NCBI RefSeq assembly: GCF_017303155.1
Contig: NZ_JAEKJR010000003.1
Coordinates: 263,630-327,629 of the forward strand
Reading direction: 5' to 3'
DNA length: 64,000 nt
DNA from: Microbulbifer salipaludis
Lineage (GTDB): Bacteria > Pseudomonadota > Gammaproteobacteria > Pseudomonadales > Cellvibrionaceae
Positions 1 through 64,000 of the stretch are shown here, piece after piece. Each line of letters opens with the position of its first letter. Within the stretch, counting starts at the first letter, position 1. Below the pieces are notes generated by a model that saw only the letters and a program-made list of their open reading frames with translations, was not told the origin of the DNA and made no database searches. Position numbers and translations under genes: made by a program.

Positions 1-1097
1 TCGTGATCGGTGGACCAATGATGGGCTACACCATCGAGGACGAGTCCGCGCCGGTGGTCAAAACCACCAACTGTATCCTCGCGCCCACCGACAAAGAACT
101 CCCGCCACCGCCGCCCGCCCAGGCCTGTATCCGCTGTGGACTCTGCGCGGAGGCTTGTCCGGCCAGCCTGCTGCCCCAGCAGCTCTACTGGTATGCGCGC
201 GCGGAAGACCGCGACAAGCTACAGGCGTACAACCTGTTTGACTGCATCGAGTGCGGCGCCTGCTCCTATGTGTGCCCGTCCAGTATTCCGCTGGTGCAGT
301 ATTACCGCGCCGCCAAGGGCGATATTCGCGAAGCGCGCCTGGAAAAAGAAAAAGCCGACCGTGCGCGCGAGCGCTTCGAGTACCGCAAACTGCGGCTGGA
401 AAAAGCCGAGCAGGAGAAAGAAGCCAAGCGGCTCGCCCGGAAGAAAGCCGCCGAAGAGGCGCGCAGGCAGCGCGAGCAACAGGCCTCCAGCCCGGACGCG
501 CAGGCGGCCAAGCAGGAATCCGATGTGGTGGCGGCGGCACTGGCGCGGGTCAAGGCCAAACAGGCCAGCCCGGACCAGCAGCTTGCCCGTGCCCAACGCA
601 CCCTGACCAGTGCCGAACACCGTGTAGAGCGTATGCAGGGCAAGCTTGATGCGGCCGAGGAATCCCACAAGCCGCAGCTGGAGGCCCAGCTGAAAACCGC
701 CGAACTGAAGCTGAAAGAAGCCCGCGACAAGCTGGCGGAAGTGCAAAAGCTGGCAGCGGCGGCACCGGCACAGGCAAGCCCGCAGGCCGACCAGCCCGAG
801 CCGTCCATCACCGAAGACAAGCTCACCGTCGCCAGCGCGTCCTCCTCCGCCGCGAATGCGGCCATCGAAAAAGCCAAAGCCGCGGCCGCCGCCCGCGCCA
901 CCATGAGCCCGCAGGAAAAGCTGGCCCAAGAGATCGAGGCCCTGCAAAAACGGGTGCAAAAAGCGGAGGCGCGGCTGGCCAAGGCCCGCAGCGAGGACGA
1001 CCCGAACACCAGCGCCTTTGCAACGGCGCTGGAAAAAATGCAGGGCAAGCTGCAGGAAAAGCAGGCCCAGCAGGGTCACAACGGCAGCGGGAATTGA
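1..1097 (+). CDS. rsxC: Electron transport complex subunit RsxC/RnfC, 3' part (5' end outside window)
   Basis: This is the C-terminal part of the peripheral Fe-S subunit of the Rnf/Rsx complex, which couples electron transfer between ferredoxin and NAD to ion movement across the inner membrane. The visible part opens inside the conserved core (GGPMMGY). It has two 4Fe-4S cluster motifs of the CxxCxxCxxxCP type, at in-window residues 42-52 (CIRCGLCAEACP) and 81-91 (CIECGACSYVCP). A long Ala/Lys/Glu/Gln-rich coiled-coil tail of about 250 residues follows, typical of gammaproteobacterial RnfC. The reading frame is open to the window edge, so the true start lies upstream. The gene ends 10 bp before rsxD and heads a tight operon. 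Identification is secure; the tail is low-complexity and poorly conserved in the family. Confidence 0.95.
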   Translation, partial: VIGGPMMGYTIEDESAPVVKTTNCILAPTDKELPPPPPAQACIRCGLCAEACPASLLPQQLYWYARAEDRDKLQAYNLFDCIECGACSYVCPSSIPLVQYYRAAKGDIREARLEKEKADRARERFEYRKLRLEKAEQEKEAKRLARKKAAEEARRQREQQASSPDAQAAKQESDVVAAALARVKAKQASPDQQLARAQRTLTSAEHRVERMQGKLDAAEESHKPQLEAQLKTAELKLKEARDKLAEVQKLAAAAPAQASPQADQPEPSITEDKLTVASASSSAANAAIEKAKAAAAARATMSPQEKLAQEIEALQKRVQKAEARLAKARSEDDPNTSAFATALEKMQGKLQEKQAQQGHNGSGN

Positions 1098-1107
1098 GGA
1101 GTAAGCC

Positions 1108-2160
1108 ATGTCCCTGATGCGAGTCACTTCCCCCCATGCCCACTCTGGCCAGAGTACCTCCAGGGTGATGCTGCAGGTCGCCGCCGCCACCATCCCCGGA
1201 GTGCTGGCGCTGGTGGTGTACTTCGGCCCCGGCGTACTGATCAATATCGCCCTGTGTATTGCCGCGGCGCTCGGCACCGAGGCGGCGGTGCTGAAACTGC
1301 GCGGCCGCCCGGTGGCCTTTTATCTGAAGGATTACAGCGCGCTGGTTACCGCGTTGCTGCTGGGTATCGCCCTGCCCCCCTACTGCCCGTGGTGGATTCC
1401 GGTGATTGGCAGCGTGAGCGCCATTCTGCTGGCCAAGCAGCTGTACGGCGGCATCGGCTACAACCCGTTCAATCCGGCCATGGTGGGCTATGTGGTTCTG
1501 CTGATCAGTTTCCCGGTGGAAATGACCCGCTGGGCTGGGGCTGCCGAGTTGATCCAAGGCGCTCCGGGGCTGGATGAAACCTTTGCCCTGATCTTCGGCA
1601 ATATGAACGTGGATGGCTTTACCCGTGCCACCCCGCTGGAAATCGTGCGCCACAACCAGTCCACCGTGCTCGCCCACCTGTACGAGATGGAGCCCGTATT
1701 CAGCCAGGGCACCATCGCCGGCGTCGGCTGGGAAATGGCCAACATCGGCTTCCTGCTCGGTGGCCTGTTCCTGCTGTTTCGACGCCTGATCACCTGGCAC
1801 GCGCCGGTGGCCATGCTCGCCACCCTGGCCGCCCTGTCTGTGGTGTTTTATGACGGTGGCAGTTCCCTTAGCGAAGGCTCCCCGCTGCTGCACCTGTTCT
1901 CCGGCGCGACCATGCTCGGGGCCTTCTTTATCATCACCGATCCGGTGAGCGGCTGTACCAGCAACAAGGGCCGCCTGATTTTTGGTGCCGGTGTCGGGCT
2001 GCTGGTGTTCGTTATCCGCGCCTGGGGCGCCTACCCGGATGCCGTCGCCTTTGCGGTCCTGCTGATGAACTTCGCGGCGCCATTTATCGATAACTACACC
2101 CTGCCCCGCACCTACGGCCACAAGGCCCCGCGCAAGGCAACCGACCTGGAGGAACAGTGA
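1108..2160 (+). CDS. rsxD: Electron transport complex subunit RsxD/RnfD
   Basis: This is a 350-residue polytopic inner-membrane subunit of the Rnf complex. Hydrophobic helices fill most of the protein. The conserved segment GYNPFNPAMVGY lies near residue 120. A DGFTRATPLE segment puts a Thr at residue 175, in the region where RnfD carries covalently bound FMN on a threonine (about Thr187 in Vibrio). A second conserved stretch (SGATMLGAFFIITDPVSG) follows. An AGGAG-like ribosome site lies just upstream of the ATG. The stop codon overlaps the start of rsxG, so translation is probably coupled. Length agrees with the family. Confidence 0.96.
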   Translation: MSLMRVTSPHAHSGQSTSRVMLQVAAATIPGVLALVVYFGPGVLINIALCIAAALGTEAAVLKLRGRPVAFYLKDYSALVTALLLGIALPPYCPWWIPVIGSVSAILLAKQLYGGIGYNPFNPAMVGYVVLLISFPVEMTRWAGAAELIQGAPGLDETFALIFGNMNVDGFTRATPLEIVRHNQSTVLAHLYEMEPVFSQGTIAGVGWEMANIGFLLGGLFLLFRRLITWHAPVAMLATLAALSVVFYDGGSSLSEGSPLLHLFSGATMLGAFFIITDPVSGCTSNKGRLIFGAGVGLLVFVIRAWGAYPDAVAFAVLLMNFAAPFIDNYTLPRTYGHKAPRKATDLEEQ

Positions 2161-2855
2161 TGCTGAGGCGCTCTATCGGCAGCAATGCCGTCATCCTTGC
2201 CCTGTTCGCCCTGGTGACCGCCGGCACGCTGGCGATCACCCAGATCACCACGCGCGAGCCCATCGAGCGGGCTATACGCGCAGCGGCTGCCAAGGCGCTG
2301 CTGGAAATCGTACCGATCGAGCGCCACAGCAATGACCTGCTGGTGGACACCTATCCCATCCCCAAACAGTACTGGGCCATGCTCGGACTGAAGCAGGGCG
2401 GCAACATCAACCTGGCCCGGCAGGGCGACGGCAACATCGATGCGGTCATCATTCCTACCGTGGCGCCAGACGGCTACTCGGGCCCCATTGAGATGCTGGT
2501 GGGCGTCAACCGGGATGGCACCATTGCCGGTGTGCGGGTGACCAACCACGCGGAGACACCCGGCCTCGGCGATAAAGTAGAAGTAAAGAAAAGCGACTGG
2601 ATACGCTCATTTGACGGCACTTCCTTGGACGATCCCGGCCGGGACATGTGGAAAGTGCAGAAAGACGGCGGTGCCTTCGACCAGTTCACGGGGGCAACCA
2701 TCACGCCGCGCGCGGTGGTAAAGCAGGTGCGCACGGTACTGGACTTCGTCGCCGAACATCGACAGGAAATATTCAGTGCACCGGTGTCACAACGTGCAGT
2801 TGAGGTCGAGCCGTCTGCGACGGACGATACCAAGCAGCAAGGGGACAAAAACTGA
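2160..2855 (+). CDS. rsxG: Electron transport complex subunit RsxG/RnfG
   Basis: This 231-residue subunit has one N-terminal membrane anchor (about residues 8-28) and a periplasmic FMN-binding domain. The flavinylation motif S/TGAT is present as [12 protein letters not shown], with the acceptor Thr at residue 180 counted from the ATG at 2160. A GTG lies one codon upstream, but the ATG forms the usual TGATG overlap with the rsxD stop and was chosen. The C-terminal tail after the FMN domain is short and polar. The gene overlaps rsxE by one base, consistent with a co-translated rnf operon. The flavin is attached by an ApbE-type transferase, whose gene is not in this window. Confidence 0.95.
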
Positions 2856-3568
2856 TGGCCACCCCGGAATACTCAGAAATTACCCGCAATGGTTTGTGGA
2901 ACAACAACCCCGCGCTGGTACAACTGCTGGGCCTGTGTCCGCTGCTGGCGGTGACCGGTTCGGTGGTCAATGCCATCGGCCTGGGCCTTGCCACTACCGC
3001 GGTGCTGGTCTGCTCCAATCTCGCCGTGTCCCTGGTGCGGCGGCAGATGCCCGAAACCGTGCGACTGCCGGCATCGGTGATGATTATTGCCACCTTCGTG
3101 ACCTGCGCAGAGCTGCTTATGAAGGCGTTTACCTACGAGCTCTACCTGGTACTGGGGATTTTTATTCCACTGATTGTCACCAACTGCGCCATTCTCGGCC
3201 GCGCCGATGCCTTTGCCAGTAAAAATCCGGTACTGCCTTCTGTGGTGGATGGACTGATGATGGGTTTGGGATTCAGCGCGGTGCTGATCGTAATCGGTGC
3301 CGTGCGGGAAATTATCGGGCGCGGCACACTGTTCAGTGACATGGATCTGCTGCTGGGCCCGGCAGCCGCCAATTGGACACTGCCGGTGCTCGGGGCGGAT
3401 TACTCTGGATTCCTCGTCGCCGTATTGCCGCCGGGTGCGTTTCTGGTTGCCGGTTTGTTGATCGCCGGGAAAAACGCCATCGATGCAAGCATCGAGCGCC
3501 GCCAAAAACTCGGGGCGGACATCGTACGCGGCAGCAAGCGCGTGCGCACTACCGGAAAAATTCAGTAG
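2855..3568 (+). CDS. rsxE: Electron transport complex subunit RsxE/RnfE
   Basis: This is a 237-residue integral membrane subunit with about six hydrophobic helices, homologous to RnfA and NqrD/NqrE. Family hallmarks include the N-terminal [23 protein letters not shown] and, centrally, [16 protein letters not shown], whose Cys belongs to the membrane 2Fe-2S site shared by the RnfA/RnfE pair. The start overlaps the rsxG stop (TGATGG). In enterobacteria nth follows rsxE, but here the operon simply ends and about 590 bp of non-coding DNA follows. RsxA and RsxB must lie upstream, outside the window. Confidence 0.95.
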
Positions 3569-4157
3569 CGCCGACGCCATTCGTTTTTGGTGATCACTTT
3601 TATATTCGTGGGTGATCACCCGGCGGGGCGCGTGAAACGATTCAATGCTCTTTCGCGCGCCCCTCTTGCCACGCTCCCCCATTCGCACATGATCCCGTCC
3701 GGGCTCAGCCACTTTTCGCGCGCTCACCGTTGACGCTGCCCACAAGCCCCCAAGCAAAAAAACCTGACCAAACACACTGACAATTCAGACCAATTTTTCT
3801 CGTATATTCATACCAATTCCGCAATTTACCGAAGCATCCTTCGAATTAAATTCCCTGTAAGAGAATGTAATGGGATTTTTTTCACAATCTCAAATTAATA
3901 AGTAGCCAAAGGGTCTCACATCGCTAAAATAGCGCGGCCGTCTCAGATTGGCTTTGCGGTCATCGCTATTCATGGAAGCGAGGCTGCGACATTCGTTAAA
4001 CTGTTTGCCAACCAATAACACAATAGATTTTCTGAGGCAGGCCGATTGTGGGCCAACAAAAGCACCACATGTTTTTACCACGCTATTTATTTCTGGATTA
4101 TGCGTTACCTGATCCCGATAGCTTTTCGCCTACTAACGCAAAGGAATTCATGTTGCC
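3569..4157. other. Intergenic region between rsxE and the TetR gene
   Basis: No convincing gene is present; short open frames here lack ribosome sites and recognisable products. The left end has an inverted repeat at 3589-3597/3612-3620 (listed separately). The middle (about 3775-3900) is AT-rich relative to the flanks and may hold promoter elements for the TetR gene, but I could not assign clear -35/-10 boxes. An AAGGA sequence at 4141-4145 is the likely ribosome site for the gene at 4158. Confidence 0.6.
3589..3620. promoter_or_regulatory. Paired GTGATCAC palindromes downstream of rsxE
   Basis: GGTGATCAC at 3589-3597 is repeated in inverted form as GTGATCACC at 3612-3620. Each arm is itself the palindrome GTGATCAC, and the arm centres are 22 bp apart, about two helical turns. 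In RNA this could be a 9-bp stem with a 14-nt loop lacking a U tract. In DNA it looks like a tandem operator. Which protein would bind is unknown. Confidence 0.35.
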
Positions 4158-4904
4158 ATGGCTTTAGACAAAGGAAAGTCTGAACTGGTTTATAACGGGC
4201 GCAAAGCCCAACGTGCAGACAGCCGTCAGCGCCGCAAAGCCATTCTCGAAGCGACCCTGCGCATCATTGTCAAAGAAGGGATCCGCGGGATCCGTCATCG
4301 CGCGGTGGCCAAAGAGGCGGACGTTCCCCTCGCCGCAACCACCTATTATTTCAAACACCTCGACGATCTGATTAGCGATGCCTTTACTTACTTCGTGGAA
4401 CAGAACATCGATCATACCCGAGCATTGCAGGAAGAAAGTTTTTCTGTCGCACGGGAACTCACCCCGGAACAACTTGCCGCGCCCGCCGGCCGTCGCCAGC
4501 TGATTCAGCAACTGAGCCGTTTTGTACTGTCTCACATCCGCTCGCAGGCCAGTAATCGCGACCACCGCGTCATAGAGCTGGCCTTCAAAAACGAAGCCCT
4601 ACGCAATCACCAGCTCACACGCGCCGTGCGCATGGCTAATCAGGCCACGGAGAACATGATCATCGAGTTCTTCGAGCTGCTGCGCCTCGCCGATCCTGTC
4701 GCCGCCGCACAGATTGCCCACGGCACCATCCTCAACCTGGAATTCCAGATACTGAGTGGTGCGACCGCCATCGACTCACCGCTGCTGGAGCGTACTGTGG
4801 CCATGATGATCAAAGGATTGATCCCCCCCACTGCAGACACGCCCGAAAGCGACCAGCCCTGTGATACCGCAAACGGCCAGTTCATGCGCTTTACCGTCAG
4901 CTAA
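4158..4904 (+). CDS. TetR/AcrR family transcriptional regulator
   Basis: This 248-residue protein has an N-terminal TetR helix-turn-helix at about residues 24-70 (start RRKAILEATLRIIVKEG, recognition region VAKEADVPLAATTYYFKHLDDL). The C-terminal helical ligand domain does not resemble a characterised regulator that I can name. The first 20 residues are a basic extension. An ATG at 4150 lies too close to the AAGGA at 4141 to be preferred over 4158. Neighbours are rsxE (far upstream, same strand) and a lytic transglycosylase downstream, neither an obvious target. The target and ligand are unknown. Confidence 0.88.
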   Translation: MALDKGKSELVYNGRKAQRADSRQRRKAILEATLRIIVKEGIRGIRHRAVAKEADVPLAATTYYFKHLDDLISDAFTYFVEQNIDHTRALQEESFSVARELTPEQLAAPAGRRQLIQQLSRFVLSHIRSQASNRDHRVIELAFKNEALRNHQLTRAVRMANQATENMIIEFFELLRLADPVAAAQIAHGTILNLEFQILSGATAIDSPLLERTVAMMIKGLIPPTADTPESDQPCDTANGQFMRFTVS

Positions 4905-5071
4905 ACATGCCGCACCGCTGCCCGCCGGCTCCGGTGCGGTAACCGGTGTTTCCCCCTTCCTAACGGCGAGCACGCCAGTATGGTGGCGCGCGGCTCACAC
5001 CCGGCTCACAACCAACCGCCACCATTCAGCTAGACTTTCAGGGAATGTATTGGATGATGTAAAGACACACC

Positions 5072-7483
5072 ATGAACCTGCCTTCTGTTCGCGGCATTCT
5101 CTGTTGCCTGCTACCGCTGCTGCTCTGCCTTTCCGCCTGCCAGCGGGATGTTGATGCACAATCCGGAAAAGAGACGCCGGCGCAAGGTGCCGCCGAAACC
5201 ATCGAGGAGCAGAGCCCGGCCGGCAGCGATGCGCCACCGACCACACCCGACGCCGACGAAAACAACGCGGCGGATCAAGAAAAGGCCATGCGCATGGCCG
5301 GCAAAGATGACGTGAGACCGGAAGCGGCATGGGCGCCAGAAACTACCGGTGAATTTCCAATTAACGCCTACGACAACTATGTCGACACCGGCGACCTGAG
5401 CGCCTTGCGCGAACACGGCAAGCTGCGCATCCTCGTTGACATCTCCAACACCGACTCCCTCCACCGCGCTGCCACCCAACAAGATATTGAGATCGATGCG
5501 GCCAAGCGTATGGCTCGCCAGATGGGTCTGGAACCAGTAGTACTTTACGCCGAAAACTTCGACCAGCTGCTGCCCCTGCTCGAGGCGGGCAAAGGCGACA
5601 TCATCGCCAATAACCTGGTAATGACCGAAGAGCGCAAGCAGCAAGTCGACTTTTCTATCCCCACCGCCAACACCGAACTTATTCTGGTGTCGGAAAAAGA
5701 TGCAGAACCGGTGACCGATGATTCCGACCTGAGTGGTAAGACCCTGGCTGTCACCAAGGGCACCGCCTACGAAACAGCAGCGCGGGAATTTGCCAAAAAG
5801 CATCCTGGCTTAAAGCTCAAAGTGACGGAAAAAAATTACGTCGAGCTGGTGATCGACGTTGCAGAGAGTGATCTGGACTACACCGTGGTGGAGCGGCAGG
5901 TGTTTGACCTGGTCGACCAGTTCAAGGACAACCTGCAGGAAAACTACGTGTTCCCCGGTGAGCGCCAGATGGCCTGGGGGGTACGCAAGAACTCTCCCGA
6001 ACTGGTCGAAGCCATTAACAAGTTCGTCAGGGACCACAAGCTCACGCGCACATCCGACCGCTCGGTGGGCGACCTAGATGAGATCAAAAAACGCGGGTAC
6101 GTGCGCGTGGTTACCCGTAACCATCCCGGTACTTACTACATGTGGAAGGGGCGGATTCTCGGGTATGAATTTGAACTGGCGGAGAGCTTCGCCAAAGACC
6201 TCGACGTCCGCCTCGAGATCGTTGTTGCCCCTACCCATGCGGATTTACTCACCTACGTCGTCGAAGGCAAAGCCGACATCGCCGCCAGCCTGCTATCAGC
6301 CACCCAGCGCCGAGACGATCAGGGCGTCGATTTTGGCCGTCCCTACATGAAAGAAAAAGTGGTCGTGGTGGGAGAGGAAAACGACAAGATCGACAGCCTT
6401 GATGACCTCGCCGGCAGAACCCTGCATGTGCGTAAATCGAGCAATCACTACGACGTCGCGCTCAAGGTCAAGCAGCAAGTGCCGGATGTAAAAATTGAAC
6501 TGGCACCGGAGGAATTGAACATTCAGCAGATTATCGACAAGGTTGCCGATAACGATTATGACCTGACCATTGCCGACGATGTTTCCGTAAAGCTTGAGCA
6601 CAGCTGGCGCAAGAATATCAAGGAGCTGATCGACCTGCACGAAGACGATAATGTGTACGTGTGGCTGATACGGGAAGGCAATCCGAAACTACAGGAAGCC
6701 GTAAACGCGTTCTTCGATAAGAAAAGCACCCAGAAGAAAATGGCGGTGCTCTATACAAAATACTTTGATGCGCCCAAAAGGACCCGCCCCGAAATTAACG
6801 AAGTCAACGAGAACGGCACCATCTCCCCGTTCGACAAATATGTCAAAAAATACGCGGACAAATACGATTTCGACTGGCGCCTGGTCGTTGCACAGATGTT
6901 TCAGGAGAGCACCTTCAATCCCAAGGCAAAGTCCTGGGTGGGTGCCCGAGGGCTCATGCAGGTCATGCCCGATACCGGTAAGCAGATCGGTGAGAAAAAC
7001 CTGTTCGACCCTGAAACCAGCGTGCGCGCCGGCATCAAGTACCTGGAATGGCTACATCGGAAATTTGAAGACAAGGGCATCAGCCCGGAAAATATGATGT
7101 GGTTTACCCTGGCCTCCTACAATGCCGGACTTGGGCACGTTTACGACGCGCAGGATCTGGCAGAGCAAAAAGGTTGGGATCGCCGGGTGTGGTTTAACAA
7201 CGTGGAGAATGCCATGTTGTTGCTGTCCGAGAAGAAATATTACGAGAAAGCCCGCTACGGCTATGCGCGAGGCCAGGAACCCTACGACTATGTGCGCAAA
7301 ATCAACGCACGCTTCCGCACCTACGTGGCACTCCTTGAGGACTACGAGCGCAGGCAGGAAGTGGAAACCGGTATGCTGCTGGATCCGCTCTACCCCGAGT
7401 TCCTGCAATTAAGTAACCTGGCGGGCCGGCGACAACCAGCGGTTGCCGCCACGCCAGTGTCAGCTGCAGTTGCCGGGCATTGA
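5072..7483 (+). CDS. MltF-like membrane-bound lytic transglycosylase with two solute-binding domains
   Basis: This 803-residue lipoprotein has a lipobox LSAC with Cys23. An acidic, Pro/Ala-rich linker follows to about residue 95. Two consecutive periplasmic solute-binding (SBP_bac_3) modules lie at about 105-330 and 335-565, each opening with an hG(K/Y)(L/V)R(I/V) strand and containing an LLE/VVEGKxDI element. The SLT catalytic domain spans about 590-730. The catalytic Glu is E612 in FQESTFNP, followed by the GARGLMQVMP motif. The family acts on peptidoglycan, forming 1,6-anhydromuropeptides at the outer-membrane inner face. Escherichia coli MltF has only one binding module and about 518 residues, so the duplication is notable. 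The 3' end overlaps the convergent cytochrome gene by 24 bp. Confidence 0.9.
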   Translation: MNLPSVRGILCCLLPLLLCLSACQRDVDAQSGKETPAQGAAETIEEQSPAGSDAPPTTPDADENNAADQEKAMRMAGKDDVRPEAAWAPETTGEFPINAYDNYVDTGDLSALREHGKLRILVDISNTDSLHRAATQQDIEIDAAKRMARQMGLEPVVLYAENFDQLLPLLEAGKGDIIANNLVMTEERKQQVDFSIPTANTELILVSEKDAEPVTDDSDLSGKTLAVTKGTAYETAAREFAKKHPGLKLKVTEKNYVELVIDVAESDLDYTVVERQVFDLVDQFKDNLQENYVFPGERQMAWGVRKNSPELVEAINKFVRDHKLTRTSDRSVGDLDEIKKRGYVRVVTRNHPGTYYMWKGRILGYEFELAESFAKDLDVRLEIVVAPTHADLLTYVVEGKADIAASLLSATQRRDDQGVDFGRPYMKEKVVVVGEENDKIDSLDDLAGRTLHVRKSSNHYDVALKVKQQVPDVKIELAPEELNIQQIIDKVADNDYDLTIADDVSVKLEHSWRKNIKELIDLHEDDNVYVWLIREGNPKLQEAVNAFFDKKSTQKKMAVLYTKYFDAPKRTRPEINEVNENGTISPFDKYVKKYADKYDFDWRLVVAQMFQESTFNPKAKSWVGARGLMQVMPDTGKQIGEKNLFDPETSVRAGIKYLEWLHRKFEDKGISPENMMWFTLASYNAGLGHVYDAQDLAEQKGWDRRVWFNNVENAMLLLSEKKYYEKARYGYARGQEPYDYVRKINARFRTYVALLEDYERRQEVETGMLLDPLYPEFLQLSNLAGRRQPAVAATPVSAAVAGH

Positions 7484-8593
7484 GGCAATCCATGCGTCGA
7501 GCAACGCCGCCCCTTCTTCGTGCACCAGGCTGCGCCCCAGCTCGGGCATCATCGCGCCCGGGTCGGTGGATTCCACTCGAAAATTAAGGATGGAGTCCTC
7601 CGGGCTTCCCGGAACAATCGCAAACAGCCGATCACCGGAACCGGTGCCCGCGGCCACCGGCGGCTTGCACACGCCAAGCTTGCGCATGTCATGTTCTGCG
7701 CTGTACAGCATCAGCCCGGATGTATCCGCTGGACCACTGGGGTTATGGCAGTGGCCGCAGTTAATATCCAGGTAGGAGCGCGCCCGCTCGTCCAGCGTCG
7801 CGCTGGTGTCCCGGTAATTCACATTGCGCGGCACCTGCGCAAGATCGGGCAGGTTGCTCAGGTATCCCATCTGTTGCCAGTACACCAGCTGGTTTTCGCT
7901 GCCCGCAGCATATTCATAGTGCTTGTTCAGGTGGCGGGCCCGCGGGCCGATAGGGCGAACCGCTTTCTGCGTGTGGTTGTCCGCGTGACAACCGGCGCAT
8001 TGATTAGCATCCGGCACAACATAGGTAAATGCCTCCCGGTTGCCAGCCTTGTTCACCAACTGCAGTGACATGGCTTCGCCCGCGATTTCAAGCACGGCAT
8101 CAGTCTGGGCTTCATTCCAAACATAGGGCAGCGCCTGCCAGCCATCCGTGCGCTTTACCAGGATGCGGGTTTCGATCAGTTTGACGTTACTCAGGTCAAG
8201 GCCGTTCTCGGCGAAGTCACGGGAATAGTCATCGGTCCGTAACACCGAGCCATCTTCAGCCAACGGATAATAAAATGTCTTGCTGATGATGGTCCCGACC
8301 GGATAATCGAAATGCGCATCGCCATAACCGGCACTGGTCCCTTCCGGCATCCATACGGTGCGCAGCTTGTGGGCGTAATCCGTAAACAAAGCGGTATTCA
8401 GATCATACGGTATCACGCGCTCGTTGAGTGCAAGGGTACCGTTTGTCACATTGACCAGATGCCATTGGCTCAGGTTGTCGGGTACCGCATTGCGTTCGTG
8501 CAGTGCAACCGGCTCGCGAGGGGCGCCGCACCCCAACAGCGACAACGCCAGCGCCGCGCTCCCTAACCAGCGGAGCGAGCATAATTTACGCAT
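7460..8593 (-). CDS. SO2930-family di-haem c-type cytochrome lipoprotein
   Basis: This is a 377-residue predicted lipoprotein (LSLLGC, Cys22) with two haem c motifs, CAGCH at residues 199-203 and CGHCH at 279-283. An ATG at 8593 preceded by GAGG is preferred over in-frame starts at 8605 and 8653 because it leaves a clean signal peptide. The stop codon of the upstream beta-helix gene (8586-8588) lies inside this gene's first codons, so the two are translationally coupled. From memory, this cytochrome family (TIGR03806/HNE_0200-like) occurs next to the beta-helix family (TIGR03805). The substrate and redox partner are unknown. The 3' end overlaps the convergent transglycosylase gene. Confidence 0.88.
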   Translation of the reverse strand: MRKLCSLRWLGSAALALSLLGCGAPREPVALHERNAVPDNLSQWHLVNVTNGTLALNERVIPYDLNTALFTDYAHKLRTVWMPEGTSAGYGDAHFDYPVGTIISKTFYYPLAEDGSVLRTDDYSRDFAENGLDLSNVKLIETRILVKRTDGWQALPYVWNEAQTDAVLEIAGEAMSLQLVNKAGNREAFTYVVPDANQCAGCHADNHTQKAVRPIGPRARHLNKHYEYAAGSENQLVYWQQMGYLSNLPDLAQVPRNVNYRDTSATLDERARSYLDINCGHCHNPSGPADTSGLMLYSAEHDMRKLGVCKPPVAAGTGSGDRLFAIVPGSPEDSILNFRVESTDPGAMMPELGRSLVHEEGAALLDAWIASMPGNCS

Positions 8594-9896
8594 CGGCCAC
8601 CTCATTCTCCGCGTGCTGCGCCTTGTCTTCTTCCTGTTCGGAATCAAACTCAAGAACGACTTGCGGCAATTTCTTCAGGCTACAGTTGTGGGCCGCAATG
8701 TCCGTAGAGATATTCTTGAAGTCGTTCTGCACATCGATATTGATGATGCCGACACCTTCATTCTCGATGCATAGCTTGAGCGTCGGCGGCAGTGCACCAT
8801 CAACCATTTTCTGGCTGTCGACGGCCCCATCCCACAAAACGTCGGGCAGGCGGCCGGTGAGGCCGAACTTGGCCACTTTCAGCGCTTTCAGCTCCAGGTG
8901 ATCCGGGGACGTGCCACCACCGGTAAAGGTGTTGTCGTAGATGTAAATACCTTCCGGGTACGGGTCAAAATTTTCCTGGGTGGATTTATCGCTGTAGTAG
9001 CCGGCCGAAAAATAACTGCTGACAATAATGTTGGCGGTGTCGTTATCTGATATCTCGTTGTTAAAGATCTCAACAAAATCATTGGAATTGATCACCACAC
9101 CAGAGCCCGCCGGCACGGCCGCGACAGGGGTGCCTTCGTGGCCAAAATTTTCGGTATTATTCTTGTATACCTTGTTGTTATACACACGGGTACTGTGGCC
9201 CGGTTGCGGCAGGTTGGGCATATTAAATACCAGGATACCGCCGGTATTATTGGTGGCTACATTGTCGTAAACATCGGCACCGATCGTATTTTCAATCTCG
9301 ATTCCCGCCACATTAAATTCCGCACGGTTGTTGCGCACAATCACATTGCGCGACTGGCCGACGTAGATACCCGCATCAGACGCACCGATGGCAACAGTGC
9401 CTTCTACCAGCGTGTTTTCTGTCTGTACCGGGTAAATTCCATAAGCGCCGTTCTCGGTGGACGGGCCATTGGTCCACTCCACGCGGATATCCCGAATAAT
9501 GATGTTCTTGCCTTCATTGACCTTGAGGGCATCACCGATTGTGTCTTCCAGCGCGAGATCCTCAATGGTGAAATCGCTGGCGTTTACCAGCAGCCCTTCC
9601 GCCCCCTGAATCTGGTTTTTGAAGGACAGGATGGTTTTGTCCATGCCCGCGCCGCGGATCGTGACCCCGTCGACATTCAAAGAAAGACTGCGGTTCAACT
9701 CGTAGCGCCCTTCCGGAATCTCGATCACGTCGCCCGGTTGCGCGGTAATCAGCTGTTTGAGCAGCTGCTTCTGGAAATCGGCCGCCGCGGTCGACTCGGC
9801 AGGCGTATGACGGGTATCACCCGGTGTACTGTCCTGTGAACAGGCTGCGACCAACGCTGCCAGTAATACAGCACCAAACTTGACTGGTGTTTTCAT
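8586..9896 (-). CDS. Parallel beta-helix repeat lipoprotein paired with cytochrome
   Basis: This 436-residue lipoprotein (LVAAC, Cys19) has a body of right-handed parallel beta-helix repeats. Successive coils carry N-rich ladders such as GVTIRGAGMDKT, NIIIRDIRVEW, NVIVRNNRAEFN and TRVYNNKVYKNN, resembling pectin-lyase/NosD-type folds. No catalytic residues could be assigned, so lyase activity is not claimed. It is the first gene of a two-gene operon with the di-haem cytochrome and overlaps its start. The fixed pairing suggests the helix binds a polysaccharide or surface partner while the cytochrome performs redox chemistry; that is inference. The C-terminus (residues 350-436) is less repetitive and ends acidic. 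Confidence 0.87.
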   Translation of the reverse strand: MKTPVKFGAVLLAALVAACSQDSTPGDTRHTPAESTAAADFQKQLLKQLITAQPGDVIEIPEGRYELNRSLSLNVDGVTIRGAGMDKTILSFKNQIQGAEGLLVNASDFTIEDLALEDTIGDALKVNEGKNIIIRDIRVEWTNGPSTENGAYGIYPVQTENTLVEGTVAIGASDAGIYVGQSRNVIVRNNRAEFNVAGIEIENTIGADVYDNVATNNTGGILVFNMPNLPQPGHSTRVYNNKVYKNNTENFGHEGTPVAAVPAGSGVVINSNDFVEIFNNEISDNDTANIIVSSYFSAGYYSDKSTQENFDPYPEGIYIYDNTFTGGGTSPDHLELKALKVAKFGLTGRLPDVLWDGAVDSQKMVDGALPPTLKLCIENEGVGIINIDVQNDFKNISTDIAAHNCSLKKLPQVVLEFDSEQEEDKAQHAENEVADA

Positions 9897-10270
9897 GGAA
9901 TCTCCCGCTTTCCTTTTTTATGGCAACAATGCCGTATTTATTCTTCAGGGAGGCTCTCCCCCTCCACCGGGCGGTGTTGCACCCGTCGTACATGCAGTCA
10001 ATGACAAACAGCGATATGGCTGGAAAACCATGACCATGTTTGCCAATCAGGTTCTAACTGGTACGACTGTACCAACTAGGAAGCGCAGCGCCTGTCGACT
10101 GCCGTTGCCCGGATACTATCCAATGCCCCGAAACGCGGCAACGGTAAAACAGGACCTTTGTCTCGTTTTAACCAGTCGATAGATGACCGACTGGTGCAAT
10201 ACCCGTCCGTCACCACCCCTGAGCCCTCTCCCACTCCGTGCCGGTGGGCAGCGCATGCTCATGCCTCTCC
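9897..10270. other. Upstream region of the beta-helix/cytochrome operon
   Basis: No supported gene lies here. The stretch should hold the minus-strand promoter for the operon starting at 9896. Its one clear element is the dyad at 10059-10074 (listed separately), about 160 bp upstream of the start codon. The right edge runs into the terminator of the Yip1-like gene. Confidence 0.55.
10059..10074. promoter_or_regulatory. Operator-like palindrome TGGTAC-N4-GTACCA
   Basis: The 16-bp dyad TGGTACGACTGTACCA is perfect in both 6-bp arms and sits in an otherwise unremarkable stretch upstream of the beta-helix/cytochrome operon. TGGT...ACCA dyads are typical of GntR-family regulators. No such regulator gene is adjacent, so assignment to a family is tentative. 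Confidence 0.4.
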
Positions 10271-10317
10271 AAAAAAAAGGGCGCACCCGGAATTGCTTCC
10301 GGGTGCGCCCGTTTTCT
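10271..10317 (-). terminator. Bidirectional rho-independent terminator
   Basis: A perfect 14-bp stem (GGGCGCACCCGGAA at 10279-10292 with its complement at 10297-10310) has the loop TTGC. On the minus strand it is followed by eight U residues (A tract 10271-10278), 34 bp past the stop of the Yip1-like gene. A shorter T run on the plus strand may also allow termination from the left. Confidence 0.9.
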
Positions 10318-10344
10318 AGCGCTCTGGGTTACACCGAAATCACA

Positions 10345-10947
10345 TCAGTGCTGGAACACCGGTGCGGCAACAAAGCTCCAGAACAGCACAGTGCCGACCA
10401 TCACTACCACTGCCATAACCAGGCACGCTGTAACCACCGCGCTGGCAAACAGGAAACCACGCTCCTCATTGACGTTGAGCACAATGGGAATACCCACATA
10501 CAGCAGGTACACCGCATAAGCCACCGCCAGGGTTGCCAGCAGGATATCCAGCCAGAGGATAGGGTAGAGACCGGCAGCACCGGCAATGAAGATGGGGGTC
10601 GCCGTGAACCCGGCAATCACCATGCCCTTCATGGGGTTGGACTTGGCACCGTAGGTTTTCGCCATCCAGTGAATAAAGTAACCCACGGCGACCACCGCAA
10701 GGATCATGGTGACATAGAACACCGCCACCAGGGACAGGGCACTATTACTGGTCAGCGTCCGCACCTGACCGTTGCTGCCAATATTCCAGCCGATTTCCGT
10801 GGTGCCAAAATACCAGCACAACGCGGGCACTAACGCCAAAATAATGACATAAGGAATCTGACGGTTGAGCCCTTTCTCAGACAGTCCAGCAATTTCCTGC
10901 CACTGCCTGCGCGGTTGTACCATCAGGCCATAGAGATGATTCAGCAT
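10345..10947 (-). CDS. Yip1-family inner-membrane protein
   Basis: This 200-residue protein has about five hydrophobic helices and the Yip1-type opening LYGLMVQPRRQWQEI. Bacterial Yip1-domain proteins are integral membrane proteins of unknown function. The ATG at 10947 follows GAGGAG with 8-nt spacing. An upstream in-frame ATG at 10962 would lie across that site and is rejected. The transcript leader contains a 7-bp hairpin (10964-10970/10973-10979) just upstream of the ribosome site. The gene stands alone and ends at a strong terminator. Confidence 0.8.
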   Translation of the reverse strand: MLNHLYGLMVQPRRQWQEIAGLSEKGLNRQIPYVIILALVPALCWYFGTTEIGWNIGSNGQVRTLTSNSALSLVAVFYVTMILAVVAVGYFIHWMAKTYGAKSNPMKGMVIAGFTATPIFIAGAAGLYPILWLDILLATLAVAYAVYLLYVGIPIVLNVNEERGFLFASAVVTACLVMAVVVMVGTVLFWSFVAAPVFQH

Positions 10948-11298
10948 TCCCGTTCTCCTCACTTGCGAGGAACCTCGCAGCTTGTGGCTGCGGGGGAGAG
11001 CCTTTTTTAAGGAGTCACAGCCGAAATTCGACCCCTGTGTCTCAAATTGATCTGGATACTACTTGTCAAAGTGAGGGATACCGCCAAAGGCTTTTCCCAA
11101 AAGTTCCAGTTTTTTTATTGTTAACGCACGCCTTTGGTTCGGCCGCGCTTTACCCGCACACAGCGCGGGCGCCAGCGCTGCAAGCCCATGTGACTGCCTG
11201 ATAGTGCAGAGACGGGGATAACTTACAGCGCACAGTAGATTTGTAACACCTCGGTCATTCAAGTCAACGCAAGCCTGCGGAAAAGTAGAAATAAAAAA
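10948..11298. other. Intergenic region between the Yip1-like gene and ilvE
   Basis: This holds the minus-strand promoter and leader of the Yip1-like gene, with hairpin TGCGAGG/CCTCGCA at 10964-10979. I could not support a 67-codon open frame near 11060-11260 as a gene: it has no ribosome site and no recognisable product. The right end meets the ilvE terminator. Confidence 0.55.
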
Positions 11299-11325
11299 GC
11301 GGCTGTTTCCACTGGAAACAACCGC
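11293..11325 (-). terminator. Rho-independent terminator of ilvE
   Basis: On the minus strand a 12-bp stem (11314-11325 with 11299-11310, one G-U pair) closes a 3-nt loop and is followed by a run of U residues (A tract 11293-11298). It lies about 110 bp past the ilvE stop. Confidence 0.85.
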
Positions 11326-11432
11326 CTGTACAGGAGTGCTACCAATACACTCGAACCGCCAAAGCCGGCATTTATCGCCACTTTGCCGTGAAAAAAAGCG
11401 ACATCAAAAATATCCGATGGAACCCTGAGATG

Positions 11433-12497
11433 TCAGTAGCTGGCTACCGGCACCTTTTGCATCCAGCCAAAGCGGTCTTCGGCCCGGCCTTCCTGAATAT
11501 CCAGCAGCGAGCGGCGCAATAGCTCGGCAACGGGGCCGGGCGCCTGCTGCAGGCGATAGCGCTGGTCACCATCACCCAGTTCGCTGATCGGGCTGACAAT
11601 GGCCGCGGTGCCACAGGCAAAGGCTTCACTGCAAGTACCTGAGGCCACCAGTGCCAACAGATCATCGATATCAATCTCCCGCTCATGCACTTCAAGCCCC
11701 TGCTCCCGCGCCAGAGCAAGCATGGAATCCCGGGTGACCCCCTCCAGGATGGAGCCATTCAGGGCCGGCGTGTGCAGAGCGCCATCCATCACTGCAAAGA
11801 AATTCATGCCTGAAAGCTCGTCAACGGTGTGGCGGTTCCCCGGGTTGAGCCACAGGGACTGGTCGTACCCACGCTCCTTGAGCCCGGCGATGCTCAGCAA
11901 GGAAGCCGCGTAGTTTCCGCCAACCTTCGCATCGCCGGTGCCGCCCACCGCCGCGCGGCTGTCTTCACGTTCCACCCACAGGCGCATGTTCCCGGCATGG
12001 TAAGCCTCGGAGGGGCTCGCAATGACGTAAAACTCGTAGGCTTTGCTGGCGGTGACCGAAAGATCCGGCTGGGTGCCCATCAGGAAAGGGCGGAGATACA
12101 GCGATTCACCGCTATTGCCCGGGATCAGCGTGGCGCAGTGGGACGCCACCGTGCGCGCCGCATCCATGAACAGGGATTCCGGCACCGGCGGCATACATAA
12201 GCGACGGGCCGAGTGCGCCATACGTGCCGCATTGCGCTCGGGACGGAAAAGCCCCACACCATCGCCATAGCGATAGGCCTTGAGCCCCTCAAAGCAGGAC
12301 TGGGCGTAATGCAGCACCTTTGCCGCAGGATCCAGCGACAGAGGACCATAGGGGATCAGCTCGCCATCGCTCCAGCGCCCGTCCTGGTAGCGGGCCCGGA
12401 ACATCACCGGGGCCATGACCGTGCCGAAGCCAAGACGCTCCGGCATTTCAAATCCCCGCAGGCTGACGATGGCTTCAGGTTGTATTGTTATGTTCAC
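11433..12497 (-). CDS. ilvE: Branched-chain amino-acid aminotransferase
   Basis: This 354-residue PLP enzyme of fold type IV transfers the amino group between Leu/Ile/Val and glutamate. The PLP lysine is K191 in GDAKVGGNYAAS. Family motifs FEGLKAYR, SLYLRPFLMGT and GTAAIVSPI are all present, and the length fits the longer BCAT type rather than the 309-residue enterobacterial IlvE. It starts with GTG at 12497 behind GGGAG with suitable spacing. It appears monocistronic with its own terminator. The long upstream region probably carries divergent promoters for it and the 13295 cluster. Confidence 0.93.
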   Translation of the reverse strand: MNITIQPEAIVSLRGFEMPERLGFGTVMAPVMFRARYQDGRWSDGELIPYGPLSLDPAAKVLHYAQSCFEGLKAYRYGDGVGLFRPERNAARMAHSARRLCMPPVPESLFMDAARTVASHCATLIPGNSGESLYLRPFLMGTQPDLSVTASKAYEFYVIASPSEAYHAGNMRLWVEREDSRAAVGGTGDAKVGGNYAASLLSIAGLKERGYDQSLWLNPGNRHTVDELSGMNFFAVMDGALHTPALNGSILEGVTRDSMLALAREQGLEVHEREIDIDDLLALVASGTCSEAFACGTAAIVSPISELGDGDQRYRLQQAPGPVAELLRRSLLDIQEGRAEDRFGWMQKVPVASY

Positions 12498-13294
12498 AAA
12501 GCGCTCCCACTAGAAAGTACACAATTCGTCAAACCTGCGGATTATGGCCCCACACCGCGCTTATTCCAAATATTGCGACCAAAGGGTATGGGTATCGCGC
12601 AACACAAGAGGAAAAAACCAACCCTCAATAGGACAATCCTTTCTCTCACGTGAAAATCAGCGACTGGTACGGGACTCACAGTCGCACAGTGCGCTCTCGC
12701 CGGATAGCGGGGCGCCCCACCCCACAAGCTAGCGTGCTTGCCGTGCCGCGCGAGTGTAGCGCCGTCACAATTTCCATTGCGCGGCAAATTATTGGCACCG
12801 GGTTTTCTGAGAATTCCCACCCATCTTTTCCCCGGCTGCCAGACTCATTGAACCCCCGCACAGGTCACGCTAAGACCCATGGACTGGCACCAGGCAGGTG
12901 CACACTGAAGGCCGCGTGACCGACCACCGGAAGAGTCGTCCAGAACAGTGGCGCCGCAGCACACCTGTGGAAGCAGGGGGCGAAAATTCGTTGGCTATAC
13001 TGAAACTACATGGACGGTGAACGCCAATTGCAAGGGAAAGCAGTGCCAATTTACGGCCAAAAAATCCCCGCGCCACCAGAGTCCAGTGTCGACAAACGAC
13101 AGCACACCGGGTAACCGGCAGGAAAGTGAACGAACCACACGTCAGGGAGAGAGGTTCCGTGCAACCGGGGTCAGCGCACACACGTAAGTGCGCACCGGAC
13201 GATCATCGCGTCGCACGGATTTCGAGCTCGTCAGCCCAGCCCGCAAACGGCTGTCGACGGGTCAGGAACAACATGCAATGGAAGTGGTTCAACC
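12498..13294. other. Divergent promoter region between ilvE and the envelope cluster
   Basis: About 800 bp without a supported gene lie between ilvE (minus) and the large plus-strand cluster. Several short open frames exist on both strands, but none has a ribosome site and a coherent product. I found no leader peptide rich in branched-chain residues and no clear T-box-like element. Promoters for both directions must lie here; I cannot place their boxes confidently. Confidence 0.5.
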
Positions 13295-14605
13295 GTGACA
13301 CAGACAGATACCAGCAACGCAATTGCTATCGGCTTGATGTTTACAGCCTCAGCTCTGCTGTGTGGCTCTGTTACGGCGGAAGAAATCTCCGCCGTAGACT
13401 CGGCCCTCGACAACGCCAAGGCTCCTCCCGCAGCTTATATAGAAGCGGCATCCAAACCGCTGGAAAAACCGAAGCGTAAGCTTCGCCCCTCGAAAGCGGC
13501 CGAGGATTACCGCCGGCGCATTGAAGACATGGAAGCCGAGCACGGCGCATACGGTGCCGGTATCGACGAACAATTGATGGGCCTCGCCAGCGCGCTGCAG
13601 CGCAGCGGGAACCACGAAGAGGCAGTTGCCGAATTTCGCCGCGCCATGCTGATCAATCGGGTGAATGAAGGGCTCTACTCCCTCAACCAGGTACCGATGA
13701 TCGAACGAATGATCGAGAGCCATATCGCCCTCAATCAATGGGAAGAGGCCAACGACAACCACGAATATCTTTTCTGGTTGCATGCCAAAAATTATGGTGA
13801 GAAAGATCCGCGCATGCTGCCGATCATCAACCAGTTGAGTAACTGGCACCTGCAGGCCTATATCGATGAAAAAGGGGCGACGCTGTTTGAGCACTTGATC
13901 AACGCTACCAACCTCTACGCCCTGGCGGTCGATATTATTTCGCAAAACTATGGCGCCAATGACTTGCGTATGGTCGAGGCATTGCGTGGCCTCAAGGCGA
14001 CAAATTATTACCTAGCCACTTACACCGGTGAACCCCAGGAGGCCATTGTCATCAATGCGGGTTTTGCCGGTAGTGGCAACGGGACGCCAGAGCGTCGGGC
14101 GCAGCTCGACCACTATCGAATGAACAGCTTCAGCTCCGGCAAAACCGCGATCACCAAAATCATGGATGTGTATCAGAAGAACCCGTCTTCGCCACCGGCG
14201 GCATCGGCAAAGGCCAAAGTGGAGCTGGGTGACTGGTACATGATCTTCAACAAATGGCATTCCGCGCGCGAAACCTATGGCCAGGCCTATCAGGCGCTGT
14301 GGGATAACGGCGCTACCAATGAAGAAATCGACGAAATCTTCGGTCGTCCGGCGGCGCTACCCACTCTGCCGTTGCTGGACGAAGATCGTGAGGCACTGGC
14401 CAATTCCTATGTCACGGTTTCTTACGATGTGACGGCGTTCGGCAAGGCGCGCAATATCCAGATTTTAAGTGCCAGGCCGGAAGATAAAGTGAGCATCCGT
14501 TCGCGGGTACGCAATGTGCTCAAACGGGCCAAGTTCCGGCCCCGGTTTGAAAATGGTGAGCCAGTAGCCACTACCGGTATCGTGCAACGATTCGTATTCG
14601 ATTGA
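13295..14605 (+). CDS. Periplasmic TPR protein with TonB-type C-terminal domain
   Basis: This 436-residue protein has a cleavable signal peptide (hydrophobic AIAIGLMFTASALL, likely cut after VTA at residue 28). A helical TPR-like region spans about residues 70-330 (for example LMGLASALQRSGNHEEAVAEFRRAM). A TonB-C-like fold occupies about 355-436, with YVTVSYDVTAFGKARNIQIL and a final VVQRF-type strand. Canonical TonB has an N-terminal membrane anchor and a Pro-rich spacer; both are missing here, so this is a soluble or complex-bound relative. The GTG start is used because the signal peptide follows directly; no good ribosome site is visible. It is the first gene of a 12-gene co-directional block. 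A 190-bp gap with a hairpin separates it from the next gene. Specific function is unknown. Confidence 0.75.
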   Translation: MTQTDTSNAIAIGLMFTASALLCGSVTAEEISAVDSALDNAKAPPAAYIEAASKPLEKPKRKLRPSKAAEDYRRRIEDMEAEHGAYGAGIDEQLMGLASALQRSGNHEEAVAEFRRAMLINRVNEGLYSLNQVPMIERMIESHIALNQWEEANDNHEYLFWLHAKNYGEKDPRMLPIINQLSNWHLQAYIDEKGATLFEHLINATNLYALAVDIISQNYGANDLRMVEALRGLKATNYYLATYTGEPQEAIVINAGFAGSGNGTPERRAQLDHYRMNSFSSGKTAITKIMDVYQKNPSSPPAASAKAKVELGDWYMIFNKWHSARETYGQAYQALWDNGATNEEIDEIFGRPAALPTLPLLDEDREALANSYVTVSYDVTAFGKARNIQILSARPEDKVSIRSRVRNVLKRAKFRPRFENGEPVATTGIVQRFVFD

Positions 14606-14744
14606 AAAATTAAGGAAACAACACACTGTGTTCGACTGATGTAGCGAAGTAGGTTTGATTTCAGCATTGGGAAAAACTGGCAGCAAATCTTTTCTGCCAG
14701 GAAAACCCCGCTGAAGGAAAACTGTCGAACAGACAAGGAGCAAG

Positions 14745-14774
14745 ACGGGCCGCCGCGATTTCGCGGCGGCCCGT
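14745..14774 (+). promoter_or_regulatory. Perfect 14-bp GC hairpin just upstream of the Ser-rich lipoprotein gene
   Basis: The arms ACGGGCCGCCGCGA (14745-14758) and its exact complement (14761-14774) enclose only TT. The hairpin ends about 10 nt before the ribosome site of the gene at 14796 and has no U tract, so it is not a standard terminator. A role in mRNA processing, stability or partial transcription stop between the two genes is plausible. Confidence 0.6.
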
Positions 14775-14795
14775 GAACGCATCAGGAGATAGCTC

Positions 14796-16148
14796 ATGGC
14801 ATTACGGACGATCGCTCAGCGGTTTACACAAAAAACTGGCAAGACAAACAATGACGCCACTGGATGGCGCTGGCAATCGCTGGCGTCGGTGGTGGTATTG
14901 TCCGCGGTAATAAGCGGCTGCAAAAACCAGCAGACACAACAGCAACCGCCGGCGCAGCCTCAGCAGAAGTCACAGTCCAGTGCTTCACAGTCGCAATCGC
15001 AATCGCAGTCGCAGTCGTCCAGCTCGTCTTCGAGCAAGTCGCAATCGAGCCCGTCCACGGCCAGCAGCATGCCATCGCCCAGCTCACCGAGCAGCAGCCG
15101 CAGCCCGAGCATGTCGACCGCCAGCAGCCCCGCGCAGCCGAATACCTCCTTCCCCAGCATTGAGTCCGCGGACCGCTCGAGCGAACAATCCAGCACCGCC
15201 TCGGATACCGGCGAGGAATCCGATCGCCGCTCGCGCGAGCCCAGCAGCAGCGCGGAAGACCCCATGGCCAGCAGGAACCCATCGACGCCAGTGTACAGCG
15301 AGTCCGATGAGCGCCCGCAGGAAACCCGCATGCCGCCAGACCCCTCCTCCAACAGCGAGGGCGAGCCACCGGACGAAATCGATTTCTCCGAAGAACAGCA
15401 GACGGCGAGTAGCGCCTCGTCCAGCTCTTCCAGTGCCTCCAGTAACAGCGCGTCATCCAGCAGTGCCTCGTCCAGCAGCAGCGCCCCCGCCAGTGCATCC
15501 AGCAGTGGTGCCCCAAGTAGCGCATCCAGCAGTTCCCCTTCCGGCGCCCAGGGTGGCGGGCAAGCCAGCGCATCTGCCAGCGGACAAGCCGGCGATGGCG
15601 GCGCACCCGCCAGCGCTTCCAGTACCGGTAGTCCGGCCAGCGGTGGCAACCCGGCACCGAATGAGGCCCCGGCCAGCTCCGCGGAACGGGTAGCAGAGCT
15701 CGAAGGGCAGTTTGAATCCACGATGGCCAGCTACGACGGCATGATCCTGCGCGAGCGGGATTACGTGCGCAACCGCCCCGCCTCGGCGGAAGAACAGGAG
15801 GCGGCAGAGGACGAGGTGCCGCCCGGTGAGTCCCTGGAAGACCTGATTCAGTCTGCCGAGGCCGAACTGCCCGCCCCACCGCCTTCCGGCGGTGGCGAAG
15901 GTGGCAGCGGACCGGAGCAGAACAATTCCAGCGGACAGGCCACAGGACCGGGACTGCCCACCAAGGGCCGCACAGGTGAATACAACCACACCAACACCGC
16001 GGCGGTGGTACCCGCAGACATCCCCAGCGGTGACGATGACGATGTGGTCGCCCGCCAGATTCGCGAGGCCGCCATGCGCGAAGCCGATCCGGAATTGAAG
16101 GAACGACTCTGGGAAGAGTATCGGAAATATAAAAAATCACAGAAATGA
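14796..16148 (+). CDS. Ser-rich low-complexity lipoprotein
   Basis: This 450-residue predicted lipoprotein has an unusually long N-region before the membrane segment and lipobox (VISGC, Cys42). Residues 43-300 are a Ser/Gln, then Ser/Pro, then Ser/Ala/Gly-rich tract that should be unfolded and may act as a long periplasmic tether. The C-terminal 150 residues are more ordered and charged (around RVAELEGQFESTMASYDG), ending in a Lys/Glu-rich helix (DPELKERLWEEYRKYKK). AGGAG lies 8 nt before the ATG. No domain was recognised. Its place inside the envelope cluster, next to another lipoprotein, suggests a structural or tethering role (inference). Confidence 0.72.
   Translation: MALRTIAQRFTQKTGKTNNDATGWRWQSLASVVVLSAVISGCKNQQTQQQPPAQPQQKSQSSASQSQSQSQSQSSSSSSSKSQSSPSTASSMPSPSSPSSSRSPSMSTASSPAQPNTSFPSIESADRSSEQSSTASDTGEESDRRSREPSSSAEDPMASRNPSTPVYSESDERPQETRMPPDPSSNSEGEPPDEIDFSEEQQTASSASSSSSSASSNSASSSSASSSSSAPASASSSGAPSSASSSSPSGAQGGGQASASASGQAGDGGAPASASSTGSPASGGNPAPNEAPASSAERVAELEGQFESTMASYDGMILRERDYVRNRPASAEEQEAAEDEVPPGESLEDLIQSAEAELPAPPPSGGGEGGSGPEQNNSSGQATGPGLPTKGRTGEYNHTNTAAVVPADIPSGDDDDVVARQIREAAMREADPELKERLWEEYRKYKKSQK
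14988..15017 (+). repeat. Tandem 6-bp repeat (CARTCG)5 inside the Ser-rich gene
   Basis: Five copies of CAR-TCG encode (Gln-Ser)5. Because the unit is a multiple of three, copy-number change would lengthen or shorten the tether without a frameshift. Confidence 0.85.
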
Positions 16149-16178
16149 AGATGAACATTCATCAGGGAGAGTAGTGAC

Positions 16179-17375
16179 ATGTTTTTCTCGCACACACGCA
16201 CGACCCTGTGCACGCTGGTCATGAGCCTGCTGACATTGGTGGGCTGCACCACCACCGAGGTCCGCACCACCGCCTACACGCCGCTCACGGTTGAAGATGC
16301 GGCCATCGCCGAAAATCGCCTGCTGGATGTCGGCATTGTGCAATTCAATGCCGGGCTTGATCAGGAAGAGGAGCCAGAAGAAGACGAGCTGGTGTTCCCG
16401 GAATTGCGCCGCGCCGAATCCCGCTATATTGCCGTCACGCTTGCCGATGCGCTGCAGTCGAGTCAGGGCTGGGGCGCGGTGCGTGTTATTCCCAGCGAGC
16501 GCACCAATATCGATGTGACCGTCGCCGGTACCATCGTGAAATCCGACGGTGAAACCCTGACGGTAGACGTCACCGTGACGGATTCCCGCGGTCAGGTGTG
16601 GTTCACCAAACAATACACCGAGCACGCCTCCCACTATGCCTACGACCGCAAGCACCCGACCGAGGGTGACGCATTTCAGGGTATCTACAACCGTATATCC
16701 AACGACATGCTGACCTACCGCCAGCGCCTGTCGAGTGAATACATCGCCGAGCTGCGCACGATTTCTGAAATCAAATTTGCACAAAGCTTTTCGCCCGGTG
16801 CGTTCGATCGCTACCTGGTGCAGGACGACGAGGGTCTCTACCAGCTCACCGCATTACCGGCAGACAACGACCCGATGTTGATGCGTGTTCGGCGGGTCCG
16901 CGAGCGCGACTATCTGTTTGTCGATACGCTGCAAGGTTACTACGACACCTTTGTAAAAAGCATGGAGACGCCCTATCAGGAGTGGCGCGCCATGAGTTAT
17001 GAAGAGGTCAAGCAGATGCGTGAACTGAAACGCAAGGCGCGCAATAACACCATCATGGGCGTCGCCGCCATTGTGGGTGGTATTGCGGCAGCCGGTGCCG
17101 GTGGCGGCGCGGCGCGCCAGGCTGGCAACGTGGCCGTGGCCGGTGGTGGCTACCTGGTAAAAAGCGGGTTCGATCGCCGCTCCGAAGCCAAAATGCACAT
17201 CGAGGCACTGCAGGAACTCGGTGACTCGATGGAAGCCGAGGTAGAGCCGCGTATCGTTGAGCTGGAAGATCGCACCGTAACGCTGTCTGGCTCCGTGGAA
17301 AACCAGTACCGCCAGTGGCGCGAACTGCTCAAGGAAATTTACGAAGTGGAAACCGGGGGCATGAGCGATATTTAA
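16179..17375 (+). CDS. Envelope-cluster lipoprotein with hydrophobic Gly/Ala segment
   Basis: This is a 398-residue lipoprotein (LTLVGC, Cys23). The N-terminal half has an alpha/beta pattern resembling lipoproteins that assemble in the periplasm (strand-rich VGIVQFN..., VDVTVAGTIVKSDGETLTVDVTVTDS), distantly like CsgG/LpoB-type folds, though I cannot assign one firmly. A Gly/Ala-rich hydrophobic stretch lies at about residues 288-325 (IMGVAAIVGGIAAAGAGGGAA), long enough to enter or span a membrane. A helical C-terminus ends MSDI. GGGAGAG precedes the ATG. It follows the Ser-rich lipoprotein by 30 bp, so the two are co-transcribed. A lipoprotein with an internal glycine-zipper-like segment is a candidate outer-membrane component. 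Confidence 0.75.
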   Translation: MFFSHTRTTLCTLVMSLLTLVGCTTTEVRTTAYTPLTVEDAAIAENRLLDVGIVQFNAGLDQEEEPEEDELVFPELRRAESRYIAVTLADALQSSQGWGAVRVIPSERTNIDVTVAGTIVKSDGETLTVDVTVTDSRGQVWFTKQYTEHASHYAYDRKHPTEGDAFQGIYNRISNDMLTYRQRLSSEYIAELRTISEIKFAQSFSPGAFDRYLVQDDEGLYQLTALPADNDPMLMRVRRVRERDYLFVDTLQGYYDTFVKSMETPYQEWRAMSYEEVKQMRELKRKARNNTIMGVAAIVGGIAAAGAGGGAARQAGNVAVAGGGYLVKSGFDRRSEAKMHIEALQELGDSMEAEVEPRIVELEDRTVTLSGSVENQYRQWRELLKEIYEVETGGMSDI

Positions 17376-17479
17376 CGCGCGCACCATCCGGTTCCAGACT
17401 CGACCCTAGCTGACCGGCCGTGCGGCTCACGTAGCGGCGGCCGGCAACCGAAAATAACAGCAGACATAGCGGAAATACC

Positions 17480-19048
17480 ATGCAACACCGCGATCCATCA
17501 CCGGAAGACCAGTCCATCATCCAGCCTGCCGATTTTTCCTTCGGGGGCACCGCCACGGGCGACCAGCCGGCAGGCCCGGCGTCGGCTCATGCGGCAAACA
17601 AAAAGCCAGAAAGGAACCGCAAGCTGGCCCCGATCCTTATTGGCAGCAGCATGCTGGCCGCACTGGTTGGCGTATTCTGGGTACTTCCCCAGATGATTGA
17701 AAAGCCGGTCATTCCCGCCACTACCCCGGCCGCCAATACCAGTGCGCCAGTTAAAAACAGTGTGAAAAAAGTCCAGGAATCCCCCTTTACTGAGGCAGAA
17801 ATTGCAGCCCAACGCCGTGAGGTGCAGAAGATACTGCAGGAGATTCTGCAGCTGCAGGAAGAATTGCTGGAGCGAAAGGTGGAAACCTGGGCCGCCGAGG
17901 AATATTTCGCCGCGCGTACGCTCGCCGAAAGTGCCGATGGCATCTACCGCCAGCGCAAGTTCATGCAGGCGCTCGAACAATACCGCCAGGCGCTGGCAGG
18001 TATGCAGGCAGTGCGAGACAGCATTCCAGAACGAATCGAAAAACATCTGGCAGACGGTAACGGCGCACTGGATGCCGGCGATGCCGAAGCCGCCCAAAAA
18101 GCCTTCGATCTCGCCCTGACGATCTCCGAGGACCACCCGCGCGGTGTCGCGGGCAAAGCCCGCGCGGAACAATTGTCGGAAGTGTGGCCGCATGTGGTCG
18201 CCGGTAAAGAGGCCTTTGAAGAAAATGCCCTCGACATCGCGAAGCAGGCACTGGAAACCGCCCTGAACCTGGACCCGGACACGGCGCCCGCCAAAGCACT
18301 TCTGCCAGAGGTCAACGCAGCCATTCTCGAGCGGGATTACAGCGAGGCCATGTCCGCCGGCTATGCCGCTATCGCCACCGGAGAGTTCACCAAGGCCAGG
18401 ACCCACTTCGTCAAGGCACGCACATTGAAGCCAGACGCCAACGATCCGAACATCGGTATTACCCAGGCGGAAAACGGGCTCGCCCAGGCGCGCATCGACC
18501 GACTGTTTGCCACCGCCGCCGGGCACGAGCAGAGCGAACAGTGGCACAAGGCCGCGGAAAAATATGGAGCGTTGATTGCCGAAGACAGCAGCCTGGTGGA
18601 AGCACTCACCGGCAAGGCCCGCTCAGAAGCCCGTGCGAAGCTGGATGACCAGCTGCAGGAACTACTGAAAGATCCCCTCACACTCGGGCAGAGCAAACGC
18701 AATCAGTACGCGCGCAAGGTACTGGCCGATGCCCGCGCACTCAGGGCCAGTACTCCACGGCTCACAGGGCAGATTGAGCAGCTGGAATCGGCACTCACAA
18801 AGTCCCTGATCCCGATTACCGTGCTGCTGCAGTCGGATGCCAGCACCAACGTGACCATTTACCACGTAGGCAGGCTGGGGAATTTCTCAGAACGGGAAAT
18901 TGCACTGAAACCCGGGCGCTATACCGTGGTGGGCACACGCCAAGGCTATCGGGATGTGCGCCGCGAACTGATCGTGGATCCATCCTCGGAATCTCCCGTA
19001 GTGACCATCGAGTGCGAAGAAAAAATTAACAGCGCCAATAAATCCTGA
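17480..19048 (+). CDS. Bitopic TPR protein with PEGA-like C-terminus
   Basis: This 522-residue protein has a cytoplasmic tail (1-48), one transmembrane helix (about 49-70) and a periplasmic domain. The tail carries ED-x-S-I-IQP-x-x-F at residues 9-19, a motif shared with the protein at 19497. The periplasmic part begins with a coiled-coil-like stretch (100-135) and continues as TPR-like helical hairpins to about 430 (YRQRKFMQALEQYRQALAGM, ADGNGALDAGDAEAAQKAFDLAL). It ends with a PEGA-like beta domain (ALKPGRYTVVGTRQGYRDVRREL). The shared tail and fold imply the two proteins work in the same complex. No enzymatic motif was found. Confidence 0.78.
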   Translation: MQHRDPSPEDQSIIQPADFSFGGTATGDQPAGPASAHAANKKPERNRKLAPILIGSSMLAALVGVFWVLPQMIEKPVIPATTPAANTSAPVKNSVKKVQESPFTEAEIAAQRREVQKILQEILQLQEELLERKVETWAAEEYFAARTLAESADGIYRQRKFMQALEQYRQALAGMQAVRDSIPERIEKHLADGNGALDAGDAEAAQKAFDLALTISEDHPRGVAGKARAEQLSEVWPHVVAGKEAFEENALDIAKQALETALNLDPDTAPAKALLPEVNAAILERDYSEAMSAGYAAIATGEFTKARTHFVKARTLKPDANDPNIGITQAENGLAQARIDRLFATAAGHEQSEQWHKAAEKYGALIAEDSSLVEALTGKARSEARAKLDDQLQELLKDPLTLGQSKRNQYARKVLADARALRASTPRLTGQIEQLESALTKSLIPITVLLQSDASTNVTIYHVGRLGNFSEREIALKPGRYTVVGTRQGYRDVRRELIVDPSSESPVVTIECEEKINSANKS

Positions 19049-19496
19049 TCGGTGAAACCCTTTGCCCGCGGGCAGATCAAAAACTGCGCGACGTCAAACG
19101 TCATCCGAATTTTACGTAGCCGTTTTTGACACAGCTTTGACCGCCTATATGGCCAGGCTGCCCGCGGGTCACGCCAGCACATTCTGACTGCCCGCCCACC
19201 TTCCGCAACCGAAATTCGCCCCCACACACTGGCTCCGAGCCGGTGACGGGCAATGGACGAAATTGTCGTCCTGGTATCGGTAAAACGGAAAAAGCTACGC
19301 CAAAAACACCCCCGCTCCGGCTGCAAGCGCGAGAGCGGGCTAAGCTGAAATGCGCGGCTCTGTCTCTGGCAGCAAGCCCCGGGTCGGACAGGTAACGCAT
19401 GCGACAAGAATGTGACAAGCATGTAACAACACCGCCCGGCAGCAGAGATTCCAGCTACGTAAAAATCAATAAGTACGCAGTAACAGGACATCAAAA
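19049..19496. other. Gap inside the envelope cluster
   Basis: These 448 bp between two co-directional cluster genes hold no supported open frame. The length suggests an internal promoter for the 19497 gene and those after it. I could not identify convincing -35/-10 boxes. The last 100 bp are more AT-rich and lead to AGGA, 9 nt before the ATG. Confidence 0.5.
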
Positions 19497-21587
19497 ATGA
19501 CAGCCAAGGAAGCGGTACCCGTTCGCGACAGCGAGCCGGCAAGCGAAGATGCATCCGTCATTCAACCCATCGGATTCACCCCCGCCCCGGTTGCCACCGG
19601 TGGCAGAAAACTGCTACTTACCCCGAAGGCGATTGTGGTCGCCAGCTGCCTGCTACTGGGCGCCCTGATGCTGGCCTACCTGCTGGTCGCCCGCTCACTC
19701 ATTTTTGAAACACAGCCGGCCGATGCCGACGTATCGGTCAGTGGTCTCGCCCTCCCCCTGGGCGATGGCCATCTGGTTTTACCCGGTCACTACAACTACA
19801 CCATCAGCGCCACCGGCTACCTCCCGCGCACTGGCGAGGTCGAAGTGAGCAGCGACAGTAACAGTCGCCACGCGGTGAAGCTGGAACGCTTGCCCGGCCA
19901 CCTGCAGGTGGTAACCGACCCTCCGGTGCCCGTGCGCGTTTTGGTGAACGGTGCGGAAGTGAGCAGCACGGAAGGCCTGGCCTCGTCCATTCCCGCCGGC
20001 CGCAAGCGCATCACCATTCTCACGGAGCGTTACCTGCCCTTCAGCAAAGAAGTTGAGATCGAAGGACTGGACAACACGCAAACGCTCACCGCAACACTGC
20101 GCCCGGCGTGGGCCAACGTTTACATTACCAGCAACCCGGCGGGCGCAACCGTCAGTGTGGAAGGCCGGGTTCTCGGCACCACTCCGCTGACCGCCGAGCT
20201 GGTACAGGGAGATCGACTGGTGGATATCTCCCTGCCGGATCACAAGACCGCGCAAATCCAGGTGCCCGTCACCGCCGGCGTCGACCAGACCCTTGCCACG
20301 GTGGACCTCAACGCTGCCGACGGCACTCTCCGCGTGGTAACCAATCCCCCCGGTGCGAGCATCACCGTCAACGGCGAGTACCGCGGACAGGCCCCCATCG
20401 ACCTGGCACTGGCCTCCAACAGCCGACACGAGTTGCGCTTTTTCCTCGATGGATACAGCACTGTCGAACGCACCGTCGATGTCCGCGCCGGAGATCTGCG
20501 GGATATGAACGTGGAGCTCACTGCTGTATTCGGCAAAGTTTCCATCACCAGTAACCCGGCAGACGCGCAGGTGTTTATCGACGGCAAACTGGCGGGTGTG
20601 GCCGGCCAGACCTTCACCCTGCCCACCCGCAGCCACAACATTACCGTGCGTAAACCCGGGTATGAGGACTACTCCACCACCATCGTACCTTCCAGCAAAC
20701 TGAAGCAGTCGGTAAGGGCCGTGCTGCTCACCGGAGAGCAGGCACGCTGGAGTGGCATACCCGCTGAAATCACCCACGGTGCCGGCGGCAAAATGTTGCT
20801 GATGCGACCCAATGCACAGTTCACCATGGGCTCCTCCCGCCGCGAGCAGGGCCGCCGCGCCAATGAAGTCATGCGCAAGATTGCGCTCACCCGGCCGTTC
20901 TATATCGGCGCAACCGAAGTCACCAACCGCGAGTACCGCCGCTTCCAACGGATGCACAATTCCAGCCATGCCAATGGGGTGAGCCTGGATAACGATAACC
21001 TGCCGGTGGTGAATATCAGCTGGAATGATGCCGCCCTGTTTTGTAACTGGCTGAGTGCACGGGACGGGCTCAAAGAGGTGTACCGCAGCGAACGCGGACG
21101 CGTGGTGGGCTTTGACGCGAGCGCCAATGGCTACCGTATGCCGACCGAAGCGGAGTGGGCCTGGGCTGCGCGCTTCGAGCGCGGTGCCATGCGCAAGTTC
21201 CCCTGGGGCAATGCGTTGCCAGTGGGCAAAAATTCGGGAAATTACGCCGACAGCAGTGCCGGGCAGATAGTCCCAGCCGTGCTTCGCACCTACAACGACC
21301 GCTACCCGGCTACCGCCCCGGTGGGCAGCTTCACCCCCAACCACACCGGCCTGTTCGATATGGGCGGCAATGTCTCTGAGTGGATTCACGACCTTTACAC
21401 CATTGGCACCGGCCTGTCCCTCAAGCGGGAAGAAAACCCGGTGGGCCCACAGGAAGGTGACTATCACGTGGTACGGGGCTCCAGCTGGAAGCACGCCGGA
21501 CTGACAGAATTGCGCTTGTCGTACCGGGACTATGGTGCCGAGGCACGCAACGATATCGGGTTCCGCGTAGCCCGATGGGTGAACTGA
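19497..21587 (+). CDS. Bitopic protein with five PEGA repeats and an FGE-sulfatase-fold domain
   Basis: This 696-residue protein has a cytoplasmic tail with ED-x-S-V-IQP-x-x-F at residues 17-27 and one membrane helix at about 44-65. Five PEGA-like beta repeats lie between 68 and 420 (markers SNPAGATVSVEG, NPPGASITVNGEYRG, SNPADAQVFIDGK). A SUMF1/FGE-type domain spans 433-695 (MGSSRRE, FYIGATEVTNREYRRF, YRMPTEAEWAWAAR, GNVSEWIHD, VVRGSSW, DIGFRVAR). The C-terminal segment lacks the cysteines that formylglycine-generating enzymes use for catalysis (RGSSWKHAG), so a binding or structural role is more likely than FGE activity. GldK of the type IX secretion system is a known FGE-fold component of a machine driven by proton-motive force. 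Identity of the domains is firm; the role is unknown. Confidence 0.85.
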   Translation: MTAKEAVPVRDSEPASEDASVIQPIGFTPAPVATGGRKLLLTPKAIVVASCLLLGALMLAYLLVARSLIFETQPADADVSVSGLALPLGDGHLVLPGHYNYTISATGYLPRTGEVEVSSDSNSRHAVKLERLPGHLQVVTDPPVPVRVLVNGAEVSSTEGLASSIPAGRKRITILTERYLPFSKEVEIEGLDNTQTLTATLRPAWANVYITSNPAGATVSVEGRVLGTTPLTAELVQGDRLVDISLPDHKTAQIQVPVTAGVDQTLATVDLNAADGTLRVVTNPPGASITVNGEYRGQAPIDLALASNSRHELRFFLDGYSTVERTVDVRAGDLRDMNVELTAVFGKVSITSNPADAQVFIDGKLAGVAGQTFTLPTRSHNITVRKPGYEDYSTTIVPSSKLKQSVRAVLLTGEQARWSGIPAEITHGAGGKMLLMRPNAQFTMGSSRREQGRRANEVMRKIALTRPFYIGATEVTNREYRRFQRMHNSSHANGVSLDNDNLPVVNISWNDAALFCNWLSARDGLKEVYRSERGRVVGFDASANGYRMPTEAEWAWAARFERGAMRKFPWGNALPVGKNSGNYADSSAGQIVPAVLRTYNDRYPATAPVGSFTPNHTGLFDMGGNVSEWIHDLYTIGTGLSLKREENPVGPQEGDYHVVRGSSWKHAGLTELRLSYRDYGAEARNDIGFRVARWVN

Positions 21588-21633
21588 AGTCACAGCCTGC
21601 GTGGAATCACGCAATTACCAACGAGGCACGGCG

Positions 21634-21942
21634 ATGCAACCGACACAGTGTTTTACCCGCTCCCGCTATCAGGCATTGGCTTTCGCGCTACTGACCGCAC
21701 TTGCCGGTTCGGTAGCCGCTCAGGTCGCCGGTGACTCGGCTAGCGAAGCCAGTGATAGCGGCACCAATCAGGCGGAAGCGAGCGCGCAACCGGTCAGCGT
21801 CAAGACGACAGAACCAGCGCCCAAACCCGTCGTTAAAAAAACACCAACGATCAAGGCACAGAGCGCAGAGAGTGCCGATGGCTATGAAGCCTCGGAAGAA
21901 ATTTCGGAGGACCTCTCGGTCTCCTACCCAGTGGATATCTAA
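21634..21942 (+). CDS. Small secreted cluster protein
   Basis: This 102-residue protein has a signal peptide (hydrophobic ALAFALLTALAGSVAA, likely cut before QVAGD). A short acidic, Ala/Ser/Lys/Pro-rich mature part has no recognisable fold and ends YPVDI. The ATG at 21634 follows GAGG with 7-nt spacing; an upstream in-frame GTG at 21601 is not needed. It lies between the FGE-fold gene and the channel gene, spaced 46 and 89 bp. Size and composition suggest an unfolded periplasmic linker or a peptide that must be processed. Function unknown. Confidence 0.65.
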   Translation: MQPTQCFTRSRYQALAFALLTALAGSVAAQVAGDSASEASDSGTNQAEASAQPVSVKTTEPAPKPVVKKTPTIKAQSAESADGYEASEEISEDLSVSYPVDI

Positions 21943-22031
21943 ACCCAAGATCGCGTATTCAACAGGCACAGTCAGAGCAATACCCGGGCCCATCGCCAAT
22001 GGAATGGCCCTACAAAAAAGCGGGAAAACCC

Positions 22032-22826
22032 ATGAAATTCAAGTCTTCAGATTTCGTCTTCCAGCTGTTTGCCCTACTCGGGGCGATCATTCTGGTACAT
22101 GCCATCTACGTGGCCATTATCCGTCCCAACGCCGATGCCTTGATCGCCGAACAAATGGCACGAGAGGAAGCCGGCGAAACCTACATACAGCAGCGATCGA
22201 TCTACATCGTAATGCGCGACTACGAACAGGAAGCCTGCTTCGTACTCATGCTGTGGGCGATGGCCATCATGGGACTGAAAGCGCGGCGCGGCTTTCGCGA
22301 GCGCAAGCTGCTGGACCAGGCGCTATTAAATGTAAGCGAGGGAACACCCATTCTGCCGGAAGACGCCCGCGACCTGTCGCGACCGATACAGGCGTTACCG
22401 GAGGAAGAGCGTAATTTCCTGTTACCCCGCGCGCTGCTCACGGCATTGCAGCGCTTCGGTTCCACACGCAATGTGGCCGCTGTATCCAATTCGGTCAAAG
22501 AGGTCTGTGATACCGAAGGCGACCGGCTGGACTCGGAACTGGCGATGGTGCGCTACATCACCTGGGCGATCCCCTCCATCGGGTTTATCGGCACCGTGCG
22601 CGGTATTGGTGAAGCACTAGCCCAGGCCCACCGCGCGGTGGAAGGCGACATCGCCGGGGTAACCGTAAGCCTGGGTGTGGCTTTCAACTCCACGTTTATC
22701 GCGCTTGTCATCAGTATCGTCATCATGTTCTTCACCCACCAGCTGCAGCTTATGCAGGAGCGCCTGGTACTGGATACCCAGAATTATTGTGACAACAAAC
22801 TGCTGCGTTTCTTGAAGGTGGGCTGA
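22032..22826 (+). CDS. MotA/TolQ/ExbB-family channel protein
   Basis: This 264-residue membrane protein has four predicted helices at about 8-29, 67-83, 174-196 and 208-234. A large cytoplasmic loop separates helices 2 and 3, the layout of the MotA/TolQ/ExbB superfamily. The signature segment IPSIGFIGTVRGIGEAL and the last helix with GVTVSLGVAFNSTFIALVIS match the family core; T221 sits where ExbB/TolQ carry a pore-facing Thr. Known members form pentameric pores that use ion-motive force with a partner of the ExbD/TolR/MotB type. No classical partner is adjacent, but the two vWA genes downstream have an ExbD-like membrane helix. The ATG at 22032 gives a clean N-terminus; an in-frame ATG at 21999 is possible. 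Confidence 0.85.
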   Translation: MKFKSSDFVFQLFALLGAIILVHAIYVAIIRPNADALIAEQMAREEAGETYIQQRSIYIVMRDYEQEACFVLMLWAMAIMGLKARRGFRERKLLDQALLNVSEGTPILPEDARDLSRPIQALPEEERNFLLPRALLTALQRFGSTRNVAAVSNSVKEVCDTEGDRLDSELAMVRYITWAIPSIGFIGTVRGIGEALAQAHRAVEGDIAGVTVSLGVAFNSTFIALVISIVIMFFTHQLQLMQERLVLDTQNYCDNKLLRFLKVG

Positions 22827-22934
22827 CACAGAACGGCCTTGGTTCAGGCGTTCAAGCGCCCGGATCACGATTCACTGCATAACGCCGGCTGACCAGGGAC
22901 ATGGCCAGCCGCTACAGGGAAAACAGGAGCTTCC

Positions 22935-24239
22935 ATGAGCAAAGGTGTACTGGATATCAACGACTGCGGTCTGCGGGTTTTTGTCGGCAACAATGAAGTG
23001 CTGGAGAGTCCGGGGGTTGCCATCGTCAATGACCGGGAAATTGTCACAGGCACCGCCGCCTTGATGCGTGCGCGCAGCCACCCCACGCAGGTCAACCACC
23101 AGTTCTGGCGTCGTCTCAGCCTGGAATCGGTCAAATCCGATAACCCGGGCTGCCGCCATCACGCGGACCTGGCGTTCTGCCACCTCCAGCATATCGCCGA
23201 ACTATGTGATCTGCCCGACGAGGTCGCCCTCGCAGTGCCCGGCAACTTCACCCGCGAACAGCTGGCCCTGCTGCTGGGTGTCATCAAAGAGAGCCCGTTC
23301 AACGCCATCTCTCTGGTGGATGCCGCAGCCGCATGCATCAGCAGCTGCGCTCCGCGGGGGGTACACCTGCATATCGAACTGCACCGCCACCAGACTCTGG
23401 TGAGCCGTGTGGTGGTGCACGAACAGGCAGAGCTGGATATCGCGGAAACCGTAACCGATGCAGGGCTGCAACATTTCCAGGAAGCCTGGGCCCGCATGTT
23501 TACCGATGCGTTCATCATGCAGTGCCGGTTTGACCCGCTGCACTCGGCAGAATCCGAGCAACAGCTGTACGACATGCTGCCTCAGTGGATCGCCCGCGCG
23601 ATGCGCCAGGGCGAAGTCATGGCAGAACTCGATGATCGCACCGCCAAAGTCAGCCTGCGGCAACTGCAGGACGCGAGCACGCCAATTCTCTCCCGGGTGC
23701 GCGCCATGATCGAGAACCTCGGCGAAGCCAACAGCGTTGTGTTTGTGTCGCACCGCTGGGCCGAGATCCCCGGAGGGGCGCAACTGGCCGAGCGTATACA
23801 TCTGCTGCCGCATAACGCGGTGGCACAGGCGGCGGAAAAGCACTGGCAGGAAATTCACAGCGAAAGTGAACAGCTGCGGCTCGTCAATGCACTGAGTGCA
23901 GCTCCAGCCACCGAGGTGGCCGTACAGGTCAATGCTGCGGCGGAAGCTGGCGCAACACATCTGCTCTTCGGCCATCGGGCGTTGGCCGCGCAGCAACCGC
24001 TGTTTGTCAGCTGGCAGGAGGGCAAACTCAACATCACCCCCACGCCACCCACTCACCCGGCCGCCACCATCACCAATCACGCCGGTCGCCTGGCACTGCG
24101 CGTGGATGCCGGTGCACAGCTGATGCTGAACGGGCAAGAAATTTCTGCACCGGTGAATCTCACCGCGGGCGATCGCATCGGCGCGGCCAATCTTGAAGAC
24201 GTAATTACTGCGATCAGCGTGGAACATTATGGCGCGTAA
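22935..24239 (+). CDS. Actin/Hsp70-fold protein with FHA-like C-terminus
   Basis: This is a 434-residue cytoplasmic protein (no signal or membrane helix). It opens with an ASKHA-type phosphate-loop strand (GVLDINDCGLRVF) followed by SPGVAIVN and a QVNHQFWRRLSLE segment, like a group of predicted Hsp70-related proteins. A second sheet includes LPDEVALAVPGNFTREQLALLLG and NAISLVDAAAACISS. The adenosine motif could not be assigned with certainty (candidate VVFVSHRWAEIPG). Residues 375-434 look like an FHA-type beta sandwich (LMLNGQEISAPVNLTAGDRIG). AGGAG lies 6 nt before the ATG, and the 3' end overlaps the next gene by 11 bp. An ATPase or phospho-recognition adaptor acting at the cytoplasmic face of the channel complex is plausible. 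Confidence 0.75.
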   Translation: MSKGVLDINDCGLRVFVGNNEVLESPGVAIVNDREIVTGTAALMRARSHPTQVNHQFWRRLSLESVKSDNPGCRHHADLAFCHLQHIAELCDLPDEVALAVPGNFTREQLALLLGVIKESPFNAISLVDAAAACISSCAPRGVHLHIELHRHQTLVSRVVVHEQAELDIAETVTDAGLQHFQEAWARMFTDAFIMQCRFDPLHSAESEQQLYDMLPQWIARAMRQGEVMAELDDRTAKVSLRQLQDASTPILSRVRAMIENLGEANSVVFVSHRWAEIPGGAQLAERIHLLPHNAVAQAAEKHWQEIHSESEQLRLVNALSAAPATEVAVQVNAAAEAGATHLLFGHRALAAQQPLFVSWQEGKLNITPTPPTHPAATITNHAGRLALRVDAGAQLMLNGQEISAPVNLTAGDRIGAANLEDVITAISVEHYGA

Positions 24240-25311
24240 AAACCGGCGGTTCTCAGCCTTCAGCCTGTCGTTTCTGGACATCATGTCCTGCGGATTTGGT
24301 GCCGTCGCACTGATCTTCCTGATCATCAAGCACGGCTCCGATCACGACATCGAAGCGGAAAATCAGGATCTGGCTGCGGAGGTCAACCTGCTGCAGGAGG
24401 AAGTTCAGTTCGGTCAGGAACACCTGGTCCTGGCCCGCAACACCCTGGACACCACCAGCGATGAGTTGGCCACGGCGCAAGGTCTGGCGCGACGCATCAT
24501 GGAGCAGATCGAGGAGGTCAAGGGCAACATTGCCGAGGTCGACAGCACTACCGACGAAATGGACATTGCGCGCCTGCAACAGAAGCTCAAGAAACTGGAG
24601 CAGGCCAAGAAGCAGCTGGAAGCGGAAAACAAGAAGCTGGGTAACAACGTGCGGAAATTTGTCGGCGATGGCGACCGGCAGTACCTAACCGGCCTGCGCC
24701 TGGGCGGTGATCGTATCCTCATTCTGCTGGACTCCTCCGCCAGTATGCTCGGCGATGAGCTGATCAAGGTGATCCGCACGCGCAATATGTCCGACGCGGT
24801 AAAGCGGGACACCGAAAAGTGGCGCCGCGCCAAACAGACCGTTTCCTGGCTGGTGTCGCAATTCCCACAGGATAGCCAGTACCAGATTTACACCTTCAAT
24901 ACTGAGTTCCGCGCCGCCCTGGTCGGCACCGAGGACCGCTGGCTGAATGTGGACGACCGCGACCAGATGGACGATGCCATGAAAGCGCTCGACAAGGTTG
25001 TGCCCGAGAACGGCACCAGCCTGGAGCGGATTTTCAACGCGGTGAACAGTATGTCACCACTGCCTGACAACATCATCCTGATTACCGATGGGCTGCCCAC
25101 GCAGGGCATGAAGGCACCCCGGGGCAATACGATTTCCGGCAAGGCTCGCCTTAAGCTGTTTCGCAACGCGGTCAAGGCCCTGCCCAAGAGCATTCCCGTC
25201 AATGTGGTCCTGGCCCCCATGGAAGGCGACCCCTTCGCCGCCAGTGAATACTGGAAACTGGCCATGGAAACCCAGGGTTCATTCCTAGCACCTTCCAAGG
25301 ACTGGCCATGA
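24229..25311 (+). CDS. Membrane-anchored vWA protein A with ExbD-like helix
   Basis: This 360-residue protein has a short basic tail and one membrane helix (about 15-33) that starts with SFLD (Asp17) and contains CGFGA. A coiled coil spans about 40-145 and a von Willebrand A domain 160-350. The metal-ion-dependent adhesion site is intact: D168-S-S-A-S172, with a later TDGLP. The N-terminal segment is nearly repeated in the following gene. The topology (cytoplasmic tail, Asp-bearing helix, periplasmic domain) equals that of ExbD, TolR and MotB. The start lies inside the end of the 22935 gene and the stop overlaps the next start, so all three are co-translated. A CGFGA-SFLD helix working with the 22032 channel is inference. 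Confidence 0.83.
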   Translation: MARKNRRFSAFSLSFLDIMSCGFGAVALIFLIIKHGSDHDIEAENQDLAAEVNLLQEEVQFGQEHLVLARNTLDTTSDELATAQGLARRIMEQIEEVKGNIAEVDSTTDEMDIARLQQKLKKLEQAKKQLEAENKKLGNNVRKFVGDGDRQYLTGLRLGGDRILILLDSSASMLGDELIKVIRTRNMSDAVKRDTEKWRRAKQTVSWLVSQFPQDSQYQIYTFNTEFRAALVGTEDRWLNVDDRDQMDDAMKALDKVVPENGTSLERIFNAVNSMSPLPDNIILITDGLPTQGMKAPRGNTISGKARLKLFRNAVKALPKSIPVNVVLAPMEGDPFAASEYWKLAMETQGSFLAPSKDWP

Positions 25312-26309
25312 GTAGACGCAGTAAACGGCAACAAGAAGAGTTCAGCATCTCGTTCCTCGACGTCATCTGCTGTGGATTTGGCGCCATCGTATTACTGTTG
25401 ATGATCGCTAAAACAGTGGAACCCATTGTGCTGGAGGAAGCCGAGCTGGATCTGGATGGCCAGGTTCAGGAGTTGCAGGAGCAGCTGGCGGAAATCCGCG
25501 GCGAAACTTCGGTGCTGAACCGCGACCTGAACGCCAAAAAGGAACAGCTGGATATCGAGACCAAGCGCATCGCAATACTAAAAGGCGAACTGGAAACCTT
25601 GCAGGCTCAGTATGCGCGCAAGACCGAGAGTGAAAGCGAGGAAGGTAAACTCAAGGGCGAGCTGACGATCGCCCTGCAGAGCATGACCGATGAAATGAAA
25701 CGACTGCTCGGGGAGAACTACCAGCGCAAAAACAATGTCATTGGCGGCATCCCGGTGGACAGCGAATACATCCTGTTCATCATCGACACCTCGGGCAGTA
25801 TGTTTAATTACGGTTGGGATCGCATGATCCAGGAGATGGTCAACACCCTGAACCTGTACCCCAACGTAAAAGGCATCCAGGTGATGAACGATATGGGTGA
25901 CTACATGTTTTCCAACTATCGCAATCGCTGGATTCCCGATACACCGGGGCGTCGTGATGCGGTACTGTCCCGACTCCGCTCATGGAATCCGTTCAGTAAC
26001 TCAAGTCCCGTGGAAGGAATCCAGAAGGCAGTACGCACCTTTTACGATCCAAACAAAAAAATCAGTATTTACGTACTCGGCGATGAATTCACTGGAAAAT
26101 CCATCCGCAACGTCATGATGGCGGTGGATCGCGTGAACGCGCAACGCGGGGAGGACCAGCGCATGGTCCGGATACACGCGATCGGCTTCCCCATCCAGTT
26201 CTCTCGCCCACTACACCTGCAGACTACAGGGCTGCGCTTCGCCGCCCTGATGCGTGAACTGACCTACCGCAATGGCGGAACCTTTGTGGGCCTGAACGAC
26301 TTTCGCTGA
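25308..26309 (+). CDS. Membrane-anchored vWA protein B with ExbD-like helix
   Basis: This is a 333-residue paralogue-like partner of the preceding protein. It has a basic tail, then a membrane helix with SFLD (Asp18) and CCGFGA at about 16-34. A Glu/Gln/Leu-rich coiled coil spans about 42-135 and a vWA domain 150-330. A complete MIDAS D160-T-S-G-S164 and a later GDEFTG are visible, so metal-dependent ligand binding is likely. ATGA overlap with the upstream gene and AAGGA 8 nt before the ATG show coupled translation. Two unequal vWA subunits suggest a heteromeric assembly. Confidence 0.83.
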   Translation: MSRRSKRQQEEFSISFLDVICCGFGAIVLLLMIAKTVEPIVLEEAELDLDGQVQELQEQLAEIRGETSVLNRDLNAKKEQLDIETKRIAILKGELETLQAQYARKTESESEEGKLKGELTIALQSMTDEMKRLLGENYQRKNNVIGGIPVDSEYILFIIDTSGSMFNYGWDRMIQEMVNTLNLYPNVKGIQVMNDMGDYMFSNYRNRWIPDTPGRRDAVLSRLRSWNPFSNSSPVEGIQKAVRTFYDPNKKISIYVLGDEFTGKSIRNVMMAVDRVNAQRGEDQRMVRIHAIGFPIQFSRPLHLQTTGLRFAALMRELTYRNGGTFVGLNDFR

Positions 26310-26357
26310 TGGAAAACTAGAGACGACGTTGGGTTGGCAGAAACCCGGGAGCAAACC

Positions 26358-27014
26358 ATGAATCGCTTGTTAAATGGAATTGGCGCGATCCGATATTTCA
26401 CACTGGTGGCGCTGGCTGGCCTGCTGGCCGCCTGTGCCCATACGGTGTCGGTGGATGGCGAGTTCCCCGCACCCGTGGGCGATCCCCATCCTCTCACCGT
26501 TGGCGTTTACCTGAGTGACGACTTCCGGCAGTTCACCTACAGCGAGAACCGGGACGACCGCGATGAATGGAACATCGATACCGGCCGCGCGCAGAAGAAC
26601 CTGTTTGAAACGGTACTCGGTTCCATGTTCCAGGAAACCATTAACCTCGCGCAATACCCGTCTGACCTCCCACAGGGACTGGACCTGGTGATTGTCCCCG
26701 AGGTGCGCGAGCTGCAATTCACCATGCCCCGGGAGACCCGGGTCAACATTTTCGAAGTGTGGATCAAGTACGACATGCATGCCTATAACCAACAGGGTGA
26801 GTCGGTGGCCGAATGGGTCATCACTGCGTACGGGAAAACGCCTACCGCCTTTCTGAAATCCCAGGAAGCCGCGCTGGCCCAGGCCATCAACGTGGCATTG
26901 CGTGATGCCGGCGCCACCCTGTATACCGGTTTTGAACGCGTACCCGAGTTACAGGCACTGATTGCCAACAAGCAGCGCGCCCTGAGCATGAAGCAGACGG
27001 GTAGCGACAAATAG
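26358..27014 (+). CDS. Cluster lipoprotein (unknown fold)
   Basis: This 218-residue predicted lipoprotein (GLLAAC, Cys26) starts at an ATG at 26358 behind GGGAG; an upstream TTG at 26334 is rejected. The mature part has alternating strands and helices (PLTVGVYLSDDFRQFTY, LDLVIVPEVRELQF, NIFEVWIKYDMHAYNQ), resembling small periplasmic alpha/beta lipoproteins such as LPS-transport or efflux accessory types. I cannot assign a family. It follows the vWA genes by 48 bp and is probably in the same transcript. Confidence 0.7.
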   Translation: MNRLLNGIGAIRYFTLVALAGLLAACAHTVSVDGEFPAPVGDPHPLTVGVYLSDDFRQFTYSENRDDRDEWNIDTGRAQKNLFETVLGSMFQETINLAQYPSDLPQGLDLVIVPEVRELQFTMPRETRVNIFEVWIKYDMHAYNQQGESVAEWVITAYGKTPTAFLKSQEAALAQAINVALRDAGATLYTGFERVPELQALIANKQRALSMKQTGSDK

Positions 27015-27081
27015 TTTCCAGCGGATTCTGGAAACTCCATCCGTGTACCCGGTACGCGGAAATCTCAAGGAGGATGTACTG

Positions 27082-27756
27082 GTGAAATTCCTGAGCGCAC
27101 TTTTTTCAATTTCGGTACTGACGCTGTTTTCCAGCGGGTGTACCACCGTGGTGATCGATGAATACCGGCGCAGCAGCGGAGAGCTCGCCGTTGGCGACTC
27201 TGTGGTGATTCTCGGGCGGCGTCATTCCAGCGACTACGAAACCGAGCCGGACCTGATCGACTGCGTGGGAAAAACCCTGCACAACCCGAGCGCGGGGGTG
27301 AACGTCATCCCCGAGCGGCAATTTGTGGATGCACTGTACCCCTGGTTTGAGCCGCGCACTGCACCCATGCACATCAAGTCACTGGATAAACTGATGGACA
27401 TTCCCGATGTGCGTGACCGTATGGCGGAATATGGAGTGAAGTATATCGTCTGGATTGACGGCTCTACTGAGACCACCTCCAGCGCCGGCTCCATCGGCTG
27501 CTCTATTGGCACCGCCGGTGCCGGCTGCTTCGGCTTCGGCACCTGGGACAAGGAATCCGATTACGAGGCTGCGGTGTGGGACTTCCGCGACCAGGAGCTG
27601 TCCGGGAAGATCAGCGCCGATGCCCAGGGTACCTCGTATATGCCCGCTATTGTTGTGCCTATCCCGCTAATTGCACGGGTACAGAACAACGCCTGCAAAG
27701 GCATGGCGGCACAACTGCAGGAGTTTTTGTTACCGCCTCAATCCGCCAGCCGCTAG
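27082..27756 (+). CDS. Cluster lipoprotein (unknown), GTG start
   Basis: This 224-residue predicted lipoprotein has lipobox FSSGC with Cys20 when read from the GTG at 27082. That start has an optimal AAGGAGG 8 nt upstream, which decides it against an in-frame GTG at 27043. The mature protein contains a Ser/Gly/Cys-rich central segment (GSIGCSIGTAGAGCFGFG, about residues 148-166) and a C-terminal helix. The Cys content is high for a periplasmic lipoprotein, and disulfides are likely. No family was recognised. It stands 67 bp after the previous lipoprotein gene. Confidence 0.7.
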   Translation: MKFLSALFSISVLTLFSSGCTTVVIDEYRRSSGELAVGDSVVILGRRHSSDYETEPDLIDCVGKTLHNPSAGVNVIPERQFVDALYPWFEPRTAPMHIKSLDKLMDIPDVRDRMAEYGVKYIVWIDGSTETTSSAGSIGCSIGTAGAGCFGFGTWDKESDYEAAVWDFRDQELSGKISADAQGTSYMPAIVVPIPLIARVQNNACKGMAAQLQEFLLPPQSASR

Positions 27757-27800
27757 CGCGGCGGCGATGCTCACTGGAACAATAACGACAGGAGATAGCG

Positions 27801-29252
27801 ATGCACACGCTCAATAAACTGTTGGCCACCATCTTGTTGACCACGGCCGCCGGCTGCGCCTTCAATCCGGCAACGAATCGTCCGGACCTTGTGCTGATGT
27901 CGGAGGAAAAAGAAATCAAAATTGGTCGCGAAATGCATGAAAAATTGGTCGCGAGCACCCCAATTTACAACGACCCTATCCTGACCGCCTATGTGAGACA
28001 CGTGGGTGAGAAGATCGCCAAAGCCAGTGACCGGCCCGATCTCACCTATCATTTCACCATTATCGACAGTCAGGACATCAACGCGTTTGCCCTGCCCGGC
28101 GGTTACGTTTATATCAACCGCGGTTTGCTCACCTACCTGCAGTCGGAAGCGGAAATGGCCGCGGTACTGGCTCATGAAGTGGGTCACATTACCGCCCGCC
28201 ATGCCGTCCGCCAGAAAACGGCAGCCACGGGTGCGGGGGTCGCCTCGGTACTCTCTGTGCTGGTAACCGGCAGCGGTGTGGTGGGCGACGTCGCCAACTT
28301 GTGGAGCACTGCTGCGGTAAAAGGCTATGGCCGCGAAATGGAACTGGAGGCCGACCGCTTCGGCGCACAGTACATGTACAACGCGGGGTACGACCCCCAA
28401 TCCATGATCAATGTAATTGCGCTGCTGAAGGATCAGGAGACCTTTGCCCGCCGCCGCGCGCGGGTCGAGGGCAAGAAGCAGCAAACCTATCACGGGGTCT
28501 TTTCGTCACACCCGCGCAACGATGTGCGACTGCGCGAGGTAGTGGCCGCAGCCGGTGAACTGCCGGAAGACAAGAAGGTAACCAAAGTCGAGTACTACAG
28601 GGAGAAAACCGAGGGCATTGTGTACGGGCAGAATGCCCAGGAAAGCGACAAAAACCGCTTTAACCACAAGAGCCTCGGGTTTTCGTTGCTGTTCCCGGAC
28701 GGATGGGAAGTAGAGAACCAGCGTACCGCCATTGTGGGTAAGGCGCCGGACAATTCCGCCACACTGACGATACGGGTCGCCAAGCGTGACGGGAATCAGC
28801 CGGCAGATATGGCGCTGCGCGGCGTGTACGACGTCCGCAGCCTGGAAGAGGACGAGGCACTCAGCCAATACCGCCTGGAGGGGCATACCGGCAAGTTACC
28901 CGTGAGTGGTGAAGACGTGCCAAACCGGGTCGCGGTGCTGTTTTACGGCAGCCGCCAGTACATTCTCGAAGGCCGGGTGACTGAACAACCTTCAGACACC
29001 GACGCAGAGACCGAGTACGACAACCTGTTCTTGACCAGTATCCGCAGCTTTCGCCCATTGCGTAAAACGGACATGGTGCAGCCGGACATTAAGCGGGTGA
29101 AATATGTGCAAGCCAATGAGAAAACCACCTTCTCATCCCTGGCGCGCCATATGGAGATTGGCGAGTACGCCGAAGAGCAATTACGCCTGCTGAATGGCTA
29201 CTATCCGCGCGGCGAACCCAAGCCCGGTGAGTGGATCAAGATAGTGCAATAG
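27801..29252 (+). CDS. M48-family metalloprotease lipoprotein
   Basis: This is a 483-residue lipoprotein (TAAGC, Cys19). The zinc site is HEVGH (H125, E126, H129), followed by ARH and the third-ligand region EMELEADRFGAQYM. The M48C type (BepA/LoiP-like) handles outer-membrane protein quality control in the periplasm. The C-terminal 60 residues are LysM-like in pattern (RVKYVQANEKTTFSSLARH, LRLLNGYYPRGEPKPGEWIKIV), pointing to peptidoglycan contact. AGGAG lies 8 nt before the ATG. It is the last gene of the plus-strand block and ends 10 bp from the convergent GGDEF gene. It may service the cluster products, or be an unrelated housekeeping gene. Confidence 0.88.
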   Translation: MHTLNKLLATILLTTAAGCAFNPATNRPDLVLMSEEKEIKIGREMHEKLVASTPIYNDPILTAYVRHVGEKIAKASDRPDLTYHFTIIDSQDINAFALPGGYVYINRGLLTYLQSEAEMAAVLAHEVGHITARHAVRQKTAATGAGVASVLSVLVTGSGVVGDVANLWSTAAVKGYGREMELEADRFGAQYMYNAGYDPQSMINVIALLKDQETFARRRARVEGKKQQTYHGVFSSHPRNDVRLREVVAAAGELPEDKKVTKVEYYREKTEGIVYGQNAQESDKNRFNHKSLGFSLLFPDGWEVENQRTAIVGKAPDNSATLTIRVAKRDGNQPADMALRGVYDVRSLEEDEALSQYRLEGHTGKLPVSGEDVPNRVAVLFYGSRQYILEGRVTEQPSDTDAETEYDNLFLTSIRSFRPLRKTDMVQPDIKRVKYVQANEKTTFSSLARHMEIGEYAEEQLRLLNGYYPRGEPKPGEWIKIVQ

Positions 29253-29262
29253 GCTATTAAAC

Positions 29263-31194
29263 TCAGGCTGGCTCCTGATCTGCCCCATCCACCATTTCAA
29301 TCTGGAAGCTTGGCTGTGATGGGGCACTCTTGGTCGATACGTCTGCGGAGTACTCCACCACAATATTGCGCCCGCGCTTTTTAGCGCTATACAACGCCTG
29401 ATCAGCGCGGCGCAGCAACTGCTCTACCGTAATTTCTGCATCGCGATAGGCGATACCAATACTGGAGGTAAACTGCACCGTTTCCCCTCCGGCATCCAGG
29501 CGAATAGCGCAGATACTGTTACGCAGGCGCTCTGCGATGTGCAGGGACTCGGGCCGGCTCTCGGTAATCAGCAGCGCGAATTCCTCTCCGCCCAGACGCC
29601 CGAATACATCGGTTTCGCGCACCGCTTTCCGAATCGTGTGACTAAACTGGCGGAGTGCCTCATCGCCCACACCGTGGCCGTGATTGTCGTTGATCGATTT
29701 GAAGTGGTCGATATCGAACATCAGCAGGCTGACGGGCTCTCCCTTGCGCTGGGCGCGCTTGATCGACAGGCTGGCCTCGGCGAGGAAACTGCGCCGGTTA
29801 CAGATACCGGTTAGGGGGTCGGTGCGCGCTTCCTGCTCGGCTTGCTGCTTGGCTTTCTCCAGCTCTTCGGTGCGCGCGCGAACCAGCCCTTCCAGTTTTA
29901 CCTTGGACTCCTCCAGGTGGCGGCGATACTGCCGCTCAGATTCAAGCCCTTGCAGCCGCACCCGGCGCAACTTCATCCCCATGGCCGCCATGATAGTCAC
30001 CATCTCGATGAAGGAACTCAGTGGAGGCAGATAGTAGTTGACCAGATTGTGCTCCACATAACCGAGATCGCGCAGAGCCTGGTAAAACAAACCCAACAAC
30101 AGCAGAGTCCAGCCCACAGCAAATACTGCGGCTTCGCTCGACCCCTGACGCCAACGCACCAGCGCGATGATGGTGCTTGCCGGGTACATCAGCAGTGCGA
30201 GCGTAATGGTCATCAGGGCCAGTGCCTTTATCTGCAATAGCGCACTGGCCAGTAGCACACAGGCGTTGACGATCATCAACAGCAGAATGTAATCCAGCTT
30301 CGGTGTGTATTTGCGGGTTTGCAGGAACAACCGATCAAAAACCACGCCACACAGAATACTGACCGCGCCCGCGGCCGACATGTAGTACCAGTGAAACGCA
30401 TCGCGCAGTACATACTGGTGGGCAAATCCCATGATGGTGCCCCAGGCGACGACCTTCGACAGGCCATACACAAAGTAGGCAAAAAAGCTGGACTCGCCGG
30501 TGGTCAAACCCACGATCAGGGAGAACAGAGAGATCAGCGCAATACCGCCAAACAGGAAAGCCAGTACCGCGGTTTCGCCAGTGTGTGCCTGGCTCAGTCT
30601 TTCCGGTGTCCAGATTCGCATGGACGGGAACACGAACCCTGCCTCTTCCGAATCAAACCGCACGAGAAGCTCAACGGTTTCACCCGCACCGAGGGTAACG
30701 GGCACCACGAACCGGTTGTGAAATACCGGACGCGCAGAAAATGGATCCCCCATGGCCTGCTCGGCAACTTTGTCATACCCGCCTGTCGGACCGACCGGGC
30801 GCGCGTAAGCCTGCAGCCGCATTAGTTGGTGATCCACATATTCCAGATGCAGGGTCACGGCGCCGGCAGCGGTGTTACGCAGCGCAAAGTGCGACCAGTA
30901 GCTCCCTTTCTTCAAGCCGGTGGACCCGGCACCCGGCAGCGGCTGAAAGGCACCCCGCGCGAGGGCTTCCCGCGCGGTTTGCAGCCCGGCACGCCCGCTT
31001 GGATCGTGCCAGATGGCGTCCTGGCCCGTGCGCTTGCTCCCGTCCTCGAGTGCGCGAATGGCTATCGGTTCCTGCGCGGGCGTTGCCGCAACCGCGGTCG
31101 CACACAGCAAAAGGGCGACGATACACAGGGCGTATACCAGAAAAAGCCTCGCTGCAGACGCGAGTAATGAAAAAGAAAGGCGGAACGCTGTCAT
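29263..31194 (-). CDS. Diguanylate cyclase with 7TM-DISM sensory module
   Basis: This is a 643-residue membrane signalling protein. It has a signal peptide (cut near ATAVAATP) and a periplasmic 7TMR-DISMED2-type beta domain (about 45-195). Seven helices of the 7TMR-DISM_7TM type follow (about 205-410), then a short coiled coil and a GGDEF domain (about 460-620). The active-site motif is GGEEF at 535-539. An inhibitory-site RxxD (RETD) lies five residues before it, so cyclic di-GMP synthesis with product feedback is expected. The ligand of the outer domain is unknown. It is apparently monocistronic, converging on the M48 gene. Confidence 0.93.
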   Translation of the reverse strand: MTAFRLSFSLLASAARLFLVYALCIVALLLCATAVAATPAQEPIAIRALEDGSKRTGQDAIWHDPSGRAGLQTAREALARGAFQPLPGAGSTGLKKGSYWSHFALRNTAAGAVTLHLEYVDHQLMRLQAYARPVGPTGGYDKVAEQAMGDPFSARPVFHNRFVVPVTLGAGETVELLVRFDSEEAGFVFPSMRIWTPERLSQAHTGETAVLAFLFGGIALISLFSLIVGLTTGESSFFAYFVYGLSKVVAWGTIMGFAHQYVLRDAFHWYYMSAAGAVSILCGVVFDRLFLQTRKYTPKLDYILLLMIVNACVLLASALLQIKALALMTITLALLMYPASTIIALVRWRQGSSEAAVFAVGWTLLLLGLFYQALRDLGYVEHNLVNYYLPPLSSFIEMVTIMAAMGMKLRRVRLQGLESERQYRRHLEESKVKLEGLVRARTEELEKAKQQAEQEARTDPLTGICNRRSFLAEASLSIKRAQRKGEPVSLLMFDIDHFKSINDNHGHGVGDEALRQFSHTIRKAVRETDVFGRLGGEEFALLITESRPESLHIAERLRNSICAIRLDAGGETVQFTSSIGIAYRDAEITVEQLLRRADQALYSAKKRGRNIVVEYSADVSTKSAPSQPSFQIEMVDGADQEPA

Positions 31195-31527
31195 CGTGGT
31201 CCTGAAAATCAGGTTGCCGCAGAAAGCCTGCGAGAAAATTAAACCCGGCCGCGTTATTGGATCTTATCGATTCAGCACCGTGCGACCGGTAGGCCTGCCA
31301 GTGTCGACTGGCGGGCCTGGAAAACAATTCCTTAGCAGTGTACCGGCTCACAAAACGAGAATCATGTATCAGCCTCGGTTTTGACGGACAAAAATCACAA
31401 AAAATACAAGGACAGACACAGCATTAGCCCCAAGGGGCCACCCGCTCAGAAGCGGCACTTTACGCCGGTTCACTGGATCAATACGCCTACCGCATGGGCA
31501 CAATCTTCACCCCCATAAAAACAAAAA
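31195..31527. other. Non-coding stretch between GGDEF gene and enoyl-CoA hydratase terminator
   Basis: This holds the minus-strand promoter of the GGDEF gene. No supported gene or clear operator is seen. The stretch is AT-rich at about 31360-31410. Confidence 0.5.
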
Positions 31528-31545
31528 GGGCCGCCAGAGCGACCC
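31523..31545 (-). terminator. Terminator of the enoyl-CoA hydratase/isomerase gene
   Basis: On the minus strand a 7-bp stem (GGGTCGC at 31545-31539 with 31534-31528, one G-U pair) closes a 4-nt loop and is followed by five U residues and more T-rich sequence. It lies about 65 bp past the stop. Confidence 0.75.
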
Positions 31546-31608
31546 TGTAGAATTTTGTTTTAATTTAAGCGGTAAAAGTACTTTATAAATCCAACCTGAA
31601 GCCGAAAT

Positions 31609-32388
31609 CTAGTCGAACTTCGAAAAGTCCGCCGGCCGTTTTTCCATAAACGCGGTCGCCGCCTCACGAAACTCTTCCGATTGCAGGCGATTCTGGAAGT
31701 GTCCCGCCTCTTCACGAATCACCGCCAGACCGGTTTCCATCGTGCCGTGACGCAACAACTTCTTGGTCAGACGCACCGCTTCGGGCGCCTTCTGCGCAAG
31801 CTCAACCGCGTACTCGCGCGCACGCCCCAGGGCTTCCCCGGAGTACACCACCTCGTTGCAGATATTCACATCGGCGGCGGTCTGGGCGTCAAACTTTTTC
31901 CCCAACAGCAGAAGCTCCGAGGCCTTGGCGTGCCCCATGATGCGAGGCAACAGGAAGCTGGAGCCATATTCGGGGCACAACCCCAGGTTAACGAATGGCA
32001 TCTGGAACATCGCATCGTCATCGGCGATGGAAAGATCGCAGTGCAGTAGCATCGTCGTTCCGATGCCCACGGCCGGGCCACTCACTGCGGCAACCAGCGG
32101 CTTGGGAAAGTGATACAGCGCAGACATAAACTGAAATACCGGCGAATCTTCTCCCGCTGCGGAGCCGCCGAGAAAGTCTCCCAGGTCATTGCCGCTGGTA
32201 AATACACCGCCGGTGCCGGTGAGGATGACCACGCGCACACCCGGATCACTGGCGGCGCTGTTGAGCAGCTCGGCCATCGCGGAATACATGGCCATGGTGA
32301 GCGCGTTCTTGCGCTCCGGCCTGTTGATGGTGATTTCCAGTACCCGGTCGGATAATTGGGCCTGGATTTCTGCGCATGTACTCTGCAT
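31609..32388 (-). CDS. Enoyl-CoA hydratase/isomerase family protein
   Basis: This 259-residue crotonase-fold protein has the N-terminal strand-turn VLEITINRPERKNAL and oxyanion-hole segments (FTSGNDLGDF; SGPAVGIGTTML). The first catalytic Glu position of classical hydratases is not Glu (GIGTTM), while a Glu is present at residue 140 in LGLCPEYGSS. That pattern is typical of delta3-delta2 enoyl-CoA isomerases (ECI2-like), so an isomerase role in unsaturated fatty-acid oxidation is more likely than hydration. CGGAG precedes the ATG. No other beta-oxidation gene is adjacent. Confidence 0.88.
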   Translation of the reverse strand: MQSTCAEIQAQLSDRVLEITINRPERKNALTMAMYSAMAELLNSAASDPGVRVVILTGTGGVFTSGNDLGDFLGGSAAGEDSPVFQFMSALYHFPKPLVAAVSGPAVGIGTTMLLHCDLSIADDDAMFQMPFVNLGLCPEYGSSFLLPRIMGHAKASELLLLGKKFDAQTAADVNICNEVVYSGEALGRAREYAVELAQKAPEAVRLTKKLLRHGTMETGLAVIREEAGHFQNRLQSEEFREAATAFMEKRPADFSKFD

Positions 32389-32701
32389 AGCGGGCTCCGC
32401 ATTGTGTGGTTATCAGAGATTTTGTTCCGGGAAATACTCTGTGACCCCAAAACGGAATTACGGTCACAACAAGTTAGTCACTAGTTTAGCCACTCCCTCT
32501 TCCGGCACGAGGTCCAATTCGACCAGTTTGGATAACGGATTGTGGGGCTGGCGGCTATTAAGCGGAATTTTCCAATATAGCCCCCCCAAGCCTTATAATA
32601 CGGCCACAGTTTTGCCTATTTAAGCAACATCAGAATCCCATCCTTGCGAAAACCGGTATAGAAATTTCGGTCGCAAAATGAGACAAAGGAATTACCCACA
32701 C

Positions 32702-33484
32702 ATGACCGTGACTTACAGCTCCTACCTCAAGGTAGACGACCTGCTGCAGTGCCAGCAACCCCTCTCCGAGGGCCCGGAGCACGATGAACTGCTGTTCATT
32801 GTCATTCACCAGAGCTATGAACTCTGGTTCAAGCAGCTACTCCACGAGCTGGACTTTCTGGTTCGCCTGTTCAACGCGGGGGAGCGCAACCGCGCACTGC
32901 ACACCCTGAAACGGATCGACGCTATCTACCGCACGCTGATTCAGCAGGTGGATATCCTCGAAACCCTGACGCCACTGGAGTTCATGTCGTTCCGCGACCG
33001 TTTATCCACCGCCAGTGGCTTCCAGTCGTACCAGTTCCGCGAACTGGAGTTCCTGTATGGCGCCAAGGACGCTAAAAAGCTGGAAAACTACGCACCCGGC
33101 TCCGAGCACTATCTGCGCCTGCAAAAGCGCCTGCAAGCGCCAACGCTGTGGGATGCATTCCTGCAGTTTCTCGCCCACGAGGGACATGAGATTCCGCCCT
33201 CCGTGCTGCAGCGCGACTTCAGCCAGACTGCGGAGCCCTCCCCCGCGGTGCAGAAGGTGCTGATCGATGTTTACCGGAACGATCCACTGGTCAGCGATAT
33301 CTGCGAAGCACTGGTGGATATCGACACCTCGCTGCAGCAGTGGCGCTATCGACATGTGAAGATGGTGGAGCGCACCATTGGCAGCAAGATGGGCACCGGC
33401 GGTTCGAGCGGTGTGGGCTACCTCCAGAGCACCCTGTTCAAGCCGGTTTTCCCGGACTTGTGGCACATCCGCTCGGAATTTTGA
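32702..33484 (+). CDS. kynA: Tryptophan 2,3-dioxygenase
   Basis: This 260-residue haem dioxygenase opens the indole ring of L-tryptophan to N-formylkynurenine, the first step of the kynurenine pathway. Diagnostic segments are present: TYSSYLKVDDLL, FIVIHQSYELWFKQLLHELD, SFRDRLSTASGFQSYQFRELEF, and the proximal haem His218 in RYRHVKMVERTIGSKMGTGGSSG. The ATG at 32702 gives the usual family N-terminus and is preceded by AAGGA with long spacing. An ATG at 32678 (eight residues longer) has no ribosome site. No kynurenine pathway partner is adjacent. It ends at a bidirectional terminator. Confidence 0.95.
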   Translation: MTVTYSSYLKVDDLLQCQQPLSEGPEHDELLFIVIHQSYELWFKQLLHELDFLVRLFNAGERNRALHTLKRIDAIYRTLIQQVDILETLTPLEFMSFRDRLSTASGFQSYQFRELEFLYGAKDAKKLENYAPGSEHYLRLQKRLQAPTLWDAFLQFLAHEGHEIPPSVLQRDFSQTAEPSPAVQKVLIDVYRNDPLVSDICEALVDIDTSLQQWRYRHVKMVERTIGSKMGTGGSSGVGYLQSTLFKPVFPDLWHIRSEF

Positions 33485-33510
33485 GCGGAACAAGCCAATC
33501 GACAGACACA

Positions 33511-33538
33511 AAAAAAGCCAGCAATTGCTGGCTTTTTT
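33511..33538. terminator. Bidirectional terminator between kynA and exbD
   Basis: The palindrome AGCCAGCAA/TTGCTGGCT (33516-33533) is flanked by A5-6 on the left and T5-6 on the right, so it can terminate both converging transcripts. Confidence 0.92.
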
Positions 33539-33595
33539 CTGCAGAGCGGACTCTCGCTAGAACACTGTTCTAATGCAGCCCGCTTATCTGGCGCG

Positions 33596-34024
33596 TTACT
33601 TCTTGTCGTCGAAAGGAACCAGGGATACCTGAATATTCGGGTTCACTTCCTTGGCCGCGTCAGCAATGGTCACGTAAGTGTCCGCACTCGACTTGTTGTG
33701 CGCACGGATAATCACGATCGCCTGCGGGTTTTCCGCAAACATCTGCGCAATACGGGCACGTACGGCACGGCTGTCGATGCGGTTCTGACCCATCCAGATC
33801 TCATCAGCAGAGTTCACTGTGATCAGGATATTCTGCTTGTCGGGGTCCGGCGGAGTCTGTTCAGTCTGATCTGGATCAGGCACGTTTACGTCCAGCGCCT
33901 TCTCTTTCACGAAGGATGCCGTCACGATAAAGAAGATCAGCATGATAAACACAACGTCCAGCATGGGCGTCAGGTCAATATCGGCCTTTTCTTCTTCTAC
34001 GGCCTTACCGCGTCGTCTACTCAT
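33596..34024 (-). CDS. ExbD/TolR-family biopolymer transport protein
   Basis: This 142-residue protein has a basic/acidic cytoplasmic tail and one membrane helix carrying the essential Asp (Asp23 in TPMLDVVFIMLIFF). A periplasmic ExbD-type domain follows (ILITVNSADEIWMGQNRID, IVIIRAHNKSSADTYVTIADAA). Together with ExbB and TonB such proteins energise outer-membrane transport. No exbB or tonB lies next to it, so its channel partner must be encoded elsewhere. It is monocistronic by position, with converging kynA on one side and mgsA 167 bp upstream on the same strand. Confidence 0.93.
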   Translation of the reverse strand: MSRRRGKAVEEEKADIDLTPMLDVVFIMLIFFIVTASFVKEKALDVNVPDPDQTEQTPPDPDKQNILITVNSADEIWMGQNRIDSRAVRARIAQMFAENPQAIVIIRAHNKSSADTYVTIADAAKEVNPNIQVSLVPFDDKK

Positions 34025-34191
34025 AAAACACCGTACTGTTTTTCAATTCGAATTCGCCGGACACACCGGTCTAATCAGGGGGGGAAGATTGCCGGGAAAT
34101 GGCCATCAATGCAAGTGCAACCTGCGCGCAACAGATATAGTCCTTTAAAATCAACGCGTTAGAGCCGATACGGCGCGCAAAAGCTCACAAA

Positions 34192-34662
34192 TCACACAGC
34201 CAATTCATCCTTTCGCGCTGCCAGATAGCCTTGATAGTCAGGTATTTGCCGGGGAAAGCTCTGCGCCATCAGAGCTGACTGGATCATCATATCCGCGCTG
34301 CTCGCGTTACACGCCACCGGAATATTCCACACCGCCGCGATACGCAGTAGCGCCTTCACATCCGGATCGTGGGGCATTGGCTCGAAGGGATCCCAGAAGA
34401 AAATCAGGATATCCACTTCCCCCTGGCAGATCTTCGCCCCCAGCTGTTGATCCCCTCCCATCGGGCCACTGAATAGCTGCTCCACCGGCATACCGGTGGC
34501 AGCCTGGATTTTGCTGCCGGTGGTGCCGGTACCCAGTAGTTGATGCTGCTCGAGAATGGCGCGGTGCTTGTTACACCACTGGATCAATGCCGACTTGCGG
34601 TTATCGTGTGCCACCAGGGCAATGCGCTTTTGCGCAGCAATTGGCTGGTCTATGTAATCCAC
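34192..34662 (-). CDS. mgsA: Methylglyoxal synthase
   Basis: This 156-residue enzyme converts dihydroxyacetone phosphate to methylglyoxal and phosphate, a bypass of lower glycolysis. The catalytic Asp71 is in GPMGGDQQLGAKI, and phosphate-binding KKxx-like and TGTTGSK (residues 45-51) segments are conserved, as is DPFEPMPHDPDVKALLR. It starts with GTG at 34662 behind a G-rich ribosome site. Size matches the family. The short upstream region to 34895 holds divergent promoters for mgsA and the hypothetical gene. Confidence 0.94.
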   Translation of the reverse strand: MDYIDQPIAAQKRIALVAHDNRKSALIQWCNKHRAILEQHQLLGTGTTGSKIQAATGMPVEQLFSGPMGGDQQLGAKICQGEVDILIFFWDPFEPMPHDPDVKALLRIAAVWNIPVACNASSADMMIQSALMAQSFPRQIPDYQGYLAARKDELAV

Positions 34663-34895
34663 GTGGCCCCCAGGTGAATAATGGTCAGTTGGTTGGCACC
34701 GCCAAACAGGATCAACTCGCCAGCGCGAGTCCTACATCGGGGGTACCGGTGAATTATGCTAAATTCCGCGGCGGTCATCCATCAACCAATGAATGCGGAA
34801 ACGCGACTGCACGCGCTTGCCGGTAGAGCGGCGCACACAGGTAGGTATAATCCTGCCCCATTCAATCGCATTGCCTACCTTCTATAGGAGTAATT

Positions 34896-35312
34896 ATGAG
34901 TGTCGGCGCCTGGGAACCAGAAAACCAAGCCTCCAATGACCAGTCCAGCACCGAGATCGACCGCGCGTTACTGGCAAAGATTATCGACATCGTGGGTGAA
35001 GATAGCGGCGAAACCGCACCGGACCTGAAGTCCATCGACCAAGAGATTCAGCTTGCCCACTGGCTCGCCGGTGTGCCAGCTGCCCAGTGGCTCACAGAAG
35101 CCGCTCACTGGAACGAAAATCAGGTTTGGGCCTTGATCCGCTTTTTTGCCCTGGCAGAAATGCAGCTGCCAGACTGGCGGGGAGGCGCGGAATCGCCGGT
35201 AATCCCTCTGGCGAAATCCCTACGCCAACGGAAAGCGCCATTGCAGCGAGAGCAGCTGCTGTGGATTCGCCAGCATTCCGACAACCGCTACCTGCCTTAT
35301 GGTCCACTGTAA
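34896..35312 (+). CDS. Conserved-looking hypothetical protein
   Basis: This 138-residue cytoplasmic protein has a good AGGAG site (34886-34890) 5 nt before the ATG. It is helical and acidic at the N-terminus. Trp-rich segments (WLTEAAHWNENQVWALIRFF) are followed by LPDWRGG and a basic C-terminal helix (KSLRQRKAPLQREQLLWIRQHSDNRYLPYG). No family was recognised. The start, ribosome site and ordered amphipathic pattern support a real gene. Confidence 0.72.
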   Translation: MSVGAWEPENQASNDQSSTEIDRALLAKIIDIVGEDSGETAPDLKSIDQEIQLAHWLAGVPAAQWLTEAAHWNENQVWALIRFFALAEMQLPDWRGGAESPVIPLAKSLRQRKAPLQREQLLWIRQHSDNRYLPYGPL

Positions 35313-35474
35313 GTCGTTGCCCAACACACGCTTGCAAGGTGCCATTCCCGCACGCTAAGCCCCTGAAAAGTTTCACAAAATGACGCGGTGGGCCTGCCCA
35401 CTGCGCCAGCCTCTGCCATCGGTGATGAATAGAACCTGCGGGAGAAAGCTGACCCCGTACACGCACCGCGGCAA

Positions 35475-36347
35475 TCAGTCTTCGACGCGAGACAACTGGC
35501 TGCGCAAAGTTTCCACCTGTACGGGAACCCGGTAGTTCATCGCCAAATCACGCCACAGAATGTATCCGTCTGCGTCCAGTAACCAGGCGCTCGGGCGCAC
35601 TGCATGTGTGCGGCGCTCCGGCTGACGGAAAGCATGCCGTAAAAACGGTGCAGCGGAGTCAGCGATAAATCCTTGTGCGTTGGTTGCGGCCGTATCCAAT
35701 TGCTCCAACCGGCAGTCCTCACTGGCAAGTGCGGCAACCTCAGCAGCAAGAGATGCGGGCCAACAGGCCGGCGATTGCCCACTTAACAGCAGCATGCCCA
35801 TGTTGCGCCGCGCGAGTTCCGGCATCAGCGCATGCAGCTGATGGAGCTGCCGCCGACTGGCTGCACAAAAGGCACCGCGCAGGAATACCACAAGCACCCC
35901 GCGCAGACGCCGGGTGGAACAGAATTGTCCAGCTACCCATTTTTCCCCTCCAGCGAAAGCGAGTGGGGGAAACATGTCATCCACCCCAGGCATTTGCGGA
36001 TGCGTCACTGCGCTCAAGTGATAGAGGTAAACGAGCAGCACAAACAGATTGGTAATCGCCAGATAAATCGGCAAACCGCGCGTTGCATCCGTCAGCAATA
36101 CGATCGCCAACCCCGCCAGCACACCAAATAGCGCACCTGACTCTCGTAAATCACCGGCAATTTTTTCCGGGTATTGGTAACGCAATAGCATCCAAACCGG
36201 CAGTGCCCAGGCGTTAATAAATAACCCTACCCAGGCCAATATAGAATTACCGCCATAGCCACTCGCGATTGCGAAAATAGCCCCCGCCCCACAGAACAAA
36301 AGCCACAAAAACGCGATAAACGTAAAAAAAACCTTAAATTTATTCAT
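35475..36347 (-). CDS. Membrane protein with redoxin (AhpC/TSA-like) domain
   Basis: This 290-residue protein has four predicted N-terminal helices in residues 5-112, followed by a thioredoxin-fold peroxiredoxin-like domain (about 120-280). The strand-turn VLVVFLRGAFCAASRRQL matches the FxRGxWCPxC segment of AhpC/TSA-like proteins, but only Cys161 is present; the second Cys is Ser. The rest contains LLSGQSPA and a C-terminal AWLLDADGYILWRDL, as in redoxins. A one-Cys peroxidase or a redox-inactive membrane version is possible. The weak ribosome site and AT-rich upstream suggest low expression. Confidence 0.72.
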   Translation of the reverse strand: MNKFKVFFTFIAFLWLLFCGAGAIFAIASGYGGNSILAWVGLFINAWALPVWMLLRYQYPEKIAGDLRESGALFGVLAGLAIVLLTDATRGLPIYLAITNLFVLLVYLYHLSAVTHPQMPGVDDMFPPLAFAGGEKWVAGQFCSTRRLRGVLVVFLRGAFCAASRRQLHQLHALMPELARRNMGMLLLSGQSPACWPASLAAEVAALASEDCRLEQLDTAATNAQGFIADSAAPFLRHAFRQPERRTHAVRPSAWLLDADGYILWRDLAMNYRVPVQVETLRSQLSRVED

Positions 36348-36470
36348 TAGAGAGTAAAAACGCCCTTAAAACACTTGCATTCAAGTATATAAATAAGCTG
36401 CAATTAGCGCGATGAATTCCACTCATCCAAAATAACACCTAAATACTAAATTTAGACACAGGGATATTTT

Positions 36471-37334
36471 ATGGCCGCACGTAAAAAAGCCACTGCTAAA
36501 AAAGTGAGCGCCGTAGCGAAGTTGGAAGCGGAGCTCGCCTCACTGAAGAGCCAGCTCGAAAAAGCACGCAGCACTCAGGAAGCCACTGCACAGAAGGAAG
36601 CCGAAAAAGCTGCCAAGGAAGCCGATAAGGCCGCCAAAAAAGCCCAGGCTGCTGCCGCCAAGGTAAAAGCCGCGCGCGCAAAGAAGAAATCTGCCGCTCA
36701 GCAGAAGCAGCTGAAAGCTGCTCAGACCGCCGCAGCTGCAGCCAAGAAGGCCGCTACTGCCGCCAAAGCTACCGCTGCCGATGCCAAATCCAAGCTGGCC
36801 ACCATCAGTTCCGAAAACGCACTGGCCGTCAAAGTCGCCAAGGCAGTAGCCAAGGAAGAGGCCACCATTACCAAGAAGCTGGCCGCTGCTGAGAAGAAGA
36901 AAGCCGCTGCCGCTGCCAAGAAAGCGGCTGCCGCTGCGAAGAAGAAGGCTGCTGCCGAGAAGAAAAAAGCGGCTGCCGCTGCTAAGAAAGCCGCTGCTGC
37001 CGCCAAGAAGAAGGCCGCTGCCGCCAAGAAGAAGGCTGCCGCTGCCGCCAAGAAGAAAGCCGCTGCTGAGAAGAAGAAAGCTGCTGCTGCAAAGAAAAAG
37101 GCCGCTGAAAAGGCCAAGAAAGCCGCTGCCAAGGCTAAGGCCAAGGCAAAAGCTGCAACCAAGAAGAAGCCCGGCCGTCCGGCCAAGAAGACTGCCGCTA
37201 AAGCTGCAGCCAAGAAGCCTGGCCGTCCAGCCAAGTCTGCGGCAGCCAAGAAAAAGCCAGGCCGCCCGGCCAAGTCTTCCGCTGCCAAGAAAGCGCCTGG
37301 TCGTCGCGGTCGCCCGCCGAAGGCAAAATCCTAA
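36471..37334 (+). CDS. AlgP/histone H1-like Lys-Ala-rich DNA-binding protein
   Basis: This 287-residue protein consists almost only of Lys and Ala, with a coiled-coil-like N-terminus (VAKLEAELASLKSQLEKARS). A central run of AAKKKAAA-type repeats spans about residues 140-225. The C-terminus has repeated PGRPAK motifs (four copies) ending in GRRGRPPKAK, which are AT-hook-like. AlgP/AlgR3 of Pseudomonas is the nearest named relative by composition; such proteins bind DNA nonspecifically. AGGGA lies 7 nt before the ATG and a strong terminator follows. Repeat number is expected to vary between strains. Confidence 0.85.
   Translation: MAARKKATAKKVSAVAKLEAELASLKSQLEKARSTQEATAQKEAEKAAKEADKAAKKAQAAAAKVKAARAKKKSAAQQKQLKAAQTAAAAAKKAATAAKATAADAKSKLATISSENALAVKVAKAVAKEEATITKKLAAAEKKKAAAAAKKAAAAAKKKAAAEKKKAAAAAKKAAAAAKKKAAAAKKKAAAAAKKKAAAEKKKAAAAKKKAAEKAKKAAAKAKAKAKAATKKKPGRPAKKTAAKAAAKKPGRPAKSAAAKKKPGRPAKSSAAKKAPGRRGRPPKAKS
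36890..37130 (+). repeat. Degenerate Lys/Ala codon repeat
   Basis: Short GCC-GCT-AAG-AAG-type units recur imperfectly, encoding AAKKKAAA blocks in the AlgP-like gene. Such tracts are prone to recombination and to assembly error. Confidence 0.8.
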
Positions 37335-37360
37335 GCGGATATTTCCAGCACCTGGAACGA

Positions 37361-37387
37361 AAAAACCCCGGCTCGCCGGGGTTTTTT
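37361..37387 (+). terminator. Terminator of the AlgP-like gene
   Basis: The stem CCCCGGC/GCCGGGG (37366-37372 with 37375-37381) has a 2-nt loop, A5 on the left and T6 on the right. It is 31 bp past the stop. Confidence 0.92.
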
Positions 37388-37469
37388 CGTTTTCAGTCAC
37401 TGCTTCAGGTGTTTCTCTGAAGCGTTGGGTGGGCTCAACATTCCCTGCCCTGCCCCTACTTCAATGTTT

Positions 37470-40400
37470 TCAGCCCTCTCTTGCTGTGCGAAACCGCTCC
37501 GGCATTGCCCGCTGCAACCGCTGCTGTAGCGAGGATGGCAACGCCAGCATCACCGGGGTCACAATCAGCGTTAACAGGGTAGAAAAGGTCAGCCCGTACA
37601 CAATGGCGCTGGCGAGTTTCACCCAGAAAGAAGCGATCACCCCGTTAACCACAACGGTGCGGCCCACCATATCCACGCTCGCCCCCAACGCCAGGGGTAG
37701 CAGGCCGAGAATTGTGGTGGCCGTGGTCAAAAATACCGGTCTCAAGCGCTGTGCTGCCGCTTTCACCGCAGCTGCACTCTGACTCAACTCCGGTTCAGCT
37801 TTGCGCACATAGTTGTAGGTGTCGATCAACACGATGTTGTTGTTCACCACAATACCCGCCAGTGCCACGATCCCCACGCCCGTCATAATGACACTGAAGG
37901 TACTCTGGGTGAGGGTCAGCCCCAGCATGACACCGGCGGTGGACATGATTACGGAAGAGAGAATCAGCGCAGACTGGTAAAAGCTGTTGAACTGGGTCAC
38001 CAGCAGGATGAACATCAGGAACAGCGACAACAGGAAGGCGCCGAGCAGGAACGTCAACGACTCATTCTGGTCCTCATCGGCACCACGGAACAGGAGCTCC
38101 ACCTGGTCGTCTACCGGGTTCTCCGCCAGCCACTGCCGAATCTCCCGCACTTTGTCATCCGCCAGTACACCATCTTCCACATCGGCCTTGACCTGCATCC
38201 GCGTAATACCATCGATGCGTTCTATCTTGTCCACCTTGGGGCCGGCATGGGTGGAAACAAAGCTACTGACCGGCACCGCACCGTTGGGCGTATTCACCTT
38301 AAGCTCGTCGAGCGCCGTGATCCCCCGTGCATGCTCCGGATAGCGAATGCGGATGTCGACCTCCTCATCGGAGTCATCCGGGCGGTACTCGGCCATTATT
38401 ACCCCGTTGGTCACCAGCTGAACGGCGCGCCCCACACCAGTGAGATCCGCCCCGTAGAGTGCGGCCTTGGCCCGGTCCACCTTTACCTCCCATTCAATAC
38501 CCGGCAGCGGCGCCGTGTTCACGATGTCGCGCAATCCGCCGAATTCACTCACCATGGCACGGTGCAGGCGCCAGGTTTCCGCGAGCAGTTGGTCGTAGTC
38601 GCGGCTGCGCAACTCCAGAACAATATCCTTGCCAACCGGCGGTCCGCCCTCAAACGCGTTGGCCGTGGTTTTGATGCCGGCAAAATTCGCAGTGCTTTTG
38701 CGGATATCGGCAAATATCTCTTTGCTTTTGCGCTCCCGCTCCATCGACGGCAGTAACTCCACCAGCAGGTTGGCAATCTGGTCCGGGGACTTTTCCGAGT
38801 TACCGGAAATACCACCGGAGCCAATCGCCGAGTACACCACGCGAACCTCCGGCACCCCCATGACCGCCGCTTCCACCTGGGACACCAGCGCTTTCTTTTC
38901 CTCCATGGAGAGGTTGCCCTGCGCCCGAACCTCGACGTTGCCGTATTGCTCTTCAGTATCCGTGAAAAACTCCACCCCGGGGTTGAAGACATTGAAGGCA
39001 ACAAAAATCCCCACCAAGGTCAGGATGGTCGCGCAAAAGGAAGTGATCGGGCGACGCACAACCGGGTCGAGCAGGCGCGCATAGAGCCCGGTAATACCGC
39101 TCAGCCCCTTGGGGTCACCGGACTCAAGCTGCTTGAGATGTTGCTGATCCGCCAGGTCCACCCCGGACTTGCCAAACACCGAGCCCAGCACGGGGGCAAA
39201 AAACAGGGCGTACACCAGTGAGCCCGCCAGCACCGCAAACACGGTCACCGGCAGGTAACGCATGAAGTCACCGACCACGCCCGGCCAGAAGATAATCGGC
39301 AAGAAGGCGGCGAGCGTGGTGCCAGTAGAAGCCACCACCGGCCAGAACATACGGCGCACAGCAATCGAATAGGCAACCCGTGCGGACAACCCCTCGGCCA
39401 TTTTGCGATCGGCAAATTCGGTAATCACAATGGAGCCATCGATGAGCATGCCGAGCGCCAGCAACATGCCGAACATCACCATGAAGTTGAAGGAGTAACC
39501 CAGATACCAGGCGATGATGGCACCAAACAACAGCGAAAATGGAATGCCAAACCCCACCAGCAACCCGGAGCGAAAGCCCAGTGCCGCGACCACAATAATC
39601 ATCACCAGCAGCATCGCGGTGAGAATATTGCCTTCCATTTCGCTGACCATATCCCGCGCAACCTGCGACTGGTCAAACACGAAGTCCACCTGAACGCCCC
39701 GCGGAAGGTACTGCCGCTCGGCATTGACCACGTCGCGGACAGTATCGGCAAGCGCCACCGAACTGGCACCGGTGCGTTTTTCCACATTGATGGCCAGTCC
39801 CGGGCGCCCATTCACGCTGGTGTAAGTGGTTGCATCTTTAAAGGTGCGACGGATATCCGTTACCTGCCCCAGGGTCACAACACCGTCATCGGAGCGCTTC
39901 AGCGGGATTTGATACACATCCTCAGCGGATTCGATCAGGCCCGGCACCTTGACGGAGAAACGGCCCTTGCTCACATCCATTTCACCGGCGGGGATCAGCA
40001 AATTATTGCCCAGCACCGCATTGATCAGTTCGCCGCTGGTAATCTGGTAGTGCTCCAGACGCACCGGATCGATGGTCGCTTCAACGACCTCCTCCCGATT
40101 GCCATTGATCTCCGCGCTCAATACTTCGCTGATATTTTCAATTTTGCGCTGCAGAGCCTGGGCGCTGCGCAGCATCTCGCGCTCACTAACGCCCTCCCCT
40201 GCCAGAGTGACCACAATCGTGGGGAAAGGCTGTGCCGAGGCCTCCTCGACAATGGGCTCTTCCGCGCCCCTCGGCAACTCGGCTTTCGCCCGGTCCACCG
40301 CGTTGCGCGCCTCGTCCACGGCGAGGTCAATGTCCAGCGCCGAGTCAAACTCGATCACCAGATACACCAACCCCTCGCGGGCCGTGGCCATCACCTCCTT

Positions 40401-40631
40401 CACACCTTCGAGTGCCCGAATTTCCTGTTCCAGGGGGCGGATCAGCAGACGTACGCCGTCTTCCGGCGAGATTCCCTCGTGCATCACCTGCACAATAACG
40501 ATGGGCGGATTGACCTCCGGGCTGGATTCCACCGTCATGGCACCGCGCGCGGCAATGCCCATGATGACAATCAGCAACATCAGGCTGATGCTGCTGCGAA
40601 AGCGGTTAACCGCGCTCTCAAGCAACTTCAT
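37470..40631 (-). CDS. RND efflux transporter permease (AcrB/MexB superfamily)
   Basis: This 1053-residue inner-membrane pump has 12 helices and two large periplasmic loops. The helix-4 segment is GMLIDGSIVITEFADRK, so the proton-relay position after the first Asp is Gly, not the second Asp of AcrB (DD). This suggests a branch distinct from AcrB. Other landmarks are the N-terminal VNRFRSSISLMLLIVIMG, MHEGISPEDG and a C-terminal VVVNGVIASFWVKLASAIVYGL. The gene overlaps the upstream adaptor gene by 4 bp (ATGA). An outer-membrane channel gene is not present, so a general TolC-like protein is presumably used. Substrate unknown. Confidence 0.93.
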   Translation of the reverse strand: MKLLESAVNRFRSSISLMLLIVIMGIAARGAMTVESSPEVNPPIVIVQVMHEGISPEDGVRLLIRPLEQEIRALEGVKEVMATAREGLVYLVIEFDSALDIDLAVDEARNAVDRAKAELPRGAEEPIVEEASAQPFPTIVVTLAGEGVSEREMLRSAQALQRKIENISEVLSAEINGNREEVVEATIDPVRLEHYQITSGELINAVLGNNLLIPAGEMDVSKGRFSVKVPGLIESAEDVYQIPLKRSDDGVVTLGQVTDIRRTFKDATTYTSVNGRPGLAINVEKRTGASSVALADTVRDVVNAERQYLPRGVQVDFVFDQSQVARDMVSEMEGNILTAMLLVMIIVVAALGFRSGLLVGFGIPFSLLFGAIIAWYLGYSFNFMVMFGMLLALGMLIDGSIVITEFADRKMAEGLSARVAYSIAVRRMFWPVVASTGTTLAAFLPIIFWPGVVGDFMRYLPVTVFAVLAGSLVYALFFAPVLGSVFGKSGVDLADQQHLKQLESGDPKGLSGITGLYARLLDPVVRRPITSFCATILTLVGIFVAFNVFNPGVEFFTDTEEQYGNVEVRAQGNLSMEEKKALVSQVEAAVMGVPEVRVVYSAIGSGGISGNSEKSPDQIANLLVELLPSMERERKSKEIFADIRKSTANFAGIKTTANAFEGGPPVGKDIVLELRSRDYDQLLAETWRLHRAMVSEFGGLRDIVNTAPLPGIEWEVKVDRAKAALYGADLTGVGRAVQLVTNGVIMAEYRPDDSDEEVDIRIRYPEHARGITALDELKVNTPNGAVPVSSFVSTHAGPKVDKIERIDGITRMQVKADVEDGVLADDKVREIRQWLAENPVDDQVELLFRGADEDQNESLTFLLGAFLLSLFLMFILLVTQFNSFYQSALILSSVIMSTAGVMLGLTLTQSTFSVIMTGVGIVALAGIVVNNNIVLIDTYNYVRKAEPELSQSAAAVKAAAQRLRPVFLTTATTILGLLPLALGASVDMVGRTVVVNGVIASFWVKLASAIVYGLTFSTLLTLIVTPVMLALPSSLQQRLQRAMPERFRTAREG

Positions 40632-41869
40632 TGCACAGGCTCCTGCGCAACCGCGCCAGACGGCATATCAGGCTGTTTTACCCCGGCGCCCGCGGAAGCT
40701 TTCAACAGATCTGCGCCAACGTCTCCGCTCTCCCCGTCCACGCGGGATACCGGCGCCGGCAAGTCACCGGCAGACTCCTCAAACTCTACGGCCACCCGCT
40801 CGCCCTCGCTCACGTACTCCTGACCCACGGTAATCAGCAGTGCCTGGGCGGGTAAACCGGCAACCCAGACACCCGAGCTGTCATCACTGACGAGCCGCAC
40901 ATTCACAAATTTGACCCGGTGCTCTTCATCCAGAATACGCACGCCGAGCTGCCCACGGTCATCCAGCGTCAGCAGGGAGGCGTTGATCCGGTGCGCCAGC
41001 ACCTCTCCGGTAGGCAGCGCCATGCGTGCACTGATACCGCTGCGCAGCGCCCCATCGGTATTCGGCACCGCGACCTCAACGCGATAAGCGCGCGTAACGG
41101 GGTGGGCCTGCTGGCTGACATAGCGCAAACGCCCCTCGACCAACTGGCCCTGCTGCAATTGCGCCGACGCCTGCTTGCCGGGCTTCAGGCTGGCCACCTG
41201 TGACTCGGATACCTCACCCACGATCAGAATAGGGTCCAGATCCAGCAGCGTTGCGCACTCTTCGCCCCGACGCACGAAATCCCCCAACTCAACCGCCCGA
41301 TGATTCACCAGCCCGTCGAAGGGGGCCCGGATCTCGAGATTGGTCACATCCACCTGCGCGCGCTTCAGTTCTGCCCGCGCATTGGCCAGGTTAACTTCCT
41401 GCTGCGCCATGGCCGCTTCCGACTGCAGTCCCCGCCCCTGGAGTTTTTTGGCTCCGGCGTAATCCAGCTCCGCCTTACGCAGCGTAGCGCGGGCCCGCGC
41501 CAGCTTTTCCGGCCGGTCTTCGGCCGCAATTTCGCAGATCACATCACCGGCGGCCACACGCACCCCCTCCGCCACCGGCAGTGCCGCAATCACACCATCC
41601 AGTTCCGCGCGCAGCTGCACACTGCGATTTTCCTCGGTACGGCTGTTAACGATCACACGGGTGGTGTAGGGCTGAGCCTCGATCCGCCGCGCCCGGACAG
41701 TGATGGGCTCCGCCGCGATCGGCTTGGCAGGTACAGCACCAGCGTTTTGTAGCGCAGCATTGCGGTCACCGGACAGCACACCGCTCAGCAGCCATACAAT
41801 TGCAAGGAGAGCGACGATCGCAGCAATTCGATAATTGCGCTGCCGCCAGAACGAAAGCAGAAAATTCAT
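40628..41869 (-). CDS. RND efflux periplasmic adaptor (membrane fusion protein)
   Basis: This 413-residue adaptor has a membrane anchor (about residues 10-30), a barrel-sandwich/lipoyl part (VQLRAELDGVIAALPVAEG ... TNLEIRAPFDGLVNHRAV) and an alpha-helical hairpin (EKLARARATLRKAELDYAGAK...). Beta-barrel and membrane-proximal domains follow. The ATG at 41869 is preferred over an in-frame ATG at 42076, because residues before it look like non-coding sequence and AGGA lies upstream. It is co-translated with the pump gene downstream. The C-terminal tail after about 370 is Pro/Ala/Asp-rich. Confidence 0.9.
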   Translation of the reverse strand: MNFLLSFWRQRNYRIAAIVALLAIVWLLSGVLSGDRNAALQNAGAVPAKPIAAEPITVRARRIEAQPYTTRVIVNSRTEENRSVQLRAELDGVIAALPVAEGVRVAAGDVICEIAAEDRPEKLARARATLRKAELDYAGAKKLQGRGLQSEAAMAQQEVNLANARAELKRAQVDVTNLEIRAPFDGLVNHRAVELGDFVRRGEECATLLDLDPILIVGEVSESQVASLKPGKQASAQLQQGQLVEGRLRYVSQQAHPVTRAYRVEVAVPNTDGALRSGISARMALPTGEVLAHRINASLLTLDDRGQLGVRILDEEHRVKFVNVRLVSDDSSGVWVAGLPAQALLITVGQEYVSEGERVAVEFEESAGDLPAPVSRVDGESGDVGADLLKASAGAGVKQPDMPSGAVAQEPVQ

Positions 41870-42185
41870 ACCGACTGTATTCCTGTTTACTCGGAAGGTG
41901 TGTGATGCAGGGCCGGCGTCATCCGCCGGGAGACTCGAAGTTGTACGCATTTTATGCGCAAAACGATGACTGCGCAGTGATGAAAGCTGCCGAATTGCGA
42001 AATCGATAGGTGAAATCGACAGGTGAAACCGCGGAGGCAACAGCGTGCCGGTGGACGCGCAAGGGCGCCGCGCCAAGAGAACAGTGCAACGCAGTTTTTA
42101 TGACTGCCAGGCCACAATTACGCAAGCCGATGCTTGCCCGGCACGCAAGCCGGGCGGGGAAGAGCCCAGGAACGGGAGGTGGCGC

Positions 42186-42887
42186 TCAGGAAAGAATAGA
42201 TTCGAGAAAGTCGGTCATATCGGACTCTTCGGCCGCGAGTTGGCCACTGCCAAATTCTGCATTCCAGTCCAGGAGAATCCTTGCCAGGTCCCGCGCCTGG
42301 CCGGCCAGGGCAACCAGCTCTTCTTTACTGTTCTTGGGGCCGGTGTACAGCTTCAGGCGGCGGTGGCTGTTGGCGAGCTCGTGCATGGGGTACTTGGAGC
42401 GATAGACCTCAAGTTTCCAGCGCAGTGAGTGCACCATATTGCGGTAGAACACCAGCTTGGTCGGCAAGTGCAGCAGAGAGAAATCCTCGAGGTCGCCAAA
42501 CAGGGTGCAGTCCACCCCGAGCACCTGAATGTCCTGGCCGACCGGAGCTGCCACGATGGTCGCACTGCGCGGCTTCGCCAACAGCATGGACAGGTCCCCG
42601 AACACCTCGCCAGGGCGAATCACCGCCAGGGGGCGCTCGCCGCGGGCCGCCGCATCGTCATCGACATGCACATGCAGTTCACCGCGCAGTAGAAAATATA
42701 CCCACTGGTCCACATCCCCCGCATGGAGCAGCGCCTCACCGGGTGACAGGGTGGCCAGACGCGATCGCTTCAGCAAGACATCGTACTGCCATTCACTGGT
42801 GGCTCGAATATCGCGAAAGAGATGGATAACATTCAGGAGACGATCTACCGCATCCCGCGGGTAATCACTGAGCGGCTTGTAATTCAT
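42186..42887 (-). CDS. Cyclic nucleotide-binding domain protein without a recognisable HTH
   Basis: This 233-residue protein has a CAP-type beta-roll at about 45-150 with the phosphate-binding cassette GEVFGDLSMLLAKPRSATIVA (Gly-Glu and Arg-Ser-Ala present). The C-terminal 80 residues are helical (LRWKLEVYRSKYPMHELANSHRRLKLYTG) and show no winged-helix DNA-binding motif that I can identify, so it may be a cytoplasmic sensor rather than a transcription factor. The ligand (cAMP or other) is unknown. It sits upstream of the RND genes on the same strand, 316 bp away. Confidence 0.85.
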   Translation of the reverse strand: MNYKPLSDYPRDAVDRLLNVIHLFRDIRATSEWQYDVLLKRSRLATLSPGEALLHAGDVDQWVYFLLRGELHVHVDDDAAARGERPLAVIRPGEVFGDLSMLLAKPRSATIVAAPVGQDIQVLGVDCTLFGDLEDFSLLHLPTKLVFYRNMVHSLRWKLEVYRSKYPMHELANSHRRLKLYTGPKNSKEELVALAGQARDLARILLDWNAEFGSGQLAAEESDMTDFLESILS

Positions 42888-43431
42888 GAAACTCTTGGCT
42901 TGGTCGTTTAGGTTAGTTGAATGGTGCTTACACTTGCAGCTACCGGTTACAGTTAAGACACGATCTTCAGCATAAACAGTTCTGGTCGGCGGTACCGCAT
43001 GTTTATCAGCCCCTCAACGCCTATTGTGAGCTAAAAGGAACTTCATTAGCACCCGAGTACGCCGGTGACATGATCGTGTCTGGTCCGCAGGCAGCCGGGA
43101 CTGCACCATCTGGCCCTGCATTCTAGGCTGAAAGCAACGTCTGTCTTCCTTACCCATCGCCGGATTTAAAAAAACGAGACATTTTACCCACTTCAGGGTT
43201 GAACTCCATTGCAGTTAAAGTAGAGTTGAGCAGAGTCCCGATGAATCTATATGCGCCACTGGGTAGAAAATGTCCTGTGGTTTCCTAGCAGATTAGCGTG
43301 GGGCCCCGCGCCTTTCGGGGAGGGTGCGGTCGAAGCAGCTGGAAATAACTCTGGGGTATTTTGATTATTTTTCCAGCGCTTTACCTGCCGGGTTCTGCCC
43401 ATCCGGCTTTCAATCAGATACCAAAGCAAAA
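42888..43431. other. Intergenic region upstream of the chalcone-isomerase-like/TonB gene
   Basis: The region is 544 bp with divergent genes on both sides, so promoters for both must lie here. No supported gene is seen. In-frame codons upstream of 43432 extend the right-hand gene to 43324, but they lack a ribosome site and would bury the signal peptide. No clear operators were found. Confidence 0.5.
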
Positions 43432-44649
43432 ATGAAAACGACCAACTTCGTCATTGCCCTGCTGTTGTTCGCTACGGCCCTGACTGCAAAGGCCGCGCCG
43501 CTGCTGAACGGTCTCGCTCTGGAACAACAATTCAACAAAGACCAGTACATCGCTGCCGTGTATTCCGAGCGGCTCGCCAGCGACGCGAGCACTCTACTCG
43601 ACAACAACATGCCGCGCAGCCTGGAAGTCCGCATTATTGCGGACCGCCTGTCGGCTCGCCGCTTCCGCAACCAGTGGATGGAAGGCATTGCCATCAATAA
43701 CCCCGGCAACACCCTGACCGGTCAAGCGGAAAACATGGTGACCTTTGCCAACCTGTTCAAAGGCCGCCTGGTCGCAGGAGACCGGCTGCGCGTTGATTTC
43801 GCGGCAGATACCGGCACAACTTCGGTCTCTCTTAACGACATCATGATCGGCATGATCGAGGATCGTGAGTTCTTCAACACCCTGTTGCGCGCCTGGATAG
43901 GTCCCGTCCCCCCCTCCACCGACTTTCGTGACGGCCTGATGTCCGCCGGCGAGGTGAAGTCCGGCCTGTTAGCCAGCTACGAGGCCCTGCAGCCGGGTGC
44001 CGACCGTGTCGCTCAGGTAGCGGCCATGGTAGACCAGCAGGAAGCCCAGCAAGAGGAAGAACAGCAGGCCGCCGCCCAACCGGCGACACCCAAAGCCGAG
44101 TCCTCCCAGATTGCTGCGGCCTCGCCCCAGCCGTCACTTGCGGCCAACATACCGCCGCCCACTCTGGCTGCGATCAGCGCACCGGCAATTGAAAAGCCGG
44201 CACCGGCGCGCCCCGAGCTCAAGCCCGAAACCGCTGCCGCGCAGCCCGCCTCACAGCCCAAGCCCCTCAAACCCACCACCACGCGCCCTGCCGCGCCGGT
44301 AGACGATGAGGACATGGAAGAGGAAGAGGAAGCGCCACTGACCGCCGACATGATCCTGGCTCGTCAGATCTACCATTCCATGCTGTTGCGTCACACCTTC
44401 AAGCACATTCGCTATCCGAAACGCGCCCAGGAGCGCGGCCAGGAAGGCAGTGTTCGCCTGAACGTAACCATCGACAACCGGGGTAACGTAAAGAGCGTGA
44501 ACACCCTGCAGGAGTCCCGTTACTCCAGCCTGAACCGCGAGGCGCTGGAAGCAGTGGAGCGCGCAGGCCCTTACCCGGCCACGCCTTCGCAGCTGAAGCT
44601 GGATGAGTACAAGTTCTCGGTGCCCATTACCTTCCGCCTCCCGGACTGA
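43432..44649 (+). CDS. Fusion of chalcone-isomerase-like domain and TonB C-terminal domain
   Basis: This 405-residue secreted protein has a signal peptide (FVIALLLFATALTAKA, cut before APLLNG). Residues 20-170 match the bacterial chalcone-isomerase-like fold (QYIAAVYSERLASDASTLL, PRSLEVRIIADRLSARRF, NQWMEGIAINNPG, GDRLRVDFAADTGTTSVSLND, FFNTLLRAWIGPVPPSTDF). An Ala/Pro/Gln-rich spacer spans about 195-320 and a TonB-C domain 330-405 (IRYPKRAQERGQEGSVRLNVTIDNRGNVKSV ... LNREALEAVERAGPYP). Canonical TonB has a transmembrane anchor; here a cleavable signal replaces it, so energy coupling to ExbB/ExbD is doubtful. The neighbours give no hint of its substrate. A 20-bp terminator follows. Confidence 0.85.
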   Translation: MKTTNFVIALLLFATALTAKAAPLLNGLALEQQFNKDQYIAAVYSERLASDASTLLDNNMPRSLEVRIIADRLSARRFRNQWMEGIAINNPGNTLTGQAENMVTFANLFKGRLVAGDRLRVDFAADTGTTSVSLNDIMIGMIEDREFFNTLLRAWIGPVPPSTDFRDGLMSAGEVKSGLLASYEALQPGADRVAQVAAMVDQQEAQQEEEQQAAAQPATPKAESSQIAAASPQPSLAANIPPPTLAAISAPAIEKPAPARPELKPETAAAQPASQPKPLKPTTTRPAAPVDDEDMEEEEEAPLTADMILARQIYHSMLLRHTFKHIRYPKRAQERGQEGSVRLNVTIDNRGNVKSVNTLQESRYSSLNREALEAVERAGPYPATPSQLKLDEYKFSVPITFRLPD

Positions 44650-44661
44650 GCCGAAGCCACA

Positions 44662-44704
44662 CGGCCAATAAAAAACCCCGCCTCGCGGGGTTTTTTATTG
44701 GCCG
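44662..44704 (+). terminator. Extended 20-bp bidirectional terminator
   Basis: The stem of 20 perfect base pairs (44662-44681 with 44685-44704, loop CTC) contains the core CCCCGC/GCGGGG flanked by A and T tracts. It lies 12 bp past the TonB-fusion stop. Confidence 0.92.
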
Positions 44705-44836
44705 AAATCCGTCGCTCCGTGGCGGCAGCTGACCGCAAGCCCGCTTGCTCCGAATCCACACCGGTGCATACTATACGATTGATTCCATTCCACCCGGTCT
44801 CTGACCGCAAAATATAACAAGCCCAAAAGGCCCCTC

Positions 44837-46918
44837 ATGAAAAAACTGCTTTTACCTCTGGCAATTGCCGGCGCTATTGCCGGCGGCGCACTCACCGGCT
44901 GCTCCCAATCCGAAAACCCTGAAGCAAAGAGCACCCAGGGTGTGACCGAAGCGGCCGCTGTACAGACCGCGGAACTTGGCTCCGGTATCGACCTGAGTGC
45001 TATGGACACCAGTGTTCGTCCGCAGGATGACTTCTATACCTACGTCAATGGCAACTGGCTGAAGAACACCGAAATACCCGCGGACAAGTCCCGCTGGGGC
45101 GGTTTCAGCATTCTGCGCGACAAGGCCATGGAAGAAGTAAAGGCGTTGATCATGGAAGCCGGCGAGCACGCCAACAGTGCCGCGGCCAAACAGATCGGTG
45201 CTCTCTACAACAGCTACATGAACGAAGAGCTGATCGAGAAAAAAGGCCTGAGCGCGATCGCCGGCGAACTGGCCAAGGTGGACGCCATCCAGTCTCGTAA
45301 AGACCTGAGCGACTTCTTTGCCTACGCCGACACCGTCGGCTACAACGTGCCCTTTGGTGGCACGATTTACCAGGACCTCAAGCAGGTAGAGAATTACATC
45401 ACCTTTATGTGGCAGGCGGGCCTCGGCCTCCCGGATCGCGATTACTACTTTGACGACTCCGAAAAAGGTCAGAAACTGCAGCAGGCCTACCGCGAATACC
45501 TGGTCAAGATGCAGAGCATCGCCGGCCTCGAGAATGCCGAGGAAAGTGCCGATGCGGTTTACGCCCTGGAGAAAAGCCTGGCCGAGCACCACCGCACCCG
45601 TGTGGACAACCGTGACCCGGAGCGCTACTACAACAAGAAAACGCTCGCCGACCTGAAAACAATGATGCCGGCCATCGAGTGGGACAGCTACCTGCAGAAG
45701 GCCCACCTTGAGAATGCTCAGGAGTTCATTGTCGGCCAGCCGGAATACCTGGAAGCGGCCAACACAATCATTGCCGAGACTGATCTGGCCACCTGGAAGC
45801 GCTACCTCAAACTCAAGGTGCTCTCTGCCGCTGCGCCCTATATGCACATTGAAATCGCCCAGGCCAACTTCGATTTTTACAGCACCACCATCCGCGGCGT
45901 GGAACAGATGGAGCCCCGCTGGAAGCGCGCGGTACAGTTTGTTAACGGTTCTGTCGGCGAACTGGTCGGCCAGCGCTATGTGGAAAAATACTTTCCGCCA
46001 GAAGCCAAGGCGCGCATGGTCAAGCTGGTGGACAACCTGAAGGCGGCCTACCGGGAGTCCATCGAGTCCCTGAGCTGGATGAGCGAAGATACCAAACAGG
46101 AAGCCCTCACCAAGCTGGCTAACTTCACCACCAAAATTGGTTACCCGGACAAGTGGCGTGACTACAGTGCGCTGGAAGTAAAGGCGGATGACCTGGTCGG
46201 TAACGCCATTGCCGCGACCCTGTTTGAAACCATGCATGAGCGCGACAAACTGGGCAAACCGCTGGATCGGGGTGCCTGGGGTATGAGCCCGCAGACGGTC
46301 AACGCCTACTACAATCCGGCGATGAACGAAATCGTATTCCCCGCCGCCATCCTGCAGCCGCCGTTCTTTAACATGAACGCCGATGACGCGGTGAACTACG
46401 GCGGCATCGGCGGCGTCATCGGCCATGAAATTGGCCACGGCTTCGACGACAAGGGCTCCAAGTTCGACGGAAAAGGTTACCTGAACAACTGGTGGACCGA
46501 CTCTGACCGCAACAACTTTGAGCAGCTCACCGGCAAGCTGGTCGCCCAGTACAATGGCTTCGAGCCAATTGAAGGTGAGCACGTAAACGGCGAGCTGACG
46601 CTGGGTGAAAACATTGGTGACCTGTCCGGCCTGGGCATCGCTTACAAAGCCTACAAGATGTCCCTCAACGGTGAAGAGGCACCGGAGATCGACGGTTTCA
46701 CCGGCGATCAGCGTGTGTTCCTGGGCTGGGCACAGGTATGGCGTAGCAAGATGCGCGACGAGGCTCTGAGTGAGCGCCTGAAGACCGATCCGCACTCACC
46801 GGCGGAATATCGTGTTCAGGGCGTCCTGCCGAACATCGAGGCATTCTACTCCGCCTTTGATGTGAAGGAAGGCGACGGCATGTACCTTCCGGAAGAGGAG
46901 CGCGTGGTTATCTGGTAA
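44837..46918 (+). CDS. M13-family metallopeptidase (neprilysin-like) lipoprotein
   Basis: This is a 693-residue predicted lipoprotein (ALTGC, Cys22). The zinc site is HEIGH (H530, E531, H534) and the third ligand is the Glu in LGENIGDLSG. Substrate-binding NAYYNPAMNEIVFPAAILQPPF and the C-terminal PEERVVIW are typical of M13. These enzymes hydrolyse peptides in the periplasm or at the cell surface. The start is supported by AAAAGG and a clear signal peptide. It is monocistronic with a following terminator. Confidence 0.94.
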   Translation: MKKLLLPLAIAGAIAGGALTGCSQSENPEAKSTQGVTEAAAVQTAELGSGIDLSAMDTSVRPQDDFYTYVNGNWLKNTEIPADKSRWGGFSILRDKAMEEVKALIMEAGEHANSAAAKQIGALYNSYMNEELIEKKGLSAIAGELAKVDAIQSRKDLSDFFAYADTVGYNVPFGGTIYQDLKQVENYITFMWQAGLGLPDRDYYFDDSEKGQKLQQAYREYLVKMQSIAGLENAEESADAVYALEKSLAEHHRTRVDNRDPERYYNKKTLADLKTMMPAIEWDSYLQKAHLENAQEFIVGQPEYLEAANTIIAETDLATWKRYLKLKVLSAAAPYMHIEIAQANFDFYSTTIRGVEQMEPRWKRAVQFVNGSVGELVGQRYVEKYFPPEAKARMVKLVDNLKAAYRESIESLSWMSEDTKQEALTKLANFTTKIGYPDKWRDYSALEVKADDLVGNAIAATLFETMHERDKLGKPLDRGAWGMSPQTVNAYYNPAMNEIVFPAAILQPPFFNMNADDAVNYGGIGGVIGHEIGHGFDDKGSKFDGKGYLNNWWTDSDRNNFEQLTGKLVAQYNGFEPIEGEHVNGELTLGENIGDLSGLGIAYKAYKMSLNGEEAPEIDGFTGDQRVFLGWAQVWRSKMRDEALSERLKTDPHSPAEYRVQGVLPNIEAFYSAFDVKEGDGMYLPEEERVVIW

Positions 46919-46940
46919 ACGCATCCACCAATGACACCGA

Positions 46941-46967
46941 AAAAACCCCGCCTTGCGGGGTTTTTTT
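46941..46967 (+). terminator. Terminator of the M13 peptidase gene
   Basis: The stem CCCCGC/GCGGGG (46946-46951 with 46955-46960) has loop CTT, preceded by A-rich sequence and followed by seven T residues. It is 27 bp past the stop. Confidence 0.92.
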
Positions 46968-47082
46968 ATGCCTCGGAAATCCCGATGCCGTTCGCTCGCG
47001 TAGGTAATGGCAGGAGCTGGTTGAGCTATTGTGTATGCGACCTGAGCAACAAGCCAGCGAGAACAACGAGCGGGGCAACGCC

Positions 47083-48435
47083 ATGGACAAACAGCATAAA
47101 CAAGGTCTGGAAGACTTTCTCGCCTGGGTACAGACGCGCAACCCCGATGAACCGGAGTTCAATCAGGCAATAAGAGAGCTGGCATACGATGTGTACCCGT
47201 ACTACGCCGAGCACACCGGATGGCACTCCGCCAAAATATTACCCCGTCTCAGTGAAGCCGACCGGATCATTACCTTCCGCGTGTGCTGGGAGGATGACAC
47301 TGGTGAGGTACAGGTGAATCGCGGCTGGCGGGTACAACATTGCAGCGCCGTCGGCCCTTACAAGGGCGGCATCCGCTTCCACCGCTCGGTGACGGCATCC
47401 GTTCTCAAGTTTCTCGCGTTCGAGCAGACCTTCAAAAACGCCCTCACCGGGCTACCCATCGGCGGCGGCAAAGGCGGCTCCGACTTCGACCCCAGTGATC
47501 GCTCGAACCGCGAGATCATGCGCTTTTGCCAGGCCTTCATGAATGAGCTGTACCGCCATATCGGTGAGAACACCGATGTCCCCGCCGGGGACATTAACGT
47601 GGGGCGCCGAGAAATCGGTTACCTCTTTGGCCATTACCGCCGACTCGCCAACTCCTTTACTGGCGCCCTCACTGGCAAGGACATCGAATTTGGCGGCAGC
47701 CATGTGCGCATGGAGGCCACCGGTTACGGCCTGATCTATTTTCTGCGCTGCATGCTCGCGCAGCGGCAGCAAGCGCTGGATGGCCTGCGCGTGTCGATTT
47801 CCGGGGCAGGCAACGTCGCACTGCATGCCGCACAAAAGGCCATGCAGCTTGGTGCACGGGTAATAACCCTCTCTTCCAGCAAGGGGGTCCTGCACAACGA
47901 ATCCGGTATTCCACAAAAGGATATCGATGCGGCAATCGAGGCTGCAGACAGCAGCACCAAAACCCTGAAAGCAATCCAGTCCAGCAGCGGGGGCGACTGG
48001 TACGATGGCGAGAAACCCTGGCAGTTTCCCTGTGATATTGCCCTTCCCTGCGCGACCCAAAATGAACTCGGTGAGGAAGATGCGCGCGCGCTCATCGACA
48101 ATCAATGCCAGATTGTTGCGGAAGGCGCCAATATGCCCTGCACCGAAGACGCCACCCGCTTATTCAAGGAAAACAAGGTGTTACATGCACCCGGCAAAGC
48201 CTCCAACGCCGGGGGCGTCGCCCTGTCCGGTCTTGAGATGGCGCAAAATGCGTCCTTTTCCCGCTGGGAGCAGGAGCACCTCGATGAAAAGCTGCTGGAA
48301 ATCATGCAAGACATCCACGCCCAGTGTATCCAGCACCTCGAGGCGGAAGATGGCTACCAGGATTACCATCGCGGGGCCAACATCGCCGCATTCCACCGGG
48401 TAGCCAATGCATTGATGGCCCAAGGGGTAGGCTAA
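47083..48435 (+). CDS. gdhA: NADP-type glutamate dehydrogenase
   Basis: This 450-residue enzyme interconverts 2-oxoglutarate plus ammonia with glutamate. Very strong family motifs are present: SAVGPYKGGIRFH, FEQTFKNALTGLPIGGGKGG with the catalytic Lys, DVPAGDINVGRREIGYLFG, ATGYGLIYF, SGAGNVA (nucleotide fold) and ASNAGGVALSGLEM. The ATG at 47083 gives the usual length; in-frame ATGs at 47029 and 47035 would add 16-18 residues without support. The NADP preference is expected from the closeness to enterobacterial GdhA but was not tested. No operon partner is visible. Confidence 0.95.
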   Translation: MDKQHKQGLEDFLAWVQTRNPDEPEFNQAIRELAYDVYPYYAEHTGWHSAKILPRLSEADRIITFRVCWEDDTGEVQVNRGWRVQHCSAVGPYKGGIRFHRSVTASVLKFLAFEQTFKNALTGLPIGGGKGGSDFDPSDRSNREIMRFCQAFMNELYRHIGENTDVPAGDINVGRREIGYLFGHYRRLANSFTGALTGKDIEFGGSHVRMEATGYGLIYFLRCMLAQRQQALDGLRVSISGAGNVALHAAQKAMQLGARVITLSSSKGVLHNESGIPQKDIDAAIEAADSSTKTLKAIQSSSGGDWYDGEKPWQFPCDIALPCATQNELGEEDARALIDNQCQIVAEGANMPCTEDATRLFKENKVLHAPGKASNAGGVALSGLEMAQNASFSRWEQEHLDEKLLEIMQDIHAQCIQHLEAEDGYQDYHRGANIAAFHRVANALMAQGVG

Positions 48436-48490
48436 CTCGCAGGCTTGAGATGGTTTAACATTGGGCGGTACCAGTAATCGGGAGCCCCAC

Positions 48491-50377
48491 ATGGCCCACC
48501 TCAGCCAGTCGCAACTGTTGCGCAGTCGCCGTTTCCTACCCTTTTTCTGTACCCAGTTTCTGGGGGCATTCAACGACAACGTGTTCAAGAATGCGTTAAT
48601 TGTGATGATTGCCTTCCGCCTGGTCGCCTCCGAGGCAAACTTCCTGATTAACCTGGCAGCCGGCCTTTTCATTCTGCCCTTCTTCCTCTTTTCCGCCACC
48701 GCCGGCCAGGTGGCGGACAAGACCGACAAAAGCATATTGATCCGGCGCATCAAGCTGGCCGAAATTGCCATCGCGGTATTCGGTATCGGGGCGCTGTACA
48801 GCGGCAATAACACCTTCTGCCTGATGGTGCTGTTTGCCCTCGGCGTGCAATCCGCATTCTTCGGCCCGGTAAAATACGCCATTCTTCCGCAGCACCTGAA
48901 AAAGCCGGAACTGGTCAGCGGCAACGCGCTGGTGGAAATGGGCACCTTTGTATCGATATTGCTCGGCACCATCGTGGGCGGCCTGCTGGCCGGACAGACC
49001 GGCAGTGGGCAGCATGGCCTGCTGTGGATTTCCATCATCATCCTGACCACCGCCGGCCTGGGCTATTCGATTTCCAGAGCCATTCCCTCCGCCGAGGCAC
49101 CAGTGCCAGAGCTGAAGATCAACTACAACCCGGTTAGCCAAACCCGCAGGATGTTGCGGGAAGCACTGAAAAAACCAGCCGTGTTTTACGCCATTATCGG
49201 CATCTCCTGGTTCTGGTTGCTCGGCGCCGCATACCTCACCCAGATTCCCAGTCTCACCCGCAATGTACTTGGGGGCAGCGAATCGCTGGTGACTCTGCTG
49301 CTGTGTTGCTTCACCATTGGCGTCGCCGTCGGGTCGCTGTTGTGCGGGCGACTGTCTGGTGGGCGCGTGGAGCTGGGGCTGGTACCTATCGGTGCGGCCG
49401 GCTTGACGATTGCCGGGGTTTTACTGGCGTTCACAACCGGAGGCTACCAGCCACCGGCCGAAACAACCGTGGCCGCATTTTGGGCGGCGGAGGGCTCTCT
49501 GAGTATTCTGATCAACCTGACATTGATCGGCATATTCGGTGGTTTCTTTATTGTGCCTCTCTACGCCATGATGCAGGAGCGCTCGGACCCGAATATTCGC
49601 GCGCGGATTATCGCGGTAAACAATGTGCTCAATGCCTTGTTCATGGTGGTAGCGGCAGTGCTGGGCATTGTGTTTCTGAACCTGCTCGGGGCGACCATCC
49701 CGCAATTTTTCCTGATCATGGCGCTGATGAACGCGGCAGTCGCCGTATTCGTTTTTGCCAAGGTCCCGGAGTTTGCGATGCGCCTGCTGATATGGCTGCT
49801 CTCCCACACCATGTACCGGGTAAAACACAAGGGGCTCGAACGCATCCCCGCCGAGGGGCCAGCGATTATTGCCTGTAACCATGTGAGCTATGTGGATGCG
49901 CTGTTGCTGGCCGGTGCCGTGCGCCGACCTATCCGCTTTATCATGTACAAACCGATCTATGAAATCCCGGTGCTGCACTTTATTTTCAAGACAAGCCGCG
50001 CCATCCCGATCTGCTCCAAACAGCAGGACCCGGACGGCTATGCACAGGCGTTTGCGGAGATCGAACAGGGACTGAAGGATGGTGACCTGCTGTGTATTTT
50101 CCCGGAAGGCCAGCTAACCAAAGATGGCGAACTGCAGCCTTTCAAGGCCGGGATCGAAAAAATTCTGCAGCGCACCCCGGTGCCGGTGATTCCCATGGCC
50201 CTGCGCGGTTTATGGGGCAGTTTCTTCAGCCACAAGGACGGCAACGCATTCAGCACCCTGCCCCGGCGTTTCTGGTCGCGCGTGTGTGTGGTGGCAGGCG
50301 ATCCCCTGACCGCCGCAGAAGTGAAAGCCGAAGCGCTGCAGGAAACCGTGCTGGATTTGCGCGGGCAGCATCGCTGA
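48491..50377 (+). CDS. MFS transporter fused to 1-acylglycerol-3-phosphate acyltransferase domain
   Basis: This 628-residue protein has an LplT-like major facilitator domain (about 1-425, 12 helices, with FFGPVKYAILPQHL and GLLAGQTGSG) fused to a PlsC-type acyltransferase (440-628). The acyltransferase HxxxxD motif is NHVSYVD (H464, D469), and the second block is FPEGQLTKDGELQPFKAGI. In Aas/LplT-type systems lysophospholipid is flipped inward and re-acylated; here both steps would be in one chain, but the acyl-ACP synthetase module of Aas is absent. GGGAG at 48480-48484 fixes the ATG at 48491. A terminator lies between it and the convergent tpx. Confidence 0.92.
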   Translation: MAHLSQSQLLRSRRFLPFFCTQFLGAFNDNVFKNALIVMIAFRLVASEANFLINLAAGLFILPFFLFSATAGQVADKTDKSILIRRIKLAEIAIAVFGIGALYSGNNTFCLMVLFALGVQSAFFGPVKYAILPQHLKKPELVSGNALVEMGTFVSILLGTIVGGLLAGQTGSGQHGLLWISIIILTTAGLGYSISRAIPSAEAPVPELKINYNPVSQTRRMLREALKKPAVFYAIIGISWFWLLGAAYLTQIPSLTRNVLGGSESLVTLLLCCFTIGVAVGSLLCGRLSGGRVELGLVPIGAAGLTIAGVLLAFTTGGYQPPAETTVAAFWAAEGSLSILINLTLIGIFGGFFIVPLYAMMQERSDPNIRARIIAVNNVLNALFMVVAAVLGIVFLNLLGATIPQFFLIMALMNAAVAVFVFAKVPEFAMRLLIWLLSHTMYRVKHKGLERIPAEGPAIIACNHVSYVDALLLAGAVRRPIRFIMYKPIYEIPVLHFIFKTSRAIPICSKQQDPDGYAQAFAEIEQGLKDGDLLCIFPEGQLTKDGELQPFKAGIEKILQRTPVPVIPMALRGLWGSFFSHKDGNAFSTLPRRFWSRVCVVAGDPLTAAEVKAEALQETVLDLRGQHR

Positions 50378-50410
50378 CGATACAGGCAGCCCATCAATCG
50401 CCTAAACAAA

Positions 50411-50440
50411 AACGCCGCGACAGTTGTCGCGGCGTTCTTT
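50411..50440. terminator. Bidirectional terminator between the acyltransferase fusion and tpx
   Basis: The stem AACGCCGCGAC/GTCGCGGCGTT (50411-50421 with 50426-50436) has a 4-nt loop, A-rich on the left and T-rich on the right. Confidence 0.88.
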
Positions 50441-50463
50441 TAAAAGTAAAAACCGAATGGTTG

Positions 50464-50958
50464 TCAGAGCGCGCTGATGGCGCCCTCGTAGCTCGGTTCA
50501 TCGGCCGTTTCAGCCACCTGTTCGGTGTAGGCAACCTTGCCGTTTTCGTCGATCACAACCACCGCACGGGAGAGTAGACCTTTTAATGGGCCAGTCTCAA
50601 AGTCTACGCCGTAATCCTTACCGAAGCTTGCGCGGAACGCCGATCCCAGTTTTACATTTTCGATGCCCTCGGCACCGCAGAAGCGCGCCATGGCAAACGG
50701 TAGATCCGCAGACACACACACCACCACGGTATTATCCAGAGATGCGACCTTTTCATTGAACGTGCGTACCGAGGTCGCGCAGGTTGGCGTGTCTACAGAC
50801 GGAAAAATATTCAGCACCACACGCTTGCCCGCAAGATCATCCAGAGTGAGCTCAGACAGATCTCCCTGCACCAGGGTAAATGCCGGTGCATCGCTACCGA
50901 CCGCCGGCAGTTCACCAACGGTTGTGACGGGGTTTCCTTTCAGGGTGATATTGGCCAT
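50464..50958 (-). CDS. tpx: Thiol peroxidase
   Basis: This 164-residue atypical 2-Cys peroxiredoxin has its peroxidatic Cys60 in SVDTPTC and resolving Cys94 in MARFC. These fit positions 61 and 95 of E. coli Tpx. It reduces lipid and alkyl hydroperoxides with thioredoxin. The ATG at 50958 follows AAGGA by 8 nt. Longer in-frame starts up to 51138 would run into the M28 terminator region and are rejected. Probably monocistronic. Confidence 0.95.
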   Translation of the reverse strand: MANITLKGNPVTTVGELPAVGSDAPAFTLVQGDLSELTLDDLAGKRVVLNIFPSVDTPTCATSVRTFNEKVASLDNTVVVCVSADLPFAMARFCGAEGIENVKLGSAFRASFGKDYGVDFETGPLKGLLSRAVVVIDENGKVAYTEQVAETADEPSYEGAISAL

Positions 50959-51060
50959 AACGTATTCCTTGACTTGCCTGATTGAGGTGCCGCCAGCATG
51001 ACGAGCAGGCATGGCCTTGTCAATTGAGCGGCAGGTAAGACACTCGCAATATCTGGGGCA

Positions 51061-51090
51061 AAAAAAAGCCCCACAGATTGCGGGGCTTTG
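51061..51090 (-). terminator. Terminator of the M28 peptidase gene
   Basis: On the minus strand an 8-bp stem (51086-51079 with 51075-51068, one G-U pair) has a 3-nt loop and is followed by a long U run (A tract 51061-51067 and upstream). Confidence 0.85.
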
Positions 51091-51112
51091 AGAAGGGAAC
51101 CAGGTAACAGGC

Positions 51113-52519
51113 TTAGTGCTCGGTGGGCACCCGGCCAAAATCCCCTTCCATTTCTGCAGCGAGGAACGACATCACGACCCAGGCCGCCACATTCTGCTTG
51201 AGGTTTTCGGGGTCTACCTTGTCCAAGGTATCGTTGGGGGTATGGTGGTAATCGAAATAGTCGGTACCATCCTGGAACAGCCCCATGGCCGGTACGCCCT
51301 GCGCCACGAACACACTGCTGTCGGGGCCACCATAAGTCTTGTTGTTACCGCGCTCGATGCCCAGAGGTGCCAACAGCTGCATCATCTGGTCGGCGATCAC
51401 AAATTTGCTCTCTGGAATGCGAGTGTCAAAGCGCCAGATCTTGCCAGCACCAAAGTCCGATTCGGACACCATGATGATGTTGTCCAGCTCGTTCTGGTGC
51501 GCATCCACATACTGCTTCGCACCTACCAGGCCGATCTCCTCAGCACCGAACAGCACAACCCGCAGGGTACGGCGCGGACGCTGAGGCAGTTCGGAAATAA
51601 GACGCGCGGTTTCCATCACGATCGCCACACCGGCACCGTCGTCCAGCGCTCCTGTGCCCTCATCCCAGCTATCCAGGTGTGCGCCAATCAGAACCACTTC
51701 TTCCGGCTTCTCGCGGCCTACAACTTCACCGATCACATTGAACGAGGGGCCATCTGCCAGTGCTTCGTTGTGCACATTCAGCTTCACTTCCACCGGCTTG
51801 CCACGCTTGAGCATGGCCTCCAGCAGGTTGGCGTCAGGCGCGGACAGTGCCAGCGCCGGTACCGGGTTCGCAACACCGTCGATCGACATCATGCCCGTGT
51901 GTGCGAAGCGGTCAGAATCGGTGCCCACGGAGCGCAACAGCATGGCCGCGGCGCCCTTCTCGGCGGCAGCGCGCATGCCCTTGCTACGCCCTTGTACCGC
52001 GGGACCATAGCCCTCACCGGTACGCGCACGGCCCATACGCTTGTTGATAAACGCGATTTTTCCCTTCACCTTGCGCGCCGGCGCCTTCATCAGCGCTTCA
52101 ACATCGGCGAACTCAACGATTTCAGCGGTGAGCCCCCCCTCTGGCGTAGAGGCTCCATAGCCCAGGGATGACACTACCAACGGCTGGGGGTAAGGCGCGG
52201 TCACTTCCGCATGGGCATGGCCGCGGGCCCAGCGCTTCACATCAATTTGCTCGGTGTAGACCCGATCAAACCCCAAAGCCTTCATCTTCTCCTGCGCCCA
52301 GGCCACTGCACGCTCGTCCCCCTCGGTACCCGCACGACGGGGGCCCACTTCCACGGTCAGGGACTCGACAATGCTGTAGGCATCCGAGGACTCCAGTGCG
52401 CGGTCTCGCAGCACCTCCGCCACCGACATATCTTCCTGTTTCAGGGGAATAGCCTGGGCACTGATCGCCACCAGTGCGGCGGCCAGCCCGCCGGCAACAC
52501 TCTTCAGGGGTTTGAACAT
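51113..52519 (-). CDS. M28-family zinc aminopeptidase with PA domain
   Basis: This is a 468-residue secreted enzyme with a signal peptide cut near AQAIPL. A PA (protease-associated) domain lies at about residues 110-230 and the M28 catalytic domain at 265-460. The dinuclear zinc ligands are visible as GAHLDSWD, DDGAG, FGAEEIGL, SESDFG and YHHTPNDT. Such enzymes release N-terminal residues from peptides in the periplasm or outside. GGAG precedes the ATG by 6 nt. A small membrane protein gene and a PlsC-like gene lie upstream on the same strand. Confidence 0.94.
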   Translation of the reverse strand: MFKPLKSVAGGLAAALVAISAQAIPLKQEDMSVAEVLRDRALESSDAYSIVESLTVEVGPRRAGTEGDERAVAWAQEKMKALGFDRVYTEQIDVKRWARGHAHAEVTAPYPQPLVVSSLGYGASTPEGGLTAEIVEFADVEALMKAPARKVKGKIAFINKRMGRARTGEGYGPAVQGRSKGMRAAAEKGAAAMLLRSVGTDSDRFAHTGMMSIDGVANPVPALALSAPDANLLEAMLKRGKPVEVKLNVHNEALADGPSFNVIGEVVGREKPEEVVLIGAHLDSWDEGTGALDDGAGVAIVMETARLISELPQRPRRTLRVVLFGAEEIGLVGAKQYVDAHQNELDNIIMVSESDFGAGKIWRFDTRIPESKFVIADQMMQLLAPLGIERGNNKTYGGPDSSVFVAQGVPAMGLFQDGTDYFDYHHTPNDTLDKVDPENLKQNVAAWVVMSFLAAEMEGDFGRVPTEH

Positions 52520-52557
52520 GATTTCTCCAGTTACAGCATTGAGATTGTTATCAGAAT

Positions 52558-52905
52558 TTATTCGGGTTCATCGTGCGACGGCAGTGCCAGCAAACGCTCG
52601 CGCAGGTCACGCAGCCTTTCCAGGCCAGTGTCGGTAAACAGATACGGGAGCTTACCAGTGTATTCATCATCTTCGATTTGCAGGCATTCCAGCCGCAGGG
52701 CTTCCAGAGCAGGGTCATGGCGCATGGGGTAGCTGATCAGCATTCGCCATGCATTTTCGTCCGCTTGCCCGACAATCACGGTTTCCAGACCACGCAGGAA
52801 GTCCGCTCTCTCCATCCGGAAGCGCGGCGTCCGCATTTGCATCAGGCCCCAGATCACTAGGGAAAATATCGCAAAGGAGACACACAGTGTTATGACGATT
52901 GTCAT
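52558..52905 (-). CDS. Small membrane-anchored hypothetical protein
   Basis: This 115-residue protein has one N-terminal helix (about residues 3-23) and a cytoplasmic or periplasmic helical domain of about 90 residues (DFLRGLETVIVGQADENAWRM, PALEALRLECLQIEDDE). GGAGG lies 9 nt before the ATG. No family was recognised. It sits 21 bp before the acyltransferase gene's stop (transcription order: acyltransferase, this gene, M28), so it is likely part of that short transcript. Confidence 0.72.
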   Translation of the reverse strand: MTIVITLCVSFAIFSLVIWGLMQMRTPRFRMERADFLRGLETVIVGQADENAWRMLISYPMRHDPALEALRLECLQIEDDEYTGKLPYLFTDTGLERLRDLRERLLALPSHDEPE

Positions 52906-52926
52906 GGCTTATGCCTCCAGTAAACG

Positions 52927-53562
52927 TCAGGCCGCCTCGTCAAGATCCGTCTGGTGTTGCGGATTCCGGCCCTGGTATTTATGGAAACGTCGCTGAATTT
53001 CCCGCATATCGGTTTCCAGATTACCGGTGGGGCGATAAACGGAGTCCACGCAAATCTGCTTGCTGGGAAAATCCCAGGCAATCAGCACCACCGGTACATT
53101 CGCCGCATAGGCGATACGCAGGAAACCGTTCTTCCACTTTGCCGTCTTCTTGCGGGTCCCTTCCGGGGTGATGGCAACCCACATTTTTTCATTTTGACGG
53201 AATTGACTCGCCACCTGCTTGGCCATGCCGCCGGCCGCAGAGCGATCCGTAGGAATACCGCCAAGCCATTTAAACAGGCCTTTAAACGGGAAGAAAAAGG
53301 CTTCCTTCTTCATCAGCCAGGATGCCTTCAGGCCAAGGGCCAGGATAAACGGCATTGCGACCACAAAGTCCCAATTGGAAGTGTGCGGGGCCAATGCCAC
53401 CATCACCTTTTTTTCTTGCGGGAATTCCCCGTGGATACGCCAGCCCAGCGCTTTCACCATCAACAGGCCAACGCCGCGGGTAAACCAGTTGCCGCTGCGC
53501 GGCATTTCGTCCGGCAATTGCGTGGGAATCGTGGTTTTCTTGGCAACAGTCACGGTCATCAT
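52927..53562 (-). CDS. 1-acyl-sn-glycerol-3-phosphate acyltransferase-like protein
   Basis: This is a 211-residue PlsC-superfamily protein. The HxxxxD motif is APHTSNWDF, and further blocks are GGIPTDRSAAGG and AITPEGTRKKTAKWKNGF. That pattern is typical of the small glycerol-phosphate acyltransferases of marine gammaproteobacteria. It acts on the cytoplasmic face of the inner membrane in phospholipid synthesis or remodelling. Two adjacent ATG codons (53562 and 53559) are possible starts. It is the first gene of a probable three-gene transcript. Confidence 0.88.
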   Translation of the reverse strand: MMTVTVAKKTTIPTQLPDEMPRSGNWFTRGVGLLMVKALGWRIHGEFPQEKKVMVALAPHTSNWDFVVAMPFILALGLKASWLMKKEAFFFPFKGLFKWLGGIPTDRSAAGGMAKQVASQFRQNEKMWVAITPEGTRKKTAKWKNGFLRIAYAANVPVVLIAWDFPSKQICVDSVYRPTGNLETDMREIQRRFHKYQGRNPQHQTDLDEAA

Positions 53563-53609
53563 CTCTTCTCAAAGGTTACTGCGTAAGTACTGCTATTTGA
53601 TTGCGGACG

Positions 53610-55193
53610 TCAGTGTTCCCGGGTCGCATAAAAGCGCACATCCGGATAACGCTCTTGCGCCAACTGCAGGTTCACCCGCGTGGGGGCCAGATACGTCAGG
53701 TGTCCGGAGCCGTCCAGGGCCAGGTTAATACTCGCCTTGCGCTTGAAGTTTTCCAGCTCCTTGGCACTTTCACTGTCGACCCAGCGCGCGGTGTTTACAT
53801 TGACGTTTTCGTAAATGGCTTCCACCTTGTACTCGTCCTTGAGACGATACGCGACCACTTCAAACTGCAGCACCCCCACCGCGCCAACAATGATGTCATT
53901 GTTGTCCAGCGGGAAGAACACCTGTGTCGAGCCCTCTTCGGACAGCTGCTGCAGCCCTTTCTGCAGCTGCTTGAGTTTCAGCGGGTCTTTCAGGCGAATA
54001 CGACGAAACAGCTCCGGGGCAAAATTGGGGATACCGGTAAACTTCAGGCTCTCACCCTCGGTAAAGGTATCGCCAATCTGGATAGTGCCATGGTTGTGCA
54101 GGCCGATAATATCCCCTGCGATTGCCTCTTCCACATGGGTGCGGTCGCCGGCCATAAAGGTCACCGCATCGGCAATTTTTACGTCCTTGCCAATACGCAC
54201 ATGCTTCATTTTCATGCCGCGGTTATAGGTGCCGGAGCACACGCGCATAAAGGCAATGCGATCGCGGTGCTTGGGATCCATGTTTGCCTGAATCTTGAAA
54301 ACGAAACCGGAAAATTTGTCCTCATCAGGCTGCACTTCGCGCTCGTTGGTGGCGCGGGACTGCGGGCCCGGCGCCCACTCTACAAACCCATCCAGCATCT
54401 CGCGCACACCGAAATTACCCAGCGCGGTACCGAAAAACACCGGCGTCAATTTGCCCGCTCGATAGGCTTCCAGATCAAACTCGTGGGTCGCGCCGCGCAC
54501 CAGGTCGATTTCCTCGCGAATCTCCTCCGCGTCCTCACCCAGCAGCGCGGTCGCCTCATCGGAGTCCAACCCCTGGATCTGGATGTCTTCGGGAATCGTG
54601 TGGCCCTGCCCCTGCTTGAACACATGAATAGTGTCGGTGTAGAGGTTGTACACCCCCTTGAACAACTTGCCGGAACCCAGCGGCCAGTTGATCGGCGCCG
54701 CCTGAATGTTCAGCACCTCCTCGATCTCATCCATTACTTCGATGGGATCGCGGATATCCCGGTCCAGCTTGTTGATAAACGACAGGATCGGCGTGGTGCG
54801 CAGGCGACACACGTTCATCAGCTTGATGGTGCGATCCTCAACACCCTTGGCCCCGTCGATGACCATCAGCGCAGAGTCCACCGCCGTCAGAACCCGGTAG
54901 GTGTCCTCCGAGAAGTCCTCGTGCCCCGGGGTGTCCAGCAGGTTTACCACGCGCTGTTTATAAGGAAACTGCATCACGGAAGATGTCACGGAGATGCCCC
55001 GCTCCTGCTCCATGGTCATCCAGTCGGAGCGCGCGTGCGGCCCCTTCTTGCCCTTGACCGAGCCCGCCAGCTGGATGGCATTCCCGAACAGCAGCAGCTT
55101 TTCGGTCACCGTGGTTTTACCGGCGTCCGGGTGGGAGATGATGGCAAAGGTGCGGCGGCCATTGATGCCCGCCAGGCTTGAAGACTGACCCAT
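53610..55193 (-). CDS. prfC: Peptide chain release factor 3
   Basis: This 527-residue translational GTPase removes RF1/RF2 from the ribosome after peptide release. The P-loop is SHPDAGKTT, and switch segments ([27 protein letters not shown]) and the NKLD motif are intact. Domain II follows at about 280-390 and the C-terminal domain to the end. Size and motifs fit RF3 precisely. The transcript runs opposite to the M24 peptidase gene, and about 300 bp of structured DNA separates the two starts. Confidence 0.96.
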
Positions 55194-55497
55194 AATGCAA
55201 CTTGAAACTGGATAAAAAACAGGCGCGCATTATACACGTCTGGCGCGCCGGTAGCGCTGGAAATGGCGATTCGGGGGGCCTAGACTGCGGCTAAAACTGG
55301 CTGGCTCGGTTTCGAGTGGCAGCAAGATACGATGTAAAGGGTGTAATGACCGGGCACAACTAGCGGGACTGTCTGCGGCTTGGATGGCCGCAGCCGGCCC
55401 CCCAGGGATAGGTCACCGGGGGAGCGCCTAGCTCGTGTCTCGCAAGTTGTCCCCGGTCATTGCATCCGCTACGACATCCCAAAGAACGAGGTGAATA
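55194..55497. other. Divergent intergenic region with a structured element
   Basis: This holds the divergent promoters for prfC and the M24 peptidase, and the structured element at 55345-55461. No gene is supported. Confidence 0.55.
55345..55461 (+). ncRNA. Candidate structured leader element upstream of the M24 peptidase
   Basis: Arms at 55345-55361 and 55445-55461 pair over 17 nt with one mismatch (10 bp, C-C, 6 bp). Inside are a 7-bp hairpin CTGCGGC/GCCGCAG at 55373-55393 and a CCCCC/GGGGG stem with two inner G-C pairs around 55401-55427. The multi-branched arrangement ends about 25 nt before the GAGG ribosome site of the gene at 55498. It could be a cis-acting RNA or a DNA cruciform repeat. 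No known riboswitch class was recognised. Confidence 0.4.
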
Positions 55498-57264
55498 ATG
55501 AGTCAGGAACGATTGGAAGCACTGCAACAGGCGCTATTCACACAACAGGTACAGGGCTTCCTGGTCCCTCGGTGCGACGAGTACCAGAACGAGTACGTGC
55601 CCGCCGCCGATGAACGCCTCGCTTGGCTCACCCGCTTCGATGGGTCCGCCGGTCTCGCCGCCGTCACTACCAATCGCGCCGCCCTGTTTGTCGATGGCCG
55701 CTACACCATCCAGGCCAAGCAACAGATTGGCGACCAGACCATCGAGCAAGGCGAACTGGCACCCAGCGCCATCGCCGACTGGCTCTGCGACGCCCTCGGT
55801 GAAGGCGACGTCCTCGGCTACGACCCGCGGCTGCACACCGAACCGGGCCTCGCGCCGCTGAAACAACGTCTCGGCGAACGCGGCATCGAGCTGCGCGCCC
55901 TCGACACCAACCCCATCGACCACATCTGGCAGGACCGCCCCGCCACACCATGCGGCCCCGCGCGCCCGCACCCACAAACCTTTACCGGCGAGGGCTCCGA
56001 CAGCAAGCGGCAGCGTATCGCCCACCTGCTCGCCGACAAAAAGCAGGATGCCCTGTGGCTCGCCAACCCCGAAGTCTGCGCCTGGCTGTTCAACATCCGC
56101 GGCAGTGATATCCCGCACCTCCCGGTGGCCCTCTGCATGGGCTTTCTCTACACCGACGGCAGCGCCACCCTCTATCTGGCAGAAAGCGCCAGCGGTGACG
56201 CCCTACGCCAACACCTGGGCACTCAGGTCGAACTGGTCAACGACAAAGCCGCACTGTTCAGCGCCGCCGAGCGCCAGCATGTACAGCGGGTATGGGCAGA
56301 TCCACAGCTCACCAACTGCTGGACCCTGCAGCAACTCAGAAGCCGCGAAATCCAGGTACTTCTGGAGCGCGATCCGATTACCGGCGCCAAAGCGCAAAAA
56401 AACTCGGTTGAACTGGAAGGCAGCCGCGCCGCCCACATCCGTGACGGCGCCGCCCTGTGCGAATTCCTCGCCGAGCTGCCTGATGCCGTAAAGAGAGAAG
56501 GCTTTGGCGAGTTGGAGGCGGTACAGCTAATGCGTGAGAAACGGGAACAACGAGAAGGGTTTACCGACGACAGCTTTGATTCCATCTCCGGCTATCAGGG
56601 GAACGGGGCTATTGTGCACTACCGGGTGACCCCGCAATCCAGCCTGCCAATGAAGGCAGAGGGTCTTTATCTGATCGACTCCGGCGGCCAGTATCCGGAT
56701 GGCACCACCGATGTCACCCGCACGGTGGCGCTGGGAGAGTTCCCCACACAGGCCAAGGAGCATTTCACCCGGGTACTCAAAGGGCATATCGCCATCGCCA
56801 CCCTGCGGTTCCCCAAAGGCACCTGCGGCGAGCAGATCGACGCCTTTGCCCGCAAATCCCTGTGGGATGCCGGGCTCGACTACGCCCACGGTACTGGTCA
56901 CGGTGTAGGCAGCTTCCTCAGCGTGCACGAAGGACCGCAGCGCATCGGCAAGGCCCACACCAGTGTGCCCCTGGAAGCCGGCATGATCGTTTCCAACGAG
57001 CCGGGTTTTTACCTCGCCGGTGAATACGGTATCCGCATCGAGAATCTGATCTTCGTGAAAGAATGCGCAGAGTATCCAGGTTTCCTGGAATTCGAAGAGC
57101 TGACGTTGGCGCCGATCGAACACCGCCTGATCGAGGCGGAATTACTGACGGACGGCGAACGCAAGTGGCTCAACAACTACCATCAAAAGGTAAATGATAC
57201 CCTGCTGCCACTGGTCAGTGACAAAACGAAAGCCTGGCTCGAGCAGGCCACGCAAGCCATCTAA
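55498..57264 (+). CDS. Xaa-Pro aminopeptidase family (M24B)
   Basis: This 588-residue cytoplasmic enzyme has three domains like large aminopeptidase P: two N-terminal creatinase-like domains (to about 310) and a C-terminal pita-bread catalytic domain. Metal ligands are visible: DSGGQYPDGTTDVTRTV, HGTGHGVG, and SNEPGFYLAGEYGIRIEN with the late Glu. It removes N-terminal residues preceding proline. GAGG lies 7 nt before the ATG. It is preceded by the candidate leader element and is monocistronic. Confidence 0.95.
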   Translation: MSQERLEALQQALFTQQVQGFLVPRCDEYQNEYVPAADERLAWLTRFDGSAGLAAVTTNRAALFVDGRYTIQAKQQIGDQTIEQGELAPSAIADWLCDALGEGDVLGYDPRLHTEPGLAPLKQRLGERGIELRALDTNPIDHIWQDRPATPCGPARPHPQTFTGEGSDSKRQRIAHLLADKKQDALWLANPEVCAWLFNIRGSDIPHLPVALCMGFLYTDGSATLYLAESASGDALRQHLGTQVELVNDKAALFSAAERQHVQRVWADPQLTNCWTLQQLRSREIQVLLERDPITGAKAQKNSVELEGSRAAHIRDGAALCEFLAELPDAVKREGFGELEAVQLMREKREQREGFTDDSFDSISGYQGNGAIVHYRVTPQSSLPMKAEGLYLIDSGGQYPDGTTDVTRTVALGEFPTQAKEHFTRVLKGHIAIATLRFPKGTCGEQIDAFARKSLWDAGLDYAHGTGHGVGSFLSVHEGPQRIGKAHTSVPLEAGMIVSNEPGFYLAGEYGIRIENLIFVKECAEYPGFLEFEELTLAPIEHRLIEAELLTDGERKWLNNYHQKVNDTLLPLVSDKTKAWLEQATQAI

Positions 57265-57402
57265 GGGCACAGCCGGGACTCACAGTTCGAGTCGCGGCGC
57301 TGGCTAACAGGCATTGCCACTACGGTGTTGCTGTTGGCCAGAGTCCATTGCGCATAAACTGGGATAGATACCCACCCACACATGCTCCCGGCAAGGCATG
57401 AC

Positions 57403-58794
57403 TTACTTTAGTTCTGCGCCACTGCCCGCCGCAGCGCGACTCAACTCGGCATGGTGGCCCTGAAGATACCCTCGCAACCACCACCAGGCCAAAGCCCCGA
57501 GGACCAGGTTGGAAACCAGGGTGGCGACAAACAACCCCTGAATACCCCAAAAATGATTGCCCAACCAGGCCAGCGGCAAGTAAACGCCCAGTACCCGAAG
57601 AAACGAAATAAAGGTGGCCGGCAACGGATGCCCCAGGCCATTGAAGGCCGCATTGGCCGACATCACAAACCCGTAGCCCGCATAACTGAAAGGGACCAGG
57701 CACAGGTACGCCACGGCCACCGCCATCACCTGGGGCGAGTCACTAAACAGGGAGACCATCGGGCCGGCAACGAGCCAGAGCACCACGGCCAACACCAGCC
57801 CGAAAATAATACAGAACCTTGCCAGCACGGCCACGGTTTGCAACAGGCGATCGTATTTCCCGGCGCCGGCATTTTGTCCCATAAACGGCCCCACGACCGA
57901 CGACAGTGCATAGAACACAATCAGGGCTACGGGCTCGATGCGCAGGGCAACCCCCAGTCCCGCAACCGCGTCGATACCGTGGGCAGCGACAAGCGCCACC
58001 ACCACACCACCCGACATGGGAATAATCACGTTGGTGGCGATAGCCGGCAGCCCGACCGCCAGCATTGTGCGCCAGGAATCCCGCAGTGCTGGCCACTGCC
58101 AGCTGGGCCAAACGAGAATCTGCTCTCGCCGCACCAGTACATACGCAGCAATCACAAAACTTAAGCCCCGTGCAATGACCGTAGCCAGCGCAGCGCCCTG
58201 CAGCTCCAGGCGCGGAAACCCGAACAAACCGAATATCAGTAAAGGATCGAGAATCAGGTTGAACAGCGCCACCGCCATCAGGATTCTGCCGGTGATCGCG
58301 CTGTTACCGATGGCCCGCAGCGCGGACAGGGAAACCATGGGTACCACGGCGAACACCGCACCCAGATACCAGGGCACCATGTATTCTGCGATGAGCGGCA
58401 GCAGGTCGGGTTCAGCGCCCAGCAAGCGGAACAGGGGGTCAACGGTCAGCAAGCCCACAGCACTGACAACGAGCGCAACCAGCAAAGCCAGGAGGGTCGC
58501 ATCACTCACCAATTGGCGAACCCGCGCCATATCGCCAGCGCCGTACGCGCGCGCGACCGCAGAGGAGGTGCCTGCACCCAGCCCAATTGCCAGTGCGTTG
58601 ATGACCATCACCACAGGAAAGGTAAAACTCATGGCCGCCAGCGGTGCGTCACCCAACTGCGCAACAAAGTAGGTGTCGACCACGTTAAACGACATGGTGG
58701 CGAGAATCCCCCACACCATGGGCAATGCCAGACGACGCAGATGGGCCGCGACCGGGCCTTCGAGCAGGGACGGATGGGTGCGATTGGCTGGCAT
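57403..58794 (-). CDS. MATE-family efflux transporter
   Basis: This is a 463-residue transporter with 12 predicted helices in two homologous halves. Signature segments include PMVWGILATMSFNVVDTYFVAQLGDAPLAA and GLGAGTSSAVARAYGAGD. An Asn/Asp-bearing helix 1 (NVVDTYF) fits the cation-coupled NorM/DinF group. The ATG at 58794 is preferred to one at 58851, because the longer N-terminus would lie in the promoter of nothing identifiable and GGA precedes 58794. Substrates unknown. Confidence 0.92.
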   Translation of the reverse strand: MPANRTHPSLLEGPVAAHLRRLALPMVWGILATMSFNVVDTYFVAQLGDAPLAAMSFTFPVVMVINALAIGLGAGTSSAVARAYGAGDMARVRQLVSDATLLALLVALVVSAVGLLTVDPLFRLLGAEPDLLPLIAEYMVPWYLGAVFAVVPMVSLSALRAIGNSAITGRILMAVALFNLILDPLLIFGLFGFPRLELQGAALATVIARGLSFVIAAYVLVRREQILVWPSWQWPALRDSWRTMLAVGLPAIATNVIIPMSGGVVVALVAAHGIDAVAGLGVALRIEPVALIVFYALSSVVGPFMGQNAGAGKYDRLLQTVAVLARFCIIFGLVLAVVLWLVAGPMVSLFSDSPQVMAVAVAYLCLVPFSYAGYGFVMSANAAFNGLGHPLPATFISFLRVLGVYLPLAWLGNHFWGIQGLFVATLVSNLVLGALAWWWLRGYLQGHHAELSRAAAGSGAELK

Positions 58795-58872
58795 GCGGGT
58801 TCCGAAAATTGGCGCGGGTTTAATACTGAGAGCGCAGGCAGGACGGTTCAAGCTCGCCCCTGATGGCGGGGC

Positions 58873-59331
58873 CTACAATACCAGACTCATCAGCAGCGCG
58901 TCTTCCCGGCTCCCATCCGGCTTCGGATAGTAGTTTTTGCGGCGGCCGTCTTCGGAAAACCCGAGTTTGCGGTACAGCGCGCGCGCCGGGCGGTTGGAGG
59001 CGCGCACCTCCAATAGAACCCGTGCAACGTCTGCCGGCAGGCGAGAAAAGATTTCCTGCAGCAAGTACGCAGCCACACCCTGTTGTCGCCACTGCGGCGC
59101 AACTGCTACATCGAGAATTTCGATTTCATCAAACAAGCGGCTTACCACACAGCAGGCGGCAATCGTCGGATCATCACCATCACGCAATATCCAACAGACA
59201 TGGCCGGACTCCAGGCTGCCACGATACTGAGCAGCGCTCCAGGGATGTGAGTGTGCGCTGCGCGCCAGTACTGCCAGGGCGTCGCAGTCGGACTCGACGG
59301 CCTGCTGCAGGTGCAGGGAGAGTTCAGGCAT
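58873..59331 (-). CDS. rimI: Ribosomal protein S18-alanine N-acetyltransferase
   Basis: This 152-residue GNAT enzyme acetylates the N-terminal alanine of ribosomal protein S18. Motif A is WRQQGVAAYLL, with the following EVRASNRPARALYRKLGF and YYPKPDGSREDALLM. It starts at the ATG at 59331, which matches the family N-terminus; a longer ATG at 59373 adds 14 residues. The upstream neighbour is the HolD-like gene, matching the holD-rimI order of enterobacteria. Confidence 0.9.
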   Translation of the reverse strand: MPELSLHLQQAVESDCDALAVLARSAHSHPWSAAQYRGSLESGHVCWILRDGDDPTIAACCVVSRLFDEIEILDVAVAPQWRQQGVAAYLLQEIFSRLPADVARVLLEVRASNRPARALYRKLGFSEDGRRKNYYPKPDGSREDALLMSLVL

Positions 59332-59437
59332 AACGGCAACCGAAACTGGCCAGTGGATTTGAGGGGGATGCATTCACTGAGGCAACTTCCGTGTTCAGCA
59401 GCGTGTGATGTGAAGGGGTACTTGTGGGCACCGCGGC

Positions 59438-60241
59438 TCAGCGCCGCGTCTGCTCCGGGTACAAGCGGCGCAGCATGTTCCAGACTTCGCGCTTGCGCGC
59501 GGGCGCTTCCAGTAACTCCGTGAGGCTTGGCATGAATACCACGCGCACACCCTCCCAGTCCCCCACCGCGTCGGTCATGGCGACCGGTGCACAGAACTCC
59601 TGTGCAGGCACGCCCATCAGCCAGATGGATTTGACCGGCTTGCGGGCGCAGGCGGCCTCCAGCCAGCTTGTGCAAGTGTCTTTTGCATCCTCAGCCCCGG
59701 CGGCTGCCGCAAACGGGTTTTCAGCCAGCGGCCAGCGGAGTTTATTGCGCTCAGATTCCAGGCCGTGCCAGTCGAGCGCACGGGCAATATTGCCGAACAA
59801 TGACTCCACCGGCAGCGCAACTCCAGGTTCGCGGCTATCCACCGCCAACAACTCATCACCCAACCGCCAGCTACTCAATACAAAAGGAGCCACTTGCCGT
59901 TGCGGCGGCGCGACCGGAGTCGCCTTGGGGGCACTGGCGCTGACTCGGGATTCCGCAGTGATACTGCCGATTACCCGCCCCACATCCGATACCTGTTGAT
60001 CGTACGATGGCGATGGATCCATTCCGGTTTGCGCCGCCTGATCCGCAACCACGGGGGCTTCCGTGACGACGCCCGCAGCCGCCATCACCGCGGAGACCCC
60101 ACGCGGGGCCTCCTGAGGTGCATCCACAGGGGGAGGAAGAAGAGCCTGCACCGGGTCCGGTGCCAACGGCAGACAGAAACGCGGCATATAGCTGGTAACA
60201 CCCAGTGCCGAAAGATATTCCGTCCGCTGTCGTTCGTTCAC
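59438..60241 (-). CDS. Hypothetical protein, HolD-like position and N-terminal peptide
   Basis: This 267-residue protein begins QRTEYLSALGVTSYMPRF, which resembles the N-terminal peptide of the DNA polymerase III psi subunit (LQQLGITQWSLRRP in E. coli) that binds chi. A Pro/Ala-rich, probably unstructured linker spans about 35-110. A folded domain of about 140 residues follows (APFVLSSWRLGDELLAVD ... SIWLMGVPAQEF ... VWNMLRRLYPEQ). Location directly upstream of rimI supports the psi idea. It starts with GTG at 60241 behind CGGA. It may instead be a lineage-specific uncharacterised family. Confidence 0.7.
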   Translation of the reverse strand: MNERQRTEYLSALGVTSYMPRFCLPLAPDPVQALLPPPVDAPQEAPRGVSAVMAAAGVVTEAPVVADQAAQTGMDPSPSYDQQVSDVGRVIGSITAESRVSASAPKATPVAPPQRQVAPFVLSSWRLGDELLAVDSREPGVALPVESLFGNIARALDWHGLESERNKLRWPLAENPFAAAAGAEDAKDTCTSWLEAACARKPVKSIWLMGVPAQEFCAPVAMTDAVGDWEGVRVVFMPSLTELLEAPARKREVWNMLRRLYPEQTRR

Positions 60242-60265
60242 GATAAATTCCGCTGTGTTGGTCGA

Positions 60266-61801
60266 TCAAACGCCCTGTGGCTTGGGGCTTTGGCTGGCCA
60301 GCAAGTTTAACGCATCCAGATACGCTTTGGCGGACGCCACGAGAATATCGGTATCCGCGCCCACGCCATTGACCAGCCTTCCATCCCGCTCCAGGCGCAC
60401 GGTCACGCTTCCCTGGGAATCGGTTCCCTGTGTCACAGCATTCACGGAATACAGTTTCAGATCGGCCTGACTCCCGACCACAGACTCAATGGCCTTGAAG
60501 GTAGCGTCCACGGGGCCGCTACCCTCGGCACTGCAGGTTTTCTTGTCACCATCGATCAGCAGCTCGAGGTGAGCCTGGGGGTAGCAGCCACTCTTGCTGC
60601 GCACTTCCAGGTCTGCCAGCTGATAATGCTCTACCGGATCGGCAGCACCGGAAATCAGCGACTGCAGGTCTTCATCGAAAATCTCGTGCTTCTTGTCGGC
60701 GAGATCCTTGAAGCGCTGGAAAAGAACGTTGAACTCTGCGGGATCCGCAAAGGTAACGCCAAGCTCCTCGTAGCGCGCCTTTACCGCAGCGCGCCCCGAA
60801 TGCTTACCAAGTACCAATCGATTCTGCCCCCAGCCAACGTCTTCCGCGCGCATGATTTCATAGGTTTCGCGATGTTTGAGCACGCCATCCTGGTGAATGC
60901 CGGATTCATGGGCAAATGCGTTGGCCCCGACGATGGCCTTGTTGGGCTGTACCGGGAAGCCAGTGATCGACGATACCAGGCGGGAGGTTGGCACGATGTG
61001 CGAAGCATCCACCCCGGTCTCGACCGGGTAGAGATCCTGACGGGTTCGCACCGCCATCACAATTTCTTCGAGAGAGGCATTGCCCGCGCGCTCGCCGAGG
61101 CCATTAATGGTGCACTCCACCTGGCGCACGCCATTCATCACTGCCGACAGGGAGTTGGCGACCGCCAGCCCGAGATCATTGTGGCAATGGGTGGAGAAAA
61201 TGGCCTTGTCAGAGTTCGGTACATTTTCGATGACCCGGCGGAACATGGCGCCATACTCGCCGGGTTCACCATAACCTACGGTATCGGGGATATTGATGGT
61301 ACCCGCACCCGCTTTGATCACCTCCTCGATGATGCGATACATGAACTCCGGCTCGGAGCGACTTCCGTCTTCCAGAGAAAACTCCACATCATCGGTGTGC
61401 TGACGCGCAAGCTTGACGGCGGCAACCGCTTGCCGCAGCACATCCTCAGGATCCATCTGCAGCTTGTACTTCATGTGGATCGGTGAGGTGGCAATAAAGG
61501 TATGAATGCGGGAGGAGTTTGCCTTCTTCAGCGATTCCGCGGCACGCAGAATATCCGGCTCCACCGCTCTGGCGAGGCTGCAGATGGTCGAGTCCTTGAC
61601 GGTCTCCGCCACTGCCTGCACGGCTTCAAAATCACCCTGGCTGGCAATGGCAAAACCTGCCTCGATCACATCGACCCGCATCCGCTCCAGCATACTGGCG
61701 ATCCTGACCTTTTCGTCCTTGGTCATGGAAGCGCCGGGGCTCTGCTCACCATCGCGCAGGGTAGTATCAAAAATGACTAATTTATCTTTTTTAGTGTTCA
61801 T
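60266..61801 (-). CDS. leuA: 2-isopropylmalate synthase
   Basis: This 511-residue enzyme of leucine synthesis condenses acetyl-CoA and 2-oxoisovalerate. The HMGL-like catalytic barrel contains [16 protein letters not shown] and the metal-binding [13 protein letters not shown]. The C-terminal regulatory LeuA dimer domain is present (from about 390), so leucine feedback is expected. The ATG at 61801 is behind AGGAG with 10-nt spacing; an ATG at 61861 is rejected. A hairpin ACAGCGG/CCGCTGT lies about 25 nt upstream in the leader. The HolD-like gene follows 24 bp downstream. Confidence 0.96.
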
Positions 61802-61906
61802 CAGGGCTCTTCTCCTAGTCTGGCCCGAGGCTAAACAGCGGTGACGCCGCTGTCTATGCACCGCTCAAATTAAGTACGGAATTCTGTAGACGGGTATGGG
61901 GATAAA

Positions 61907-61912
61907 ATTATA
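61907..61912 (-). promoter_or_regulatory. Candidate -10 box of leuA
   Basis: A perfect TATAAT (minus strand) lies about 106 bp before the leuA start; the -35 hexamer at the right distance is poor (GCTACG). Confidence 0.35.
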
Positions 61913-62136
61913 TGCCGCAGCGCGGCAGTCGTAGCAGGCTTGCTAGTCGCAGGAGGGAGTCACAGGGCGCGCTGCAGGGGTGCACCGGGCGGAAAGAAAA
62001 AACGGTAACGGGATTTAAGCGAACCCCCTTGGGCCTCGCATCCGTCCAAATGGAGTCATCGGAAACTATGGCGTTCATGATTGCGGTTTTCGTTGTCGTG
62101 CCAATGGATCACTGGTGTACGTGGTTACTACGCTGG

Positions 62137-62176
62137 CCCGGGAGGCCGCATCTGATGCGGCCCATGTGCTCCCGGG
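62137..62176 (-). promoter_or_regulatory. Nested inverted repeats in the leuA upstream region
   Basis: Outer arms CCCGGGAG/CTCCCGGG (62137-62144 with 62169-62176) enclose an inner stem GGCCGCAT/ATGCGGCC (62144-62151 with 62155-62162). On the minus strand this lies 130 bp past the MarR gene stop and could end that transcript or act in the leuA leader. Confidence 0.5.
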
Positions 62177-62307
62177 TTGATCCAGCCGGTCGCTCCGAAC
62201 TATATGCCCGAAACGCCCCCACATCAACAACCATCCTAAAAAACCGGCAAATTAAGACATCCAGCGCAAAATATTATTATTTTTTAGTCGCATGGCGACA
62301 ACACATC

Positions 62308-62784
62308 CTAAGATACCGTGGCGGCGCGAAGCTCCGCCAGCAACGCCCATAACTCTTCGTGCAGCGCAGCCATGCGCGCGCGCGGTAGCGACAACCCGCT
62401 CAACGCCTTATCGCGCCAGACTTTCGCATCCTGCCGCAGTTGCTGGGCAGAAGTAGTGATACGAATCAGCGTCACTCGCTCATCCCGTTTACTGCGCGCC
62501 CGGGTCACATGACCTTGCACCTCCATGCGCTTGAGCAAAGGCGTGAGGGTGCCGGAATCCAGCATCAACTGCTCGCCCAGTGCGCTCACCGTACATTCCT
62601 CTAGCTCACGCCCCTCGTTTTCCCACTGCCACAACACCAGCAACACCAGGTATTGCGGATAGGTAATGCCGAGCTCACGCAGCATTGGCTGATAGGCACG
62701 GGTCATCGCCCGCGACGCCGCATAAAGTGCAAAACACAATTGCCGGTCAAGATTGAGGGAATCTAGCTCCTTGTCTGAAGACAC
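62308..62784 (-). CDS. MarR/OhrR-type redox-sensing repressor (OspR-like)
   Basis: This 158-residue winged-helix regulator has a conserved reactive Cys17 in LDRQLCFALYAASR, a hallmark of the OhrR/OspR group that senses organic peroxides or thiol stress. Further landmarks are RELGITYPQYLVLLVLW, the recognition region LMLDSGTLTPLLKRMEVQGHVTR and the wing RSKRDERVTLIRIT. The GTG at 62784 has an AGGAGG-type site immediately upstream; a TTG at 62802 overlapping gpx is not preferred. It lies 14 bp after the glutathione peroxidase gene on the same strand, the same pairing as gpx-ospR in Pseudomonas aeruginosa. Confidence 0.9.
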   Translation of the reverse strand: MSSDKELDSLNLDRQLCFALYAASRAMTRAYQPMLRELGITYPQYLVLLVLWQWENEGRELEECTVSALGEQLMLDSGTLTPLLKRMEVQGHVTRARSKRDERVTLIRITTSAQQLRQDAKVWRDKALSGLSLPRARMAALHEELWALLAELRAATVS

Positions 62785-62798
62785 GGCGCCCCCTCCTG

Positions 62799-63278
62799 TC
62801 AAAGCAGTTTTTCAATGTCTTCTGCCAGTGATTCCGGTTTGTCCTTGGGCGCATAGCGGTTCACCACCTCGCCCTCACGGTTCACCAGAAACTTAGTGAA
62901 GTTCCACTTGATTCCCTCAGTTCCCAGAATGCCCGGCGCGGACTTCTTGAGCTGGGTAAACAGCGGATGCGCATCAGCGCCATTTACATCCAGCTTGGCG
63001 TATACGGGAAAGCTCACGCCATAATTCAACGTGCAGAACTCCTGTATCTCGCTATCACTCCCCGGTTCCTGCTTACCAAACTGGTTGCAGGGAAAACCGA
63101 GAATCACGAGCCCCTTATCCTTGTATTTCTGGTAAAGGTCTTCCAGGCCTTTGTATTGAGGGGTAAATCCACACTTACTTGCCGTATTGACGATCAGCAG
63201 GACTTTGCCTTTGTACTGCGCCAGTGTGGACTCTTGCCCATCATTGGCCTGCACAGGGATGGTGAAAATGTCGCTCAT
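62799..63278 (-). CDS. Glutathione peroxidase family protein (Cys type)
   Basis: This 159-residue thiol peroxidase has its peroxidatic Cys36 in [11 protein letters not shown], followed by FPCNQFG and KWNFTKFLV, the Gln and Trp of the classical catalytic set. Bacterial Cys-type members usually use thioredoxin. The ATG at 63278 follows GAGGAG with good spacing; the ATG at 63299 is rejected. Expression is likely controlled by the downstream OspR-like repressor via the palindrome at 63301-63318. Confidence 0.93.
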
Positions 63279-63300
63279 TAGATTCTCCTCAGTATCCATT

Positions 63301-63318
63301 TAAGTTGTGCACAATTTA
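63301..63318 (-). promoter_or_regulatory. Candidate OspR/OhrR operator
   Basis: The dyad TAA-G-TTGTGCACAA-T-TTA has a perfect 10-bp core palindrome TTGTGCACAA plus flanking TAA/TTA. It lies 23-40 bp upstream of the glutathione peroxidase start, where a repressor would block the promoter or initial transcription. Confidence 0.45.
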
Positions 63319-63696
63319 TTTGTGGGCAATGTACCAGCTCGGAGTGTCGAGTGCGAGGATTAATTTTCAGTAAGGGTCCATGTGTAACTACGTGAGTAAC
63401 TTTGCAATACACCCGAGGTGAGCCGCCAGGTGAACGGAAGCCGCTTTGATTAAGAATTGATTTTCAAAATATTTTCCCAGTTATCCACAGGCATGTTACA
63501 CACAGAAACCTTGGACAGACCTGTGGGTAAGTATGGGATATTGGGTGAGAGTGGCGTCGTTGCTGGGTTTGCGCGACCGTCTAAAAAAACGACGGTGGGT
63601 TGGGGGGGGGGGTGAAGAAAGAAGGACTGAGGTTTCGGGTAAAGGGAGGAGTTAGAGAGTCAGTACCCACGAGTGGGACGATGACCTACAGTGGGT

Positions 63697-63808
63697 GGCG
63701 AGCGGTGCTCGCCATCGCGGCGCGTGGTACGGCATCCCGGCGCCTTTCGGCGCCCCCGGCTTTGCTCCTGCGGAGCATGGCCGGTCACATGGCAGCGCTT
63801 TGCGCTGC
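63697..63808. repeat. Array of four adjacent hairpins
   Basis: Successive stems are GGCGAGC/GCTCGCC (63697-63713), GGCGCC/GGCGCC (63739-63754), CCGGC..GCTCC/GGAGC..GCCGG (63756-63784) and GCAGCGC/GCGCTGC (63792-63808). They lie just beyond the rRNA-operon terminator and look like degenerate extragenic palindromes. Confidence 0.6.
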
Positions 63809-63841
63809 GAGGTAGTGGCAGTAATTCACCGTATCCCAAAT

Positions 63842-63880
63842 AAAGAAAGGGCCACCCAAATGGGTGGCCCTTTCTTTTAT
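63842..63880 (-). terminator. rRNA operon terminator
   Basis: A 17-bp stem (63842-63858 with 63861-63877) includes the core GGGCCACCCA/TGGGTGGCCC and A/T-rich ends. It lies immediately 3' of the 5S gene on the minus strand and is symmetric enough to act in both directions. Confidence 0.9.
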
Positions 63881-63885
63881 TTAGA

Positions 63886-64000
63886 AGCCTGACGATGACC
63901 TACTCTCACATGGGGAAGCCCCACACTACCATCGGCGATGTTGCGTTTCACTTCTGAGTTCGGCAAGGGATCAGGTGGTTCCACAACTCTATTGTCGTCA
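63886..64000 (-). rRNA. rrf: 5S ribosomal RNA (5' few bases outside window)
   Basis: Read on the minus strand, the segment shows the bacterial 5S core: TTGCCGAACTCAGAAGTGAA, CGCCGATGGTAGTGTGGGG and CCCCATGTGAGAGTAGG. The 3' end CGTCAGGC pairs with a 5' end that begins a few bases beyond the window (visible TGACGA). The rest of the rrn operon (23S, 16S) must lie to the right, transcribed toward this window. Confidence 0.96.

Follow-up and report, generated by a model that had tools for sequence, protein, structure and literature searches.

Gene content of the block

The window analysed here is the whole 64,000 nt stretch of Microbulbifer salipaludis DNA at positions 263,630-327,629 (forward strand) of contig NZ_JAEKJR010000003.1, assembly GCF_017303155.1. 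Positions 13295..29252 of this window hold a block of 13 genes, all on the plus strand; the first-pass annotation of this sequence was right about their shared direction but counted twelve genes while itself listing 13. Gene order is conserved in 26 Microbulbifer loci, locus ends aside. The genes are listed below, and the fractions give the number of loci with each gene among 20 well-flanked loci from outside Microbulbifer.

g1, 13295..14605, +: secreted TPR protein with a weak TonB-C-like end; accessory, not universal (13/20)
g2, 14796..16148, +: Ser-rich low-complexity lipoprotein, lipobox ISGC (19/20)
g3, 16179..17375, +: lipoprotein with no Pfam match, lipobox LVGC (19/20)
g4, 17480..19048, +: bitopic TPR protein with a PEGA-like C-terminal domain (19/20)
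g5, 19497..21587, +: bitopic protein with PEGA repeats and an FGE-like domain lacking Cys in residues 655-690 (20/20)
g6, 21634..21942, +: small protein with a signal-like hydrophobic segment (17/20)
g7, 22032..22826, +: MotA/TolQ/ExbB-like channel subunit with two invariant threonines, Thr188 and Thr221
g8, 22935..24239, +: Hsp70 nucleotide-binding-domain fold with degenerate motifs and an FHA-like end, no membrane segment (17/20)
g9 (vWA1), 24229..25311, +: SFLD membrane helix at the N terminus (Asp17), then a long helix and a MIDAS-bearing vWA domain
g10 (vWA2), 25308..26309, +: SFLD membrane helix at the N terminus (Asp18), then a coiled-coil-like stretch and a MIDAS-bearing vWA domain
g11, 26358..27014, +: accessory lipoprotein with a lipobox (16/20)
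g12, 27082..27756, +: accessory lipoprotein with a lipobox (15/20)
g13, 27801..29252, +: accessory M48 metalloprotease lipoprotein (14/20)

The channel subunit and the vWA pair

The product of g7 matches PF01618 at 51.6 bits (cut-off 22.9), and its Thr188 and Thr221, which are invariant across 26 sequences, align with both channel threonines of TolQ/ExbB. The motifs GTVRG and FN[SA]T were present in all 120 g7 homologues listed.

The two vWA proteins each have one N-terminal membrane helix bearing an invariant aspartate, with Asp17 of vWA1 found in 60/60 and Asp18 of vWA2 in 57/57 aligned sequences. The MIDAS residues are conserved and the metal site is intact in both proteins, and both have a stretch that is near-constant in length. 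For vWA2, SFLD was found in each of the 120 homologues listed, and the distance from the membrane-helix Asp to the MIDAS Asp was 142 in every one of them. The predicted structure of vWA1 contains the membrane helix and a rod at low confidence (10-residue means of 36-73), and a structure search with g9 retrieved generic vWA folds. Neither g9 nor g10 has a Pfam match to ExbD or MotB. When the vWA membrane helices were aligned by hhalign to four of the eight ExbD proteins of the window's genome, the probabilities were 0.05-0.08%, no higher than for the g4 and g5 controls, and as such we claim no homology.

Distribution and co-occurrence

Searches with vWA1 found 61 loci, and the block is present in 58 of these, either whole, trimmed by the ends of the locus, or with some members missing. 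The other three are verrucomicrobial loci (L075-L077) which match vWA1 alone, with no relative of g5, g7, g8, or g10 and no SFLD/SALD pattern, and they were therefore removed from the count of relatives. Across the class, strong g7 matches were found in 31 of 369 genomes, spanning 17 families. Strong vWA2 matches were found in 28 genomes of this survey, every one of them among the 31, and the remaining three have a vWA match adjoining g7 at a contig end. In 26 of the 28, the strong g7 and vWA2 matches share one contig and lie about 5 kb or less apart. Outside the class, 13 of 299 genomes of a phylum sample, all from one family, have a strong vWA2, and the g7-g9-g10 trio is present in 11 of these 13 loci. 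Two genomes (G018 and G019) have block loci with no g7, yet each carries a strong g7 elsewhere.

The Hsp70-like gene behaves differently from this core. Loci lacking g8 (e.g., L081, L085, and L118-L128) have g7 directly adjoining g9, and g8 was not found in several further loci besides those in the 17/20 count. The co-occurrence of families required by the first-pass annotation thus holds for the channel and the vWA pair, whereas g8 is a less constant member.

Accessory proteins

The FGE-like domain of g5 matches PF03781 at 159.1 bits. Cysteine is absent from residues 655-690 in 57/57 aligned sequences, and the sole conserved cysteine of the domain is Cys516. We take residues 655-690, near the C terminus, to be the place of the FGE active-site cysteines; judged from sequence, g5 would be a member of the FGE family that lacks them, i.e., a pseudo-FGE. 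The predicted structure of g8 has the fold of an Hsp70 nucleotide-binding domain. It has no HSP70 match in Pfam, and the glycine-rich ATP-binding motifs of Hsp70 are not conserved in its alignment. PilM/GspL-type actin folds are absent among the g8 matches listed, an absence which excludes none of them. The TonB C-terminal domain of g1 scored below its cut-off (21.7 versus 24.6 bits). At one locus (L071), g4 is fused to a protein kinase. The proteins of the block besides the channel and the vWA pair may, as the first-pass annotation proposed, reach to the outer membrane, judging solely by their signal and lipobox patterns.

A putative vWA-axle motor and its alternatives

What the analysis shows is gene content, co-occurrence, invariant residues, and, for g8 and the vWA1 head, a predicted fold. 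The best-supported reading, to which we assign a probability of about 0.72, is that the block, a conserved gene set of marine bacteria, encodes a trans-envelope motor like ExbBD, TolQR, and MotAB, in which g7 is the channel, vWA1 and vWA2 rather than an ExbD form the Asp-bearing axle, the vWA heads act on an assembly of g2-g5, and g8 is a regulator. That the vWA proteins are the partner of the channel had been proposed in the first-pass annotation; the co-occurrence, the invariant aspartates, and the channel threonines speak for the proposal, and the lack of ExbD homology weighs against it, while the distribution of ExbD itself cuts both ways.

An unpaired ExbD gene lies at 33596-34024, outside the block and 4.3 kb downstream of it. 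Unpaired ExbD genes are found in 12 of 20 block carriers versus one of nine block-less relatives (G557; Fisher p 0.02, kinship uncorrected), and an additional carrier, G494, has one as well. Since they are commoner in carriers, an alternative stays alive in which g7 has as its partner an ExbD from elsewhere, for instance that at 33596-34024, while the vWA proteins attach to the outer side of the motor and transmit force as TonB and TolA do. A parallel for such side-binding is another vWA family, found beside tolQR, in the accessible text of PMC12204202. Against this arrangement, the other eight of the 20 carriers have no unpaired ExbD, which favours the vWA pair as the partner of the channel, and carriers that do have one mostly lie near the lineage of the window, such that shared ancestry may account for the association. 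In none of the 20 carrier genomes does an ExbD lie closer than 5 kb to g7, the nearest being about 12.5 kb away (G002). A side-binding helix would also have no need of an invariant aspartate, and the SHLS motif of side-binding transducers was found in 0/60 vWA1 and 0/57 vWA2 sequences. The possibility that the channel is served by an ExbD encoded elsewhere, which the first-pass annotation had allowed for, is thus met by evidence on both sides, and we regard it as unlikely.

The conserved MIDAS of both vWA proteins, together with the resemblance of the g9 head to BatB (3ibs, E 1.7e-06; one among many vWA folds), would also fit a Bat-like assembly or adhesion complex with the channel as a passive or signalling neighbour instead of a motor. 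However, no MoxR-type ATPase was found among the matches of the block genes, which were the genes scanned, and g7 and the vWA pair were never found apart in the class survey. A Bat-like complex would also leave the invariant aspartate of the membrane helices unexplained, and we give this explanation little credence. A Zorya-like defence motor is very improbable, as a PADLOC scan of eight proteins returned only weak matches, mostly coiled-coil, plus ZorA for g7 (E 0.011) and g10 (E 0.031, in its coiled-coil part), with no ZorB and no further Zorya match, and we take the conserved gene order of the 26 Microbulbifer loci to be unlike a mobile defence island.

Returning to the vWA pair as axle, we infer the placement in the pore, the 1:1 pairing, the rotation, the geometry of the rods, the contact with the outer membrane, and the role of g8 as follows. 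The g7 protein would form an inner-membrane ion channel, presumably pentameric, around two Asp-bearing axle helices supplied by the two vWA proteins, probably with a single copy of each in every channel, and ion flow would turn or tilt this axle. The two rods, near-constant in length, would pass the movement to the metal-binding vWA heads in the periplasm, which in turn would act on g5 (PEGA/pseudo-FGE), g4 (TPR/PEGA), and the lipoproteins g2 and g3, an assembly putatively anchored at the outer membrane. In loci that have it, the Hsp70-fold/FHA protein g8 would have a regulatory role in the cytoplasm, sensing either phosphorylation or the state of a nucleotide. As to the driven process, our leading guess is that the motor acts on a complex at the surface or in the outer membrane, much as GldKLM does.

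Comparison with known systems

The block shares with ExbBD-TonB and TolQR-TolA the channel family, its two threonines, and a bitopic partner whose only helix has an aspartate close to its start. In contrast to these systems, the partner lies outside the ExbD family by Pfam and hhalign and carries a long rod and a vWA head. GldL and GldM, of type 9 secretion and gliding, likewise make up an ion-driven motor, one whose periplasmic partner is large and which is found beside the FGE-domain protein GldK. GldK is the best NCBIfam match of g5 at 126.3 bits, far under the cut-off of 350; unlike in GldKLM, g5 is bitopic with PEGA repeats, and no GldL or GldM match was found in the block. Well-studied ion-driven motors of this kind have axles of the ExbD/TolR/MotB type. 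A vWA axle with metal-binding heads would, if true, be a different way of transferring force into the envelope, its genes being present in Gammaproteobacteria-type genomes of many families as well as in one family of another class, and the conserved accessory set would offer concrete partners for tracing the target of the motor.

In the gliding motor AglRQS of Myxococcus, a single channel similarly works with two unlike partners that each bear an Asp (PMC9389320), whereas AglQ and AglS have TolR-like peptidoglycan-binding domains and the accessible text of that paper contains no vWA. The closest likeness, by description, is to a TPH-vWA/TolQ-like family exemplified from Idiomarina (PMC12204202, Mol Biol Evol 2025). 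In the accessible text, this family is found in Proteobacteria and, like the block, has paired unlike vWA proteins with Asp-bearing helices adjoining a TolQ-like gene, with no neighbouring TolR/ExbD and no SHLS. The vWA pair is predicted there to be the partner of the channel, AF3 models of a family so described put the vWA aspartate within the ring of threonines, and the mechanism proposed is the same as ours. In contrast to the block, which has all three domain types, the main text of that paper contains zero occurrences each of Hsp70, PEGA, and formylglycine. As far as the accessible text of that source goes, the core of the motor was thus already predicted in print in 2025. The earlier description of the block as an undescribed system can be kept for this accessory set (Hsp70-fold/FHA, PEGA/pseudo-FGE, TPR/PEGA, and lipoproteins), which was not found described in the open-licence literature, the scope of the search (bioRxiv lying outside it), but not for the core.

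A possible second type of channel-linked vWA protein

Weaker g7-like channels were found in genomes with vWA-type proteins that have an Asp-bearing DLFAS membrane helix. The links to kinases and FHA domains suggest that the motor is switched. A tentative extension, possible but more doubtful than the motor itself, would be that vWA-axle motors form a superfamily, gated from the cytoplasmic side through protein phosphorylation. Type 1 would have the degenerate Hsp70/FHA protein as its reader of kinase signals (L071 has a kinase fused to g4); type 2 would combine one DLFAS-vWA axle with proteins of the FHA, PP2C, trypsin-FHA, and kinase kinds. The outer-envelope complexes driven by the two types would be ones served by no described motor. 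The kinase/PP2C/FHA-linked second type was not found described in the same open-licence literature, bioRxiv again outside its scope. The pattern DLFA[ST] matches 116 of the 120 type 2 sequences listed, of which an earlier pattern had matched 80.

Gene block and its conserved core

The first-pass annotation described a co-directional block in which a channel gene is accompanied by vWA genes, and that description stands. Positions 13295-29252 of the window hold thirteen genes (g1 to g13), all on the forward strand, with intergenic gaps in order from g1 to g13 of 190, 30, 104, 448, 46, 89, 108, -11, -4, 48, 67 and 44 bases, and the order is kept in most of the 58 true relatives retrieved with g9 (vWA1). 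Pfam and NCBIfam annotated seven of the products:

g1: TPR and TonB_C, each slightly below cut-off
g4: TPR, above cut-off
g5: PEGA/FGE
g7: MotA_ExbB
g9 (vWA1): vWA, above cut-off
g10 (vWA2): vWA, weak match
g13: M48

The Pfam scan of the block returned zero matches for g2, g3, g6, g8 (the Hsp70-fold/FHA protein), g11 and g12; a lipobox pattern is present in g2, g3, g11, g12 and g13. Microbulbifer accounts for 26 of the 58 relatives, the nearest being 96% identical. Among the 58, g7 lies elsewhere or is repositioned in L059 and L066-L072 (loci L071 and L072 are without g7, and the same genomes carry a strong g7 elsewhere), and g8 is absent from L047, L049 and L050.

Gene presence was counted in 20 loci from outside Microbulbifer whose sequence extends 9 kb or more upstream and 6.5 kb or more downstream of the vWA1 start. 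All 20 contain g5, g9 and g10, and 19 contain g2, g3, g4 and g7, followed by g6 and g8 (17 each), g11 (16), g12 (15), g13 (14) and g1 (13). Two loci of a family outside the class (L137 and L138) have the order g2-g3-g4-g5-g7-g9-g10, without g8. Based on these counts and this order, we take the core to be those seven genes.

Co-occurrence of the channel and the vWA pair

Across 369 genomes sampled evenly over the class, the g7 profile matched 40 at E 1e-12, 31 of them, from 17 families, at E 1e-70 or better, while vWA2 matched 42 at E 0.001, with 28 of these reaching E 1e-80 or below. The 28 genomes with a strong vWA2 all fall within the 31 with a strong g7, and in the remaining three (G107, G118 and G310) a vWA-type match adjoins g7 near a contig end, the G118 contig being 4112 bases long. 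The two strong matches share a contig, within about 5 kb, in 26 of the 28; in the other two, G233 and G332, each sits on its own contig, those of G332 measuring 4.4 and 8.5 kb. When a sample of 299 genomes from the phylum was searched with vWA2, strong matches were found in 13 genomes, all from a single family that lies outside the class, with g7-g9-g10 grouped together in 11 of the 13 loci and g10 only in the other two.

Both vWA proteins begin with a short basic stretch followed by a single hydrophobic helix with SFLD, a motif that lies within the first 40 residues of all 120 vWA2 homologues among the matches listed. The membrane-helix Asp is present in 60/60 aligned vWA1 and 57/57 aligned vWA2 sequences, the MIDAS DxSxS residues and the later Asp are conserved in all aligned rows of both with a letter there, and vWA1 Thr222 is conserved in 59/60. 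From membrane Asp to MIDAS Asp, the distance in vWA2 is 142 in 120/120 homologues among the matches listed; the 55 loci measured span 135-147, with 142 in 41 of them; in vWA1 it is 139-157, median 151 (57 measured of 59 loci). The predicted vWA1 structure has a confident vWA head and low-confidence helices at 15-103 and 110-143, and the approximately 100 helical residues beyond the membrane would, if straight, span some 15 nm. The SHLS motif of TonB/TolA-type helices occurs in none of the aligned vWA1 or vWA2 rows.

For g7, hhalign against ExbB/TolQ relatives from the same genome (8 ORFs from 6 loci) gave a probability of 94.55% and E 1.5e-08, with Thr188 and Thr221 aligning onto the TolQ/ExbB threonines. 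Both are unvarying across 26 g7 sequences, and GTVRG and FN[SA]T are found in 120/120 g7 homologues among the matches listed. The best-supported reading of these sequence patterns is that the vWA pair would serve as partner of the g7 channel in place of ExbD. Elsewhere, the window's genome also encodes a long-tailed MotA/ExbB-like protein of 458 aa (G000:C2:99220-99423; L016 1390-2766). The top-scoring g7 homologue, P0121 (396 aa, on a 2.2-kb contig), has an internally duplicated channel region, perhaps an assembly artefact.

An unpaired ExbD

Two features downstream of the block have counterparts in some other Microbulbifer loci:

29263-31194, reverse strand: 7TMR-DISM/GGDEF diguanylate cyclase, immediately downstream of the block and convergent with it
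33596-34024, reverse strand: ExbD without an adjoining channel gene, next to what we take to be a methylglyoxal-synthase-like gene

All other ExbD genes of this genome have an adjoining channel gene. A rival reading is that g7 pairs with an ExbD encoded elsewhere, the vWA proteins binding the outside of the motor. Counting by eye as unpaired any ExbD with no listed PF01618 match within 5 kb on the same contig, we found one in 12/20 block carriers (G001-G005, G007-G010, G013, G014 and G020), several of which are draft genomes; the 12 is counted among the matches listed, and the weaker ones beyond these could only lower it. Ten further genomes comprised the carrier G494, which has one, and nine without vWA2, of which one (G557) has one and eight have none. 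The other eight carriers (G006, G011, G012 and G015-G019) have none, so the block does not need an unpaired ExbD. It is nevertheless commoner with the block (12/20 versus 1/9; Fisher p 0.02, uncorrected for kinship), and an ExbD partner for g7 is a less likely but plausible reading.

Relation to published systems

A membrane-tethered vWA family, its members mostly in unlike pairs, has been described in tight co-occurrence with homologues of tolQ and without tolR/exbD, its conserved Asp being placed inside the channel by prediction (PMC12204202). According to the same source, no deletion phenotypes have so far been reported for the first of the two vWA families. As g7-g9-g10 match this description, the block is well supported as an extension of the published prediction rather than a new class. 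Hsp70, PEGA and formylglycine have zero mentions in the main text of the paper.

Our leading guess, by analogy, is that the motor might act on a complex of the outer envelope much as GldKLM does, given the FGE-type protein beside the motor and GldK as the best NCBIfam match of g5, yet the g5 score is far below the GldK cut-off.

A second type of locus

In five genomes of the class (G052, G055, G110, G234 and G290), the g7-like channel is a weaker match (E 3e-23 to 1e-29); the loci concerned are L108 (6122-10750), L109 (8078-17952), L110, L111, L112 and L113; L110, L112 and L113 are short contigs, where missing genes carry little weight. By Pfam, an FHA protein is encoded in all five genomes (L108, L109, L110, L112, L113), trypsin-FHA proteins in four (L108, L109, L111, L113), PP2C in three (L108, L109, L110/L111) and a kinase in two (L109, with PEGA, and L111). 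Three (L108, L109, L111) encode a vWA-type protein whose membrane helix contains SALDLFAS; Pfam calls this protein vWA in L108, slightly below cut-off in L109 and not at all in L111. In G052 the channel and vWA-type genes are on separate contigs. DLFA[ST] occurs in 116/120 homologues of the L108 protein (best 120 of 1201). At L071 (1458-5720), a 1421-aa relative of g4 carries an N-terminal protein kinase fusion, which together with the FHA ends suggests that the system may be under phosphorylation control.

At L114 (2-2513), a 629-aa weakly g7-like channel protein adjoins a protein of 188 aa that has zero Pfam matches and carries an Asp within the hydrophobic segment at its N terminus; the two are possibly another unusual motor pair.
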